Positions 1-64,000 of a stretch of 64,000 bases of DNA are shown here, piece after piece. Made by a program: the position numbers and the translations under genes. Each line of letters starts with the position of its first letter. The first letter of the stretch is position 1. Location of the stretch: NCBI RefSeq assembly GCF_011174705.1, contig NZ_JAANIJ010000001.1:372001-436000 (forward strand), given 5' to 3'. The stretch comes from Tessaracoccus coleopterorum (lineage in GTDB: Bacteria > Actinomycetota > Actinomycetes > Propionibacteriales > Propionibacteriaceae). The notes under the pieces are model-generated. The model had not been told where the DNA came from. It saw only the letters and a list, made by a program, of their open reading frames with translations, and did no database searches.

Positions 1-247
1 GTGAGCGACCCGTCGGGGTGAACCGCGATGGTCGCCCCCGCCGGCATCCACAGGTTCGCCCCGCCGAGCGTGATGCCCTCGGTCAGGGCCGGGGTCGACG
101 CCGTCGCAGACGGCGTGGTCGACGGCCACCTCACCGGCGTCGGCACCGGGCTCAGCACCGGCGTGGGCACCGGCACCGGTCCGGGTACGCAGGCCCGAGC
201 GCGAGGGTCGCGGCTACGGAGACGACGACGGCGGAGAGGCGTGCCAT
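1..247 (-). CDS. Predicted secreted lipoprotein, N-terminal part (runs off left edge, one frameshift)
   Basis: The reading frame opens at the ATG ending at 247 with MARLSAVVVSVAATLALG, a short basic start followed by a hydrophobic stretch. Adding one G to the run near 194 gives the lipobox L-G-A-C, with the lipid-modified Cys at about residue 20, and the frame then stays open to the window edge. The mature part starts with a Pro/Val/Thr-rich linker (PGPVPVPTPV) and includes GGANLWMPAG. I recognise no family. A TATCCT box six bases upstream of the ATG suggests a leaderless transcript. The gene is divergent from the DUF3099 gene, and the two -10 boxes are only about 30 bases apart. Export as a lipoprotein is inferred from the repaired frame. 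Confidence 0.6.
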
Positions 248-253
248 CCCGCG

Positions 254-259
254 AGGATA
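254..259 (-). promoter_or_regulatory. -10 box of lipoprotein gene (leaderless type)
   Basis: TATCCT on the minus strand, followed by six bases and then the ATG ending at 247. Confidence 0.5.
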
Positions 260-289
260 TCGGGCGGCGCCGAGCGGCGCGGGCGGCAC

Positions 290-295
290 TAAGCT
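290..295 (+). promoter_or_regulatory. -10 box of DUF3099 gene (leaderless type)
   Basis: TAAGCT, then six bases, then the ATG at 302. No clear -35 hexamer or ribosome binding site is visible. Confidence 0.5.
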
Positions 296-301
296 GTGCC
301 C

Positions 302-621
302 ATGGCACGCAACAGCGACGCGACGCTGATCACGAACGCGGGTCACAGCCAGTCCCTGGCGCTCGCCGAGCGTCAGAAGCGCTACCTCATCACGATGGGG
401 GTCCGCACCGGCTGTTTCCTCGCGTTCCTGGTGGTGCCCGGATGGTGGAAGCTCGTGGCACTGGGGCGGCGGCGCTGCTGCCCGCATTCGCGGTGCTGTT
501 CGCCAACAACCAGGACCATCGGGCGCCCTCTACGGTGCCCGGGGACCAACCGGCGTCGTCGCTCGCGATCACGTCGGGCGAGGTGGTGCAGGGCACCGTT
601 GAGGAGGAGTCCGACAAGTGA
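302..621 (+). CDS. DUF3099 family membrane protein (one frameshift)
   Basis: Small actinobacterial membrane protein of about 106 residues. After a polar N-terminus comes the family pattern RQKRYLITMGVRTGCFLAFLVVP, a Lys/Arg-flanked first membrane span, followed after repair by a second span (AAALLPAFAVLFAN) and an acidic tail. The break lies in CTGGGGCGG near 455; one extra G restores LGAAALLPAF. The start at 302 was chosen because the conserved region begins soon after and a TAAGCT box sits six bases upstream. The stop codon overlaps the GTG start of the SURF1 gene, so the two are probably cotranscribed. The function of the family is unknown. Confidence 0.8.
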
Positions 622-1415
622 GTCGCCAGGTGAAGCGGTGGATCGCGATGGGCGTGTTCGTCGCTGTCCTCGTCGTGACGTTCATCCAACTGGGCGAGTG
701 GCAGTTGCGACGCCTGGATGAGCGGAGGGCCTCCAACGCGACGGTCCAGACGCACGAGGCGCTGCCCGTGCAGCCGTACCAGGACGTGATGACCGGGGAG
801 ATCGGCGACGCCGACCAGTGGTACCGCGTCTCGGCCACCGGTGCCTACACGGGCAGCCAGTTCCAGGTGCGGTACCGCTCCCTGGACGGCGCCTACGGCA
901 GCGAGGTCGTCGCCGTCCTGAAGACGGACCGGGGCGACAACCTGCTGGTCAACCGCGGGTTCCTGACCCGTGAGCCGGGGCACCCCGACGGCGTGATGCC
1001 CGACACCACCCCGGGACGGTCACCGTCACCGGGTACGTGCGCCGCAACGACCGTGGCGATGCGGACGCGATGGTGCCGCACGAGGACCAGATCCGGTTGC
1101 TCAACTCGGATGCCATCGCCACCGCCGTCGGAGAGCCTGTGGTCAACGGCTACCTGACGCTGATCGCGTCCGACCCGGAGGAGACGGCCGGCCTCCTGAC
1201 GATCCGCCGCCGAACCTGCTGGATGAGGGGCCGCACCAGAGCTACGCATTCCAGTGGTTCGCGTTCACCGCCATCGCCGTGATCGGGCTCGGGGTGCTGA
1301 TCCGCGCCGACGTGCGTGACCGGAAGAAGGCCAGGGCGAAGGAGACCGTTGCGGAGGCGGCTGAGGCGGGGCGGCCGAGGACTCCCCTGTCGCCACCCCG
1401 GAGGAGGTGCGGTGA
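618..1415 (+). CDS. SURF1 family cytochrome oxidase assembly protein (three frameshifts)
   Basis: SURF1 proteins sit in the membrane and help insert heme into cytochrome c oxidase. The protein starts at GTG 618 with a first membrane span (about residues 9-27) running into the family motif [13 protein letters not shown] long extracytoplasmic domain containing [11 protein letters not shown] and NLLVNRGFL follows, and a second span ([17 protein letters not shown]) lies near the C-terminus, the usual SURF1 topology. Frameshifts lie near 1017, 1203 and 1360, each repaired by one G or C; the last repair gives the end ATPEEVR. The stop overlaps the GTG start of the methyltransferase gene. The heme A and heme O synthases elsewhere in the window fit the same pathway. 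Confidence 0.88.
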
Positions 1416-2325
1416 GCGGTCTGGGCTGGACCCGCTGCCCGCACTGCCATCTCCCGCTCGAGCCCGTCGGCCGCACGCTGCGCTGCGCCGCCGGCCACAG
1501 CTTCGACCTTGCCCGGCAGGGGTACGTGAACCTGCTCGGACGCACGCCGCCCGTCAACGCGGACACCGCGGAGATGCTGGACGCGCGGGCCCGGTTCCTC
1601 GGGGCCGGTCACTACGACGCGATCGCCGATGCGGTGGCCTCCGCCGTCGAGGCCGCCGTCGCGGGGCTGCGCTCGCCCCGCCGGTGGAGAAGGGCGGCCC
1701 CACACCGACCGACCCCACGACGGTCAGCCGCTCCCCCACCCTGTGCAGAAGGGCGACCCCACGACGGTCAGCCGCTCCCCCACCTGGTGGAGGTGGGGCG
1801 GGCACCGGCTTCTACCTCGCCCATGCGCTCGAGCGGTGCCCGGAGGCTGAGGGCCTCGCCAGCGACGTCTCCGTGCCCGCGGCGAAGCGCGCGGCGAGGG
1901 CCCACCCGCGGGCGGCGTCGATCGTGGCGGACACCTGGGCCGGGCTGCCGCTCATCGACGGGGTCGCCGACGCGATCATCTGCGTGTTCGCTCCCCGGAA
2001 CCCAACCGACTTCGCCCGCGTGCTCCGCCCCGGCGGCGGCCTGATCGTCGCCCAGCCGGCGCCTGAGCACCTGGGTCGGCTGCGCTCGACGCACGGGCTG
2101 CTCGCAGTCGGTGAGGACAAGGCCGAGCGGTTGGGCGCGGCGTTCCCCGGTTGGGAGACCGCCGGAACGACACGGGTCCGCCGGACCGCATCGCTCACGG
2201 CCGACGAGGTGCGTGACCTGATCGCGATGGGTCCCAACGCATTCCACCGCGTGCCCGCCGAGATTGCGGCGACCGAGGTCGAGATCGCGGTCGACGTGGT
2301 GCACCTGGTCCGCCCCGTTCCCTGA
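1412..2325 (+). CDS. RlmA-type 23S rRNA (guanine-N1)-methyltransferase with a repeat-containing insert
   Basis: Family members methylate a guanine in helix 35 of 23S rRNA using S-adenosylmethionine. The N-terminus carries the zinc ribbon ([11 protein letters not shown], then [20 protein letters not shown]) and the segment [20 protein letters not shown]. The methyltransferase core has motif [10 protein letters not shown] after repair of one missing G near 1797, and ends with [17 protein letters not shown]. Between the two parts an extra 40 or so residues rich in Pro, Arg and His are encoded by about 120 bp that include a 30-bp sequence present twice. The insert keeps the frame. The GTG start overlaps the SURF1 stop. 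Whether the enzyme is active with this insert cannot be told from the sequence. Confidence 0.8.
1711..1784. repeat. 30-bp direct repeat, two copies at 44-bp spacing, inside the rlmA-like gene
   Basis: The 30-bp sequence starting GACCCCACGACGGTCAGCCG occupies 1711-1740 and 1755-1784 without mismatch. A shorter shared piece (AGAAGGGCG) occurs at 1688 and 1747. Immediately after the second copy CCCCACCT and AGGTGGGG form an inverted repeat. Confidence 0.85.
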
Positions 2326-2375
2326 CCCGCCCTCCGTCACCCCACCCCGACCGTCCCTCGCGAGCCGGGCATCCT

Positions 2376-2518
2376 GGAAAAATGGGCCAGTAGCCGATTC
2401 TGATCGGTCTGCCTGGAAGAAGTGACCACTGACCCGCCCCTCCCCCTGCCGAACCCCACGGAAAAATCGGCCAGTAGCCGATTCTGAACGGTCTGCCAGA
2501 AAGAAGTGACCACTAGCC
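2376..2518 (-). repeat. Repeat array A1: two copies of the hairpin repeat, minus orientation
   Basis: Copies at about 2376-2434 and 2460-2518, 84 bp apart. Each reads GGAAAAAT-CGGCCAGTAGCCGATT-CTGA-NCGGTCTGCC on the plus strand and ends in AGTGACCACT. The core AATCGGC-CAGTA-GCCGATT is a 7-bp stem with a 5-base loop. The first copy has AATGGG in the left arm, which breaks one pair. This is the same family as arrays A2, B and C. Confidence 0.9.
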
Positions 2519-2991
2519 GGACGTGCTCGGGATCCTTGGCAGCAACGGGGACGGCGAGGTGCTCGCCAAGTTGCACAGTCGGGCCCGGGTCCGAAGGCAC
2601 CCTGTTGCGGAGACCACCGTCATCGTCTGTCACCAGCCGTAGAGCACGGGGTGCCTCGTGTTCAGGTTGGTTGTCGCCGGCTCGACTGCTGAGACGGCGT
2701 CGTTACGGCTCTTGCCAGGGACGCGGACGGTCAGGCATTTGTCGGGTCGCACTGCCGGGTGCCGGTTGGCCGGGCGTTGAGATTCTTGGCAACAACCCGG
2801 ACGGCGGAGCCCCCGACCGGTTGCGCTGCCGGCTCCACATCCCGGGCGTCGGGTTAACAGACACCTGCCGTGCCGATGGCAGCGTTGTTCCTTGTCACCT
2901 GCGGTAGAGCACAGGCGCCGGGTGTGGGTTGGTATCCGCGGCGACGGGTGGGTGTCGATGACGGGGGTGTCTGTGGGCGGGCCGGGACGAG
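2519..2991 (+). pseudogene. Degenerate, internally duplicated segment between arrays A1 and A2
   Basis: This gene-poor stretch holds two diverged copies of one sequence, roughly 2527-2670 and 2780-2935. They share blocks such as ATCCTTGGCAGCAACGGGGA against ATTCTTGGCAACAACCCGGA, and GTCACC followed by CGGTAGAGCAC in both. In frame they read ILGSNGDG...VCHQP-stop and ILGNNPDG...PCHLR-stop. A third related piece near 2700-2770 reads ALARDADGQAFVGSHCR. The pattern suggests decayed coding sequence for a Cys-containing repeat protein. No complete gene, start signal or recognisable family is present. Confidence 0.4.
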
Positions 2992-3170
2992 GGTCAATGG
3001 CCACTATTTCCAGCAGGACCGATCAGAATCGGCTACTGGCCGATTTTCCCGACGGGACCGGGGCTGTGCGTCGGGACCCCGGGTGAGCATGACAGGGCAG
3101 GCCGGGACGAGGGTCAGTGGCCAGTATTTCCAGCAGGACCGATCAGAATCGGCTACTGGCCGATTTTTCC
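2992..3170 (+). repeat. Repeat array A2: two copies of the hairpin repeat, plus orientation
   Basis: Copies at about 2992-3049 and 3112-3170 read GGTCA-TGGCCA-TATTTCC, then a variable link, then AATCGGCTACTGGCCGATT followed by a T run. Spacing is 120 bp, and the 26 bp upstream (GGCCGGGACGAGGGTCA region) are duplicated as well. Orientation is opposite to A1. Confidence 0.9.
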
Positions 3171-3283
3171 GGGTCGGCGCGGCTCTCCGGCGGCCCGGGC
3201 TCACCGGGCACCAGTTTCGCGCCGGCGTGTCGGCCGTTCGGCGCAACGGCCCCCCGCGACCCGGTGCGCACCCCGGCGCCCCC

Positions 3284-3289
3284 TACGCT
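3284..3289 (+). promoter_or_regulatory. -10 box of AAA+ ATPase gene (leaderless type)
   Basis: TACGCT, then seven bases, then the ATG at 3297. Confidence 0.5.
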
Positions 3290-3296
3290 GGGGGTC

Positions 3297-4685
3297 ATGG
3301 ACATCGACGACGATCTGCGCGACTTTCTCCGCCAGTTCAGCCGCATCGGGGAACTGGCGAACATCGCACAGCAGCTCGACGCCCCGGCGAGACCCTCGAC
3401 GAGGCCCTGTCCGCGCATCTCGGCCGCCCGGCCGAGGGCATCGCGACGGTGTCGAAGGAGATCGCGGCCTACCGGTTCGCCGACTACGACGTCGCCTTCG
3501 AGCTCCTCGGCGGCCCGACGCCACCCTCCTCGGCATCGGCGGCGGCGACATGCGCCACCACAACTCGCTCTCCGACATGATCGGTAACCGCTGGAACCGG
3601 CTCCCCGTCGGACAGGTCGACTGGGCCGACGTCGCCGTCGGCCCCACCGAGACCCGCCGCGTGGTCGCCCTGGGCATCCGCCTCTTCCGCTTCCGCGACC
3701 AACCCGTCGCGGTGCTCACCCGCCGGAGCTCCCGCATGCACGGCAACGGCACCGGCGTCGTCGAGGTGCTCTGCCCCGACAGCCAGGCCGCGAGCGACCT
3801 GATCGCCGAGGCGACCCGGCTCGCCACCGAGCACTCGGTGCTCCGCGGCCACGTCGTCAGCCTCGAGATGATGGGGTACGAGGGCGAGGGCGACGGCTAC
3901 CGGTTCCACGTGCGACCCGACCTGCCCGCCGAGGCCGTCGTGCTCCCGGAGGGCACCCTCGAGCGGGTCACCGGGCACGTGCTCGGCGTCGCCACCCACG
4001 CCGACACCCTCCGCCGCTACGGTCAGCACCTCAAGCGGGGCGTCCTGCTCTACGGCCCACCCGGCACCGGGAAGACCCACACCGTCCGACACCTGCTGTC
4101 GGCGGCGCGCGACCACTCGGTGATCCTGCTCTCCGGCCAGACCCTCGCCCTCATCCGGCAGGCCACCTCGATCGCCCGGCACCTGCAGCCCGCCATCGTG
4201 GTGCTGGAGGACTGCGACCTCGTCGCCATGGAGCGCGGCTTCGACCCCTCCGGTCAGCCCCTGCTGTTCGAACTCCTCGATGCGCTCGACGGCCTCGACG
4301 CCGACACCGACATCGCCTTCGTGCTGACCACCAACCGGGTCGACGTGCTCGAGGAGGCCCTCACGCAGCGGCCGGGGCGGGTCGACCTCGCAGTCGAGAT
4401 CCCGCCACCCGACGAGGAGGCCCGGCGCAGGCTGCTGGACCTCTACCAGGGAGGCGTCACGTTCTCCGAGTCGGCGCTCGATGAGGTGGCGCGGCGCAGC
4501 AGCGCCCGCACAGCGTCGTTCTTCAAGGAGCTGATCCGTCGGGCCGTGCTCTACGCCGCCGAGGACGGCCTCGAGCCCACCGACGTGCACCTCCTGTCGG
4601 CGCTCGGAGCGCTGCAGTCAGATCAGGAGACGCTCTCGCGCAACCTCGTCAGCGGCTTCATCGACCCCACCCCGAAGGGTTCTGA
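3297..4685 (+). CDS. AAA+ family ATP-binding protein (three frameshifts)
   Basis: A protein of about 460 residues with an N-terminal domain of roughly 200 residues that I do not recognise, followed by one AAA+ module. Walker A is GPPGTGKT (around 4051-4074), Walker B VVLEDCD, sensor 1 VLTTNRVD, and RPGRVD supplies the arginine region; a C-terminal helical lid ends near QETLSRNLVSGF. Breaks near 3384 and 3520 and one in AAGGGTTCTGATG near 4678 are each repaired by one G or C. The last repair places the stop TGA at 4683-4685, overlapping the ATG of the next gene. The AAA+ family remodels or unfolds other molecules; the substrate is unknown. A TACGCT box seven bases upstream suggests a leaderless start. 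Confidence 0.82.
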
Positions 4686-6041
4686 TGGGAAATCGGCTGG
4701 GCTTCGGGCTCGGCACCCTCGGCCGCGATGCGCTCGCGGCGATGGTGTCGATGTTCCTCATGTTCTACCTCACCGACGTGCTCGAGATCTCCGGCGTGCA
4801 GTTCGTGGCGGTGAGCGTCGTGATGGTGGTCATGCGCGCCTTCGACGCCATCAACGACCCGTTCATGGGGTCGTCGTCGACAACACCCGCACCCGGTGGG
4901 GCAAGTTCAAGCCGTGGATCCTGCTCGGCGCCGTGGCGTGGGCGGCACAAGCCTCCTGATGTTCGCCGACTTCGGCGTGCGCGGCTGGGGCTTCGTGGTG
5001 CTGTTCACGATCGTGTATCTCGTCTACGAGATCTCCTACACCATCAACGACATCTCGTTCTGGTCGATGTTGCCTGCGCTGACCGACGATCAGGCCGAGC
5101 GTGAGCGGATCGGAGCGCTCGCCCGCGTCTTCGCCAACATCGGCCTCTTCGCGGTCGTGGTGGGCATCCTCCCCGTCACGAACGCGCTGACGGAGGTGCT
5201 CGGCTCGGACGAGGCCGCCTGGTTCGCCGTGGTGGTCGTGCTGGCCATCGCCATGCTGGCCTTCCAGTCCCTGACGCTGCTGTTCGCCCGCGAGCAGGTC
5301 AACGCCCCCCAGGAGAACACCCGGGTCATCGAGCTGTTCAAGGTGATCGGCCGCAACGACCAGCTGCTCTGGGTGACGCTCGCCATGGTGCTGTTCATGA
5401 CCGGCTATGGCATCACCACCTCGCTCGGCGTCTACTACTTCAAGTACATCGTCGGCGACGAGGGCGCCTACTCGATCTTCGCCGCCATCCTCGCCGTGGC
5501 CCAGATCGGCGCCCTGCTGTGCTTCCCGCTGATCTCGAAGAGGTTGCGACGCGGCCAGATCCACCTGCTCGCCACCTCGCTGATGGTGCTCGGCTACATC
5601 ATCTTCCTGTTCTCCGCCGGGTCGCTGGTGGTCACCGGCGTCGCCGGTGTGCTGATGTTCTCCGGCCAGGGCATGATCCAGCTGCTCATGGTGATGTTCA
5701 TCGCCGACAGTGTCGAGTACGGCGAATGGAAGCTCGGCCGCCGCAACGAATCGGTGACGTTCTCGCTGCAGCCGTTCATCTACAAGCTCAGCAACGCCAT
5801 CGCCGTCGCCGTGGTCAGCGGCACCGTGCTCATGACCGGCATCGACGGCGCGGCCTCGGCCGCCGACATCGACACGCAGGAGGCCTGGCTCTTCCGGCTC
5901 TCGATGATGGTCGTGCCCGCCCTGCTGGTCGCGGTCAGCTTCGTGGTGATGCGGCTGAAGTACGTGATCGACGAGGAACGCTACGGCCGGATCCTGGCCG
6001 ACCTGACCGTGCGGAGGGCCGCCCATGTTGACGAGGAATAG
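4685..6041 (+). CDS. GPH-family (MelB-like) sugar:cation symporter (two frameshifts)
   Basis: Glycoside-pentoside-hexuronide transporters import sugars or glycosides with a cation. The protein begins MGNRLGFGLGTLGRDALAAM, has the family segment [32 protein letters not shown] after repair, then about ten further membrane spans and the late motif DSVEYGEWKLGRRNESVTFS. Breaks near 4868 and 4943 are both missing G in a G run. Its start overlaps the AAA+ stop (TGATG) and its end overlaps the start of the GH13 gene by 17 bases, so the three are very likely one operon. With the downstream glucosidase it suggests uptake and cleavage of an alpha-glucoside. The exact substrate is not visible. Confidence 0.85.
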
Positions 6042-7966
6042 CACCGTCTCCGACGTCTACGCGACGCCGCTCGGGCACGACGCGATCGACAAGATCCTGC
6101 TCCAGTCGGCCGCCCCGCGCGCGCTCGTGAAGGCGATCGGACGGCTCCGGCTCTCGACGCTGGACCGCCTGGCCCGCCGCTTCACCGGCCCAGGGTTCGT
6201 CGACGCGTTCATCGACCTGGTCAACTCCGAGCCGGAGCGACCTGTGGTCGCGCCGGCCCCCGACCCGGCCCCGTGGTGGATGGAGGCCGTCTTCTACCAG
6301 GTCTATCCGCGCTCGTTCGCCGACTCCGACGGCGACGGCATCGGCGACCTGCGGGCATCATCGACCACCTCGACCACCTGGCCGACCTCGGCGTCGACTG
6401 CCTCTGGCTCTCCCCATCTTCGACTCCCCCAACCAGGACATGGGCTACGACGTCTCCGACTACCGGGCGGTGATGGCCGAGATGGGAACCCTGGCCGACC
6501 TCGACGAGCTGATCGCGGGCTGCCACGAGCGTGGCATGCGGATCATCCTCGACCTGGTGGTCAACCACACCTCCGACCGGCACCGGTGGTTCCAGGAGGC
6601 GGTCCGCGACCCCGACGGCCCTACGGCGACTACTACTTCATGGTGCCGGGCACCCGGAGACGCCACCGAACAACTGGACCTCCTTCTTCTCGGCCCCGCC
6701 TGGCGGTGGATCCCGGAGGCGCGGCGGTGGGCGCTGCACCTGTTCGCCGACGGCCAGATGGATCTGCGCTGGGACAACCCGGCCGTGCGGCGCGAGGTGG
6801 CCGACATCGTCGCCTGGTGCAGGACCGCGGCATCGACGGCTTCCGGCTCGACGTCATCAACTACATCTCCAAGCCTGACGGTCTCCCCGACGGTAACCCG
6901 TTCGTGGGCGGCCTGATGGGTTTCGTGGGCGTCGAGCACTACTTCTACGGCCCGCGGCTCGGCGAGTTCCTGCGCGGCCTGCGGCGCGACGGCTTCACCC
7001 GACGCGCGGCCCCACCTCGACCCCGCGCGTCAGGCTGGCCGACGGCTCGCTCGGCGATCCCTGCCCCGGATCCGGTGGGCGTCATGGTCGGCGAGACGCC
7101 GGGCATCGGCATCCAGCTCGGCCGCATGCTGAGCGGCGGCGGCCGCGACCAGCTCGATCTGATCTTCAACTTCGACATTCTCGACACCCCGGGCCACACG
7201 CGCTGGGACGACTACCGCTTCGATCCCGAGTACCTCAAGCGCTTCTACCGCGCCTACACCGGCGAGCTCGGCCCCAACGACTGGATCGCCGTCTTCCTGG
7301 ACAACCACGACAATCCGAGGATGCTCAGCAAGCTGGCCGACGGCGCCGAGTCGGATCCCGCGGTGCGCACCGCCGTCGGGAAGCTGCTCGCCACGCTCCA
7401 GCTCACGATGCGGGGCACCCCGTTCCTGTTCCAGGGCAGGAACTGGCGGCGGTCAACCAGCCCTTCCGGGGCCTGGACGACCTGCGCGACGTGGAGTCGG
7501 TCAACCGGTACGCCCAGCTGCTGGGCGAGGCCGTGGGGCCGGCCGCGGCGTGGCGCCAGATCCTGGCCGGGGCCCGCGACCACGCACGGGTGCCGATGCG
7601 CTGGACGCCGGAGGGCGGCTTCACCGCCGGCACCCCCTGGCTGCCGGGTCACGATGATGCCCCGGGTTCTCCGCCGCGGAGCAGGCGGCCGACCCCGACT
7701 CGGTGTACTCGTGGCACCGCGCCCTCATCGGGCTGCGCCGCCGCCACCGTGCCCTGACCCTGGGCGACCTGGCCTGGGTCAGGCCCGAGGCGAGGGCTAC
7801 CTCGCCTACACCCGCTCCCTGGGCGACGAGCGGTTCCTCATCGAGTGCAACGTGACGCCCGAGCCGCTGCGCCGCCCCGGCACGGGCTCGACGCCACCCC
7901 GCTGCTGGGCGGGAACGCGGACGCGCTGATGGCCCCTGGGAGGCGACCATCAGCGCGATCGGTTGA
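6025..7966 (+). CDS. GH13 alpha-glucosidase/oligo-1,6-glucosidase-like enzyme (many frameshifts)
   Basis: GH13 enzymes hydrolyse or transfer alpha-glucosidic bonds. After about 85 atypical residues the catalytic barrel starts at WWMEAVFYQVYPRSFADSDG. The conserved regions follow in order: DLVVNHTSDRH, GFRLDVIN (nucleophile Asp near 6853), GVMVGETPG (acid/base Glu near 7095) and FLDNHDNPR (transition-state Asp). The C-terminal beta domain ends at the TGA 7964-7966. I count at least eight breaks, among them near 6352, 6415, 6618, 6818, 7436, 7785 and 7880; most are repaired by one G or C. The region 6640-6700 is too damaged to reconstruct exactly. It overlaps the symporter gene. The cytoplasmic location is inferred from the lack of a signal peptide. 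Confidence 0.83.
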
Positions 7967-7972
7967 TCCGGG

Positions 7973-9397
7973 TCAGAGGCCGAGGAAGGCCCTGAACTCC
8001 TCACAGCAGCGCTCGGCGCGCTCCCGGTCTGGCATCTCGCAGAAGATGCGCAGCAGCGGCTCGGTGCCGGAGAAGCGGGCGATGATCCAACCCTCCTCGA
8101 AGTACACCTTGCAGCCGTCCTCGTAGGACGTGCGCACGACCGGTTCGCTGAAGGTCGGGAGGTCCTTCTCCACCATCAGGGTGTCGAGGATCTCCGCCTT
8201 GCGCTCCGGGTCGAACGGGAAGTCGGTCTCGGCCATGTAGTGCGGCGGGAACTGGCCGACGATCTCCTCGTAGATCTGGCTCATGGGCTTGCCGACGACG
8301 GCGATCATCTCGACCAGCAGCGCGGCGGCGTAGATGCCGTCCTTGCCGGAGATGTGGCCGCGCACCGTCAGGCCGCCGGAGCTCTCGCCACCGATGACGG
8401 CGTCCGTCTCGAGCATCTTCCCCGAGATCCACTTGAAGCCGACCGGCACCTCGTAGGCGTTCTCACCAAACATCGCGGCGACGTCGTCGAGCAGCGACGT
8501 GGTGGCCACGTTGCGCACAACGGCGCCCTTCCAGCCCTTGTACTTGAGCAGGTAGTAGTAGAGGATCACCAGCAACTGGTTGGGGTGCAGGAAGTTGCCC
8601 TTGTCGTCGATGATGCCGATCCGGTCGGCGTCACCGTCGGTGGCGATCCCGAGGTCGCACCTGTGCTCGACGACGTAGCGGGAGAGGGCCCGCAGCGTGT
8701 GCGAGGTGGGTGAGGGCAGCCGGCCGCCGAACAGGGTGTCGTGGCGGTCGTTGATCACCTCGACGTCGGCACGCGCCGTCATGAGGATCGTCTGCAGCGA
8801 GGTCTTCGACACGCCGAACATGGGATCGAGCGCGATCTTGAGGCCTGCCTCCCTGATCGCCTCCATGTTGACCTGCGCGATGATCGAGTCGATGTAGCCG
8901 TTGAAGGTGTTGATCTCCTCGATCTGGCCGGTGGAGATCCCCTTCGGGTACGCGACCGACGCGATGTCGGCCTCCGCGGCCCCTCGAGGCCCTCCATGCG
9001 GCGCTCGACGTCGAGCGTCACGTCCTCGTCGGCGTCCTTGCCGCCGCGTGTGAACACCTTGATGCCGTTGTAGAGCGCGGGTTGTGGGAGGCGGTGATCG
9101 CCATGCCGTAGGGCAGGTTCTGGTCCTTGACGGTCCACATGATGAGCGGGGTCGGCGCCTGGGCGACCTTGATCACCTTGGTGGGGATGCCGTAGCCCGC
9201 GAACACCTCCGCGGCCCAGCCGGCGGCCACGTCGGACAGGAAGCGCCGGTCGTAACCGATCACGATCCCTCCGCCGCTACGCCCTCGTCCACCATCCGCG
9301 TCGCGAGGGCCGCGCTGAGCAGCCTCACGTTCGCCCGGATGAACTCGTCACCGATGATCGCCCGCCATCCGCCGGTCCCAAAACTGATTCGCGCCAT
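7973..9397 (-). CDS. Phosphohexomutase (phosphoglucomutase/phosphomannomutase family, three frameshifts)
   Basis: Members move a phosphate between C1 and C6 of hexose phosphates through a phosphoserine. The protein of about 475 residues starts MARISFGTGGWRAIIGDEF. It has the catalytic loop GMAITASHNP (active Ser), the magnesium loop TDGDADRIG, the sugar loop GGESSGG and the phosphate loop RFSGTEPLLRIF near the end. Breaks near 9268, 9083 and 8983 are single-base losses. A TAGTGT box seven bases upstream of the ATG indicates a leaderless transcript. It converges with the GH13 gene seven bases away, so a shared role in glucoside use is plausible. Glucose versus mannose specificity cannot be decided. 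Confidence 0.85.
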
Positions 9398-9404
9398 GTG
9401 CTCA

Positions 9405-9410
9405 ACACTA
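9405..9410 (-). promoter_or_regulatory. -10 box of phosphohexomutase gene (leaderless type)
   Basis: TAGTGT on the minus strand, then seven bases, then the ATG ending at 9397. Confidence 0.5.
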
Positions 9411-9569
9411 GACCCGTGCCCACCCTGGGACCCTCACCGGAGCGAGCGAATGCGCAGAGTTGCTGCGCGGCGCGCTCATCCGGTTTGCGCGCATCGGGCA
9501 CGCACCTGACCGGGCGTCGCCGCCCCGGCCACCCCGCCTGCGGGCGCGGCCACCGGCGGCGTCGGAGGG

Positions 9570-11166
9570 CTAGGCGAGGTCGACGAGCTCCGCGTAATCC
9601 TCCGACCACAGGTCCTCGACGCCGTCGGGCAGCACGAGCACGCGGTCGGGCTGCAGCGCCTCCACGGCACCGGGGTCGTGCGTCACCAGGACGACGGCGC
9701 CCGCGTAGGTGCGGATCGCGTTGAGCACCTCGGCCCGCGAGGCGGGGTCGAGGTTGTTGGTCGGCTCGTCGAGCAGCAGCACGTTGGCGGCCGAGACCAC
9801 CAGCATCGCGAGCGCGAGCCTGGTCTTCTCTCCACCGGAGAGCACCTTGGCGGGCTTCTCGACGTCGTCGCCGGTGAATAGGAACGAGCCCAGCACCTTG
9901 CGCACGTCGGTGTCGTTCAGGTTGGGCGACGCGGAGACCATGTTGTCGAGCACCGAGCGGGTGACGTCGAGCGTCTCGTGTTCCTGCGCGTAGTAGCCGA
10001 GCCGTGCGCCGTGGCCGAGCTCGACGCGGCCCGAGGTCGGGTCCTCCATGCCGGAGAGGATCCGCAGCATCGTCGTCTTGCCCGCGCCGTTCAGGCCGAG
10101 GATGACGACCTTCGAGCCGCGGTCGATCGCGAGGTCGACGGCGGTGAACACCTCGAGCGACCCGTACGACTTGCTGAGGTCGAAGCCACGCAGCGGCGTC
10201 TTCCCGGACGGCGACGGATCGGGGAAGCGGATCTTGGCGACCTGGTCCTGGGCGCGCTCCCCTCCACCCCGGCGAGCAGCCTCTCGGCGCGCTTGGCCAT
10301 GTTCTGGGCGGCGACGGCCTTGGTGGCCTTCGCGCGCATCTTGTCCGCCTGCGCCATCAGCTGGGCGGCCTTGCGCTCGGCGTTGGCCAACTCGCGCCTC
10401 CGGCGCTTCTCGTCGGTTTCACGCTGCAGCAGGTAACGCTTCCAGTCCATCGAGTAGAGGTCCATCTCGGCCCGGTTGGCGTCGAGGTGGAACACCTTGT
10501 TGACGACGGCGTTCAGCAGTTCCGTGTCGTGGGAGATGATGATCAGCCCGCCGGAGAAGCCCTGCAGGTAGCTGCGCAGCCACACGATGGAGTCCGCGTC
10601 TAGGTGGTTGGTGGGCTCATCGAGGAGCAACGTGTCCGCGTCGGAGAACAGGATGCGCGCCAGCTCGATGCGGCGCCGCTGGCCGCCGGAGAGCGTCTTG
10701 AGGGGCTGGCCCAGCACACGGTCGGGCAGGCCGAGGTTGGACGCGATGCGCGCCGCCTCCGACTCGGCAGCGTATCCGCCCGCGGCCAGGAACGCGGCCT
10801 CGGCGCGGGCGTAGGCCGCCATCGCCTCATCGCGCTCCGCGTCATCGGCCGAGGCCATCGTCTCCTCGGCGCGACGCATCCGGCGCATGGCCTGATCGAG
10901 GCCACGGGCGCCGAGAACACGGTCGCGTGCGATCTGCTCCGGATCTCCCGAGCGGGGTCCTGCGGCAGGTAGCCGAGCTGTCCGCTGCGCGTGACGGCGC
11001 CGCCTGCGGGCTGCGACTCACCGGCGAGGATCCGGGTAAGGGTCGTCTTGCCCGCGCCGTTCCGGCCAACGAGACCGATCCGGTCGCCGTCGATCACCTG
11101 GAAGCTGATGGGAGACAGCAGCAACCGGGCCCCTGCCCGCACCTCGATATCCTTGACCTGTAGCAC
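9570..11166 (-). CDS. ABC-F family ATPase (two frameshifts)
   Basis: ABC-F proteins have two fused ATPase domains and no membrane part; they act on the ribosome in translation control or antibiotic protection. Domain 1 has Walker A GRNGAGKT, signature LSGGQRRR and Walker B TLLLDEPTNHLD. A charged helical linker rich in Arg, Lys and Ala follows, including ETDEKRRRRELANAERKAA. Domain 2 has GLNGAGKT, LSGGEKTR and VLLLDEPTNNLD. Breaks lie near 10947 and 10262. The start is GTG at 11166; RarD is downstream of no shared promoter but lies upstream on the same strand. An ABC-F gene near the suf cluster matches actinobacterial gene order. Whether it confers resistance cannot be told. Confidence 0.9.
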
Positions 11167-11208
11167 CGACCCATCTTCGAGGGTCGCGACCGAATAACCA
11201 AACCCGGC

Positions 11209-12087
11209 TCAGCCGCGGCGGCGCCGTCCGAGCAGCACCGCGTCGACGGCGAACGCGGCGATGGCGACCCAGACGAGAGCGAACCCTGCCCACCGGCTGG
11301 CCGGCATCGGCTCGTGGAACACCAGCCAGCCGAGCAGGAACTGCCCGACCGGCGCGATGTACTGCAGCATCCCGAGCGTCACCATCGACACCTTGCGGGC
11401 CGCGTCGGCGAACAGCAGCAACGGGATCGCGGTGACGATCCCGGTGGTGGCCATCAGGAACCAGTAGCCGCTGAACGGCGCGACGGTCGATTCCCCGGTG
11501 GCCCGAGCCAGATCAGGAACCCCAGCGCGATCGGCAGCACCGCGCCCGTCTCGAACGCGAGGCCGGGGGTCGGCTCGACCGACCGGCCCGCGAGCTTCTT
11601 CACGAGCGAGTAGGTGCCGAAGCTCAGCGCGAGACCCAACGCGATGAACGGCACCTGGCCGTACCCGACGATCAGCACGACGACGGCGAGCGCCCCGAAA
11701 CCCATCGCGATCCACTGCCCGGGCGGAGTCGCTCCCGCAGCACGATCACCCCAGCGCGGTCACCGCGAGGGGGTTGATGAAGTAGCCGAGCGCGGCGTCC
11801 AGCGTGCGGCCGGTGTTGACGCCGTAGACGTAGAGGCTCCAGTTGGTGGCGATCAGGACGCCCGCCACCGGGAGGGTGAGCCGCATCCTGCGATCGCGCC
11901 AGATGCGCAACAGCCCGTCGAGCCTGCGCAGCGCCGCCAACAGCAGCAGGCAGAACACGAACGACCACAGCGCGCGGTAGGCCACCACCTCGAGCGCATC
12001 GGAGCGGGCGAACAGCGCGAAGTACAGCGGGAACAATCCCCACAACGCGTACGCCGCGAATCCGCTGCCAAGGCCGTCCCGTCTCAC
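11209..12087 (-). CDS. rarD: RarD/EamA family permease (two frameshifts)
   Basis: Ten-span inner-membrane transporter of the drug/metabolite superfamily. The RarD hallmark at the N-terminus is seen as GFAAYALWGLFPLYFALF, followed by EVVAYRALWSFVFCLLLL, ATNWSLYVYGVN and LGYFINPL, the conserved RarD sequence. Later segments are GFLIWLG and LGMLQYIAPVGQFLLGWLVFHEPM. Breaks near 11752 and 11505 are one missing base each. It starts at GTG 12087, six bases after a TAGCCT box, so it is probably leaderless. RarD was first linked to chloramphenicol sensitivity, but the substrate is not established. Confidence 0.88.
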
Positions 12088-12093
12088 CCGATG

Positions 12094-12099
12094 AGGCTA
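12094..12099 (-). promoter_or_regulatory. -10 box of rarD (leaderless type)
   Basis: TAGCCT on the minus strand, then six bases, then the GTG start ending at 12087. Confidence 0.5.
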
Positions 12100-12136
12100 T
12101 CCGGCCGACGCTGCCGACCCCAATCGGCCACGGGCC

Positions 12137-12960
12137 TCAGCCGAGACGCCCCACGAAGTCGACGATGGCGCCCTCCCACAGGGCGGCGTGTGAGTCGTTG
12201 GCCCGTGCGGGCGCCCTCGAGGACGACGAGGTCGGCGTGACGCACCAGCCCGGGCATCCTCGCCCCGGAGGCGCCGATGGGGACGTTCTGGTCGCCGTCG
12301 CCGTGCAGCACGAGGCAGGGCACCTCGATGGCCGCCACCTGGGCGCGCAGGTCGGTGGCCCAGATCAGGATGCACGCCGGGCCGGCCACGGGGCTCGACC
12401 GGTGTGCGATCTCCAGCGCCCGGGCGCGGACCTCGCCCGGCACCTGCAGCCCGCCCTCGGCGGTCGAGAAGAAGGTGGTGATGAACGAGTCGAGGAACCC
12501 GTCCCGGTCGTCGGTGCAGGCCCGCGACATCTCCTCGAACGCGGCCCGCGGCATGGCGCCGTCCGGGTTGTCGTCGGTGATGCACAGCGCGGGGTGATGC
12601 CACCGGAGAAGATCACCGCCGCGACCCGCTCGTTGTGCCCGCCCGCGAGGTGGGCCGCCTCACCCGCGCCCATCGAGAAGCCGAGCACGACCGCGTCGTG
12701 CAGGTCGAGTTGCTCGAGCACGGACGCGGCGTCGGCCGCCAACGTGCGGTAGTCGTAGCCGGTGGCCGGCTTGTCGGACGCGCCGAAGCCCCTCCGGTCG
12801 TAGGTGACGACGCGCAGGCCCGCGGCGGTCAACGCCGGGATGTTGCGGTCGAAGGCCGCACCGGAGAGCGGCCAGCCGTGGATGAGCACCAGCGGCCGAC
12901 CCTCTCCCCGGTGTCGGTGTAGTGAAGGGAGACGCCGTCGGGCGTTGTCAACTGTGGCAT
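12137..12960 (-). CDS. Alpha/beta-fold hydrolase (three or more frameshifts)
   Basis: The sequence resembles cofactor-free haloperoxidase/esterase-type alpha/beta hydrolases. From the ATG at 12960 it reads MPQLTTPDGVSLHYTDTG, then LVLIHGWPLSGAAFDRNIPAL (oxyanion HG), YDRRGFGASDKP, and the nucleophile elbow GFSMGAG (Ser). The acid is likely in LVLHGDGDQNVPI and the catalytic His in the repaired segment EGAPHG near 12215. Breaks lie near 12905, 12597 and 12215, all missing G or C. A good ribosome binding site (AAGGAGGAG) precedes the ATG. Substrate unknown. Confidence 0.85.
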
Positions 12961-13018
12961 CGCGCTCCTCCTTGAGTACTGGGCCTCAGCCTAGCCCCGA
13001 CGCGCTGCCCGGGAGGGG

Positions 13019-13411
13019 TTACAGGTTGTACCCGATGGCGCGCAGCTGCTCGCGGCCGTCCTCCGAGATCATCTCGAGCGTCCACGGCGGCAGCCACACC
13101 CAGTTGATGGTCACCGAGTCGGTCAGCGGGTCGAGCACGTACTTGGTGTCGTACTCGATCTTGTCGGTGAGCGGGCAGGTGGGCGAGGTGAGCGTCATGT
13201 CGATCGTGACGTCGCCGGCCTCGTCGACCTGCACGCCGTAGACGAGGCCCAGGTCGACCACGTTGACCATCAGCTCGGGATCGACGACGTCCTTCATGGC
13301 CTCCAGGATCTCGTCCTCGCTTGCGATCACGCGCTGCGGCGCGGAACCGAGGTCGACGTCGGGCAGGTCGTCCCTGACGAGGTCGCTCGGCCTCTGTTCG
13401 TGCGTGTACAT
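13019..13411 (-). CDS. sufT: SufT-like metal-sulfur cluster assembly factor (MIP18/DUF59)
   Basis: An intact 130-residue protein, the last gene of the SUF operon. It has the DUF59 core EILEAMKDVVDPELMVNVVDLGLVYGV, then VTIDMTLTSPTCPLTDKIEYD with the conserved Cys, and ends WTLEMISEDGREQLRAIGYNL. SufT proteins help mature or deliver Fe-S clusters to target proteins. The ATG overlaps the sufU stop by one base, showing translational coupling. There is no frameshift. Confidence 0.92.
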   Translation of the reverse strand: MYTHEQRPSDLVRDDLPDVDLGSAPQRVIASEDEILEAMKDVVDPELMVNVVDLGLVYGVQVDEAGDVTIDMTLTSPTCPLTDKIEYDTKYVLDPLTDSVTINWVWLPPWTLEMISEDGREQLRAIGYNL

Positions 13412-13854
13412 CAGTTCTCCTTGGTGGTGGCTTGCAGGGTGGCGTCGCGCATGGCTGACCACCCGAGGAGGGCGCACTTGACGCGCGCCGGGAACTTGGA
13501 GACGCCCGCGAACGCGATGGCGTCCTCGAAGACGTCCTCGTCGGGCTCGATGCGGCCCTGGGACTGCATCATCTCCAGGAAACTGTCGTGCAGTTCCAAC
13601 GCGTGCGCGGTGGAGCCGCCGATCAGCAGGTCGCCCATCACCGAGGTGGAGGCCTGGGAGATGGAACAGCCCTCGGCGTGGTACGAGATGTCGGTGATGG
13701 TGTCGCCGTCGATGTGGACCCGGAGCGTCAACTCGTCGCCGCAGGACGGGTTCACGTGGTGCACCTCGGCGTCGAACCCGTCGCGCAGCCCCGCGTGGTG
13801 CTTCTCGCGGTAGTGGTCGAGGATGATCGTCTGGTAGAGCTCGTCGATGTTCAT
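13411..13854 (-). CDS. sufU: SufU sulfur-transfer protein
   Basis: SufU is a zinc protein that accepts persulfide sulfur from SufS in bacteria lacking SufE. The 147-residue protein is intact. Its metal ligands are visible as NPSCGDELTL, EGCSISQAS and ARVKCALLGW, with the Asp of the first motif completing the set. The family start MNIDELYQTIILDHYREKHHAG is present. It lies six bases downstream of sufS and overlaps sufT by one base. Confidence 0.95.
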   Translation of the reverse strand: MNIDELYQTIILDHYREKHHAGLRDGFDAEVHHVNPSCGDELTLRVHIDGDTITDISYHAEGCSISQASTSVMGDLLIGGSTAHALELHDSFLEMMQSQGRIEPDEDVFEDAIAFAGVSKFPARVKCALLGWSAMRDATLQATTKEN

Positions 13855-13860
13855 GGTTCC

Positions 13861-15097
13861 TCAGAACTTCGGTGCGAAGTAGTTGCGGGTGAAGACCAGC
13901 GCGTCCGCGAGCGCGTCGATCTCCGCCGTTGTCGTGTACAGGTAGCTGGACGCCCTCGTGGAGCTCTGGTGCCCGAGCCGCTTGTGCAGCGGGCGGGCGC
14001 AGTGGTGGCCGCCCCGGATCGCGACGCCGCGCGAGTCGAGCACCTGCATCACGTCGTGCGGGTGCACGCCGGCCAGGTTGAACGACAGCGCGCTGCCGCG
14101 CTCGACGGTGTCGGTCGGGCCGAGCATGACGAGCCCGTCGATCGCCGTGAGCTTGGCCAGCGCATAGGCGGTCAGCTCCTCGTCGTGGGCCGCGACGGCG
14201 TCCATGCCGAGCCCCATGAGGTAGTCGACGGCGGCGCCGAGACCGACGGCCTGCGCGATCGGAGGGGTGCCCGCCTCGAAGCGGTGTGGAGGGCGGCGTA
14301 GGTCGAGCGCTCCATCTCGACGACCTCGATCATCTCGCCGCCGCCCAGGAACGGCGGCAGCTCGGCGAGCAGGTCGTAGCGGCCCCAGAGGACGCCGATG
14401 CCGGTGGGACCGACCATCTTGTGGCCGGTGAAGGCGACGAGGTCGGCGCCGAGCGCGACCACGTCGGTGGCCTGGTGCGGAACCGCCTGCGACGCGTCGA
14501 CCACCATCACGGCACCCACGGCGTGGGCCTTCGCCGCGATGTCGGCCACCGGGTTGCGGGTTCCGAGCACGTTGGAGACCCAGGTCAGCGACACCACCCT
14601 GGTGCGCTCGTTGATGAGCCCCTCCCGCTCGGCCTTCCCGAGGTCGAGGCGGCCCTCGTCGGTGACGTCGAACCAGCGGAGCGTGGCCCCGCTGCGCTGG
14701 CAGGCGAGCTGCCACGGCACGATGTTGGAGTGGTGCTCCATGACGGAGATGACGACCTCGTCGCCGGGCCGAAGCCGCGAGCCGAGCGTGGCGGCCGCCA
14801 GGTTCAGGGCCTCGGAGGCGTTCTTGGTGAAGACGATCTCCTCGGCGCGCGGGGCTCCGATGAACGCCGCGACCTTGCCGCGGGCGCCTTCGAACGCCTC
14901 GGTCGCCTCGGCGCCCAGTAGGTGCATGGCGCGGGCGACGTTGGCATTGTGCTCGAGGTAGTGCGCCGCCATCGCGTCGACGACCTGGCGGGGCTTCTGC
15001 GAGGTGTTGGCCGAGTCGAGGTAGGCGAGGGGTACCGCCCCACCCTGCGCTGCAGGATCGGGAAGTCGTTGCGCACCGTTTCGACGTCGTAGCTCAT
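13861..15097 (-). CDS. sufS: SufS cysteine desulfurase (two frameshifts)
   Basis: A PLP-dependent group II desulfurase that takes sulfur from cysteine for Fe-S clusters. It begins MSYDVETVRNDFPILQRRV, has the cofactor lysine in AFTGHKMVGPTGIGVLWG and the persulfide Cys in RGGHHCARPLHKRLG, and ends TRNYFAPKF. The repaired frames read YLDSANTSQKPRQVVDAM near 15030 and FEAGTPPIAQAVGLG near 14280. It is encoded between sufC and sufU. The 194 bases up to sufC are GC-rich, and I see no gene in them. Confidence 0.93.
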
Positions 15098-15291
15098 GGT
15101 TCCTTCTCGCTGGTGGGCATCCGGTGCCCGGGGAGGGTCACCGACAGTCCGGTTCAATTATCGTCGACGGGTCCGGCGACGGCACCGCTGTCCTCCGCTG
15201 GCGCAACCGCCGCAGTCCTCCGGCGGGAGCCCCGCGGCGAGGCACCCGGCCGGCGGTGCCGGGGGCGCTTCGCCGCGGGATCGGGCACGCG

Positions 15292-16053
<762 letters not shown>

Positions 16054-16066
16054 GTCTTCTTGACTC

Positions 16067-16429
16067 CTAGTTGTTCTCAAAATTCAAGGGGTTGTCGGGA
16101 TCGACGAGGATGTCGTCTCCCTCGATGCGGACCGGGAACACCCGGACCGGCTGGGTGGCGGGCAGGTTCAGGGCCTTGCCGGTGCGCAGGTCGAAGGTCG
16201 AGCCGTGGAGGTAGCACTCGATGGTGCAGTCGACCACGTCGCCCTCCGACAGCGGCACCTTCGCGTGGCTGCACTCGTTCTCGATCGCGTACAGCTCGCC
16301 CTTGTGTCGCACGAGCGCGACCTCGAGTTCGCCGTCGTCCTCCCGCCCGGATCCCGTCTCCGGGACCTCACAGGCGAGGGGGACGTCATCGACGAGTTCG
16401 TCGATGGTGGCGACGACGACGTAGGTCAC
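16067..16429 (-). CDS. Rieske-type [2Fe-2S] ferredoxin in the suf operon
   Basis: A 120-residue cytoplasmic Rieske domain of the bacterial non-heme ferredoxin kind. The cluster ligands are C-x-H in ENECSHAKVPLSEG and C-x-x-H in ECYLHGSTFDLRTG. It is intact. The GTG start overlaps the sufD stop by four bases, so it is translated with the SUF genes. Rieske proteins at this place are common in actinobacterial suf operons; an electron-supply role in cluster assembly is inferred, not shown. Confidence 0.9.
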   Translation of the reverse strand: MTYVVVATIDELVDDVPLACEVPETGSGREDDGELEVALVRHKGELYAIENECSHAKVPLSEGDVVDCTIECYLHGSTFDLRTGKALNLPATQPVRVFPVRIEGDDILVDPDNPLNFENN

Positions 16430-17600
16430 GCGTCGACCGCGGTGCGGGTGGTGCCGTGGACCAGCGCCAGCTCGCGCTCGACCTGCTCCAACAGCTTGCG
16501 CTCGATGTGCTCGACGCCGACCCGACGGATGATGTCGTTGAAGAAGCCGTGCACGATGAGGCGACGCGACTCCTCCTCGGTGATGCCGCGGCTCATCAGG
16601 TAGAACAGCTGGTTGTCGTCGAAGCGGCCCGTGCTGGAGGCGTGGCCCGCGCCGAGGATCTCGCCGGTCTCGATCTCGAGGTTCGGCACGGAGTCGGCCT
16701 GGCAGCCCTCGGTGAGCACCAGGTTCTTGTTCGACTCGTAGGTCTCGATGCCGAGCGCCGCCTTGCGGATCAGCACGTCACCGATCCACACCGAGTGCGC
16801 GCCCTTGCCCTGCAGCGCGCCACGGTAGTCGACGTTGGACTTGGTGTTGGGCTCGTTGTGGTCGACGAACATGCGGTGCTCGACGTCCTGGCCCGCGTCG
16901 GCGAAGTAGAGTCCGAACTGTTCCAGCTGGCCGCCCGGGCCCTTGTAGCGGGCGCGCTCGGCGATGCGGATGGCGCGGCCGCCCATCGAGGCGTGCACGG
17001 TGCGGACGCGGGCGTCGCGGCCGACCTCGATGGAGATCTGGCCGCCGTGGATGGTGTCCTCAGCCCAGTCGTTGACGTAGACCAGGTTGACCTGGGCGCC
17101 GTCGGCGATGCGGAAGTCGTACTTGCAGGAGTACTGCGCGGTGCCCTCGAAGCGGAGCACGAGGGTGGCCTTGCTGTGCGTGCCGAACTCGGCGACGAAC
17201 GTCTCGGCGGCCTGCTCACCCTTGCCGGTGGCGACGAACACGATCGGCTCGTCGATCTCGGTGTCGGCGGGAACGCGCAGCAGCGTGGCGCGGCCGGTGC
17301 GCTCGGCGGCCAGCGCCGAGATCCGGTCGACCGGCGGCTCGATCGCGAGGAGACGGGCCTCCTCGCGGCTGATGGTGGAGAACTGGACGCCCTCGGGCAG
17401 CTCGCCCTTCCAGTCGAGCTCGCCGAGGGTCCCACCCTCGACCAGCAGCGGCTTGAAGGTCCGGACGGGGTGAACCGCCAGATCTCCTCGCGGCCGGTGG
17501 GCATGGGGTGCTTCTCGACGTCGTAGCTGGGCTCCGGGTGGAGGTGCGACTCGATCGTCTCGATCGCCCCGGCGACGTTGGGCACGGTTGCGGTAGTCAA
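16426..17600 (-). CDS. sufD: SufD Fe-S scaffold subunit (one frameshift)
   Basis: Partner of SufB in the SufBC2D scaffold. It starts at TTG 17600 with MTTATVPNVAGAIETIESHL. One C missing near 17470 restores IWRFTPVRTFKPLLVEGG. The C-terminal SufBD beta-helix contains TKSNVDYRGAL, GIETYESNKNLVL, GAGHASSTGRFD (the conserved H-A-S/T region) and FYLMSRGITEEESRRLIVHGFF. A 49-base gap separates it from sufB. The TTG start is the only one that includes the conserved N-terminus. Confidence 0.93.
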
Positions 17601-17649
17601 CTCAACAATCTCTTTTCTGAGGAATATCTCTGGATGGACGGGGCCGGCG

Positions 17650-19091
17650 TCAGCCGACCGCGCCTTCCATCTGGAGCTCGATCAGGCGGTTCAGCTCGAG
17701 GGCGTACTCCATGGGCAGCTCGCGTGCGATCGGCTCGATGAAGCCGCGCACGATCATGGCCATGGCCTCGTCCTCGCCCATCCCACGCTGCATCAGGTAG
17801 AACAGCTGGTCCTCGGACACCTTGGACACGGTGGCCTCGTGGGCCATCGACACGTCCTCCTCGCGGACGTCGACGTAGGGGTACGTGTCGGAGCGCGACA
17901 CGTTGTCGACGAGCAGCGCGTCACACTTCACCGACGAGGCGGAGTGGTTGGCTCCCGGATCGACCTGCACGAGGCCACGGTAGGAGGCGCGGCCGCCGGA
18001 GCGGGCCACGGACTTCGAGATGATGGAGCTCGACGTGTGCGGGGCGCAGTGCACCATCTTGGAGCCGGTGTCCTGGTGCTGGTTCTCACCGGCGAACGCG
18101 ATGGAGAGGGTCTCGCCGCGGGCGTGCTCACCCATCAGGTAGACCGCCGGGTACTTCATGGTGACCTTGGAGCCGATGTTGCCGTCGACCCACTCCATGA
18201 CGGCGCCCTCCTCGCAGGTGGCGCGCTTGGTGACCAGGTTGTAGACGTTCGTCGACCAGTTCTGGATGGTGGTGTACCGGACGCGGGCGTTCTTCTTGAC
18301 GATGATCTCGACGACGGCGGAGTGCAGCGAATCCGACTTGTAGATCGGGGCGGTGCAGCCTTCGACGTAGTGCACGTAGGAGCCCTCGTCGGCGATGATC
18401 AGGGTGCGCTCGAACTGCCCCATGTTCTCGGTGTTGATCCGGAAGTAGGCCTGCAGCGGGATGGAGACGTGCACGCCCTTGGGGACGTAGATGAACGAGC
18501 CGCCCGACCACACGGCCGTGTTCAGCGAGGCGAACTTGTTGTCGCCGACGGGGATCACGGTGCCGAAGTGCTCCCGGAAGACCTCCGGGTGCTCCTTCAG
18601 CGCGGTGTCGGTGTCGAGGAAGATGACGCCCTGCCGCTCGAGCTCCTCGTTGATCTTGTGGTAGACCACCTCGGACTCGTACTGCGCGGCGACGCCGGCC
18701 ACCAGGCGTGCCTTCTCGGCCTCCGGGATGCCGAGCCGGTCGTAGGTGTTCTTGATGTCCTCGGGCAGGTCCTCCCAGGTCTGGGCCTGCTTCTCGGTGG
18801 AGCGCACGAAGTACTTGATGTTGTCGAAGTCGATGTCCGAGAGGTCGGCACCCCACTTCGGCATGGGCTTCTTCCCGAAGAGGCGCAGCGCCTTCTGGCG
18901 GAGGTCGAGCATCCACTGGGGCTCGTCCTTCATGTGCGAGATGTTGGCCACCACGTCCTCGTTGAGGCCGCGGCGGGCGGTCTCGCCCGCGTGGTCGGCG
19001 TCGTGCCACCCCCACTTGTAGCTGGAGAGTGCCTCGATGTGTTCGTCCTGCGTGGCGCCCAGTCCGGGGCCTGCGGAGCGGTCTGAGTCAT
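17650..19091 (-). CDS. sufB: SufB Fe-S scaffold subunit (one frameshift)
   Basis: Main scaffold protein on which SUF clusters are built, about 480 residues. The start MTQTAPQAP at 19091 and the repaired frame [22 protein letters not shown] join near 19065. Typical SufB segments follow: [49 protein letters not shown] and [15 protein letters not shown], then [20 protein letters not shown] and [20 protein letters not shown]. It starts 11 bases after the sufR stop. Confidence 0.95.
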
Positions 19092-19102
19092 ATCAGGTGC
19101 CG

Positions 19103-19776
19103 TCACTTTCTTTTCGGGATGTTGGGCGTGGGAAGCGGGGTGGGGACGTGTGTCGTGCACACCCCGTCGCCGTGGGCGATGGTCGCGAGCCGCTGCACGT
19201 GGCTGCCGAGCAGCCGGGAGAAGAGCTGGGTCTCCACCTCGCAGAGCACCGGGAACTCGGCGGCGACGTGCGCCACCGGGCAGTGGTGCTGCAGGAGTTG
19301 GTTACCGGAGGTGACGGGACGCACCGACGGGGCGTACCCGTCGACCTCGAGCGCCTCGACGAGGGCCTCGATGGCGGGCTGCTCCGGGTTGGCCTCGCGG
19401 GAGGCGACGAAGCGCTGCTCGATGCAGTCGAGCTGCTCGACCGAGAGCTCGCGCACCGCGTGCGGACCCACCTCGGAGGAGAGCCTGCGCAGCGCCGCGA
19501 TCGCGAGCGTGTCGTAGGCCTGCCTGAACTCGGCGCGGCCCGCGTCGGTGAGGATGAAGACCTTCGAGGGACGACCGCGGCCGCGGGCGCCGTAGACGCG
19601 TTCCTCGCGGGAGGCGAGGACCCCGTCGTCGATCAGCCCCGTCAGGTGCCGCCGGATGGCCGCGGGCGTCAGATCGAGTCGCTCCGCGAGGCGACGGGCC
19701 GTCTGGGGCCGTCGTGCAGGATGAGGTCGACCACCCGCTGCCTGGTCGGGATCTCGGTGTCCACCGGAACGGTCAC
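19103..19776 (-). CDS. sufR: SufR-type Fe-S-sensing repressor of the suf operon (one frameshift)
   Basis: DeoR/ArsR-like winged-helix regulator, first gene of the SUF operon. It starts at GTG 19776 after GGGAGGTG. The HTH reads TRQRVVDLILHDG, then after repair near 19707 AQTARRLAERLDLTPAAIRRHL, followed by the wing RGRPSKVFILT. The C-terminal sensor part carries LQHHCPVAHVAAEFPVLCEVE and a third Cys in GVCTTH, the pattern that binds an Fe-S cluster in SufR proteins. Repression of its own operon when clusters are sufficient is inferred from the family. No clear inverted-repeat operator was found upstream. Confidence 0.9.
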
Positions 19777-19938
19777 TGTTTCACCTCCCACACCTGGGCG
19801 CGGTCACCCGCACCATTTACGGGGCACAGGTCGACGCACCCCAATTAACATACGTCAGTCTTGCCAATTCTGGTTCAGACTTCAAGCAAGGGTCGCCTTA
19901 CCCCTCCGACGTGGACACCCGTGGCGGACGCGCTCGGT

Positions 19939-19944
19939 TAGGCT
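19939..19944 (+). promoter_or_regulatory. -10 box of ABC exporter operon (leaderless type)
   Basis: TAGGCT, then six bases, then the GTG at 19951. Confidence 0.5.
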
Positions 19945-19950
19945 GACCGG

Positions 19951-20650
19951 GTGCCTGCCCTGGAAGCGCGTGACATCACGCTCAGTTTCGGACCCGTCCA
20001 CGCCCTGACGGGCCTCTCCCTGACGGCGGAGGCCGGTGAGGTGACGGCCCTGCTCGGGCCCAACGGCGCGGGCAAGACAACGTTCATCCGCTGCTGCACG
20101 GGCCTCGCGAGGCCCGACTCCGGCGCCCTCACCCTGTTTGACGCCGCGCCGGGCTCGCCCGAGGTGCTTGCCCGGATCGGCCTGATGCCGCAGGCGACCG
20201 GCGCGTGGTCGGGGTGCGGGCGGGCGAGCTGCTCCACTACCTGGCCGGCCTGTACGCCACCCGCAGCCGGTGGAGGATCTGATCGACCTGCTCGGCATCC
20301 GCGCGTTCGAGCGCACCCCGTACCGGCGCCTGTCCGGCGGGCAGCAGCAGGCGGTCAACCTGGCAGGGGCCATCGTCGGGCGGCCGTCGCTGGTCTTCCT
20401 CGACGAGCCGACCGCCGGCCTCGATCCGCGCGCCAGGAGGCTCACCTGGGACATCGTCCACGGCCTCCGCGACGCGGGCGTGGCGGTCCTGCTCACCACC
20501 CACGACATGACGGAGGCCGCCGAGCTGGCCGACGCGGTGCACATCGTCGACCGCGGCGCGGTGCGCGCAAGCGGCACCGCCGGGGAGCTCGCCGTCGACG
20601 GCTCGCTCGAGGACGCCTACCTGCGCTACACGACGGGAGACCAGCGATGA
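19951..20650 (+). CDS. ABC exporter ATP-binding subunit (one frameshift)
   Basis: About 233 residues. Walker A is GPNGAGKT, the signature LSGGQQQA and Walker B LVFLDEPTAGLD, with the switch His in LLTTHDMTEAAELAD. One base is missing near 20213, which joins MPQATGAWSG to VRAGELLHYLAG. The gene is divergent from sufR, starts at GTG six bases after TAGGCT and overlaps the permease start by four bases. The ABC-2 exporter plus CtaA order occurs near suf in other actinobacteria; cargo unknown. Confidence 0.9.
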
Positions 20651-21404
20651 GCCTCGACTTCACCCCGCGGCCGGCCGCGGCCCGACCCGCGGCCCGCGTG
20701 TGGGCGCACGCCCGCATCGAGACCGCGATCATCCTGCGCAACGGGGAACAGGCGCTGCTCGCCGTCGTGATCCCGCTGGCCGTGCTGGTCGGCGCCCGCT
20801 TCTTCGGGAGGGGCTTGGCCTCGGGCTGCAGCAGAGCGCGCCGTCGGTCCTCGCGCTCGCGATGTGGAGCACCGGTCTCACCACGCTGGCCATCGCCACG
20901 GGCTTCGAGCGCAGGTACAACGTGCTCGAGCGGCTGGCGGCCACCCCGCTCGGCAGGCCGGGCATCCTGGCGGGCAAGGGGCTCGGGATCGCCATGATCG
21001 CCGCGGGCCAGGTCGCGGTGCTCGCGCTGGTCGCGCTGGCGCTCGGCTGGCGTCCCGTGTTCTCGGTGCCCGCCCTGCTCGTGGCGCTCGTCGTCGCCGT
21101 CCTGGCGATGGGCGCTTTCTGCGGGTTGGCGCTGGCGATCTCCGGGTCGCTCCGACCCGAGGCGACGCTCGCTGTCGCCAACCTCCTGTACCTCGTCGGC
21201 ATGCCGCTGGGCGTGCTGCTGCCTGCCGACCGGTTCCCCGGGGCGCTCGCCCCGATCGTCCGGGGGCTGCCCACCGGGGCGTTGGGAGAGTCGTTCCGGG
21301 CGGCCTCCGAGGGACAGGCCTTAGGCTGGCCGGTAGCGGTGGCGGCGCTCTGGTGCGCCGGCTCGCTCGCACTCGCATGGAAGGTGTTCAGGTGGACGTC
21401 GTGA
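20647..21404 (+). CDS. ABC-2 type exporter permease (one frameshift)
   Basis: Six-span permease of about 252 residues paired with the preceding ATPase. After a cytoplasmic N-terminus (VWAHARIETAIILRNGEQ) the spans include LLAVVIPLAVLVGARFF, GQVAVLALVALALGW and LLVALVVAVLAMGAFCGLALAIS, then LLYLVGMPLGVLLPADRFP. One G is missing near 20808. ATGA overlap with the ATPase gene and GTGA overlap with ctaA make a three-gene operon. Substrate not recognisable. Confidence 0.85.
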
Positions 21405-22310
21405 GGAAGCTGTTCGACGGCGGGAGGGCGCTGCGCGCCTGGCTCGTCGCCTCCCTGATCTGCAACATGGGCATCGTCGTCACCGGCGCCGTGGTGCGCC
21501 TGACCGCCTCCGGACTCGGCTGCCCCACCTGGCCGAAGTGCACGGATGCGAGCTACGTGCCCCACGAGGCACTCGGTCTCCACGGCGTGATCGAGTTCGG
21601 CAACCGCACCCTCACGTTCGTGCTCATCATCGCCGCGCTGGGCGCGTTCATCTCCGCGTGGCGCAACCGGGGCCGCGCTCGAAGCTGTGGTGGATCACGC
21701 TCGGCATCGGCATCGGGATCCCGTTCCAGGGTGTGATCGGCGGCTTCACCGTCCTCTCCGGCCTGAACCCGTACGTGGTCGCCCTCCACCTCCTGCTCTC
21801 GGTCGCTCTCATCGTGATCTGCGTCTGGTCGCTCCAGGTCGCCTCGCAGGCCCGAAGATCCCGGTCACCCCGGTGCAGCGCACCGCGCTGGTGGCCGTCT
21901 TCTCCGCGAGCATGCTCGCCACGTGGGTCGGCACCGTCGTCACCGGATCCGGCCCGCACGCCGGAGACGCCGACGCGGTGCGCACCGGCCTCAACATCGA
22001 GTCGATCGCGCGGCTGCACGGGCTGTCGGCCTGGCTGACGGTGGGCCTCACGCTCGTGTGCCTGTACCTGTTCCGCGCCCACCCGCGGCTGCGGCGCATG
22101 ACGGCGCTGCTGCTGGCCGCCGTCCTCCTGCAGGGAGCCATCGGCTATCTGCAGTACTTCCTCGGCATCCCGGCGGGCATCGTCGCGCTGCATATGGTTG
22201 GGTTGACGCTGTTGACCGCGGCCGCCTCCTGGCCGCTGGTGACCACCTCGAGGAGTACCCATGTCGACCAACCCGGTGCTGACGCTTCGGCTGCCGTTCA
22301 CACTTCCTGA
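21401..22310 (+). CDS. ctaA: Heme A synthase, CtaA/Cox15 family (two frameshifts)
   Basis: Converts heme O to heme A for cytochrome oxidase. The family Cys pair is in GLGCPTWPKC, and heme-related His residues lie in LHGVIEFGNR, ALHLLLSVAL, ARLHGLSAWL and ALHMVGLTLL, in an eight-span membrane protein. Breaks lie near 21678 and 21853. Start candidates are GTG 21392 and GTG 21401; the second overlaps the permease stop as GTGA and is preferred. As read, the end overlaps the peptidase gene by 50 bases, so an undetected frameshift near the C-terminus is possible. CtaB is encoded at 35.6-36.5 kb. Confidence 0.88.
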
Positions 22311-24233
22311 CTTCGCCTCGGCCTCGCCGGGAGACTTCCGGGCCGCGATCAGCGAGGCGATGGCCACGCAGTTGGCGGCGCTGGCAGCGCTCCGCGACGA
22401 CGATTCCCCGCCACCGTCACCAACGTGCTGGGCGCCTGGGAGGACGCTGAGGCCGATCTCCGCCGCGCGCTGAACGCGTTCTTCGCGGTGCGCGCCTCAG
22501 ACACCAACGACGAGTTGGACGCGATCGACGAGGAGTTCTCGCCCCTGCTCGCCGCGCATGAGGACGAGATCATGCTCGACCGCGCCCTCTACCGCCGCCT
22601 CGAGGCGCTGCAGGCCCGGATCGACTCGGGCGAGATCGACGCCGACGAGGAGGACCGCTACGCCCTCTCCGAGCTGCTGCGCGGGTTCCGTCGCGCCGGC
22701 GTCGAGCTGGGCGAGGCCCAGCAGACGCGCCTCCGCGAGCTGAACCGGGAGCTCGCCGAGCTGGGCAGCCGCTTCGAGACCCTCAACCGCTCGGCCCGCA
22801 ACGCCGGGGGATCGACGTCACCGTCGACGAGCTCGACGGTCTCTCCGACGATGAGCGCGCCGCGCTGGCCGTCGAGGGCGGGTACCGCATCGAGCTGGTC
22901 AACACCACGCAGCAGCCGCTCGCGGCCAAGCTCACCGACGCGGGCGTCCGCCGTCGCCTGTTCGAGGCCTCGACCCGCCGCGCACTCGAGGGGGATTTCG
23001 ACACCCGCGACGTCGTGGTGCGCACCGCCCGCGCCCGCGCCGAGCGCGCCACCCTGCTCGGCTACCCCAACCATGCGGCCATCGTCGCCGAGGCCGGCTG
23101 CGCGAAGACCACCGACGCCATCTTCGGGATGCTCGTGCCGCTCGCGCAGGCAGGCCTCGCGAAGGCGCGCGGCGAGGCGGCCGACCTCGCGGCCCGCTAC
23201 GCCGAACTCAACCCCGGCGCGCAGTTCACCGCTGCGGACTGGCAGTTCGTCGAGGCGATCCTGCGCCGCGAGCGGTTCTCGTTCGACGAGGCGGAGCTCA
23301 CCGACCATCTGCAGGTGGACAAGGTGCTCGCCGCCGTCTATGCGGCCGCCGAGGAGCTGTACGGCCTCACGTTCCACCCGCGCACCGACCTCGTCGGGCA
23401 CGCCCCGAGACAGAGACCTACGAGGTCCACGACGCCGACGGCACCGTCATCGGCCTGTTCGTGATGGACTTCTGGGCGCGCCCCACCAAGAACGGCGGCG
23501 CCTGGATGAGCAACCTGGTCGACCAGTCGACGCGCGACGCCTCGCTTCCTGTGGTGACCAACAACTGCAACTACAAGCGCACCACCACCACGATCTCCTG
23601 GGACGGCGTCATCACGATGTTCCACGAGTTCGGCCACGCGCTGCACGGCCTGCTTGCAGACAGCCGCTACGCGTCGCGGTCGGGCACGAACACGCCGCGC
23701 GACTTCGTCGAGTTCCCGAGTCAGGTCAACGAGCACTGGGCCTGGACGCCGGGCCGGGTGCTGCCCGCCGAGTGGATCGAGCGGCTGACGCAGGCCGACC
23801 GGTTCGGCCAGGGCTACGCCACCGCCGAGACCGAGCTGTCGTCGCTGCTCGACCTGGTGTGGCACACCACACCGCTCGACGAGCTGCCCACCTCCGCCGA
23901 CGGCGTCGAGGAGTTCGAGCGCGGGGCCCTCGAGCGGTTCGGGCTGGTCGAGCCCTCGTGCCGCCGCGCTACCGGTCGCAGTACTTCGCGCACATCTGGG
24001 GCGGCGGCTACGCGGCCAGCTACTACGGCTACGCGTGGGCCAAGGTGATGGACGCCGACGCCGTCGCGTGGTTCGAGGAGCAGGAGGGCCCCGTCGCGGA
24101 GGCGGGCGCCCACTTCCGCCGCACGCTGCTCGCCCCCGGCGGCTCCGTCGACCCGATGGAGACCTACCGCCGGTTCCGCGGCCGCGACCCGCAGCTGCAG
24201 CCGCTCCTCGACCGCCTCGGCCTGGAGCTCTGA
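22261..24233 (+). CDS. dcp: M3 family metallopeptidase, peptidyl-dipeptidase Dcp-like (four frameshifts)
   Basis: Cytoplasmic zinc peptidase of about 660 residues. The zinc site is FHEFGHALHGLL (HExxH), with the third ligand region in DFVEFPSQVNEHW. Other M3 segments are MDFWARPTKNGGAWMSNLVDQS and the C-terminal YFAHIWGGGYAASYYGYAWAKVMDADAVAWF. The long helical N-terminal half begins MSTNPVLTLRLPFTLPDF after GAGGAG. Breaks lie near 22410, 22808, 23405 and 23950, each one missing C or G. The choice of Dcp over oligopeptidase A rests on overall resemblance. Confidence 0.87.
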
Positions 24234-24236
24234 CCG

Positions 24237-24822
24237 GTGGACGGCCTCGGCAAGGACGTCCTGCTGCGTCACCTGCGGAGCCAGCGTGAGGCGCTGCTGT
24301 GGAAGGTGGAGGGGCTGGGCGAGCGCGACCTGCGGCTGCCCGCACCCCCACCGGGACGTCGCTGCTCGGGCTGATCAAGCACTGCGCGGGCGTCGAGCAC
24401 GCCTACGTCGTCGAGTGCTTCGGGCGCACCTCGCCCGCGCAGCCGGTGTCGCCCGACTACGAAGCCGACCCGAACGCGGACCTCTACGCGACCGCCGACG
24501 AGTCGGCCGCGTTCCTCATCGCCCGGTACCGGGCGGTGGGCGGGGCCGTCGAGGCGGCGATCGCGGAGATGGACCTCGACTCGGTGGGCCGCGTGCCGTG
24601 GTGGGGCGACGCGGGGAGGTCACATTGGGGGTCATCCTGGTGCATCTGATCGCCGAGATCGCCCGGCACGCGGGCCAGGCCGACATCATGCGCGAGTCGA
24701 TCGACGGCGTCGCCGGGCTGCGGACGGCGAACCCGAACCTGTTCGAGCCGGCCGACGGGTGGGCCGCCCACCACGCCCGGCTCACCGCGATCGCCGAGGG
24801 AGCGGAGCGACCCGGGGCCTGA
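24237..24822 (+). CDS. DinB/DUF664 family protein (two frameshifts)
   Basis: Four-helix-bundle protein of the DinB superfamily, about 195 residues. It starts at GTG 24237, three bases after the peptidase stop, and reads VDGLGKDVLLRHLRSQREALLWKVEGL. The repaired frame gives TSLLGLIKHCAGVEHAYV (first metal-binding His region) and later VTLGVILVHLIAEIARHAGQADIMRE, with the two other His positions and the DUF664 ending RHAGQADIMRE. Breaks lie near 24352 and 24617. Many members use mycothiol or bacillithiol as cofactor; the substrate here is unknown. Confidence 0.85.
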
Positions 24823-24843
24823 TCCGCCCGGGGTGGGCGGGAC

Positions 24844-25497
24844 TCAGAGCAGCCCGCCTCCTTCGCCATCAGCGCGAGCTGGACGCGGTCGGCCGCGCCG
24901 ACCTTCACCAGCACGGCGGAGAGCTGGTTGCGCACCGTCTTGTCGACCACCGACAGCTGCCGGGCGATCTGCGCATTGCCCGCCCCGAGGCCACCAGCCG
25001 CACCAGATGCAGCTCGCGGGGTGTCAACCGGGAGAAGGGCCCGCGATCCTCTGCGGAGGGCACGGCCGGTTCGGCCAGCACCCGGCGGGCGTCGGGCAGG
25101 TGCGGGCCGACCACCATTCCGCCGTCACGCACGGTGCGAAGCGCGGCCATCAGCACATCGGGATCGGTCTCCTTGACCAGGAAGCCCGAGCCGCCCGCGG
25201 CGAGGACGGCCCGCGCCAGGTCGGGTTCGGCGGTCATGGTCAGCACGAGCACGGTCATCCCGGGGTGCGCCGCCCGCAGCCGCGCCGTCAGTTCCACCCC
25301 GTCACCGTCGGGCAGGCCGACGTCGACCACGGCCAGGCGCACCTGGTGCAGGCCCGCCAGCTCCTCGGCGCGGGCGACGGTGTCGGCCTCCAGGACGGTG
25401 GCCACCCACGGTTCGGTTCCGAGCAGCGCGACGAGCCCGCGCCGCACCACGGGTGGTCGTCGACCACCAGCACGACGTCGCCGTCCCGCTCCTCCAC
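24844..25497 (-). CDS. NarL/LuxR-family response regulator (three frameshifts)
   Basis: Two-component regulator of about 217 residues. The receiver domain starts VEERDGDVVLVVDDHP at GTG 25497 (preceded by GGGGAGG) and carries the phosphorylation Asp in LAVVDVGLPDGDG, the Thr switch in VLVLTMTAEPDL and the Lys in GFLVKETDPD. The LuxR helix-turn-helix is SRLTPRELHLVRLVASG, then NAQIARQLSVVDKTVRNQLSAVLVK. Breaks near 25445, 24993 and 24855 are repaired by one G or C; the last repair gives the end AGLL. The partner is probably the kinase at 26075, on the other strand beyond one gene. Confidence 0.86.
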
Positions 25498-25620
25498 GTC
25501 GTTCCTCCCCGTTCGGACCCATCGCCGGGTTGCGCCGCCCTGGCCCGAAACACTGCCATACTTCGGCGCATCCGCAGCCGGGATCCGCCGAACCCGGCAA
25601 CCCCCAGGTAGGAGACCCCA

Positions 25621-26078
25621 TGACGCACCGCCTCACCGATGAGGACATCGTGGTGGCCATCGCCACCACCGACGACTGGTTCCAGGCAGGCACCGTCGCC
25701 GAGCTGACGGCCCACGGACGCGCCCACCAGGCCGCCGGCCCCGACGCCCACAGCCGCAACCCCGAGCTCGACTTCCTCGATGCCGGGGGCACACCGCTGC
25801 GGCCGGTGCTGCTGCTCGACCACCGCGTGGCGGGCTTCGACCGCTCCGGCGACGCCGACCCGGGCGCGATGGAGGCGCGGCTGCGCGCCGTCCTCGAGCT
25901 GGGCCGCGCCCACGTCGCCGGAAACCCCGGTCGGTACCCGTCCAGGGCCTTCGACGCCGTCCCGCCGCCCGGCGACCTGGCTGCGCTCGTCACCTGGGTG
26001 CGGGCGGCGACCACCGACATCCCGAACGGGCACCAGGCGGGCTGGTTCCACAACGTCATGCACGCGCTACTGGGGTGA
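25621..26078 (+). CDS. Conserved hypothetical protein beside a histidine kinase
   Basis: An intact 152-residue soluble protein with a good ribosome binding site (GTAGGAGACCCC). I recognise no family. It is acidic and has no signal peptide or membrane span. Segments worth noting are TTDDWFQAGTVAELTAHGRAH, PVLLLDHRVAGFDRSGDADPG and a C-terminus rich in Trp and His (GHQAGWFHNVMHALLG). Its stop overlaps the kinase GTG start, so the two are translated together and the product may take part in the same signalling pathway. That is inference from position only. Confidence 0.75.
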
Positions 26079-28001
26079 TCACACCGACCCGGGCTGCGCG
26101 GGCCTGGCTGGCGCCCGCCGCGGCGGCCCTCCTTGCGCTGGTCGCGGGCGCCGCGATCGCGGTGCGGCCCGGCCTGCTCGACGGGCCCACCGGCGCCCCG
26201 TCGCTGGCCCTCGTCGCGGGCTGCCTGCCGGTGGGCGCCTTCCTCGTGGCGCAGCGACCGGCCAACCGGGTCGGCGCGCTCCTCACCCTCGTCGGCCTGA
26301 CGGCGCTGCTCGCGCTGGGCACGGCCGCGGCCACCGTCGCGGGGCCGGGCGGTTGGCTCTCCGAGTGGGCGTGGTGGCTGCCGTGGCCGCCTCTGATGGC
26401 CGCGATCTGCCTGTACCCGGAGGGGCGTCGGGTGGGCCGGACCCGGCGTCGGCTCACCGCCGCCGTGCTGGTGTCCGGGGCGGTCGCAGCCGCCTGCCTC
26501 GCCGTCGCCGTCTTCCTCTCCCCGGGCTGCTGACCGACGCCGTCGCCGCGGTCGGCGCGGCCCGTCCCTGGCTGGTCGGTGGCGTCGCCGCGATGCTCGT
26601 CACCGTCGCGTCCGGCGTGTGGGTGGTGGTCGACCTCGTGCTGCGGGCGCGGCGCGCCCAGGGGGCGACCCGGAGTCAACTGGTCGCGCTGCTGCCCGCC
26701 GGGGTGCTGGTGCTGGCGGGCATCGTCGTCGAGGCGCTCGGGCCGTCCTACGCGACGGTTCCGGGGCTGGTGGCGGTGCCGGTCGGCATGGGCGTGGCCA
26801 TCCTGGCGCACCGGCTCGACGACCTCGACCTCGCCGTCAACCGCACGCTCGTGTGGCTCGTCTCCACCCTGACGCTGTTCGCGGCGTTCGCCGTCGCCGT
26901 CTCCCTGCTGAGCGCCACCGCGCTCGCCGACCAACCGCTCGTCGTCACGGGGCTGGCGGCCGTCGCGGTGGCGCTCGGGTTCGACCCGCTGCGGCGACGG
27001 GTGCAGGCGGGCGTCGACCGGCTCCTGTTCGGCGACCGGAGCCGGCCCCACCAGGTGCTGCTGGACCTCGGCCGACGCATGCAGGGCTCCGCCGACCCAG
27101 GTGGCCTGCTCACCGATCTCGTGGGCGCCGTCGAGGCCTCGCTGCGGGTGCCGTACGTGCGGATGGAGGTGCACGACCCCGACGGGGAGGTGCTGACGGT
27201 GTTCGACTCGGGACGTCCGCAGGCCGACGCCGATGCCGTCGAGGCGCCGATGCTCGCGCACGGTGAGCGGGTCGGGTCGCTCCGGGTCGCCCCGCGTGGC
27301 CGGGGCGAGAGGTTCACCGCCGCCGAGACGCGGCTGCTGACCGACATCGCCGGGCAGGCGGCCATCGCCGCCCGGTCGTACCGGGTGACGCTCGACCTGT
27401 TGGAGGCCCGCAGCTTCCTGGTGCGCAGCCGGGAGGCCGAGCGGCTGCGCATCCGCCGCGACCTGCACGACGGGCTCGGGCCCGCGATCGCGGGGGCCCG
27501 CATGCAGGTGGCGGCCGCCCGGCAGCCGGGCGCGGCGGATGGGCTGCTCGGCTCGGTGCAGGAGACGCTGACCGAGTGCAGCCAGGAGGTGCGCCGCATC
27601 GTCGACGGGCTCCGGCCGGGCGCGCTGGACCGTGGACTGGTGCCCGCGCTGGAGCAGAGGGTGGCGGGCATGGGGCCTGAGCCCTCCGTCCGCGTCGACG
27701 CCTCCGGGACCTCACCGGGCTCGACGCGGCCGCGGAGGTGGCCGCCTACCGGATCGCCTGCGAGGCCCTGTCGAACGCGGTGCGCCACTCCGGCGCCCGG
27801 CACGTCCGGGTCGCACTGGAGGGGCGGCCGCGGAGCCTGCTGCTCGAGGTGGTCGACGACGGCCACGGCGGCGTCCGGGACAGGGACGGCGGCGTCGGCA
27901 TGGAGTCGATGCGCCAGCGCGCCGTCGAGTTGGGCGGCCGGTTCGGGGTCGAGAGCGGGGCAGCGGGTACCCGGGTGGTCGTGTCGCTCCCGCTGGCGTG
28001 A
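26075..28001 (+). CDS. Membrane sensor histidine kinase, NarL/HisKA_3 type (two frameshifts)
   Basis: About 640 residues. The N-terminal half holds roughly eight membrane spans in two blocks (AAAALLALVAGAAIAV to CLAVAVFL, then LVGGVAAMLVTVASGVW to ALADQPLVVTGLAAVAVAL). A GAF-like region follows (LLTDLVGAVEASLRVPYVRMEV). The dimerisation helix has the phospho-acceptor His in IRRDLHDGLGPAIAG, and the ATPase domain shows NAVRHSG, VDDGHGG and GGVGMESMRQRAVELGG. Breaks lie near 26525 and 27712. It likely phosphorylates the regulator at 24844-25497. The stimulus is unknown. Confidence 0.88.
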
Positions 28002-28005
28002 CGTT

Positions 28006-28045
28006 GTCCCTCCCGGGACGGGTCAATGTCCCTTCCGGGCGGGAC
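28006..28045. promoter_or_regulatory. Two adjacent palindromes, candidate regulator binding site
   Basis: GTCCCTCCCGGGAC (28006-28019) and GTCCCTTCCGGGCGGGAC (28028-28045) start 22 bp apart, two helical turns. They lie between the kinase gene and the exported protein at 28108. The arms GTCCC/GGGAC are shared. Binding by the neighbouring NarL-type regulator is a guess from position and symmetry. Confidence 0.4.
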
Positions 28046-28107
28046 GCCGTCGCGGCGAGGCTGAAGGCACCCGGACGGACCGGGCAGCAGCCAGAAGGAG
28101 CAATCCC

Positions 28108-28726
28108 ATGCGACCGTTCACCACCTCACTCAAGCGCATCGCCATCGCCCTCGCGTTCGGCGCCGTGGCGGCCAGCCTCGCCGCCCCAGCGCCGGCGCCC
28201 TCCCAAGGAGCCTGCGTTCGACCCCGGGCCGCAGCTCGCCTCGGCCTCGACCTGTGCGACACCGGTCGGCACCCCTGGCAGCATCCAGGCCCTGCAGTTC
28301 ACCAAGCGCAACTGGCCGTTGACCGGCGGCCTCCACATGAACACCAGCGGCCGGATCGACCGCAACAGCGGCATCGTCGACGCGACCGTCCACCTGTACA
28401 ACAGCTACTGGGGCATGGGGTACACCGGCTCGGTGCTGATGGTGCTCAGGGACAAGTGCGGCGGCACCATCGGCGTCACGACACCGGGCAAGTGGGGCGT
28501 CGACGCGAAGAGCTGGTTCTGGAACACCAACGAGCGCCACGTCTACTACTCGGCGCAGGTCTCCCCTGTGATCGCGAACCGCGTCGCCTCCGTCGAGGTG
28601 ATCCACAACCGGGACACCGGAAACGAGTCGATCAGCCTGTACCGCTCGCTTCGCGATGCGGCCTGCCGTTACCTCATGAAGGAGGTCCCGATCATCACGA
28701 CGTGCCCCATCCCGAACCTCCGGTGA
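28108..28726 (+). CDS. Exported protein of unknown function (one frameshift)
   Basis: The ATG follows AGAAGGAG. A signal peptide of about 28 residues is clear (RPFTTSLKRIAIALAFGAVAASLAAPAPA), and one C missing near 28201 joins it to the mature part starting PKEPAFDPGPQLASAS. The mature region of about 170 residues has three Cys (STCATP, DKCGGT, AACRYL) plus a fourth near the end (TTCPIP), which may form disulfides. It is rich in aromatic residues (NSYWGMGYTG, SWFWNTNERHVYYSAQ). I recognise no family. The position behind a two-component kinase and a paired palindrome suggests regulated export. Confidence 0.75.
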
Positions 28727-28759
28727 CCACGGTCGGCGGGCGCTGACCCCCTCTCCAGC

Positions 28760-28765
28760 TAGGGT
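28760..28765 (+). promoter_or_regulatory. -10 box upstream of the small lipoprotein gene
   Basis: TAGGGT 53 bases before the ATG at 28819, which would give a short leader. Confidence 0.35.
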
Positions 28766-28818
28766 GGACGCGCCCGCGCACCGCCGGTGCGCCGACAGAT
28801 CCGGAGAACCCGAGAAAC

Positions 28819-29244
28819 ATGATGTTCCACAAGACCGGCACCCTCGCCGTCGCCGCCCTCGCCGCCCTGAGCCTCTCGGCCTGCGGTGGAGAGCAGTCCG
28901 TCACCGAGGCGTGCACCATCGCCTCCACGACCGTCAAGGCCGCCGAGAGCGAGATCACCGAGGCGATGTCGGGTGCCACCACCGGCGAGTTCTCGAAGGT
29001 CGTGCAGGGCTTCGAGACCCTCGGCACCACGCTGAGCGAGGCCGAGGGCAAGATCACCAACGCCGAGGTCAAGGCCGCGCTGGGCGACTTCAGGACCAGC
29101 ATCCAGGACTTCTCGAAGCTGTTCGAGGGCGCGACCGACGGCGACCTGACGGCCCTGGCCGACAAGACCGAAGAGCTCCAGACGATCAGCACCAAGATGG
29201 GCGATTCGGCCACCAAGCTCGGCGAGCTCTGCCCCGCCGGCTGA
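28819..29244 (+). CDS. Small predicted lipoprotein of unknown function
   Basis: An intact 141-residue protein. The signal peptide ends in the lipobox LSAC (Cys about residue 22) and is followed by GGEQSVTEACTIASTTV. The mature part is predicted alpha-helical with repeating polar/hydrophobic spacing and many Thr, Glu and Lys residues. Cys residues near both ends (EACTIA and ELCPAG) could pair. It is anchored outside the membrane by inference. No family recognised. A strong hairpin follows the stop codon. Confidence 0.8.
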   Translation: MMFHKTGTLAVAALAALSLSACGGEQSVTEACTIASTTVKAAESEITEAMSGATTGEFSKVVQGFETLGTTLSEAEGKITNAEVKAALGDFRTSIQDFSKLFEGATDGDLTALADKTEELQTISTKMGDSATKLGELCPAG

Positions 29245-29265
29245 TCCAGCCGATCCGACGCAGAC

Positions 29266-29293
29266 GGCCCGGCCCCGCACCCGGGGCCGGGCC
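29266..29293 (+). terminator. Hairpin after the small lipoprotein gene
   Basis: A perfect 12-bp stem, GGCCCGGCCCCG (29266-29277) and its complement (29282-29293), with a 4-base loop, 21 bases after the stop at 29244. No T run follows. Confidence 0.7.
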
Positions 29294-29520
29294 GAGCTGG
29301 TCGGGTCCATGCGGTCGGCGTAGCTGCCCAGGCGCCGTTTGCCCGCTGCTGGAACAGGCCGCGGGAATCAGGGCCGGCGGCGTCGCCGTAGTCGATCACG
29401 TTGAGTGAGGATTCACCCATCGCGGTCATGACTCCGATCGTCTGGTCCCGCACTGACAGGGCGAGCGCCTGGCCGGCCTTCATGATGTAGGCGGCGTTGA
29501 CCAACTGCTCGCGTCGCGCC
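29294..29520 (-). pseudogene. Fragment of a cell-wall hydrolase-type protein
   Basis: The minus strand reads EQLVNAAYIMKAGQALALSV, then VMTAMGESSLNVIDYGDAAG and PDSRGLFQQRANGAW, then after one missing G GSYADRMDPTSSA. This DAAGPDSRGLFQQR pattern is the C-terminal module of actinobacterial peptidoglycan hydrolases or phage lysins (lysozyme-like fold). The rest of the protein is absent on both sides, so this is a remnant. The adjacent recombinase-like fragment supports transferred-DNA debris. Confidence 0.6.
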
Positions 29521-29739
29521 GCGCTAGAGCAACAGATCAGCGAAGCGATCGGGGTCGCCGAGGTCGACGGCACCCGCGCCTTTGTAGCCGCCACAACGGC
29601 GGGCTGGTCCGCCACCGAACTGCGCAAGCTTGGGTTCCCAGAACCTGCCAAGTTGAGCGCTCGCACTCGTCGACGCAAGGCGCCGGCCAAGCCTGCCGGC
29701 ATGCCGGAAACGACGGCGACCCCTGCCCCCGGTCAGTGA
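29497..29739 (+). CDS. Orphan small ORF in a debris region
   Basis: Up to 80 residues from a TTG start, with coding-like third-position GC. The C-terminal part is LEQQISEAIGVAEVDGTRAF, then VAATTAGWSATELRKLGFPEP and a basic tail (SARTRRRKAPAKPAG). I recognise no family. It may be the surviving 3' end of a gene from a mobile element, since fragments of other genes lie on both sides. No ribosome binding site is visible. Confidence 0.35.
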   Translation: MTNCSRRAALEQQISEAIGVAEVDGTRAFVAATTAGWSATELRKLGFPEPAKLSARTRRRKAPAKPAGMPETTATPAPGQ

Positions 29740-29755
29740 GCTTGGACGTGTGGTC

Positions 29756-29893
29756 CCCTTCCTCCGGGTAATTGCCCGTGAGACGGTCGACTTTCCCACT
29801 CCGAGCACGTGCTCTGTCTGGGCGATGGTGGCACCCTCCTGGCGCATCCTGTGGGCCTGCGCGGTCCGCGTCTGCGTGCGCGTCGCCGTCAGT
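29756..29893 (-). pseudogene. Remnant of a serine-recombinase C-terminal HTH domain
   Basis: The minus strand encodes ALTATRTQTRTAQAHRMRQEG followed by ATIAQTEHVLGVGKSTVSRAI, which matches the helix-turn-helix end of resolvases/invertases. The catalytic domain is absent: the MFS gene ends at 29889 exactly where it would begin. It is therefore a truncated remnant. Confidence 0.55.
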
Positions 29894-31301
29894 GCGTGAG
29901 GGCCTCGGAGGGCTCGGCCTCGGGCCGCCGCAGGAAGAAGCCGCAGATCAGCGCGGCCGTCCACACCGCCCCGGCCCCCAGGAACGACCAGTGTGACCCG
30001 GCGAGCATCGCCTCGGCGTGGCTCCCGTGGTCGACCCGGCGGCCGCGGTCTGCATCGCGAACACCGTCACGAACAGGGCCGTCCCCGCCGCTCCCGCGAC
30101 CTGCTGGATCGCGCCGATGACGGCGGATCCGTGGGAGTACAGGTCGTTGGGGAGCGACCCCATCGCCACCGTGAACAGCGGCGTGAAGATCGACGCGAAG
30201 CTGATGCTCATCACGATGTGGGCCACCATCACGGCCCACCACGGCGTCACGAGGCTGAGCGTCGAGAAGAACGCGAACACCCGAGGACGACGAAGCTGGC
30301 CGGGATCACGAGCACCCGCGGACCGAACCGGTCGAACACCCGGCCGACCACCGGCGACAGCAGGCCCATCGCGACGCCACCCGGCAGCAGCATGAGGCCG
30401 ATCTGCAGCTCCTCGATCCCGTAGGCCCGCTTCAGCAGCAGCGGAAGCATGATGATGGAGCCGAACAGCGCCATCATCGCGATGGCGAGCATCACGAGGG
30501 CGACCGTGAAGGACGGGTGGGTGAAGGTCCTCAGATCGAGGAACGCCCTGCCCCTGCCCTGCAGCACCAGTTGGCGGGCCGTGAACGCGACCAGGGCACC
30601 CAGCCCGACCCCGATGCTCAGCATCGGCACCCAGAACGCGACGTCGGCGGCCCGATGAGGCTGAGTCCGTAGATCAGCGGGCCGAAGCCGAGGGCCGTCA
30701 GGGCGACCGAGATCAGGTCGAGCGGGGTGCGCAGCGGCTCGTTGACCGAGGCGAGGTACCGGGCGCCGAGCACGAGCATCGCGAGCGCGATCGGCAGCAC
30801 GGTGAGGAAGATGGCCCGCCAGGAGCCGACCGAGAGGATGGCACCCGACAGCGTCGGCCCGATGGCAGGGGCGACGGCGATCACCATGGAGATGTTGCCC
30901 ATCATGGCGCCCCGCTCGGAGGGCCCGACGAGCTGCATCACGGTGGTCATCAGCAGCGGCATCATGATGGCGGTGCCGGAGGCCTGCACCACGCGGCCGG
31001 ACAGCAGCAGCGCGAAGGTGGGCGCGATCGCGCACAGGAGGGTCCCGACGCTGAACGTCGCCATCGCGATGACGAAAACGCTCCTGGTGGGCAGGCGGTC
31101 GAGCAGCCATCCGGTGATCGGGATGACCACGGCCATCGTCAGCATGAACGCCGTCGTGAGCCACTGGGCGGTGCGTTCGGTGACGGAGAAGTCCTCCATG
31201 ATGGCGCTGAGCGCGACATTCATGGTGGTCTCGTTGAGGATGACGACGAAGGCCGCCACGATGAGGATCGGGATCACTCCACGGGGACGGGTGGTCTCCA
31301 T
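29889..31301 (-). CDS. MFS drug exporter, DHA2/EmrB type (three frameshifts)
   Basis: A 14-span family exporter of about 470 residues. It starts METTRPRGVIPILIVAAFVV after GAGAGGA and shows NETTMNVALSAI (span 1 signature), WLTTAFMLTMAVVIPITGWL and the loop motif DRLPTRSVF. The antiporter motif region GPTLSGAIL and the later GGVAMGLLSPVVGRVFDRFGPR follow. Breaks near 30653, 30290 and 30025 lack one base each. The repaired C-terminus ends RRPEAEPSEALTH. It lies 28 bases after the DUF4921 gene on the same strand, so the two are probably cotranscribed. The substrate is unknown. Confidence 0.88.
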
Positions 31302-31329
31302 CGGGGTTCCTCTCGGGTGGGTTTCCCCG

Positions 31330-32629
31330 CTACCCCTGATAGCGCAACGGGTCGGGGCGCAGCCGCGCCTCCTCGGCGATCGCCAGGTCGCCGGGGATCA
31401 GCCCGGCCTCACGCAGTTGGAACAGCCGCGGGACGATGCGCCCATGAAGCGTAGCCGGTGCGATCGTATTCAAGTAAATCTTGGTGGCGCCCTCGAAGCC
31501 CGCGAGCGTCGAGACCCTCAGTTTCACCATGATGCGCCACGGCATGGCCGTGTCCACACCCACCGGACGGTAGTGCCACTCCTCATTGCACGGCACGTCG
31601 GGCCCGATCGCGGCGTGCACGGCATGCAGCACGTCGGAGACGCCGCGCAGTTCCTCGGAGGTGTGGTTCCAGGGCTCGCAGGTGGGCGAGGTGGAGTAGA
31701 CCTCGACGGTGGATAGCGGTGGCCGAAGCCGGCGAACGCGATGCAGTGCCCGTTGGCGGCGAGGATCAGGCCGTTGGCGATGGCGACGTTGAGCGCGTCG
31801 TCGTTGAAGGCGTTCGGGTGCTGCCGCACGCGTCGCAGGGAGGCGTCCTGCTGGGCGCCGAACTCGTCGATGGCGACGACCTGCTTGTGCAGGTGGTCGA
31901 ACGAGGCGCCCGCCGCCTTGAGCCAGTTCTGCAACACGACCACGTACCTCGCGTGCGGGTTGAGGTCGTGCCCGCTCCGCGCGGCCTCCGCCGTGTAGGC
32001 GATGAAGCGGGCGTGCTCGTCCGGCGTCAGGGTGCCGGAGGAGGCCAGCTCGGCGTCGGTGGTGGCGCCGTCGACGAAGTGCCGCCGGGCGATGATCACG
32101 TCGTGACCGCCGCCGAAGAAGCCGGAGGCCTGCTCCAGCAGCTCGTCCGGGGTCAGTGTCGCCGGGTCGAGGCCCGCCGCCCGCGCCTTCGCCGCGGCGA
32201 CCGCCTCGACGTGGGCGCGCCCTTCGGCCGAGGCGAGGTAGACGTCGCGCCTGCGCCGCACCTCCGGCGGGATCAGGTAGCCGTGGTTGAGGTGCCAGTA
32301 GTCGTAACCGAGGATTTCGAAGAGGTTGGGGACGCGCCGGAACTCGGCGACGGTGTCGAAGACGGCGTGGGCCTGGGTGGCCTCCAGGAGCCTCCACTCC
32401 CCGCCCCACGCACGAGGCGCGACTTCTCCGGCGGCGTCTCGAGGTAGCGCGCGGAGCAGAAGGCGCAGCTGTGGGTGGGGTCGTCGGGCGAAAGCGGGCG
32501 CGGGTCGGACCGCTGCTGAGCGAAGGGTCGGTTGCCGCGGCCGGGGACGGTCCAGACCTCGGTGCCGGTGAACGGGTTGCGCTGCTTGACGGTGCCGTCG
32601 GGCAGTTCCACGAGGTGTTCGGGCGTCAT
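31330..32629 (-). CDS. DUF4921 family protein, galactose-1-P uridylyltransferase-like (two frameshifts)
   Basis: A HIT/GalT-fold protein of about 430 residues. It starts MTPEHLVELPDGTVKQRNPF, with a Cys pair in HSCAFCSARYLETPPEKSRLV that may bind zinc. The HIT-like active-site segment is GASFDHLHKQVVAIDEFG (H-L-H-K-Q). It ends RLRPDPLRYQG. Breaks lie near 32410 and 31717. A TAGGGT box six bases upstream of the ATG makes it leaderless. The nucleotidyl-transfer role is inferred from fold similarity; the true substrate is unknown. Confidence 0.82.
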
Positions 32630-32635
32630 GGAGCG

Positions 32636-32641
32636 ACCCTA
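32636..32641 (-). promoter_or_regulatory. -10 box of DUF4921 gene (leaderless type)
   Basis: TAGGGT on the minus strand, then six bases, then the ATG ending at 32629. Confidence 0.5.
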
Positions 32642-32698
32642 TCCGGGCGGGTCGCTCACCCGTCCTCAGTCCCCACCGTCTCCCGACCCGCAGGACCC

Positions 32699-32892
32699 GG
32701 AAAAAATCGGCCAGTAGCCCATTCTGGTCGGTCCCACTGAAAATACCGCCCACTCCCCGACCGGACCCCACGACAGGACCCGGAAAAATCGGCCAGTAGC
32801 CCATTCTGGTCGGTCCCACTGAAAAAACCGCCCACTCCCCGACCGGACCCCACGACAGGACCCGCAAGAATCGGCCGGTAGCCCATTCCGGC
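32699..32892 (-). repeat. Repeat array B: two full and one partial hairpin repeat, minus orientation
   Basis: Copies start near 32699, 32782 and 32864 (the last is cut to about 29 bp), with an 82-83 bp period including a shared linker CCCGACCGGACCCCACGACA. The core is AATCGGCCAGTAGCCCATT, in which one stem pair is lost in all three copies. The orientation matches A1. It lies between the DUF4921 promoter and the end of the secreted gene. Confidence 0.9.
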
Positions 32893-32950
32893 AGCGCGGG
32901 TCCGACGGCGTCAGCCCCGTCCGCGCCATGCCGGGAACCCGGCCGACACC

Positions 32951-33016
32951 GATACCGCGACTCGAACGCCCGGCACCTGCGCTGGACGGCAGGTGCCGGG
33001 CGACCGCGTCGGTATC
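32951..33016 (-). terminator. Long hairpin after the secreted dimethylformamidase-like gene
   Basis: The inner stem GCCCGGCACCTGC (32968-32980) pairs with 32989-33001 around an 8-base loop. The outer GATACC (from 32951) and GGTATC (to 33016) extend the structure. It lies 19 bases past the stop codon at 33035. Confidence 0.7.
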
Positions 33017-33034
33017 AGCGGTGGTCGGGTCTGT

Positions 33035-34858
33035 TCAGGAGAAGCGCACCATGTTGTTGAGGCGCCAGGCGAACTCCCAGCGGTAGGCCCTGTTTCCGCT
33101 GGGCGTCAGGTAGCTGGTGACCGCCTCCGACCAGATGTAGCTCCGGCAACCGTTGCGCCCGGTGACGGCGGTGTCGCAGTCCGTCTTCCAGCGGCGTCCC
33201 TCGGCGGAGGTCCACTGACCCGTATTGCCAAGCGGGTTGCCGCTCCACTTCGTGGGCGGCATCGCCTTGTACGTCAGGTTGTTTAACACCCACTCGTTGC
33301 TGGCGACGAACCGCGAGCCCTGCTGCTTGACCGTCGTGGCGAAGATGTCCGTGCGGCACCGCTCCGTCGCCGAGTACTTCTCGCACGTGGTCTGCCAACG
33401 GCGACCGTTGACGTCGTGGTAGCCGGGCGTGATGTAGATGTCGACGGGTGCCGGGCTGACCGGCTTGTCCGACGGGTAGACGGCCTCATAGTTGGCCGGG
33501 CCGTGTGCCGCGGCCCGAGTGGCCCGGCCGCCGCGGCGGTGATGATGTTGGAGATCACCTTCTTCGCAAATGCCACCGAACCCGCGGGATAGGTGATGCC
33601 GGGGCTGAGGGCGTAGGCGAAGCCCATCGTGCCGAGGTTGAGGACGCCAGCCCGGAGGGGCCACGTAGTAGGTGATGTCGCTGGTGCCCATGCGGGTGGT
33701 GCACTGGAACGAGCTGTGCGCCGCGATGTGCACCGACTTCGGCGAGTCGGGTCCAGCCTTGTCGACCTCGTGGCCGACCAGCTTCGGGTAGCGGCTGCCC
33801 ACCTTGGCTCCGGTGCCCGCGAAGGCCCAGAAGTCGGGGTTGACGATCACGAGATCGGTCTGCGGGTTCGCCCCGTCGCAGTCGTACTGGGAGCCGAGGA
33901 TCCGGGCCTCCGGGTTCGGGAACGGCTCGGAGCGGAACGTACCGGTCGACTCCTTCGTCTGCACCGGGTCGAGCTTGCTCAACTTGTACGAGGTCACCAG
34001 CGAGGTACCGTCCCAGCGCGTCCGGTAGAACATCGTGTTCGAGCCGAGGAAGATCAGGTTCGTGCCCCGGTCGCGCAGCTTCTCCAGGTTGGCGCGCATC
34101 GGCACGGTCCAGTACTCGTCGTGGCCCAGCGTCACCATCGCGGGAGACCCGGCGAACCGGTCGGCGCCCGCGTGAAGGTCGGCGTTCGTCGTGTAGGCCA
34201 GCGGCACACCGAGCGACTCCAGGTACTGGATGAGCCCGAGTTCATAGCGGAAGATCTTGTCGGCGCCGTTGTTGTGTTCGGGTCGCTCGAGGCTGACGGT
34301 GTAGGCGCGCTCGCCGACGTGCATGGGGTTACCGCCGAGGTAGAGCGAGTAGCCGCCGGTGGTGTTGTAGGCCGCGTGCGTGAAGGTGGCCGACATGACG
34401 GTGACCTTCCCCGCGAAGCTCGTCGACCGCAGCACGGTCGCGATGTAGCGCTCACGTCCCTTCCCGTCCGTGAGCTTGGAGAAGTACATTCCAGGCTCCC
34501 AGCCCCGGTGTCGACGGTGTGCGTCACGGCCCAGTGTGAGCAGTCGACAGTGCGGTCGTCGAGCCGGCAGGCAGGTTGGCGCTTGAGGGGCTGCGACGGC
34601 AGTTGTGCGACGAGCCGAGCGCCCGCGCCGTCGTAGTGCCCCATCCGGTAGATGTCGACCTTCACGCTACCGCCGGTGCCGTCTACCTTGAGTTGCAGCT
34701 TCTGGCCCGGGTGATCGACTCCCCACGGAGAAACCGGCCAGCTCCTGTGGCGTCGCAGGTTTGCTGATCCTCCAGTCAGGTTCCGACGCCGCGGCCGGGC
34801 CCACCGCACCCAGGGTGGCGACCAGGACCGCTGCGAGTATGGATGCGAAGAAACGCAT
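33035..34858 (-). CDS. Secreted N,N-dimethylformamidase-like protein with C-terminal repeats (about five frameshifts)
   Basis: It starts MRFFASILAAVLVATLGAVG, a signal peptide ending near AAASEPDW, in a protein of about 600 residues. The central domain resembles the large subunit of N,N-dimethylformamidase (HAAYNTTGGYSLY, YTTNADLHAG, TLGHDEYWTVPMR, NLIFLGSNTMFYRTRW). The C-terminal 130 residues hold two similar Cys-paired repeats, with anchors RWQTTCEKY...CRTDIF and RWKTDCDTA...GCRSYIW. Breaks lie near 34725, 34503, 33655, 33520 and 33500. No anchoring motif follows. The gene stands alone between repeat arrays B and C. Enzyme activity is inferred only. Confidence 0.72.
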
Positions 34859-34898
34859 GCTGTAAATCCCCTGTGAAATCAACATTGATGACGGGGAC

Positions 34899-34904
34899 AG
34901 GCTA
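34899..34904 (-). promoter_or_regulatory. -10 box upstream of the secreted gene
   Basis: TAGCCT on the minus strand, about 40 bases before the ATG ending at 34858. Confidence 0.35.
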
Positions 34905-35229
34905 TCGGTGGGGCATCGGGGACGACGAGGGGGTGCCCTTACCTCTGGCCAGACCTGAGGCGTGGACAAGGGAACACCCGACCCGACCCCGGGCGGAGAC
35001 TCGCCACTCTCTTCAGCGTGACCGGCCGGACGCGGCTACTGCCACCGACCCAGCTCGAAGCACCCGGTCAGGGCCTCCCGTGAGGCGGGGAACACCCGCG
35101 TCGAAGCAGACCGCGCCCGTTGTCGACCCGCACACAACGGGGTCGACGTGACCCGAGACCCTCTGGTCCGGGACACGATCAAAGGCGGCCGTGGGTATTG
35201 CCGCCAGGGCCCGGATCTCAGCGCGTCGG
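34905..35229. other. Gene-free stretch between secreted gene and array C
   Basis: About 325 bases with no convincing coding sequence, hairpin or repeat. Open frames here are short and lack start signals. Confidence 0.5.
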
Positions 35230-35535
35230 GCAGTGGCCACTATTTCCAGGCAGACCGACCAGAATCGGCTACTGGCCGATTTCCCAGGAGACCCGGCAGG
35301 GGACGGACGGGTCAGCGGCCACTATTTCCAGGCAGACCGACCAGAATCGGCTACTGGCCGATTTTCCCAGGAGACCCGGCAGGGGACGGACGGGTCAGCG
35401 GCCACTTTTCCCAGGCAGACCGACCAGAATCGGCTACTGGCCGATTCTCCCAGGAGACCCGGCAGGAGGACGGACGGGTCAGTGGCCACTATTTCCAGGC
35501 AGACCGACCAGAATCGGCTACTGGCCGATTTTTCC
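35230..35535 (+). repeat. Repeat array C: four hairpin repeats, plus orientation
   Basis: Core sequences AATCGGCTACTGGCCGATT begin near 35262, 35344, 35427 and 35511, an 82-84 bp period. Each copy starts with GTGGCCACTATTTCC or a variant, then GGCAGACCGACCAG, the core and a T run. The linker AGGAGACCCGGCAGG-GGACGG is shared. All four stems are intact. It ends 39 bases past the ctaB stop. Confidence 0.93.
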
Positions 35536-35574
35536 AGGTCGTCCCCACCACCCCAGGGGCGACGTGGGTGCCGG

Positions 35575-36494
35575 TCAGAAGAACAGCGGGTCGAGCGCGA
35601 CCGCGAGGAACAGCACCGCCAGGTAGCTGTTCGACCAGTGGAACAGGCGCATGGCCTTCAACTGCGCGCCCTCAAGCCCCTGATGGGCGCGGCGCCACAG
35701 CTGGATCGCCTCCCAGATGAACACCCCGCCCAGCACCGCGGCGGCGATCGGGTACAGCGGCCCGGTCGGGCCGAGAGGCCACAGCGTCAGCGACATGAGC
35801 ACCGTCGCGACGGAGTAGACGAGGATCTGGTTGGCCACCTTCGGGGCCGGCCTCACCACGGGAAGCATCGGCACCCTGGCGGCCGCGTAGTCCTCCTTGT
35901 AGCGGAACGCGAGCGCCCACGTGTGCGGCGGCGTCCACAGGAAGACGACCGCGAAGAGGATGAACGGCGCCAGCGCGACGCTCCCGGTGACGGCGGTCCA
36001 GCCGATGAGCGGGGGAAGCAGCCCGCGATGCCGCCCCAGATCGTGTTCTGCCACGTGCGGCGCTTCAACCACATCGTGTAGATGAACACGTAGAACGCGT
36101 TGGCCGCAAGCGCGAGCCACGCCGAGAGCCAGTTGGCGCCGAACCCGAGGATCAGGGTGGCCGCGACGCCCAGCGCGATGCCGAAGATCAGCGCGGCCCT
36201 GGTGCTCACCTGGTGGCGCGGCACGGGGCGGCGACGGGTGCGGCGCATGATCTCGTCGATGTCGGCGTCCCACACGCAGTTGAACGTGTTGGCCGACCCG
36301 GCGGCGAGGAACCCGCCGACGAGGGTGACGAGGATCAGCTGCCACGGCGGCAGCCCACCCGCCGCGAGGAACATGGCAGGGATCGTGGTGATCAGCAGCA
36401 ACTCGATCACCCGCGGCTTGGTCAGGGCCACATAGGCCTTCACCACATCGCCCACGTTCGCCTTTGACGGCGCTGCGACACTCGCGACAGCCAC
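35575..36494 (-). CDS. ctaB: Protoheme IX farnesyltransferase, heme O synthase (one frameshift)
   Basis: UbiA-family membrane enzyme that adds a farnesyl group to heme b. The prenyl-diphosphate motif is [18 protein letters not shown] (N-x3-D-x3-D form) and the second motif region is [15 protein letters not shown], with [13 protein letters not shown] between. It is a nine-span protein of about 306 residues. One C is missing near 36016. It starts at GTG 36494, about 30 bases after a TAGACT box, and is divergent from zwf. Together with CtaA and SURF1 it supports an aa3-type oxidase. Confidence 0.93.
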
Positions 36495-36524
36495 ACAAAC
36501 CCCGATTCCGAGAAAACTCTGAGC

Positions 36525-36530
36525 AGTCTA
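36525..36530 (-). promoter_or_regulatory. -10 box of ctaB
   Basis: TAGACT on the minus strand, 30 bases before the GTG ending at 36494. Confidence 0.4.
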
Positions 36531-36596
36531 CCCCGCCCCACCGGGAAGTGCTCAAAACCGATGTGGTATGCCATCCCACCGCCCTTCAGCCACGGC

Positions 36597-36602
36597 TAGG
36601 GT
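36597..36602 (+). promoter_or_regulatory. -10 box of zwf
   Basis: TAGGGT, five bases before GTG 36608 and eight before ATG 36611; either start would be nearly leaderless. Confidence 0.45.
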
Positions 36603-36610
36603 GGTCCGTG

Positions 36611-38136
36611 ATGAACAGCTACGTGAACCCGCTGCGCGATCCCCAGGACCGCAGGCTGCCCAACATTGCGGGCCCGTGTGTCCTCGTGATCTTCGGCGTG
36701 ACAGGCGACCTCTCCCGCAAGAAGCTCATGCCTGCCGTCTACGATCTGGCCAACCGCGGCCTCCTGCCTCCAGGCTTCGCGCTGGTGGGCTTCGCCCGCC
36801 GCGACTGGGCCGACCAGGACTTCGCCCAGGTCGTCCACGACGCGGTGAAGGAGCATTCCCGCACTCCGTTCCGCGAGGAGGTCTGGGAGCAGCTGCTGGA
36901 GGGCATCCGGTTCGTGAGCGGAACGTTCGACGACGACGAGTCGTTCCTGCGCCTCAAGTCCACGATCGACGAGCTCGACACCACGCGCGGCACAGGCGGC
37001 AACCACGCGTTCTACCTGTCGATCCCGCCGTCGAGCTTCGAGCCCGTCATGTCTCAGCTGGCCCACCACGGCCTGGCCGAGCGCAGCGAGGGCAAGTGGA
37101 ACCGCGTCGTCATCGAGAAGCCGTTCGGCCACGACCTCGAGTCGGCCCGCGAGTTGAACTCCGTCGTGGAGCGGCTGTTCGAGCCCCACGAGGTGTTCCG
37201 GATCGACCACTATCTCGGCAAGGAGACCGTGCAGAACCTTCTGGCGCTGCGCTTCGCCAACCAGATGTTCGAGCCCATCTGGAACAACCACTACGTCAGC
37301 CACGTCGAGATCACCATGGCTGAGGACATCGGCATCGGAGGTCGCGCGGGCTACTTCGACGGCATCGGCTCGGCCCGCGACGTGATGCAGAACCACCTCC
37401 TGCAGCTCCTGGCCCTCACCGCGATGGAGGAGCCCACCTCGTTCGAGGCATCGCAGCTGCGCGCCGAGAAGACGAAGGTGCTGGACGCGGCGCGCGTCCC
37501 GAACCCTTCAACCTGCACACCGCCCGCGGGCAGTACGCAGCCGGCTGGCAGGGCGGTGAGCCCGTGATCGGCTACCTGGAGGAGGACGGCGTCGCCCCGA
37601 CTCGGGCACCGAGACCTACGCGGCGATCCGCGTCGACATCGACAACCGTCGCTGGGCGGGCGTCCCGTTCTACCTGCGCACCGCGAAGCGGATGCCCCGC
37701 CGGGTCACCGAGGTGGCCCTCAGCTTCAAGCGCGCTCCGCATCTGCCCTTCACCGTCACCGACACCGAGGAGCTGGGCACCAACGCCCTCGTGATGCGCA
37801 TCCAGCCCGACGAGGGTGTCACGCTGCGCTTCGGCGCGAAGGTCCCCGGCACCCAGATGGAGATCCGTGAGGTCTCGATGGACTTCGCCTACGGCGGTTC
37901 GTTCACCGAGTCCTCCCCTGAGGCCTACGAGCGACTCATCCTCGACGTGCTGCTCGGCGATCCCCCCTGTTCCCGCGGCAGGAGGAGGTCGAGCTCAGTT
38001 GGAAGATCCTCGACCCGGTCCTTGAGCATTGGGCGGCGCAGACCGACCGGCCTGAGCAGTACCCGGCGGGCACCTGGGGCCGGAGTCCGCATTCGAGATG
38101 GTTGCCCGCGACGGCAACACGTGGCGTAGGCCCTGA
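36611..38136 (+). CDS. zwf: Glucose-6-phosphate dehydrogenase (four frameshifts)
   Basis: First enzyme of the oxidative pentose phosphate pathway, about 508 residues. The nucleotide motif is LVIFGVTGDLSRKKLMPAVYDLA, the substrate motif RIDHYLGKETVQN (active-site His region), and EKPFGHDLESA is conserved. It begins MNSYVNPLRDPQDRRLPNIAGP, the usual actinobacterial start. Breaks lie near 37500, 37600, 37965 and 38080, each one missing C or G. The repaired end is EMVARDGNTWRRP at TGA 38134. It leads an operon with opcA and pgl. Confidence 0.95.
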
Positions 38137-38146
38137 GGAGCAAGTC

Positions 38147-39044
38147 ATGATCGTGGACCTGAAGAACACAACCGCCCGCGCCATCTCCGCCGCGCTGATC
38201 GACGCCCACCGGGGCGTCGGCAACGCGACCGGCCTGGTGCTCACCCTCGTGATCGTCACGAGCGAGTCACGCTTCGAGGAGGTGTTGGAGGCCGCGAAGG
38301 CGTCGGCCACCGCGCACCCGTCGCGCGTCATCGTCGCGACCTACGCCGCCGGTGACGAGCCGCGCCTCGACGCGACCGTGGAGGTCGGCGAGGGCCTCCC
38401 GGCGACCTGATCGTGCTGCGGATGCAGGGCGAGCTGCGCGACCACGGCGACTCCGTGTGCCTGCCCTCCTGCTGCCCGACTCCCCACCATCGTGTGGTGG
38501 CCCACGAGGCGCCCGACAACCTCGCCACCGACCCCATCGGGTCGCTGGCCGACCGCCGCATCACCGATGCCGCCGGTTGCGGCGATCCCGTCGCGGCACT
38601 CGTGCGCCGCGCCCGGAACCACGCCCCGGTGACACCGACCTCACCTGGACGCGGCTGACGAGGTGGCGGGCACTGCTCGCCGCGGCCCTCGACCAGTCGC
38701 AGCAGAGCGTCACCGGGCCGTCGTCTCGGCCGCGCCGGACAACGCCCCGCCATCCTGCTCGCCGCATGGCTCAAGTCCAGGCTCCAGGTGCCGGTCAGCT
38801 ACGTGAAGGGCGACTACGCGGGCGTCAACGGTGTCGCGCTGAACACCGCGAAGGGCGACATCACAGTGCGCCGCATCGCCGAGGGAGCGCCGTCTACCAG
38901 GTGCCGGGCCAGCCGGAACGCACGGTCGCGCTGCGCCGGCGCCCGCTGACCGACCTGCTCACAGAGGAGCTGCGCCGGATGGACGCCGACGACATCTTCG
39001 AGCTCGCTGCATCCCAGATCGTCTCCGACGCAGAGGGCAGGTGA
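38147..39044 (+). CDS. opcA: OpcA glucose-6-phosphate dehydrogenase assembly protein (four or more frameshifts)
   Basis: OpcA activates or assembles Zwf in cyanobacteria and actinobacteria. It starts MIVDLKNTTARAISAALIDA at 38147 after GAGGAG. The family core appears in pieces: SRVIVATYAAGDEPRLDA, APDNLATDPIGSLADRRITDA, WTRLTRWRALLAAALDQ, PVSYVKGDYAGVNGVALNTAKG and VALRRRPLTDLLTEELRRMD. Breaks lie near 38398, 38465-38500, 38628, 38720 and 38890. It sits between zwf and pgl, as in related genomes. Confidence 0.9.
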
Positions 39045-39050
39045 CGGTTC

Positions 39051-39778
39051 GTGTACACGCGGATCGTGCGGCTGGAGGACGCCGACGACGTATCGACCGT
39101 CGTCGCCTCCCGGCTGCTGGAGCGACTCGTCCTGCTGCAGGAGACCCAGCCGATCGTGCATCTGTGCCTCACGGGCGGCGACACGGCCAACGCGATGTAC
39201 GAGAAGTTCGCCGACCTCGCCGAAGGCTCCGAGCTCGACGCGTCCAAGCTGCAGCTGTGGTGGGGGACGAGCGGTTCGTGCCAGCCACCGACCCTGCCCG
39301 CAACTCTCTCCAGGCCATCAGCCGCTTGGCGCGCACCGTGTCGATCAAGTCTGCGGACACGCACATGATGGCCGCCGCCGATGGCAGGAAGGACCCGCAT
39401 GAGTCGGCCGACGAGTATGAGGCCGAGCTCGGTTCGACCGTGTTCGACATCACGCTGCTCGGCATCGGCCAGGACGGGCACGTCGCGTCCCTGTTCCCGG
39501 CCACCCTCGTCCGAGCCGACGACGCGCGCGGTGATCGGCGTGACCGGGAGCCCGAAGGAACCGGCAGAGCGCATCAGCCTCACCGCCGGCTCGCTCAACC
39601 GGTCGCACGAGGTCTGGTACCTCGCCACCGGCGACAGCAAGTCGGCCGCCGTCGCCGCCTCCCTGGACGGCGACCCGCGATGCCCGCCAGCCAGATCAAG
39701 GGCGACACGGCCACCATCTGGTTCCTCGACCGGGAGTCGGCGGCCGACCTGCCGCCGCAGTACAGCTGCCCCTTCTGA
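39051..39778 (+). CDS. pgl: 6-Phosphogluconolactonase (three frameshifts)
   Basis: Hydrolyses the lactone made by Zwf. The protein of about 245 residues starts at GTG 39051 and has HLCLTGGDTANAMYEKFADL, LWWGDERFVPATDPARN after repair near 39263, and the catalytic region FDITLLGIGQDGHVASLFP. The end is WFLDRESAADLPPQYSCPF. Breaks near 39500 and 39675 lack a base. It lies six bases after opcA, and a strong hairpin follows. Confidence 0.92.
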
Positions 39779-39794
39779 GAACCTGTGGAAACGT

Positions 39795-39827
39795 CGATGG
39801 ACCCCGGCGGAATGCCGGGGTCCATCG
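39795..39827. terminator. Hairpin between pgl and rbpA (bidirectional)
   Basis: A perfect 14-bp stem, CGATGGACCCCGGC and its complement, with loop GGAAT. It sits between convergent genes, so it can serve both. Confidence 0.8.
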
Positions 39828-39842
39828 ATGTCTGTCAGCCGA

Positions 39843-40197
39843 TCAGTAGATGATCTCGCCGCTCGCCCGACGGGCACGGAGCGCGGTGACCGCCTCCTCG
39901 AGGATCTGCTGGGCCTCCTCCTCCGTGCGACGCTCCTTCACGTAGGCGAGGTGCGTCTTGTACGGCGTGATCTTCGGAGGGGCGGCGGGTTGTTCTCGTC
40001 CATGTTCGCCGGAAGCCCGCAACGCGGGCAGTCCCACGTCTCCGGCGGCTGCGCGTCGGCCGCGAAGGCCGGGCGCGTCACATGCCCGCTCGAGCAGAAG
40101 TAGGAAACGTGCAGACGCGGCGCGGTATCCCGCGCTCCGCCTCACCCATTGGTCCTGCGCCGACGCGGGACCCACGAATGGCATTGCCACCAGCCAC
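39843..40197 (-). CDS. rbpA: RNA polymerase-binding protein RbpA (two frameshifts)
   Basis: Actinobacterial transcription factor that binds RNA polymerase and the principal sigma factor and stabilises open complexes. Read from GTG 40197: VAGGNAIRGSRVGAGPMGEAERG, then after repair near 40128 YFCSSGHVTRPAFAADA and the zinc ligands WDCPRCGLPANMDENN. The sigma-interaction end is TPYKTHLAYVKERRTEEEAQ. It is about 117 residues. A ribosome binding site (GGAG) is present. A break lies near 39990. Confidence 0.92.
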
Positions 40198-40253
40198 TTT
40201 GATGTGCTCCTAGGAAGAAGGAAAAGGTTTGTGATTGTCGCCGATCGGGGCGA

Positions 40254-40513
40254 TCAGACCTCGAGCCGGTACAGGACCAGCAACCCGATGATGGTCAGCA
40301 GCCACAGCAGGCCCAGGACAACCGTGATGCGGTCGAGCCGACGCTCTGCGGTGGACGCGCCGCCATCGAGGTGGACATGCCACCGCCGAACAGATCGGAC
40401 ATGCCGCCACCACGACCCTTGTGGAGGAGCACTGTGGCCGCGAGAAGGACACTGAGGATCGAAACGATGATCGACAGGGTCATGGTCGGCCAGGACATCA
40501 GGGGGACAATCAC
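40254..40513 (-). CDS. secG: SecG preprotein translocase subunit (one frameshift)
   Basis: Two-span accessory subunit of SecYEG, about 86 residues. It shows SIIVSILSVLLAATVLLHKG followed by RGGGMSDLFGGGMSTSMGGAST, the invariant SecG loop, and a second span TVVLGLLWLLTIIGLLVLY after one base is added near 40364. The GTG at 40513 lies seven bases after TAACAT and is preferred as a leaderless start; ATG 40522 is the alternative. It is downstream of tpiA, the standard position. Confidence 0.9.
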
Positions 40514-40520
40514 GGGGTAC

Positions 40521-40526
40521 ATGTTA
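40521..40526 (-). promoter_or_regulatory. -10 box of secG (leaderless type)
   Basis: TAACAT on the minus strand, then seven bases, then GTG ending at 40513. Confidence 0.4.
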
Positions 40527-40585
40527 TCGGACGCCTGCCGTTATTCCACATCCGACGCCCGCGGACAAGCCATCCTCACAAGGCG

Positions 40586-40618
40586 GACGCCCCACGGCCC
40601 TCCGGACCGTGGGGCGTC
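40586..40618 (-). terminator. Hairpin after tpiA
   Basis: A 12-bp stem GACGCCCCACGG and complement, 9-base loop, 18 bases past the tpiA stop. It separates the glycolytic genes from secG. Confidence 0.75.
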
Positions 40619-40635
40619 GCGGTGCGACCCGGAAA

Positions 40636-41419
40636 TCAGGCGGGCAGCTGGTAGAAGCGCACGATGGCCGCGAACTCCTCCGGCTGGAGGCTGGCGCCGC
40701 CGACGAGGGCTCCGTCGACGTCGGGCTGGTCCATGATCTGGACGACGTTGCCGGACTTCACGGAACCGCCGTACTGGATGCGCACGGCCTCAGCGGTGGG
40801 CTCGTCGTACAGCGAGGCGATCTCCTTGCGGATGGCCCGCAGACCTCCTGCGCGTCGGCCGGGGTGGCGACCTCGCCGGTGCCGATGGCCCAGACGGGCT
40901 CGTAGGCGATGACGATGCCTGCGACCTCCTCCGCGGTGACGCCCGCGAGGGCTCCACGGACCTGGGCGAGCGTGTAGTCGACGTGCTCGCCGGCCTTGCG
41001 GATCTCGAGGCCCTCACCGACGCAGACGATCGGGGTCATGCCGGCGGCGATCACCTTGGTCGTCTTCGCGTTGACGAGCTCGTCGGTCTCACCGAAGAAC
41101 TGGCGGCGCTCCGAGTGGCCGATGACGACGTAGCCGACGTTGAGCTTCGACAGCATGGCCGTCGAGATCTCACCGGTGAAGGCGCCGTTGTCGTGCTCCG
41201 AGACGTTCTGCGCGCCGAGCCCGAAGGGGATGCGGTCCCGTCGAGGAGGGTGCGGACGGTGCGGATGTCGGTGAAGGGCACGCAGAGCACGCACTCCGAG
41301 AGCTTCGGGTCCCAGCCCTTGTCGACGAGGGTGTAGTGGATCTTCTCCACGAGGCCGGTGGCCTCGACGTGGTCGACGTTCATCTTCCAGTTGCCGGCCA
41401 TGATGGGTGTGCGGGACAT
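40636..41419 (-). CDS. tpiA: Triosephosphate isomerase (two frameshifts)
   Basis: Interconverts glyceraldehyde-3-phosphate and dihydroxyacetone phosphate. [20 protein letters not shown] holds the active-site Asn/Lys, [14 protein letters not shown] the catalytic His and [16 protein letters not shown] the catalytic Glu. The phosphate loop [10 protein letters not shown] and the end [19 protein letters not shown] are in the repaired frame. Breaks lie near 41237 and 40845. The start overlaps the pgk stop (TGATG). Confidence 0.95.
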
Positions 41420-42631
41420 CAGTTGTTCTCCTCCAGAATCGAAATGCCGGGCAGTTCCTTGCCCTCAAGGAATTCCAGCGACGCACCGCCGCCGGTCGAG
41501 ATGTGGCCGAACTCGTCGTCGGCGAAGCCGAGCACGCGGACGGCCGCGGCGGAATCGCCGCCACCGACGACGGACAGGCCGTCGACCTCGGTGAGTGCCT
41601 TCGCGACGGCCCTGGTTCCCTCAGCGAACTCCGTGATCTCGAACACGCCCATGGGCCGTTCCAGAACACGGTCTTCGCGCCGCGGATGGCGTCGGCGAAC
41701 AGCTTCTCCGACTCGGGGCCGATGTCGAGGCCCATCTTGTCGGCGGGTATCGCGTCGGCGGGGACGACCTCGACGGCACCGATCGGGGTGCGACCCTCGA
41801 AGTCGGCTCCGTCGGCGACGCGCACGTCGACGGGCAGCAGGATCTGCTTGCCTGCGGCCGCGGCCTCTTCGAGGTAGGTGCGGCAGGTCTCGATGTTGGC
41901 CTCGTCGACGAGCGACCTGCCGATGTCCATGCCCTGCGCCTTCAGGAAGGTGAACAGCATGCCACCACCGATGACGAGGGTGTCTGCGACCTTGAGCAGG
42001 TTGTCGATCACGGACAACTTGTCCGCGACCTTCGCGCCACCGAGGACGACGGCGTAGGGACGCTCGGGGCTCTCGGTCAGCTGCTTCAGGACGCCGACCT
42101 CCTTCGCGACGAGCAGACCGGCGGCGTTCGGCAGCAGCTTGGCCACGTCGTAGACGGAGGCCTGCTTGCGGTGGACGACGCCGAAGCCGTCGGACACGAA
42201 GATGTCGCCGAACGCGGCGTACTTCGCGGCGAGCTCTGCGCGGGCGGCCTCGTCCTTGGACTCCTCGCCCGGCTCGTAGCGCACGTTCTCCAGCAGGGCG
42301 ACCTCGCCGTCCTGCAGGGAGGCGACGGTGGCCCGGGCCGAGGCGCCGACCACGTCGGAGGCGAACTTCACGTCGACGCCGAGCAGCTCACCGAGCCGCG
42401 TGGCGACCGGCGCGAGCGAGTATTTGGGGTTGGCCTCGCCCTTCGGGCGTCCCAGGTGGGCCATGATGACGATGCGGGCGCCGGCCTCACGCAGCTGCGT
42501 GAGCGTGGGCAGCGCGGCACGGATGCGGCCGTCGTCGGTGATGTTCTTGTCGGCATCCAGCGGGACGTTGAAGTCGTTGCGGATGAGAACGCGCTTACCG
42601 GAGAGATCCCCAGGTCTGCGACGGACTTCAT
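41419..42631 (-). CDS. pgk: Phosphoglycerate kinase (two frameshifts)
   Basis: Makes ATP from 1,3-bisphosphoglycerate. It starts [26 protein letters not shown] (repaired near 42606), with [43 protein letters not shown] and the nucleotide loop [30 protein letters not shown] second break lies near 41655, restoring [18 protein letters not shown]. About 404 residues, coupled to tpiA. Confidence 0.95.
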
Positions 42632-42665
42632 AGGTGGGCCTTTCTGTTGCCAGGTGTTGGGATGA

Positions 42666-42702
42666 CGACGGCCCGCAACCCAGAGGGGTCGCGGGGCCGT
42701 CG
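42666..42702 (-). terminator. Hairpin between gap and pgk
   Basis: CGACGGCCCGC pairs with GCGGGGCCGTCG, with one bulged G that may reflect a missing C. It could attenuate read-through from gap to pgk. Confidence 0.55.
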
Positions 42703-42726
42703 ACTGGAGCACAGAGTGTGCGGTCA

Positions 42727-43720
<994 letters not shown>

Positions 43721-43831
43721 GTGGAATTCGATCCCTTTCGAGCTACCTAGCGCCTTGCGACGCATCCGGACGAGTCCAATCCTAACCGTCCGGGCGCCAC
43801 TGGCAACCAGGGACCCCGGTAAACCGGAGAA

Positions 43832-44809
43832 CTAGTCCTCGTCGCGCAGTTCCGCGGGCAGTGACGCCTCCGTGTTCGGGATGCCCGCCTCGTCCGCCGC
43901 CTTGTCCGCCGTGGCCAGCAGCCGCCGGATCCGACCGGCCACCGCGTCCTTCGTCAGGGCGGCTCGTGCAGCTTGCCCAACTCCTCCAGGCTCGCCTGCC
44001 GGTGCGCTAGCCGGAGCTCCCGGCTGCGCGCAGATGCTCGGGCACGTCGTCGCCGAGGATCTCCATCGCGCGCTCGACCCGGGCGCTGGCCGTGACGGCG
44101 GCGCGGGCCGAGCGACGCAGGTTGGCATCGTCGAAGTTGGCGAGCCTGTTGACGGAGGCGCGCACCTCGCGGCGGTGCCTGCGCTCCTCCCAGATGAGCC
44201 GGGTCTCCCCGCGCCCATCTTCGTGAGCAGGTCGGCGATCGCGTCGCCGTCGCGGATCACGACGCGGTCGACCCCGCGCACCTCGCGCGACTTCACACCG
44301 ATCCCGAGCCTGCGGGCGGTGCCGACCAGCGCCAGGGCCGCCTCGGAGCCCGGGCAGGTCACCTCGAGCGACATGGAGCGACCCGGTTCGGTGAGCGACC
44401 CGCGCGCCAGGAACGCGCCGCGCCACACGGCTATCGCGTCGGCGACCGAGCCTCCGACGACGACGGGGGCAGCCCCGGACCGGACGCCTGTGCTGATCGA
44501 CCAGACCCGTCATCCGGGCGAGATGCTCGCCCTCCCGCACGACCCGCACCGTGTAGCGCGGGCCTCGGCGCACGCCGGAGCCGTTGATCACGAGCAGCTC
44601 GGAGTCGATCGAGTAGAGGTCGGCGATGAACGTGCGCAGCCTGCGGGCCGCGGCGCCGGTGTCGAACTCGGCCTCGATGACGATCCGGCCGCCGACGAGA
44701 TGCAGTCCCCTGCGAAGCGCAACAATGCCGCCACCTCGGCGCGCCGCACCGTCGGGTGCGGCGCGACAACGGTGGCAAGCTCAGCCTTCACCTTCTGCGT
44801 CAGAGCCAT
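43832..44809 (-). CDS. whiA: WhiA DNA-binding protein (four frameshifts)
   Basis: WhiA combines a homing-endonuclease-like LAGLIDADG fold with a C-terminal HTH; it controls sporulation or cell division genes in actinobacteria. It starts [17 protein letters not shown], has [20 protein letters not shown] and the HTH region [20 protein letters not shown] followed by [17 protein letters not shown]. Breaks lie near 44720, 44480, 44212, 44025 and 43965. It is downstream of yvcK, the conserved order. Confidence 0.92.
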
Positions 44810-44841
44810 GGCGGAAGTCTGCCACACCGGCGCGTCTCCGA

Positions 44842-45784
44842 TCAGGCGTTGACAACCTCGCTGAACACCGCGGCCAACCGGTTGGTGTCATGCAGTGCCG
44901 CTCCACCGCGCACCGCGAGGTCTGCGCGCACGAGTCGCCCACCCAGCGAGGCGACGAATCCCTCGAGGTGCCGGTCGGTCTCGGCGAACCGCTGATCGGC
45001 GATGACGACGTCGAGCCGCAGAGTCGGGGCGTGCTCGGCGAGCAGTTCGATGTGCCGCGACGCGGTGAACCCGTCGGTCTCGTCGGCCGGCGCGATGTTG
45101 AGCACGAGGATGCGGCGCGCCTGCGTGGTGAGGATCGCCTCGGCCAGGTCGGGCACCAGCAGGTGCGGGATCACGCTCGTGAACCAGGAACCGGGCCCGA
45201 GCACGACGTTGTCGGCCTCCATGATCGCCGTGACGGCCTCGGGCCGGCGGGGGAGCCTCGGGATGAGGCGGATGCTCTGCACCGTGGCCCGCGACTTGGC
45301 GACGGTGGCCTGCCCGCTCAACGTGCACAGCTCATCGGGGGCGAGCGGGTCGAGCCCGAGGACGTCGGCCTCGATCTCGAGCGGCACCGAGCTCATGGGC
45401 AGCACCCGGCCGCGGGTCCGCAGGAGGTCGCCGACCATGTCGAGGCCCTCGACGGGGTCGTCGAACTCCTGCCAGAGCCCGCGATGAGCAGGTTGCCGAC
45501 GGCGTGCCCCGCCAGGGGCCCTCGCCCTTGAACCGCGACTGCAGCACGCTCGCCCAGGTGCGGCCGACGTGGTCGTCGGAGCAGAGCGCGGCCAGCGCCA
45601 TCCGCAGGTCGCCGGGCGGGAGGATGTGGAACTCGTCACGGAGCCGACCCGACGAGCCGCCGTCGTCGGCGACCGTCACGACGGCGGTGAGCTGGTCGGT
45701 CACCCGGCGCAGGGCGCTGAGCGAGGCGGAGAGGCCGTGACCGCCGCCGAGCGCGACGATCTTCGGGAGGCGGTGGAGGGTCAT
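44842..45784 (-). CDS. yvcK: YvcK/CofD-like UDP-sugar-binding protein (one frameshift)
   Basis: A family implicated in cell envelope synthesis and growth on gluconeogenic carbon; members bind UDP-GlcNAc. It starts [20 protein letters not shown] (nucleotide loop), with VTVADDGGSSGRLRDEF and LPPGDLRMALAALC. One C missing near 45510 restores LAGHAVGNLLIAGLW. Later VVLGPGSWFTSVIPHLLV and DVVIADQRFAE are typical. The start overlaps the rapZ stop (ATGA), and whiA follows 32 bases on. Confidence 0.93.
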
Positions 45785-46641
45785 TCCTTCCCCAGATCCC
45801 GGTGCAGCACCGTGGTGGGGAACCCCTGTCCCGCAGCCGCGTCGACAACTCCTCACTCATCGAGGTTGAACGGTGCTTCCCGCCGGTGCAGCCGATGGCG
45901 ACGGTCACCTGCCTCTTGCCCTCGGCGAGGTACCCGGGGGTCACCGTCTCGAGCAGTTCGATCATGTGTTCCTGGAACTTCTGCGCGGCCTCGTGCTTGA
46001 GCACATACTGGGCGACGTCACGGCTGAGGCCGGACTTGGGGCGCAGCTCCGGAATCCAGAACGGGTTGGGCAGGAACCGGACGTCGAAGACCATGTCGGC
46101 GTCGATCGGCACCCCGTTCTTGAACCCGAACGAGATGATCGAGATCTTCAGCTTGTCCGCCGCCTCGTCACCGAAGTGGTTCGCGATCCGCTGGACGAGT
46201 TGACGGGCGGACAGCCGGGTGGTGTCCACGACGATGTCCGCCCCGGCGCGCAGATCGGCCAGCAGCCTCCGCTCACGCTCGATGCCCTCGATCAGCCGAT
46301 CGCCGCCCTGCAGCGGAAGGGGACGCCGGTTCGACTCCTGGCGCTGGACGATGACGTCGTCGGACGCCTCGAGGAAGACGCTGGTCACCTGGTCGCCCTG
46401 CGCCTTCACTGCGGCGAGGGCCTGCGGCAACTGCTCGAACTGCTCGCGGGAGCGCACGTCGACGACGATGGCCAGCCGGTCCACCTGATCCTGTCGCATC
46501 GTGGCGGCGAGCGTGGCGATGAGCACGGGGGCAGGTTGTCGACGACGTACCAGCCGAGATCCTCCATCGCGTGCGCGGCGGTGCGACGCCCGGCACCGGA
46601 GAGGCCGGTGATCAGTGCGATCTCGAGGGGGCGTCGGTCAT
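45781..46641 (-). CDS. rapZ: RapZ/YvcJ nucleotide-binding adapter (three frameshifts)
   Basis: P-loop protein; in E. coli RapZ guides RNase E to GlmZ, in other bacteria the role is less clear. It starts [19 protein letters not shown] after one C is added near 46629, then [61 protein letters not shown] and the C-terminal domain [19 protein letters not shown]. Breaks also lie near 46530 and 45828. TAGGGT six bases before the ATG suggests a leaderless start. Confidence 0.93.
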
Positions 46642-46647
46642 GGGGCA

Positions 46648-46653
46648 ACCCTA
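46648..46653 (-). promoter_or_regulatory. -10 box of rapZ operon (leaderless type)
   Basis: TAGGGT on the minus strand, then six bases, then the ATG ending at 46641. Confidence 0.5.
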
Positions 46654-46765
46654 TAGCCTCGCCGGCGACGACCCCCGCGGCACGTGCGCGATTACCACAC
46701 CCCGTCCGCTCAGCGAACCTGGGGAAGTATAGGGGTTTTGCGCCGGGAAGTGGCAGGATTCAGGC

Positions 46766-48220
46766 ATGAATTCCGACCAGATAACCGTCGAGGCCCGAAA
46801 GGGACACCCATCAGGCCTCTGGAACCTGGCAGGCGTGGAGATGTGGGAGCGATTCAGCTTCTACGGCATGCAGGCAATCCTCGCGTTCTACCTCTACTAC
46901 TCCGTCACCGACGGCGGCCTCGGGCTCACCGAGGCCGCGGCCGTCTCGATCGTCGGCGCCTACGGCGGCCTCGTGTACCTGTCGGCCGTGCTCGGCGCCT
47001 GGATCGCCGACCGCCTGCTCGGCTCGGAGCGCACGCTGTTCTACGGCGCCATCCTCATCATGTGCGGCCACATCGCACTCGCCGCCGTGCCGGGCCTCAT
47101 CGGCGTCGGCATCGGCCTGATCTGCGTGGCCGTCGGCGCGGGCACCCTGAAGGCGACCACGTCCTCGGTGCTCGGCGAGATGTACACCGGCGACGACAAC
47201 CGCCGCGACGCCGGCTTCTCGATCTACTACATGGGCGTCAACCTCGGCGCCCTGATCGGCCCGCTGCTGACAGGCTGGCTGTGGGGCATGAAGGGCTTCC
47301 ACTGGGGCTTCGCCGCCGCGGCCGTCGGCATGGGGCTCGGCCTCATCCAGTACGTGCTGCTGCGTCGCCGCACCATCGGTGACATCGGCAAGGAGCCGAC
47401 GAACCCGCTTCCCGCCGAGAAGCGGATGCTCTACATCGTCGGCGCGATCGTCGCCGTGGCCCTCATCGCGCTGCTCGCCGCGTTCGGTCTGCTCCCTGTG
47501 GAGCACCTGGCCAACATCGTCACCGTCGTGACGGCGGTCACCGCTGTCGTGCTGTTCGCCGTCATCCTGACGTCGAAGAAGATCACCTCCGACGAGCGCT
47601 CCCGGGTGATCTCGTTCATCCCGATGTTCCTGGCGAGCGCCACCTTCTGGAGCCTCTTCCAGCAGCAGTTCACCGTGCTCGCCGTCTACTCCGACAAGCG
47701 CCTCGACCGCAACCTGTTCGGCTTCGAGATGAGCCCCGCGTGGGTCAACTCGATCAACCCGGTGTTCATCATCATCTTCGCCGGCGTGTTCGCCGCGATG
47801 TGGACGAAGCTGGGCGACCGTCAGCCGAGCACCCCGCTGAAGTTCGCGGCCGGCACGTTCCTGATGGGCGCCGCGTTCCTGCTGTTCATCCCGTTCGCCA
47901 ACGGGGAGGCCAACTCGACGCCGCTGCTGTGGATCGTGCTCATCCTGTTCTTCTTCACGATGGCCGAGCTGTTCCTGAGCCCGGTGGGCCAGTCCCTTTC
48001 GACCAAACTGGCGCCGAAGGCGTTCCACACACAGATGATCGCGCTGTTCTTCCTGTCGGTGGCGCTCGGCTCCTCGATGGCCGGCACCATGGCCGGGTTC
48101 TACGACGAGACGAATGAGGTGCCGTACTTCCTGATCATCGGCGGCGCCTCCATCGTCGTCGCGCTGATCATGGTCGTGCTGAACCGCTGGATCCTGAAGA
48201 TGATGCGCGGCGTACGGTAG
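46766..48220 (+). CDS. POT-family proton-dependent peptide transporter
   Basis: Imports di- and tripeptides with protons. An intact 484-residue protein with about 14 spans. The POT motif GVEMWERFSFYGMQAILAFYL opens it, and DAGFSIYYMGVNLGALIGPLL is the second family signature. LSPVGQSLSTKLAPKAFHTQM lies in the late conserved region. It is one of the few long genes here without a frameshift. The usual C-terminal charged end KMMRGVR is present. The gene is divergent from rapZ. Confidence 0.94.
   Translation: MNSDQITVEARKGHPSGLWNLAGVEMWERFSFYGMQAILAFYLYYSVTDGGLGLTEAAAVSIVGAYGGLVYLSAVLGAWIADRLLGSERTLFYGAILIMCGHIALAAVPGLIGVGIGLICVAVGAGTLKATTSSVLGEMYTGDDNRRDAGFSIYYMGVNLGALIGPLLTGWLWGMKGFHWGFAAAAVGMGLGLIQYVLLRRRTIGDIGKEPTNPLPAEKRMLYIVGAIVAVALIALLAAFGLLPVEHLANIVTVVTAVTAVVLFAVILTSKKITSDERSRVISFIPMFLASATFWSLFQQQFTVLAVYSDKRLDRNLFGFEMSPAWVNSINPVFIIIFAGVFAAMWTKLGDRQPSTPLKFAAGTFLMGAAFLLFIPFANGEANSTPLLWIVLILFFFTMAELFLSPVGQSLSTKLAPKAFHTQMIALFFLSVALGSSMAGTMAGFYDETNEVPYFLIIGGASIVVALIMVVLNRWILKMMRGVR
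48213..48218 (+). promoter_or_regulatory. -10 box of macro-like gene, inside the end of the transporter gene
   Basis: TACGGT overlaps the last codons of the peptide transporter and is followed by six bases and the ATG at 48225. Confidence 0.4.
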
Positions 48221-48224
48221 GACC

Positions 48225-49211
48225 ATGCAGTCCTGGTTCACCCGCCTGGTCGGATTCGACGAGTCGGTCGGCCCGACCGAGGTGCGCCGGAGGGTGCGCG
48301 TCGTGGACGGGGCCCTCGTCTCGGACCATTCCCCGCACCGACCCCGGGTGGGCCGCACGGAACTGGTGAGCCTGGGCGAGTTGCGCTCACGACAACCACA
48401 TCCGGACGAGGCGTCGTCGACGATGCGCACCACCGTCGGCGACGTCGCCGCTCTCCACCGGGACCCCGCCAACGCGGGCGCGCTGTTCCAGGCCGCGTCG
48501 CAGTTCAACCTGCTCGAGATGATCTCCCCGACGTCACACCCGATGACGGCGTCGCCCGCTACGAGGCCGACCACACGCAGGGGCCCGCCTGCGCCGTCGC
48601 GGTCGGGCCGCCACCATCTGGCGCAACTATCTGATGCCCGTCGACGGCGGCACCGGCCAGACCCGCGACCGGCAGGTCGACGCGTTGGCCGACCTCGGAG
48701 CCGCCCTCTCGGAGGCGACCGGGCTCCCCGTGCCCCGACTGTGGGAGATGCGCAACGGCTACGCCCTCTGCCACCCGGAGGGCCTGTCGGCGATCGCCAC
48801 CCGGCTGGGCGACCTGGACGACGAGGGCCGCGACGACCTCAGGTCACACCTGCGGATCGGGCTCGTCTCTGACGCGGAGGTGACCGACGCCGGGCACCTC
48901 GTCTCGCAGGCCTACTGCTCCGCGCTCCCCGTAGCCTACGGTTCCGACCCCCACCATCCCGGCTGGGAGCCGTTCGCGCGGCTGGTGCTCGAGGCCACCT
49001 ACGAGGCCACCCTGCTTGCCGCCCGCCTCAACCCCGCCTCCCGCACGGTGTTCCTGACCAGCGTCGGCGGGGCGTGTTCGGGAACGACCGGCGGTGGATC
49101 GGCGACGCCGTCAGCCGCACGCTTGCGCTGGTGCCGGGGTTGGACGTGGTGGTCGTGGGGCACGCGTCGGCGCCCGACTGGGCCCGGCCGCTGGAGTCCC
49201 GGCCCGCCTGA
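48225..49211 (+). CDS. Conserved protein of unknown function with macro-domain-like motifs (three frameshifts)
   Basis: About 330 residues, no signal peptide or membrane span. Conserved-looking blocks are ALFQAASQFNLLEMISP, YEADHTQGPACAVA, AATIWRNYLMPVDGGTGQT, WEMRNGYALCHPEGL, HLVSQAYCSALPVAYG, WEPFARLVLEATYEATLLAA and VFLTSVGGGVFGNDRRWI. The last, a hydrophobic strand then Gly-rich loop GGGVFGN, and the QAASQFNLLE segment recall macro (ADP-ribose-binding) domains. Similar proteins occur in bacteria and eukaryotes without known function. Breaks lie near 48535, 48605 and 49072. A role in ADP-ribose metabolism is speculation. Confidence 0.75.
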
Positions 49212-49218
49212 CGGCGCC

Positions 49219-49857
49219 TCAGTCGTCGGCGGTGACGTCCAGTTCCTCGGGCAGCCCGCGGGCGTGCAGCGCCTCACCGGTGCGCTGCGCGTAGGCGACC
49301 GAGCCGACGACGGCGGGGGTGAGCAGGAAGACGGGGTTGCGCTCGGAGCAGCGGGCGCGGGCCGCGTCGCGGGCGTCCTGCAGCGACCCGGCAAGGTACG
49401 GGATCGACCGCACCATCAGGGCCACCATCAGCGTCACCGCGTCGGGGTTGACGCGCACGAGCCGCAGGGGCCGCAGCGCCGTCGACAGGGCGTCCATCAG
49501 GTCCGGGGTCGACGACGTCAGCGTCAGGATGCGCGCCCCGAGCACCGCGGCCAACACGTTGCCCGGCGAGATGAACGCATCCTCGAACAGTGTCGCGGTG
49601 AGCTGGTAGACCGCCATCACGGCGAGCAGGGCCCACAGGTACCAGCCGAGCGAGAAGATGCGCCTCAGCCCGATGCCCGAGGTCGCGAGGCAGCCGACGG
49701 CCAGGCTGAGGGCCGCCAGCGTCGCCCACCATTGCCAGATGAACAGCGGCGGCAGCGCGACGGCGAGCATCAGCGCGTACTTCCAGCCGACAGGCACGCG
49801 GAACAGCCAGCCGGGCCCCGGCTCGAACGTGCCGAACAGGCTGGTGTGCGCGTTCAC
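49219..49857 (-). CDS. bioN: BioN, transmembrane T component of biotin ECF transporter
   Basis: An intact 212-residue EcfT/CbiQ-type protein. Spans include YALMLAVALPPLFIWQWW and WYLWALLAVMAVYQL. The coupling-helix motifs are in LVRSIPYLAGSLQDARDAARAR and the late ARGLPEEL (A-R-G family motif). It starts at GTG 49857, overlapping the bioM stop. It converges with the macro-like gene seven bases away. Confidence 0.9.
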   Translation of the reverse strand: MNAHTSLFGTFEPGPGWLFRVPVGWKYALMLAVALPPLFIWQWWATLAALSLAVGCLATSGIGLRRIFSLGWYLWALLAVMAVYQLTATLFEDAFISPGNVLAAVLGARILTLTSSTPDLMDALSTALRPLRLVRVNPDAVTLMVALMVRSIPYLAGSLQDARDAARARCSERNPVFLLTPAVVGSVAYAQRTGEALHARGLPEELDVTADD

Positions 49858-50549
49858 CGCGCCATCGCCCCTCGTAGACGGCGATCGCCTCGTCCGGGGT
49901 TCCGTCCGCGAGCACGCGGCCGCCGTCGATGACGACGGCCCGGTCGGCGCCGCGGGCGAAGTCGAGGTCGTGGGTGGAGAAGATCACCTGCTGCGGCAGG
50001 GCGTCGAACACCTCGCGCAGCATCGTCTTGTTGCGCAGGTCGAGCAGCGTGGTGGGTTCGTCCGCCACGATCACCTCGGGCTGGACGGCGAGGACGCTGG
50101 TGAGGGCCACCAGTTGCCGCTCACCGCCGCTGAGGTCGTAGATGCTCTGGTGCGCCACCTTGCCGATGCCGCGCTCGTCGAGCAGCCGCCGGGCGGCGGC
50201 CGAGCGCTCCGCCCGGTCGCGGATGCGGGAGCGGAGGCTGAGTTCCACGTCCTCGATGGGGTCGGCATCAGAAGCTGGGCGAGCGGATCGGTGAACACGA
50301 AGCCGACCGCGCGCCGGACGGCCTTCGCCTCCCTGACCGTGTCGCGGCCGCCCACCTCGACCCGGCCGGACGTCGGCTCGCGGAGCCCGTTGAACAGCCG
50401 CAGCAGGGTCGACTTGCCGGAGCCGTTGGCGCCGATCACCGCGATCCGCCGCTCGGTGAGGTCGAGCGAGACGGAGTCGAGCAGCACGCGGTCGGGGCCG
50501 ACCCCGCCGATGGCGGGACGCTCACCGAGACGTCGTGCAGCCTGATCAT
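49854..50549 (-). CDS. bioM: BioM, ATPase of biotin ECF transporter (three frameshifts)
   Basis: About 232 residues. After the start MIRLHDVSVSV the repaired frame gives GVGPDRVLLDSVSLDLTERR, Walker A GANGSGKS, signature LSGGERQL, Walker B VIVADEPTTLLD and the switch His in VIFSTHDLDFA. Breaks lie near 50517, 50272 and 49868; the last repair gives the end YEGAMAR with the stop overlapping bioN. Start overlaps bioY stop (ATGA). Confidence 0.9.
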
Positions 50550-51133
50550 CGTCCGAGCAGCCTCGGGAACGCCTTGTGCACCGCGACGGCGATCAGGCAG
50601 GCGATGACGGCCTTGATCACATCTCCGGGCCAGAACACGAGGTCGGCGGCCCACAGCGCTGAGGCGGGCTTGCCGAGGGCGCGGGCCATGCCGAGGACGC
50701 CGAGCGGCCAGATCACGACGACGCGCGTCACGAGGCACGCCACCAGCAGCCACACGAAGCGGAGCCTGGAGGTGCTGCGCACGATGCGCTGCGCGGCAAG
50801 CCCGATGAGGAACGCGGAGACGATGAAGGCGACGAGGTACCCACCGGTGGGGCCGACGAATGCCGCGATGCCCGCCTTGCCACCCGCGAACACTGGCAGG
50901 CCTGCCAGCCCGACGAGCAGGTACAGGGCGACGGCCGCCGCGCCACGCCAGGCGCCGAGGCAGAGGCCTGCGAGCATGACGGCGAGCGTCTGCAGGGTGA
51001 TCGGGGCCGCGAGCCCGGCCACCGGGATGGCGGGCGTGAGCGACATGGCCGCGATGAGGGCGGCGAAGACGGCGACATATGCCAGGTCCATGGGCGCGAC
51101 GGCCTGGCCTCGGGTGGCGCTCTGCGTGGTCAT
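50546..51133 (-). CDS. bioY: BioY, biotin-binding component of ECF transporter
   Basis: The substrate-specific S component for biotin uptake, an intact 195-residue protein with six spans. Conserved BioY parts are ITLQTLAVMLAGLCLGAWRG, LVGLAGLPVFAGGKAGIAAFVGPTGGYL and LVFWPGDVIKAVIACLIAVAV. The ATG at 51133 follows AGGAG. The gene heads a bioYMN operon with a BioQ-like operator and a clear promoter just upstream. Confidence 0.94.
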   Translation of the reverse strand: MTTQSATRGQAVAPMDLAYVAVFAALIAAMSLTPAIPVAGLAAPITLQTLAVMLAGLCLGAWRGAAAVALYLLVGLAGLPVFAGGKAGIAAFVGPTGGYLVAFIVSAFLIGLAAQRIVRSTSRLRFVWLLVACLVTRVVVIWPLGVLGMARALGKPASALWAADLVFWPGDVIKAVIACLIAVAVHKAFPRLLGR

Positions 51134-51159
51134 GGGTTCTCCTCGGGTCGGACCCGTTC

Positions 51160-51190
51160 ATCTAAGCATCCCGTTTGAACACTGTTCAAA
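51160..51190 (-). promoter_or_regulatory. bioYMN promoter with BioQ-like operator
   Basis: On the minus strand TTGAAC (complement of 51184-51189) and TTAGAT (complement of 51160-51165) are 18 bases apart. The palindrome TTTGAACACTGTTCAAA at 51174-51190 covers the -35 box. It matches the TGAAC-N3-GTT core known for BioQ, the TetR-family biotin repressor of actinobacteria. No bioQ gene is in the window. Confidence 0.75.
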
Positions 51191-51200
51191 TCGGGTGTGT

Positions 51201-53116
51201 TCAGAGCTCGGTCACCTCGCCGGTGGTGAGGTTGATGGCCTCGCCCCGGTGTCGGCGACCGCGGCCTTCACCGCTGCCGCCAGCGTCGGGCCGAAGCCCG
51301 GCACCTCCGCGATCTCCTCCTCGGTGGCGCTGCGGAGCTTGCGCATGGAACCGAAGTACTTCAGAAGCGCCTTCCTGCGCAGCTCCCCCAGGCCGGGCAC
51401 CCCATCGAGCACCGACTCCACGACGGTCCTGGCCCGCCGCGACCGGTGGTGGGTGATGGCGAACCGGTGGGCCTCGTCACGGAGCCGCTGCAGCAGGTAG
51501 AGACCCTCGGAGGCGCGCGGCAGGATCACCGGGTAGTCCTCCCCCGCCAGCCACACCTCCTCGAGCCGCTTCGCGAGCCCGCAGAGAGCGATCTCGGTCT
51601 CGAGGCCGAACTCGCGCAGCACCTCGGCCGCGGCGTTGACCTGCGGCTGGCCGCCGTCGACCACGATCAGCGCCGGCGCGTAGGCGAACTTCGCGGCCTC
51701 GCCGGTGGTGGCGTCGACCAGCACGTCGGAGGTCCGTTCGTCGACCAGCCTGCGGAGCCGTCGCGTCAGCACCTCCTTGATAGCCGCCACGTCGTTGCTG
51801 CCCTCGAAGCCCTTGATGATGAAGCGGCGGTACTCGCTCTTGCGGGGCAGCCCGTCCTCGAACACCACCATGGAGCCCACCACCTCGGTGCCCATGGTGT
51901 GCGAGATGTCGTAGCACTCGATCCGCAGCGGCGGCTCGGTCAGGTCGAGGGCGCCGGCCACCTCCTCGAGGGCGGCGTTGCGGGTGGTGAGGTCCGTGGA
52001 GCGCTTCAGCTTCGCCTGGCTGAGCGCCAGCTCCGCGTTCCGCACCACGGTGTCGAGCAGCGCCCGCTTCTCGCCGCGCAGCGGTACCTTGATGGTCACG
52101 TTGCTGCCGCGTCGCGCCGTCAGGTCGGCCGCGACGGTGTCCTCCGCCTCGACGGAGGCGAAGATGTGCGGGGGATCTCGAGGTCGTCGGTGTAGAGCTG
52201 CTCGAGGAACGCCTCCAGGAGCTCGGTGAGGGGCCGGTCGTCGGAACGGTCGGCGATCCAGCCGCGCTCGCCGAGGATGCGGCCGTCGACGACGTGGAAG
52301 GCCTGGACGGCGACCTGCTGGCCGTCGTCGGCGAGCCCCACGACGTCGGCGCGGAGCCCGTCGCTCAGCACGACCGAGTTCTTCTCCTGCACGCGCCTGA
52401 GCGCGACCAGCGAGTCGCGCAACACGGCGGCCCGCTCGAAGTTCATCTCGGCGGAGGCCTCGTACATGGCCCGCTCGATGCGCCCGATGATGCCGCCGGT
52501 GTTGCCCGCCATGAACGAGCAGAAGTCCTCCGCGATGTCGCGGTGCTCCTCTGCGCTCACCCGTCCGACGCAGGGTGCCGAGCACTTGCCGATGTCACCC
52601 AGCAGGCAGGCGCGCCCCGACGACCTGGCCCGGTTGAACACGCCCTGCGAGCACGACCGCATCGGGAACACGCGCAGCAGCAGGTCGACCGTCTCGCGGA
52701 TCGCCCACGCCTGTCCGAACGGGCCGAAGTACCGGGTGCCGCGCTTCTTGGCGCCCCGCCCGACGAAGACGCGGGGTATTCCTCGGCCATCGTGACGGCC
52801 AGCCACGGGTACGACTTGTCGTCGCGGTACTTCACGTTGAAGCGCGGGTCGAACTGCTGGATCCAGGTGTACTCCAACTGGAGCGCCTCGAGCTCGGTGG
52901 CCACCACCGTCCACTCGACCTTCGCCGCCGTGCGCACCATCGTCTGGGTGCGGAAGTGGAGGCCGGCCGGGTCGGCGAAGTAGGAGTTGAGGCGCTGGCG
53001 CAGGCTCTTGGCCTTGCCGACGTAGATCACGTTGCCGAACGCGTCGAAGAACCGGTACACCCCGGGATCGGTGGGGATGCTTCCGGGGCTCGGGCGGTAC
53101 GTCGCGGGTCGGCCAT
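51201..53116 (-). CDS. uvrC: UvrC excinuclease subunit (four frameshifts)
   Basis: Makes both cuts in nucleotide excision repair. The GIY-YIG domain is seen as [19 protein letters not shown], then [20 protein letters not shown] with the zinc-type Cys cluster and [11 protein letters not shown]. The UVR motif [17 protein letters not shown], the RNase H-like [24 protein letters not shown] and the C-terminal helix-hairpin-helix pair ([30 protein letters not shown]) follow. Breaks lie near 53105, 52783, 52172 and 51243; the last repair gives [13 protein letters not shown]. About 640 residues. Confidence 0.95.
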
Positions 53117-53187
53117 GTCTCCCGATCATAGGCGGCGGGTGCGACGGGGAAAGCCCTCGCCGCAGGTGCGTGCGGGGCCCGCCACGG

Positions 53188-53193
53188 TAGCGT
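53188..53193 (+). promoter_or_regulatory. -10 box of membrane protein gene (leaderless type)
   Basis: TAGCGT, then six bases, then the ATG at 53200. Confidence 0.45.
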
Positions 53194-53199
53194 TGTCCC

Positions 53200-53813
53200 A
53201 TGAACGAGCACGGGATCCTGCACCAGACGGTTCCTGGCGAGCCGCACCCGTCCGAGGGCTACGTCCGGCGTTACCGCGAGGAACTCGCCGTCTTCCGCAG
53301 GAGGAAGAGGTGGGCGCTGATGGTGGCCATCGCCTGCCATGTCGTGGCCGTGGGGCTCATCGCGCTGGGTGCGGCACTTGTTCTCGGGTCGCAGAACACG
53401 ATCGCGGGACACTGGCTCGCGCAGCGGCACCCGCCGGGCGCGTCCGGGTCGATCTCGCTCTCCGCCGACGGCCGCTACGCCATCACACGGACCAACGCCC
53501 CCGCCCCGTCTGCACGGTGACGACGTTGGACGGCGTCCAACTGGATCTCGTCCAGGAGACGGTGCCGCGCAGCAACCTGCAGGTGCCCGCCTTCGACGCC
53601 GTCAAGGGCAGGTACACCGTGCAGTGTGAGGGCGGCAACGACGGTGTCGTGGTGTTCGCGATGGCCGACATGGATGTCGTGGCCAACGGCTGGTTCTCGA
53701 TGTTCCTGCGGGCGCTGCCGTTCATCGCCCTCGGGCTGCTCGCCTACCTCGCCGGCCGGTCGCTGCCGAAGCGGATCGCCCCGGAGTCGCTGCGCCCCAT
53801 GATCCCCAGCTGA
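53200..53813 (+). CDS. Two-span membrane protein of unknown function (one frameshift)
   Basis: About 205 residues. A cytoplasmic start ([20 protein letters not shown]) leads into a basic stretch and a first span ([25 protein letters not shown]). The loop outside holds [18 protein letters not shown] and, after one missing C near 53505, [13 protein letters not shown] and [17 protein letters not shown], where the two Cys may pair. The second span is [19 protein letters not shown] recognise no family. It is divergent from uvrC. Confidence 0.7.
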
Positions 53814-53817
53814 CGCG

Positions 53818-54803
53818 TCACGCCTCCCGCGACTGCAGGAGGTCCAGGCCGAGGCTGCGGGCCAGGTGCCGGGCGACCAGTTGGCCGCGCACGCTGTTGC
53901 CCGCCGCGTCCAGGGCGGGGCGAACGTCGCGAGGCCTCCCTTTCCCGGGGAGATCGTGACGATGCCGCCGCCGATGCCGCTCTTGCCGGGCAACCCCACC
54001 TCGTAGAGCCAGTCGCCGGACGTCTCGTACAGGCCGGCGGTCAGCATCACGGCCAGCACGGGGTGGCACAGGTCCCGATCGATGACCCGCTCCCCGGTGA
54101 CGGGGTTGACACCGCCGTCGGCCAACGTCGCACCCATGGTCGCCAGGTCGACCGCGGTCACCTGGAGGCAGCTCTGCCGGGTGTAGAGGTCGAGCGCGAG
54201 GTCGGGGTCGCAGCCGAGCGCGCCCCTGCTGTGCAGCAGGTTCACGGCGGCCCGGTTGACGTGGTTGGTCGCGCTGGCCGACGCGTAGACCTCCTCGTCG
54301 ATCGCGAGTTGCCGCCCGGCAAAGGCGGAGAGGGTGGCGCGGATGGCCTCCCATTTCTCCCTACCATCGCCCGGCGCGAGGCTGCTGGTGGCGATGGCCC
54401 CGGGGTTGACCATCGGGTTGGTTCGGCCGTCCGCGGCGCGCTCCACCGCGGAGACGGAGTTGAAGGGCAGGCCGGTCGCGTTGACGCCGAGCAGCCGGCG
54501 GGCGGTGTCGGCGCCCACCGTTGCGCAGGCGAGCGCGAACACGAACGGCTTGGCGACGCTCATCAGGGTGAACCTGTGGTCGGTGTCGCCGACGCCGAAC
54601 ACCCGGCCGCCGACCGAGACCACACAGATGCCGAACAGATCGGGAGCGACCCGTTCCAGGGCCGGGTAGACCCGCGACGGCTCACCGTCGGCGACCCCGC
54701 GGTAGAGCCCGTGGACCTCCGCGAGGATCCGCTCGACCTCGGCCGCCGCAGGGAGCGATCCGGTCGAGACGAAGGCCTCGACGGGTTCGGGGAGAGACGT
54801 CAT
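53818..54803 (-). CDS. glsA: Glutaminase (one frameshift)
   Basis: Hydrolyses glutamine to glutamate and ammonia; serine-dependent with a beta-lactamase-like fold. RFTLMSVAKPFVFALA contains the Ser-x-x-Lys pair, then NPMVNPGAIATSSL and YTRQSCLQVTAVDLATMGATLADGG, and GLPGKSGIGGGIVTISPGKGG with the late Lys-Ser motif. One C missing near 53932 restores LDAAGNSVRGQLV. About 328 residues. ATGA overlap with abgT shows coupling. Confidence 0.93.
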
Positions 54804-56461
54804 GGCACGCTCGGCGGGTAGCCGGGCCGAGCGGGATGCCGAGCGCGAACCAGGCGATGAACAGCACGACCCAGACCACGAGGATGGCCCCGAGTACGGA
54901 AGCATCAGCGCGACGATGGTGCCGATGCCGGCCTTCTTCACGTAGCGCTGGGCGACGGTGACGATGAACGGCAGGTAGACCATCAGCGGCGTCAGCGCGT
55001 TGACGGGCGAGTCGGCCACCCGGTAGGCGGCGAGCAGCGTCTGCGGGGCGACCCCGAGGCGCATGAACAGCGGCACGAAGATGGGCGCGAAGATGGCCCA
55101 CTTCGGGAGCGAGCCCGGCATGATGAAGTCCAGCACGACGATCACGAGGATGAACCCGATGAGCAGCGGGATGGCACCGATGTCGGCCTGCTCGAGCAGC
55201 TCCGCGAGCGATCCGGCGATGACGCGGGGCAGGTTGGTCCAGTTGAAGTAGGCGATGAACTGGGCGATCATCAGCAGCATCAGCACCATGCCGCCGAGAC
55301 CGGCGAAGGTCTTCGTGATGGCCGCGATGACGTCGCCGCTGCCCTTCATCGTCCCCGCACCGATGCCGTAGCAGACGCCGGAGACGAGGAACGCGAGCAT
55401 GATGATGAACAGCAGCGAGTCCATGAACGGTGTGTTGCCGATGATGTCACCGGTCTCCGGGTCGCGCAGCGGCGCGCCCGGCAGGAAGGTGGCGAGCGCG
55501 ACGATGGCGAGGATGATCAGGAACCCGATCAGCGCGAACCGGCTGCCGCGCCGGTCGGCGACCTTGTCGATGTCGCCCTCCTCGGCGTGCGCCACGGCGC
55601 CCTCGGGCACCCACGGGCCGAGCCGCGGCTCGACGATCTTCTCCGTCACCACTGCCGCCACGAGCGCCATGATGATCGACGAGGCGACCATGAAGAAGTA
55701 GTTCGCCACGATCGAGATCGGTTCCCCGCCGGCCAGGGCGAGCGACTCGTTGGCGATCTCGGTGATCATGGCGTCGGTCGGCGTCAGGGAGATGTTGACC
55801 ATGAAGATGGCCGCGACGCCCGCGAAACCGGACGCGAGGCCCGCGAGCGGATGCCTGCCGACGCTCGCGAACGCGGCCGCCGCGAGCGGGATGAGGATCA
55901 GGTAGCCGGCGTCTGACGCCACCGACGAGATCACGCCCACCAGGATCAGGATGAAGGTCAGCGCCCACTTCGGGCGGAGCCGACGAGCTTACGGATCAGG
56001 GAGCCGAGCAGCCCCGACTCCTCGGCGACGCCCGCGCCCATCATCGCGACGAACGTGACGGCGACGACCCCGAACCCGGCGAAGTTGCTGACGAACGACG
56101 AGAAGATGAACCGGATGCCGTCCGCCGAGAGCAGGCTGTTGATCGCGACCGTCTCCTCCACGATCTCCCAGTCCTCCTCGTAGGGCGGCGTCGCGTTCGG
56201 ATAGCCCGGCTGCGTGGTGTCCTCGTAGTAGTCGTAGTCGCCCGCCGGAGTCTCGACGGGGACGGCCACCTGCTCGGTGATGCTGACCCCGGCGAGGCTG
56301 AGCGCCCACGACAGGACGATGACGAACACGATGAGGTAGCCGAACATCAGGACGGGGTGGGGCACCTTGTTGCCGATCCGTTCCACGGCGCCCAGGAGTC
56401 CCTTCGGTTGCTCCGAGACCGCTGCCGCGGAGTCTGCGGATTCTGCGGATTCTGCGCTCAC
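54800..56461 (-). CDS. abgT: AbgT-family p-aminobenzoyl-glutamate transporter (three frameshifts)
   Basis: A family that moves p-aminobenzoyl-glutamate; some members export sulfonamides. A low-complexity Glu/Ser/Ala start (SAESAESADSAAA) precedes IERIGNKVPHPVLMFGYLIV with one base ambiguity. Other family parts are SDAGYLILIPLAAAAFASVGRHP, SLTPTDAMITEIANE, FIMPGSLPKWAIFAPIFVPL and ADSPVNALTPLMVYLPF. Breaks lie near 55977, 54895 and 54822; the last gives the end GPGYPPSVP. It starts at GTG 56461 after GGAGG and overlaps glsA. A coupled glutamate-linked function is plausible. Confidence 0.9.
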
Positions 56462-56477
56462 GGTGGCCTCCGGAAGG

Positions 56478-57954
56478 TCAGGCGCTGAAGTTCAGCGCGA
56501 GGTCGATGAGCAGGCGGGCACCGAACCCGGTGGTGCCGTGGTTGCGCCAACCGGCCGCGCTCCACGACTGGGCGGTGCCGGCGATGTCGATGTGGGCCCA
56601 CGGCCTGCCGTCCACGAACTCCTCGAGGAAGAGGGCCGCGGTGATGGAGCCCGCGTTGGCGCCGCCCATGTTGCGCAGGTCCGCGATCGGCGAGTCGAGC
56701 TCACGGCGGTAGCGGTGCGCGAGCGGCAACTCCCAGACCGGCTCGTCGACCCGCTCGGCCGATGCCTTCACCCGGTCGATCAGGGCCGCGTCGTTGCCGA
56801 GCACCGCGGCGATCTCGGTGCCAAGGGTGCGCATCGCAGCGCCGGTGAGGGTGGCGACGTCCACGATGGCATCGACGGGCTCCTCCGTCGCCAGCACCAG
56901 GGCGTCGCCCATCACCATCCGGCCCTCGGCATCGGTGTTGATGACCTCGACGGTCTTCCCTCCCCGCATCACGACGATGTCGCCGAGCCGCAGCGCCGAA
57001 CCCGAGGGCATGTTGTCGGTGCACATCAGGAAACCGGTCACCTGGGCGCGGCAACCGAGCTCCCTCAGCACCGTCATGGCGGCGAAGATCGCCCCCGCCC
57101 GGACATGTCGTTCTTCATCACGGCGTGCACCTCGTCGCCGGGCTTCAGCGCGAGGCCGCCGGCGTCGTACATGATGCCCTTGCCGACGAGCGCCAGCTTC
57201 CCGGTGGGCTCCCCTCGGGTCGGTAGACCAGCTTGATCATCGCCGGGGCTCCACGCTTCCCAGGTTGATGCCGAGCAGCCCACCGCAGCCCAGCTCGACC
57301 AGCTCGGCCTCCCCGACCACGGTGACCTCGAGGCCCGCCTTTACGCCCAGGTCGAGGGCGACCTCGCCGAAGCGGGTGGCCGTCAGCATGCCGCCGGGGT
57401 GCCGCCGAGGTCGCGGGCCAGCTTGGCGGCCCGGACGGTGGCGAGCCCACGCGGGATCGCGGCGGTGGCGGCTTCGTCGTCGTCGGCGTCGCAGAGCACC
57501 TCGAGGGCCGTCAGCCGGGCGTCCAACCCGTCCTCGCCGATGCGGTAGACGTAGCGGGCGAGGGCCGCGCCCTCGATGACGGCGGCGACGGCGTCGGCGA
57601 CGGGCACGTCCGTGGCGGGCAGCCGCAGGGCGAGTCGCTCCTGCTTCGGGACGGCGCGGGCGAGGTGCGCCGCGATGTCGCGCAGCGCGGTCGTGTCGAG
57701 GGCGGCCCGGTCCCCGCCGCCGAGGAGCACCGTGACGGGCCGTCGCCGGCCACCAGCGTCAGGGTCGATCCCACGGTGGTGGCGAAGCCGAGGGCCGCGG
57801 CCCGGTCGGCGCCGATCCCCGTCGCATCCGGCGGGGCATCCCCGGCGAAGACGATCAGGCCGACCGCGCCCACGTCGGCGGGTTCCCGGCCCACCGTGAC
57901 GGCGAGGTCCCTGACGGGGAGCGAGAAGGCGGGATACGGGGCTGCGTGCGACAT
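56478..57954 (-). CDS. pepA: Leucyl aminopeptidase, M17 family (about six frameshifts)
   Basis: Cytoplasmic dimetal aminopeptidase. The M17 core is GKGIMYDAGGLALKP, AVMKNDMSGAGAIFAAMTVL and SALRLGDIVVMRGGKTVEV, then the signature VINTDAEGRMVMGDALVLA, and WAHIDIAGTAQSWSAAGWRNHGTTGF near the end. The N-terminal domain begins MSHAAPYPAFSLPVRDLAVTV. Breaks lie near 57738, 57400, 57250, 57212 and 57100. It lies upstream of abgT with 16 bases between, and GGGGGAGA precedes the ATG. Confidence 0.92.
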
Positions 57955-58083
57955 GGGTTCTCCCCCTTGAACGGCGTGATCCGCTTGTGGGGGCGACGCT
58001 ACGGCATCGCCGCCCCGCACGGGAGGATTCCGGCGCAGGCGGTTCGGGGTTTGGCGGGTTCCCGGGAAGGGTCGCCCCCGACG

Positions 58084-60915
<2,832 letters not shown>

Positions 60916-60922
60916 GAGCGCC

Positions 60923-60928
60923 ATCGTA
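60923..60928 (-). promoter_or_regulatory. -10 box of uvrA (leaderless type)
   Basis: TACGAT on the minus strand, then seven bases, then GTG ending at 60915. Confidence 0.45.
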
Positions 60929-61017
60929 CGTGCGCGGACCGACGGTTCGAAATCCGGCGTTTGTCCGATTGTTCCGGTGGGGTCCCGCCGCGCGGATCCG
61001 TCAGGGGCGCCGACCCG

Positions 61018-61132
61018 GGACTTTCGGACACCGGACACCCTCGCGGGCCGACGCTGCGGCTTCGGATGCCGCCTGACCTGCGCCCCGGACGGCCGTCCAC
61101 AGGCGCGACCCGCGGCAGGACTTTCGGACACC
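61018..61132 (+). repeat. 15-bp direct repeat, two copies 100 bp apart
   Basis: GGACTTTCGGACACC at 61018-61032 and 61118-61132, with a partial TTTCGGACCT near 61142. They lie between uvrA and the DinB-type gene at 61194. Purpose unknown; operator half-sites are one possibility. Confidence 0.7.
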
Positions 61133-61180
61133 CCGATAGCATTTCGGACCTGCCGAGCCGGCTACCGGGGCGGTCTTTGG

Positions 61181-61186
61181 TAGCTT
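61181..61186 (+). promoter_or_regulatory. -10 box of mycothiol-isomerase-like gene (leaderless type)
   Basis: TAGCTT, then seven bases, then the ATG at 61194. Confidence 0.45.
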
Positions 61187-61193
61187 TGAGCCC

Positions 61194-61889
61194 ATGTCGA
61201 CCAACCGCGCCGAGTTCGCCGAGGTGGTGAACGCGGTACGCGATCACACGTCCCTGCTCCTGGGGACCACCATCGGCTACTCCGACGACGACTGGGCCGA
61301 GCCCACCAGCCTCGCGGGGTGGACGCGCAGCCACGTTGCCGCGCACCTCGCCGAGGGGCCCACGGCATGCTGCGGCTGGTGCGGGGCTCGGGGCCGAGGT
61401 GCCCACCCGGATGTACGAGTCGGCAGCAGCCAAGCAGAGGGCGATCGAGATCGGCGCCCTGACGAGCGGGCTCGACCTCCAGATCCGCCTCGACACGAGC
61501 GCGAGCGAACTGCAGAACGAGTTCGCGGCCCTGGAGGACGACATGCGTCCCGTTACCCTGCGGCTCGGGTATCGCATCCCCGCCTGTCAGATCCCGCTGG
61601 CAAGGCTCGGCGAGGTGGTGTTGCACCACATGGATCTCGGAAGCCAGTTCTCGACCGCCGACCTGGCCCCCGACCTCGCCGTCGCGCTCCTCGCCTTCCA
61701 TGTCGACCGCGTCGGTCGTCGCGACGACTTCCCCCGCTGCGGCTGGTCGCCGACGAGGGCTACGAGGGCAGCGTCGGCCGCTCCGGCGTGCCCACCCAGC
61801 TCAACGGCCCGGCAGGCGACCTCGTCGCCTGGCTCGCGCGGGGCACCGAATCGTCGCGGATCTTCCGTTCCACAAAGTCGGAAACCTGA
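61194..61889 (+). CDS. Maleylpyruvate isomerase-like, mycothiol-dependent DinB-fold protein (two frameshifts)
   Basis: About 232 residues. The N-terminal MDMPI domain shows SLAGWTRSHVAAHLAEG and LARLGEVVLHHMDLGSQF, which hold the family metal-binding His positions (H in SHVAAH, HH in VVLHHMDL). The middle reads YESAAAKQRAIEIGALTSGL, and the end LNGPAGDLVAWLARG. Breaks lie near 61370 and 61733. Members use mycothiol for isomerisation or thiol transfer; the real substrate here is unknown. Confidence 0.85.
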   Translation: MSTNRAEFAEVVNAVRDHTSLLLGTTIGYSDDDWAEPTSLAGWTRSHVAAHLAEGPTACCGWCGARGRGAHPDVRVGSSQAEGDRDRRPDERARPPDPPRHERERTAERVRGPGGRHASRYPAARVSHPRLSDPAGKARRGGVAPHGSRKPVLDRRPGPRPRRRAPRLPCRPRRSSRRLPPLRLVADEGYEGSVGRSGVPTQLNGPAGDLVAWLARGTESSRIFRSTKSET

Positions 61890-61894
61890 GGCCA

Positions 61895-62585
61895 GTGAAC
61901 CAACCGACACCGGCTCCTCACCACCCCGGGCCCGGTTCGGGTGCCGCACCGCAGTTCGTTCCGGGGCCGCAGCGGCCAGGGCCCACCGGCCCACCCGGTC
62001 AGCAGCCACCCCCGGGTGGCGCCCCGGCCCGCCGGAGCAGGGACCGTCCCGGCCGTGGACGGCACCGCGTCCGGCGCCTTCGACCCGGAAGTGGATCATC
62101 GTCGGGGCGTCGATCTGGCTTGCGGCGACCCTGGTCACCGTGTTGATCCTCGTGGCGACGCTGCGTCCCCTGCTGCACGACCCCTTCGCGACGGCCGCGG
62201 TCGGCGACTGCATCACCCTGTACACGTCGGAGGACGCGCCCGGCGAGACCATCGCCTGCGACGACACCGTCAACTACTCCGTGCTGGTCACCGGAATCGA
62301 GGCCCCGCAGGGCTGCGGGTACGAGGAGGTCTATTACGAGGTCCGCGACTGGCTCGGCTTCGGGACGACGTGGAACGCGTCACCTGCCTGATCCCCAACT
62401 TCATCGAGGACCGGTGCTACGACGTCTACGACGAGGACCTCTTCGACTTCGAGCTCGTCGACTGCACCGGCGCAGACCTGCGGGTCACGACCGCAGCGGT
62501 GGCCACCTGGATCGACTGCGCAGGCGACGAGGAACTCTGGGCATTCGCCCGCGCGGAACGCTCCTACTGCCTGGACTGGAGCTGA
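61895..62585 (+). CDS. Pro-rich single-span membrane protein of unknown function (two frameshifts)
   Basis: It starts at GTG 61895, six bases after the previous stop. A cytoplasmic region of about 65 residues is rich in Pro, Gly and Gln (PAPHHPGPGSGAAPQFVPGP). One span follows (WIIVGASIWLAATLVTVLILVATL), then an outer domain of about 150 residues with eight Cys (GDCITLYTSEDAPGETIACDD, GCGYEEVYYEV, VTCLIPNFIEDRCYDVYDED, VDCTGADLRV, WIDCAGDEELW, SYCLDWS). The pairing resembles septum-formation/DUF4190-like domains of actinobacteria, but I cannot assign a family. Breaks lie near 62010 and 62378. Confidence 0.7.
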
Positions 62586-62629
62586 CGCTGCCTCTGGGCG
62601 AACGACGGCGGTTTCGTCGGGGCCGCGAC

Positions 62630-62635
62630 TAGGCT
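62630..62635 (+). promoter_or_regulatory. -10 box of uvrB (leaderless type)
   Basis: TAGGCT, then seven bases, then the ATG at 62643. Confidence 0.5.
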
Positions 62636-62642
62636 GGCATCC

Positions 62643-64000
62643 ATGCGTCCAGTGGAAGAGTTGCAGCGCCAGGTGGCGCCGCTCGAGGTGATCTCCGAGT
62701 TCAAGCCCTCCGGCGACCAGCCGCGCGCCATCGAGGAGCTCGAGAAGCGGATCAACGCCGGCGAGAAGGATGTCGTCCTGCTCGGCGCCACCGGAACGGG
62801 CAAGACCGCCACCGTCGCCTGGCTCGCCGAGCGCCTGCAGCGTCCCATGCTCGTGATGCAGCCCAACAAGACGCTCGCGGCCCAGTTCGCCAACGAGTTG
62901 CGCGACCTGCTGCCCAACAACGCCATCGAGTACTTCGTCTCGTACTACGACTACTACCAGCCCGAGGCATACCTCCCCAGACCGACACCTACATCGAGAA
63001 GGACTCCTCGTTGAACGAGGAGGTCGAGCGGATGCGGCACGCGGCCACCAGCTCCCTGCTCACCCGCCGCGACGTCATCGTCGTGGCCACCGTCTCCGCG
63101 ATCTACGGCCTCGGCACCCCGAGGAGTACCTGCAGCAGCGCGTCACGCTGCGGGTCGGCGATGAGTTCGACCGCGACCAGTTGCTCCGCCACCTCGTCGA
63201 CATCCAGTACGCCCGCAACGACATCGGCGCGGGCCGCGGCACCTTCCGGGTGAAGGGCGACACCATCGAGATCTACCCGATGTACGAGGAGAACGCGCTG
63301 CGCGTCGAGTTCTTCGGCGATGAGATCGAGCGCATCGCCACCATGCACCCCTGACGGGCAATGTCATCCACGAGGAGGACGAGGCCTACGTGTTCCCCGC
63401 CACGCACTACTCGGCCGGCTCCGAGCGGATGGACCGGGCCATCGGGGCATCGAGATCGAGCTCGCGGAGCGGCTCGCCCAGTTCGAGGCCGAGGGCAAGC
63501 TCCTCGAGGCGCAGCGGCTGCGGATGCGCACGAGCTACGACATCGAGATGATGCGCCAGATCGGCACCTGCTCCGGCATCGAGAACTACTCGCGCCACAT
63601 CGACGGGCGCACCGCCGGGTCGGCGCCCAGCTGCCTCATCGACTACTTCCCGGAGGACTTCGTCCTGATCGTCGACGAGTCGCACGTCACCATCCCGCAG
63701 ATCGGCGGCATGTACGAGGGCGACGCCTCCCGCAAGCGGACGCTCGTCGACCACGGCTTCCGGCTGCCGAGCGCCATCGACAACCGGCCCCTGAAGTTCG
63801 ACGAGTTCGTCCAGCGGATCGGGCAGACGGTATATCTGTCGGCAACCCCGGCCCCTACGAGATGGAACGCAGCGACGGGTTCGTCGAGCAGATCATCCGC
63901 CCCACCGGGCTGGTCGACCCCGAGGTGGTCCTCAAGCCCACCAAGGGACAGATCGACGACCTGATGGCCGAGGTGAAGCTCCGGGTCGAGCGGAACGAAC
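62643..64000 (+). CDS. uvrB: UvrB excinuclease subunit, cut by right edge (five frameshifts)
   Basis: Helicase-like core of excision repair. From [20 protein letters not shown] it shows Walker [39 protein letters not shown], the beta-hairpin [17 protein letters not shown] followed by [53 protein letters not shown], the DEAD-type [19 protein letters not shown] and QTVYLSATP. Breaks lie near 62982, 63119, 63352, 63447 and 63853. The helicase motifs V-VI and the UVR domain are beyond the window. Confidence 0.95.

Follow-up and report, generated by a model that had tools for sequence, protein, structure and literature searches.

A dispersed, helically phased intergenic repeat in the genus Tessaracoccus

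What is the role of a family of hairpin-cored repeats that stands in short tandem arrays outside the genes of Tessaracoccus coleopterorum? We analyzed a window of 64,000 nucleotides (contig NZ_JAANIJ010000001.1, positions 372,001 to 436,000), in which a sequence-only reading had noted eleven intergenic copies of a terminator-like hairpin with a period of about 83 bp. For REPs, the closest known comparison, the usual explanations are RAYT transposases or RNA hairpins. We assessed both explanations by comparing the element within the window, across its own genome (G000) and among related genomes.

The element in the window and in the genus

A search for the core with up to three mismatches located 11 places in the window, compared to a mean of 0 in 100 shuffles, confirming that the copies are real; the 18 rows returned include matches on both strands for 7 of the 11 copies. 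At about 60-65 bp, the conserved unit exceeds the core first described. The copies are organized into four arrays:

2373..2437, minus strand: element copy, array A1, stem mismatch
2457..2521, minus strand: element copy, array A1, 84 bp from the preceding copy
2989..3053, plus strand: element copy, array A2; no gene was called in the 467 bp between it and the divergent array A1
3109..3173, plus strand: element copy, array A2, 120 bp from the preceding copy; its 89.8 bits are the top model score of the genome
32697..32761, minus strand: element copy, array B, stem mismatch
32779..32843, minus strand: element copy, array B, stem mismatch, 82-bp period
32861..32925, minus strand: degenerate copy, array B, 23.4 bits, stem mismatch, right half alone recognizable
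35225..35289, plus strand: element copy, array C
35307..35371, plus strand: element copy, array C, 82 bp after the preceding copy
35390..35454, plus strand: element copy, array C, 83 bp after the preceding copy
35474..35538, plus strand: element copy, array C, 84 bp after the preceding copy; its T-end and the 3' end of a UbiA-like gene are about 37 bp apart

The initial description of these copies held in part. TRF reported an 82-bp period at 32691-32888 (array B) and an 83-bp period at 35227-35538 (array C), close to the 84 bp of A1, whereas in the plus-strand pair of A2 (2989-3173) the period is 120 bp. Seven copies have an intact 7-bp stem and the other four a mismatch in it. Likewise, the upstream near-palindrome is present as the exact decamer AGTGGCCACT in only 2 of 11 copies, with related forms such as AGTGGTCACT, AGCGGCCACT and AGTGGGCGGT in others. 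Most copies have a hairpin and a T-rich tail. Element identity is 0.882 within arrays versus 0.742 between arrays. The spacing is kept although, within arrays, the 15 bases outside each copy have an identity of only 0.52.

All copies in the window lie outside coding calls, as had been noted, in a genome with frameshifted-looking genes; the calls were made with our own non-standard codon-score script, which assigned 0.814 of the G000 bases examined to coding sequence. A single array of the 116 from four genomes, located in G015, shares more than 25 bp with a called gene.

The proposal of a dispersed, undescribed element was borne out by wider searches. G000 harbors 117 matches to the 65-bp family. 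The element was found in 7 of 39 Tessaracoccus genomes and in 7 of 198 genomes of the Propionibacteriaceae; among the genomes searched, only some members of the genus carry it. Since 32 of the 39 genomes are without it, it is not essential. No match was found in plasmids and phages (blastn) or in viral_contigs (pattern scan). Rfam covariance models gave no match in the window at the gathering score, and literature searches returned no description of the element and nothing relevant on helical phasing. The window belongs to a frameshift-rich assembly with a completeness of 60.93%, in which a DUF4921 gene is split over three frames, which would favor a local duplication or assembly artefact. This explanation is refuted by the single-contig genomes G015, G020 and G045, which carry dispersed copies with differing linkers, and by orthologous copies in G020 and G045.

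Many copies occupy orthologous places in the latter two genomes, although the counts of 22/22 and 26/26 are biased, most counterpart stretches having been chosen for holding a match; for these two counts, matches below 25 bits were discarded, and where matches on opposite strands overlapped the better was retained. When stretches were selected by synteny instead, 8 of 12 clusters had kept a match in the orthologous position and 4 had none. One of these four is a clean element-free site: at locus L226 of G045, about 26 unrelated bases replace the divergent pair and its surroundings present at L103 of G020, with no target duplication seen by eye at this one site. At least one orthologous site is without the element, which has therefore been gained or lost.

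Spacing, order and constraint

To describe the spacing, we pooled same-strand distances after dropping orthologous and duplicated arrays (the G045 spacings, many of them orthologous to G020, and three of the four DUF222-type arrays) and four partial G000 matches; G010 (T. bendigoensis) and G011 are represented by about 150 of 212 matches, those listed. The 78 spacings concentrate at multiples of 10.5 bp, the period that scored best when 7-16 bp was scanned; their resultant of 0.575 was reached by 0 of 20,000 jittered sets. The spacings of G010/G011, among the matches listed, are phased as well (n = 29, p = 0.0003), with a mode at 94 rather than 84 bp. When the classes 81-88 and 91-97 bp were removed, the remaining 31 spacings still phased at 10.5 bp (p = 0.0067), with 14.25 bp fitting better, and G015 alone (n = 6) was not significant (p = 0.17). 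Inter-site distances cluster at integral helical turns, as for a phased protein-binding array, more weakly so without the two main classes; the early remark on a period of close to eight helical turns thus pointed to the central feature of the family. The phasing could reflect the copy-making process instead of binding.

Neighboring copies are mostly head-to-tail, and where both orientations occur in a cluster the order is divergent, with minus-strand copies preceding plus-strand copies in all 21 mixed clusters when matches of at least 30 bits are counted (six in G000, nine in G020 and six in G045). Likewise, among the matches listed for G010/G011, 13 of 14 opposite neighbors within 3 kb are minus-plus. 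The exceptions are a plus-minus pair 2.2 kb apart in G000, another 953 bp apart in G010, and two overlapping 26-28-bit matches, outside the 21/21 count.

Comparison of G020 with G045 counterparts gives an identity of 0.942 for the 33 columns that are conserved in G000, versus 0.861 for 20 variable columns (matches below 30 bits dropped, as in the order count). Flanking intergenic DNA, at 0.891, lies between these two values and only slightly below the element as a whole (0.908). Constraint was not seen as base pairing. At the most variable stem pair, columns 42-54, the combinations are C-G (65), C-C (25), G-G (17), T-G (3) and A-G (2), with a compensated G-C in none of 112 copies, and no pair of the 7-bp stem is changed on both sides. 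Partial or gapped G000 matches were dropped (five in the stem-pair count, six in the consensus and column analyses). Stem pairs changed between G020 and G045 went from standard to non-standard in 31 cases and from standard to standard in 20. A longer stem, pairing columns 7-18 with 39-50, has one pair double-changed in 5 sequences and unpaired in 18, which does not clearly exceed what shuffles give (cells 46/500, score 51/500). What is preserved is the DNA geometry.

Known repeats and alternative explanations

As a short palindromic multicopy extragenic repeat, the element is REP-like. It resembles REP/BIME sequences, as described for the GTAG and CGTC superfamilies (PMC3733652, PMC2817692), in its high copy number, palindromic core, intergenic and species-limited occurrence, opposite-orientation pairs, use as an IS target, and more frequent placement by convergent than by divergent genes. 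In contrast to REPs of 20-40 bp, it is about 60-65 bp long, and it differs further in its head-to-tail neighbors, uncompensated stem and 10.5-bp phasing. GTAG or CGTC at the foot of the hairpin is absent from the consensus of G000, G015, G020 and G045; CGTC is found inside the G020/G045 consensus (columns 21-24) and GTAG inside the G000 core on the minus strand. The REPINs described in Pseudomonas fluorescens, with next-neighbor peaks at 71, 110 and 184 bp, are linked to RAYTs and their doublet is taken as the replicative unit (PMC3116915); the element shares with them inverted pairs and tandem clusters at regular distances, whereas its same-strand neighbors dominate and a RAYT-type gene was not found. 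The Y1 tyrosine transposase (RAYT, PF01797) was detected in none of the 39 genus genomes, with a control detected in 5 of 14 known genomes, in agreement with the sequence-only reading. We rejected a RAYT/REP origin on this absence.

In G045, an IS with an rve-type (DDE) transposase and a 14-bp target duplication inserts at one element position, within 1 bp, in four of four copies. IS1397 is an IS that targets REPs. Elements of this kind are described in PMC1525189 and, for ISPpu9, in PMC8450116; the G045 IS is like them in hitting one position, and unlike those described there in its transposase type, its duplication and its target, the new element.

A neutral or selfish REP- or MITE-like repeat, its transposase lost, diverged or unrecognized and its arrays and phasing by-products of copying, is a serious possibility that on balance we do not expect to be correct. 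The patchy presence in the genus, the lower identity between than within arrays, the intergenic placement, the role as IS target and the G045 site without the divergent pair of G020 are all consistent with it. The resistance of specific columns to change, the 8 of 12 clusters with a match kept at the orthologous place, the lack of Y1_Tnp in 39 genomes and the spacing kept despite poorly conserved outer bases argue against it. Arrays of intrinsic, possibly bidirectional, terminators are improbable. The core does have the shape of a terminator, as first observed, and the divergent order places an A-run and a T-run on the outside, in the style of a bidirectional terminator; moreover, a copy lies about 90-150 bp beyond 5S in 6 of 6 rRNA operons of G020 and G045. 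The T-end of these copies faces back toward the rRNA, the wrong way for terminating it. Also against such a function are the uncompensated stem changes, a scan of 32600-35600 that gave no terminator-like site, and the orientation counts, which had been called for and are random: 34 arrays sense versus 31 antisense between codirectional genes. (The counts 34, 31, 30 and 16 cover the 111 of 116 arrays flanked on both sides by a called gene; arrays are commoner between convergent than divergent genes.) The stem, orientation and scan evidence led us to reject an attenuator or terminator as the principal explanation. An association with rRNA 3' ends was likewise rejected as a general one, being seen in G020 and G045 only: no copy was found beside the 5S genes examined in G000 (2), G015 (2), G011 (1) and G007 (1), and a 5S gene was not found in G010.

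It is very unlikely that the element is the recognition or homing site of a mobile unit centered on DUF222-HNH (13E12-type) genes. Six of 12 DUF222 loci in G000 lie within 1 kb of an array, including those at all four arrays of 5-6 copies; the array-linked loci are duplicated units of 1.4-1.8 kb, one starting 3 bp from an element 5' end. The multicopy genes, duplicated in-genome and in some cases beside arrays, recall mycobacterial REP13E12/DUF222-HNH as described in PMC10589994; unlike that system, the association is found mainly in G000 and is dispensable for the G010 element. Outside G000, the loci this close to an array are only 2 of 14 for G020, 2 of 20 for G045 and 0 of 14 for G015 (search rows merged by the author). 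The element-rich G010 has no match to this protein at E<=1e-20, whereas 18 of 32 element-free genomes do, and the G000 cases may be hitchhiking duplicates. A hairpin search beside 30 DUF222 genes was too strict to weigh as evidence, since it missed L113, which carries an array. DUF222-HNH was rejected as an obligate partner, given the few close loci outside G000 and the lack of a G010 match.

A possible phased binding array

The reading that we tentatively favor, just short of even confidence, is a REP/BIME-like dispersed intergenic repeat that acts as DNA, forming phased binding arrays for a putative protein. Tandem copies whole turns apart suggest that a protein reads them as DNA and not as RNA hairpins. 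The element of about 60 bp would most likely be the binding unit of a sequence-specific DNA-binding protein, encoded by the host or by a mobile element. Whole-turn spacing would place bound proteins on the same face of the helix and allow cooperative binding, and the nucleoprotein array would form in intergenic gaps, more often by convergent than by divergent genes. Its purpose, at a guess, may be in topology or chromosome organization, like the role reported for BIMEs. We consider it rather unlikely that this is a genus-specific system in which REP-like, helically phased and divergent arrays arose without a RAYT and are kept for a putative cooperative DNA-binding protein (or a DUF222-HNH nuclease) that organizes, insulates or supercoils the chromosome.

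REP-like genomic behavior is found here although no RAYT was detected and the stem is not conserved, and a helical spacing rule is seen across several genomes. If the binding-array reading is true, such repeats can persist as phased DNA-binding arrays, a claim that can be tested in a named strain, T. bendigoensis DSM 12906.

Extent of the repeat family

The sequence-only reading had listed eleven hairpin repeats in the window, all intergenic, with a tandem period of 82-84 bp in three arrays (A1, B and C). A search with the core matched 11 places in the window and none in shuffled sequence, the copies lie outside called genes, and the periods measured for A1, B and C fall in that range. The 7-bp stem ascribed to each copy is perfect in 7 of the 11, the remaining copies being imperfect.

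Arrays of the repeat in the window
2373-2521 (-), array A1, period 84 bp
2989-3173 (+), array A2, period 120 bp
32697-32925 (-), array B, period 82 bp
35225-35538 (+), array C, period 83 bp

The divergent arrays A1 and A2 are separated by 467 bp without a called gene (2522-2988), near the left end of which a 41-bp piece shows 88% identity to the gap inside a divergent pair near 2813 kb. The assembly looks frameshift-rich, with a DUF4921 gene (31330-32629, -) broken across three overlapping frames and a completeness of 60.93%, and its gene counts are therefore unreliable.

A model (R1) of the 65-position unit, with the consensus GCGGGTCAGTGGCCGATATTTCCAGCCGGACCGACCAGAATCGGCTACTGGCCGATTTTTCCGGG, was built from an alignment of 38 copies. 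At E<=1e-3, it matched 117 places in the genome of the window (G000), in agreement with a dispersed element, 123 in Tessaracoccus bendigoensis DSM 12906 (G010), and 52, 34, 31, 20 and 4 in the genus genomes G011, G020, G045, G015 and G007, respectively, with no matches in the remaining 32 of 39 genus genomes. In a family-wide search (E<=1e-4, stricter filters), 7 of 198 genomes matched, all within one of 29 genera, and T. bendigoensis DSM 12906 was the sole named organism matched in a pattern scan; one of its loci agrees with a G010 locus at 100% identity over 2802 bp. The possibility of a local assembly duplication is answered by the presence of the element in three single-contig genomes; it is no artefact. 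Many copies of the T. bendigoensis draft assembly are at most about 130 bases from the first base of a contig (C26, C129, C107, C31, C89, C155, C108, C95 and C23), as if the repeats had caused assembly breaks. Among the papers listed in searches of an open-access library, none was seen to describe a repeat of this kind in Tessaracoccus; the repeats mentioned in passages of two of them (PMC6838118, PMC5408111) are CRISPRs and assembly repeats.

Spacing, order and base-wise constraint of the copies

Same-strand neighbours are mostly 73-76, 82-88, 92-96, 103, 114-117, 127, 136 or 187-192 bp apart, in-between spacings (e.g., 79, 80, 98, 109, 120 and 169 bp) being rarer. For 75 values from four genomes, with each array contributing one value per spacing class, a scan of 9.5-11.5 bp gave 10.5 bp as the best period, with a resultant of 0.654 that none of 3000 jittered sets reached. 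With orthologous and duplicated arrays removed and G010 and G011 added (n=78), the resultant was 0.575, 10.5 bp was the best period in a 7-16 bp scan, and 0 of 20,000 jittered sets were as high. Taken by themselves, G010 and G011 (mode 94 bp) also showed the phasing (p=0.0003), and G015 by itself (n=6) gave no significant result; without the 81-88 and 91-97 bp classes (n=31), p was 0.0067 at 10.5 bp, with 14.25 bp as the better fit. Past each copy, the next 15 bases have an identity of only 0.52 between array neighbours (vs. 0.37 between distant arrays), and thus spacing is retained while the linker varies.

Mixed-orientation clusters consist of minus followed by plus copies, with the T-rich 3' sides outward, in G000 (6/6), G020 (9/9) and G045 (6/6), as counted at a 30-bit limit and with orthologous loci shared between the G020 and G045 sets; two overlapping 26-28-bit matches, below this limit, would violate the order. 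Among the matches listed for G010 and G011, opposite neighbours no more than 3 kb apart are minus-plus in 13 of 14 cases, and a count over 3 kb in four genomes gave 24 minus-plus vs. 1 plus-minus.

If an RNA hairpin were important, then paired stem changes would be expected. At columns 42-54, where the stem pairing varies most, the 112 G000 copies have C-G (65), C-C (25), G-G (17), T-G (3) or A-G (2), and a compensated G-C occurs in none; the pair count gave 0 stem pairs changed on both sides (shuffle mean 1.0). In the longer stem compared between G020 and G045, 5 of 90 changed pairs differ on both sides, and the 90 comprise 20 standard to standard, 31 standard to non-standard, 27 non-standard to standard and 12 neither. 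Between G020 and G045, identity is 0.942 for the 33 columns that reach 1.5 bits in G000 and 0.861 for the 20 columns below 1 bit, compared with 0.891 for flanking intergenic DNA and 0.958 for coding DNA; column conservation in G000 correlates with this identity (Spearman 0.50, p=3.6e-5). The whole element (0.908) exceeds its flanks by a small margin only. Since conserved columns change less and stem changes are uncompensated, the constraint tracks bases rather than pairs.

Orthologous sites and neighbouring genes

The close relatives G020 and G045 share 95.8% identity in aligned coding DNA. Both flanks were matched in the compared stretches of the other genome for 22 of 38 clusters of G045 and 26 of 31 of G020, with the element at the counterpart in every one, a biased sample in that most counterpart stretches were chosen for containing it. 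Stretches chosen by synteny gave 12 further or repeated clusters with both flanks matched; the element was matched at the counterpart site for 8 of these and not for the other 4. One of the four is a clean element-free site, at which the divergent pair of G020 (2149776-2149920, stretch L103) and its surroundings are replaced in G045 (L226) by about 26 unrelated bases between flanks of 93% identity, with no target duplication seen; the other three are rearranged or badly diverged. The missing block also has an outer inverted repeat beyond the elements (CCCTGTCGCC and GGCGACAGGG). Copies per array differ between the two genomes at some loci. Matches at many, but not all, orthologous places indicate an old presence of the element at many sites, and its gain or loss at others.

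The occurrence in both orientations, seen in the sequence-only reading, was confirmed for 111 arrays with called genes on both sides (34 sense vs. 31 antisense between codirectional genes). Convergent gene pairs host 30 of these arrays and divergent pairs 16 (p=0.054 against equality); gaps of at least 100 bp in the same loci, arrays included, number 68 and 99, respectively. This placement is like that of REPs, the known bacterial palindromic repeats, and unlike that of terminators linked to the gene upstream. Each of the six rRNA operons in G020 and G045 has an element about 90-150 bp beyond 5S, with its T-rich end toward the 5S gene, and none adjoins the 5S genes examined in G000, G015, G011 and G007.

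Post-5S copies in G020 and G045
L099, 9755-9819, element copy beyond 5S
L096, L102, L081, L084 and L087, further such copies

Mobile-element connections and interpretation

The lack of a REP-type transposase noted for the window holds more widely, the Y1 transposase family being found in none of the 39 genus genomes searched. An IS of G045 that encodes an rve-type transposase has four matches, and 4 of 4 copies are inserted in the element, at positions that agree to within 1 bp and with 14 bp of target sequence duplicated; the element is uninterrupted in the three G020 counterparts compared. This IS seems to use the repeat as a landing site; IS elements targeting REPs are treated in excerpts of PMC1525189 and PMC8450116. 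Duplicated DUF222-HNH (13E12-type nuclease-domain) genes stand next to the four G000 arrays of 5-6 copies, an adjacency that is not general in other genomes. One duplicated unit starts 3 bp from the 5' end of an element. The comparison with REP13E12 draws on part of PMC10589994.

Mobile-element features associated with the repeat
L088, 5483-6820 (-), rve-type IS in G045; also L205, L206, L207 and L208
L051, 5101-6417 (-), duplicated DUF222-HNH gene with element array; also L054, L059 and L061, and L036 and L066

The phasing, the order and the base-wise constraint of the copies are demonstrated. As the closest rival reading, the element would be a selfish repeat that, by the way it is copied, itself generates helically phased duplicates. 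We read the element instead as a REP-like repeat without RAYT, the Y1 transposase of REPs, that is kept as phased DNA-binding arrays (REP comparisons draw on parts of PMC3733652, PMC2817692 and, for REPINs, PMC3116915); a protein would bind these arrays, and its cooperation and purpose are likewise what we infer.
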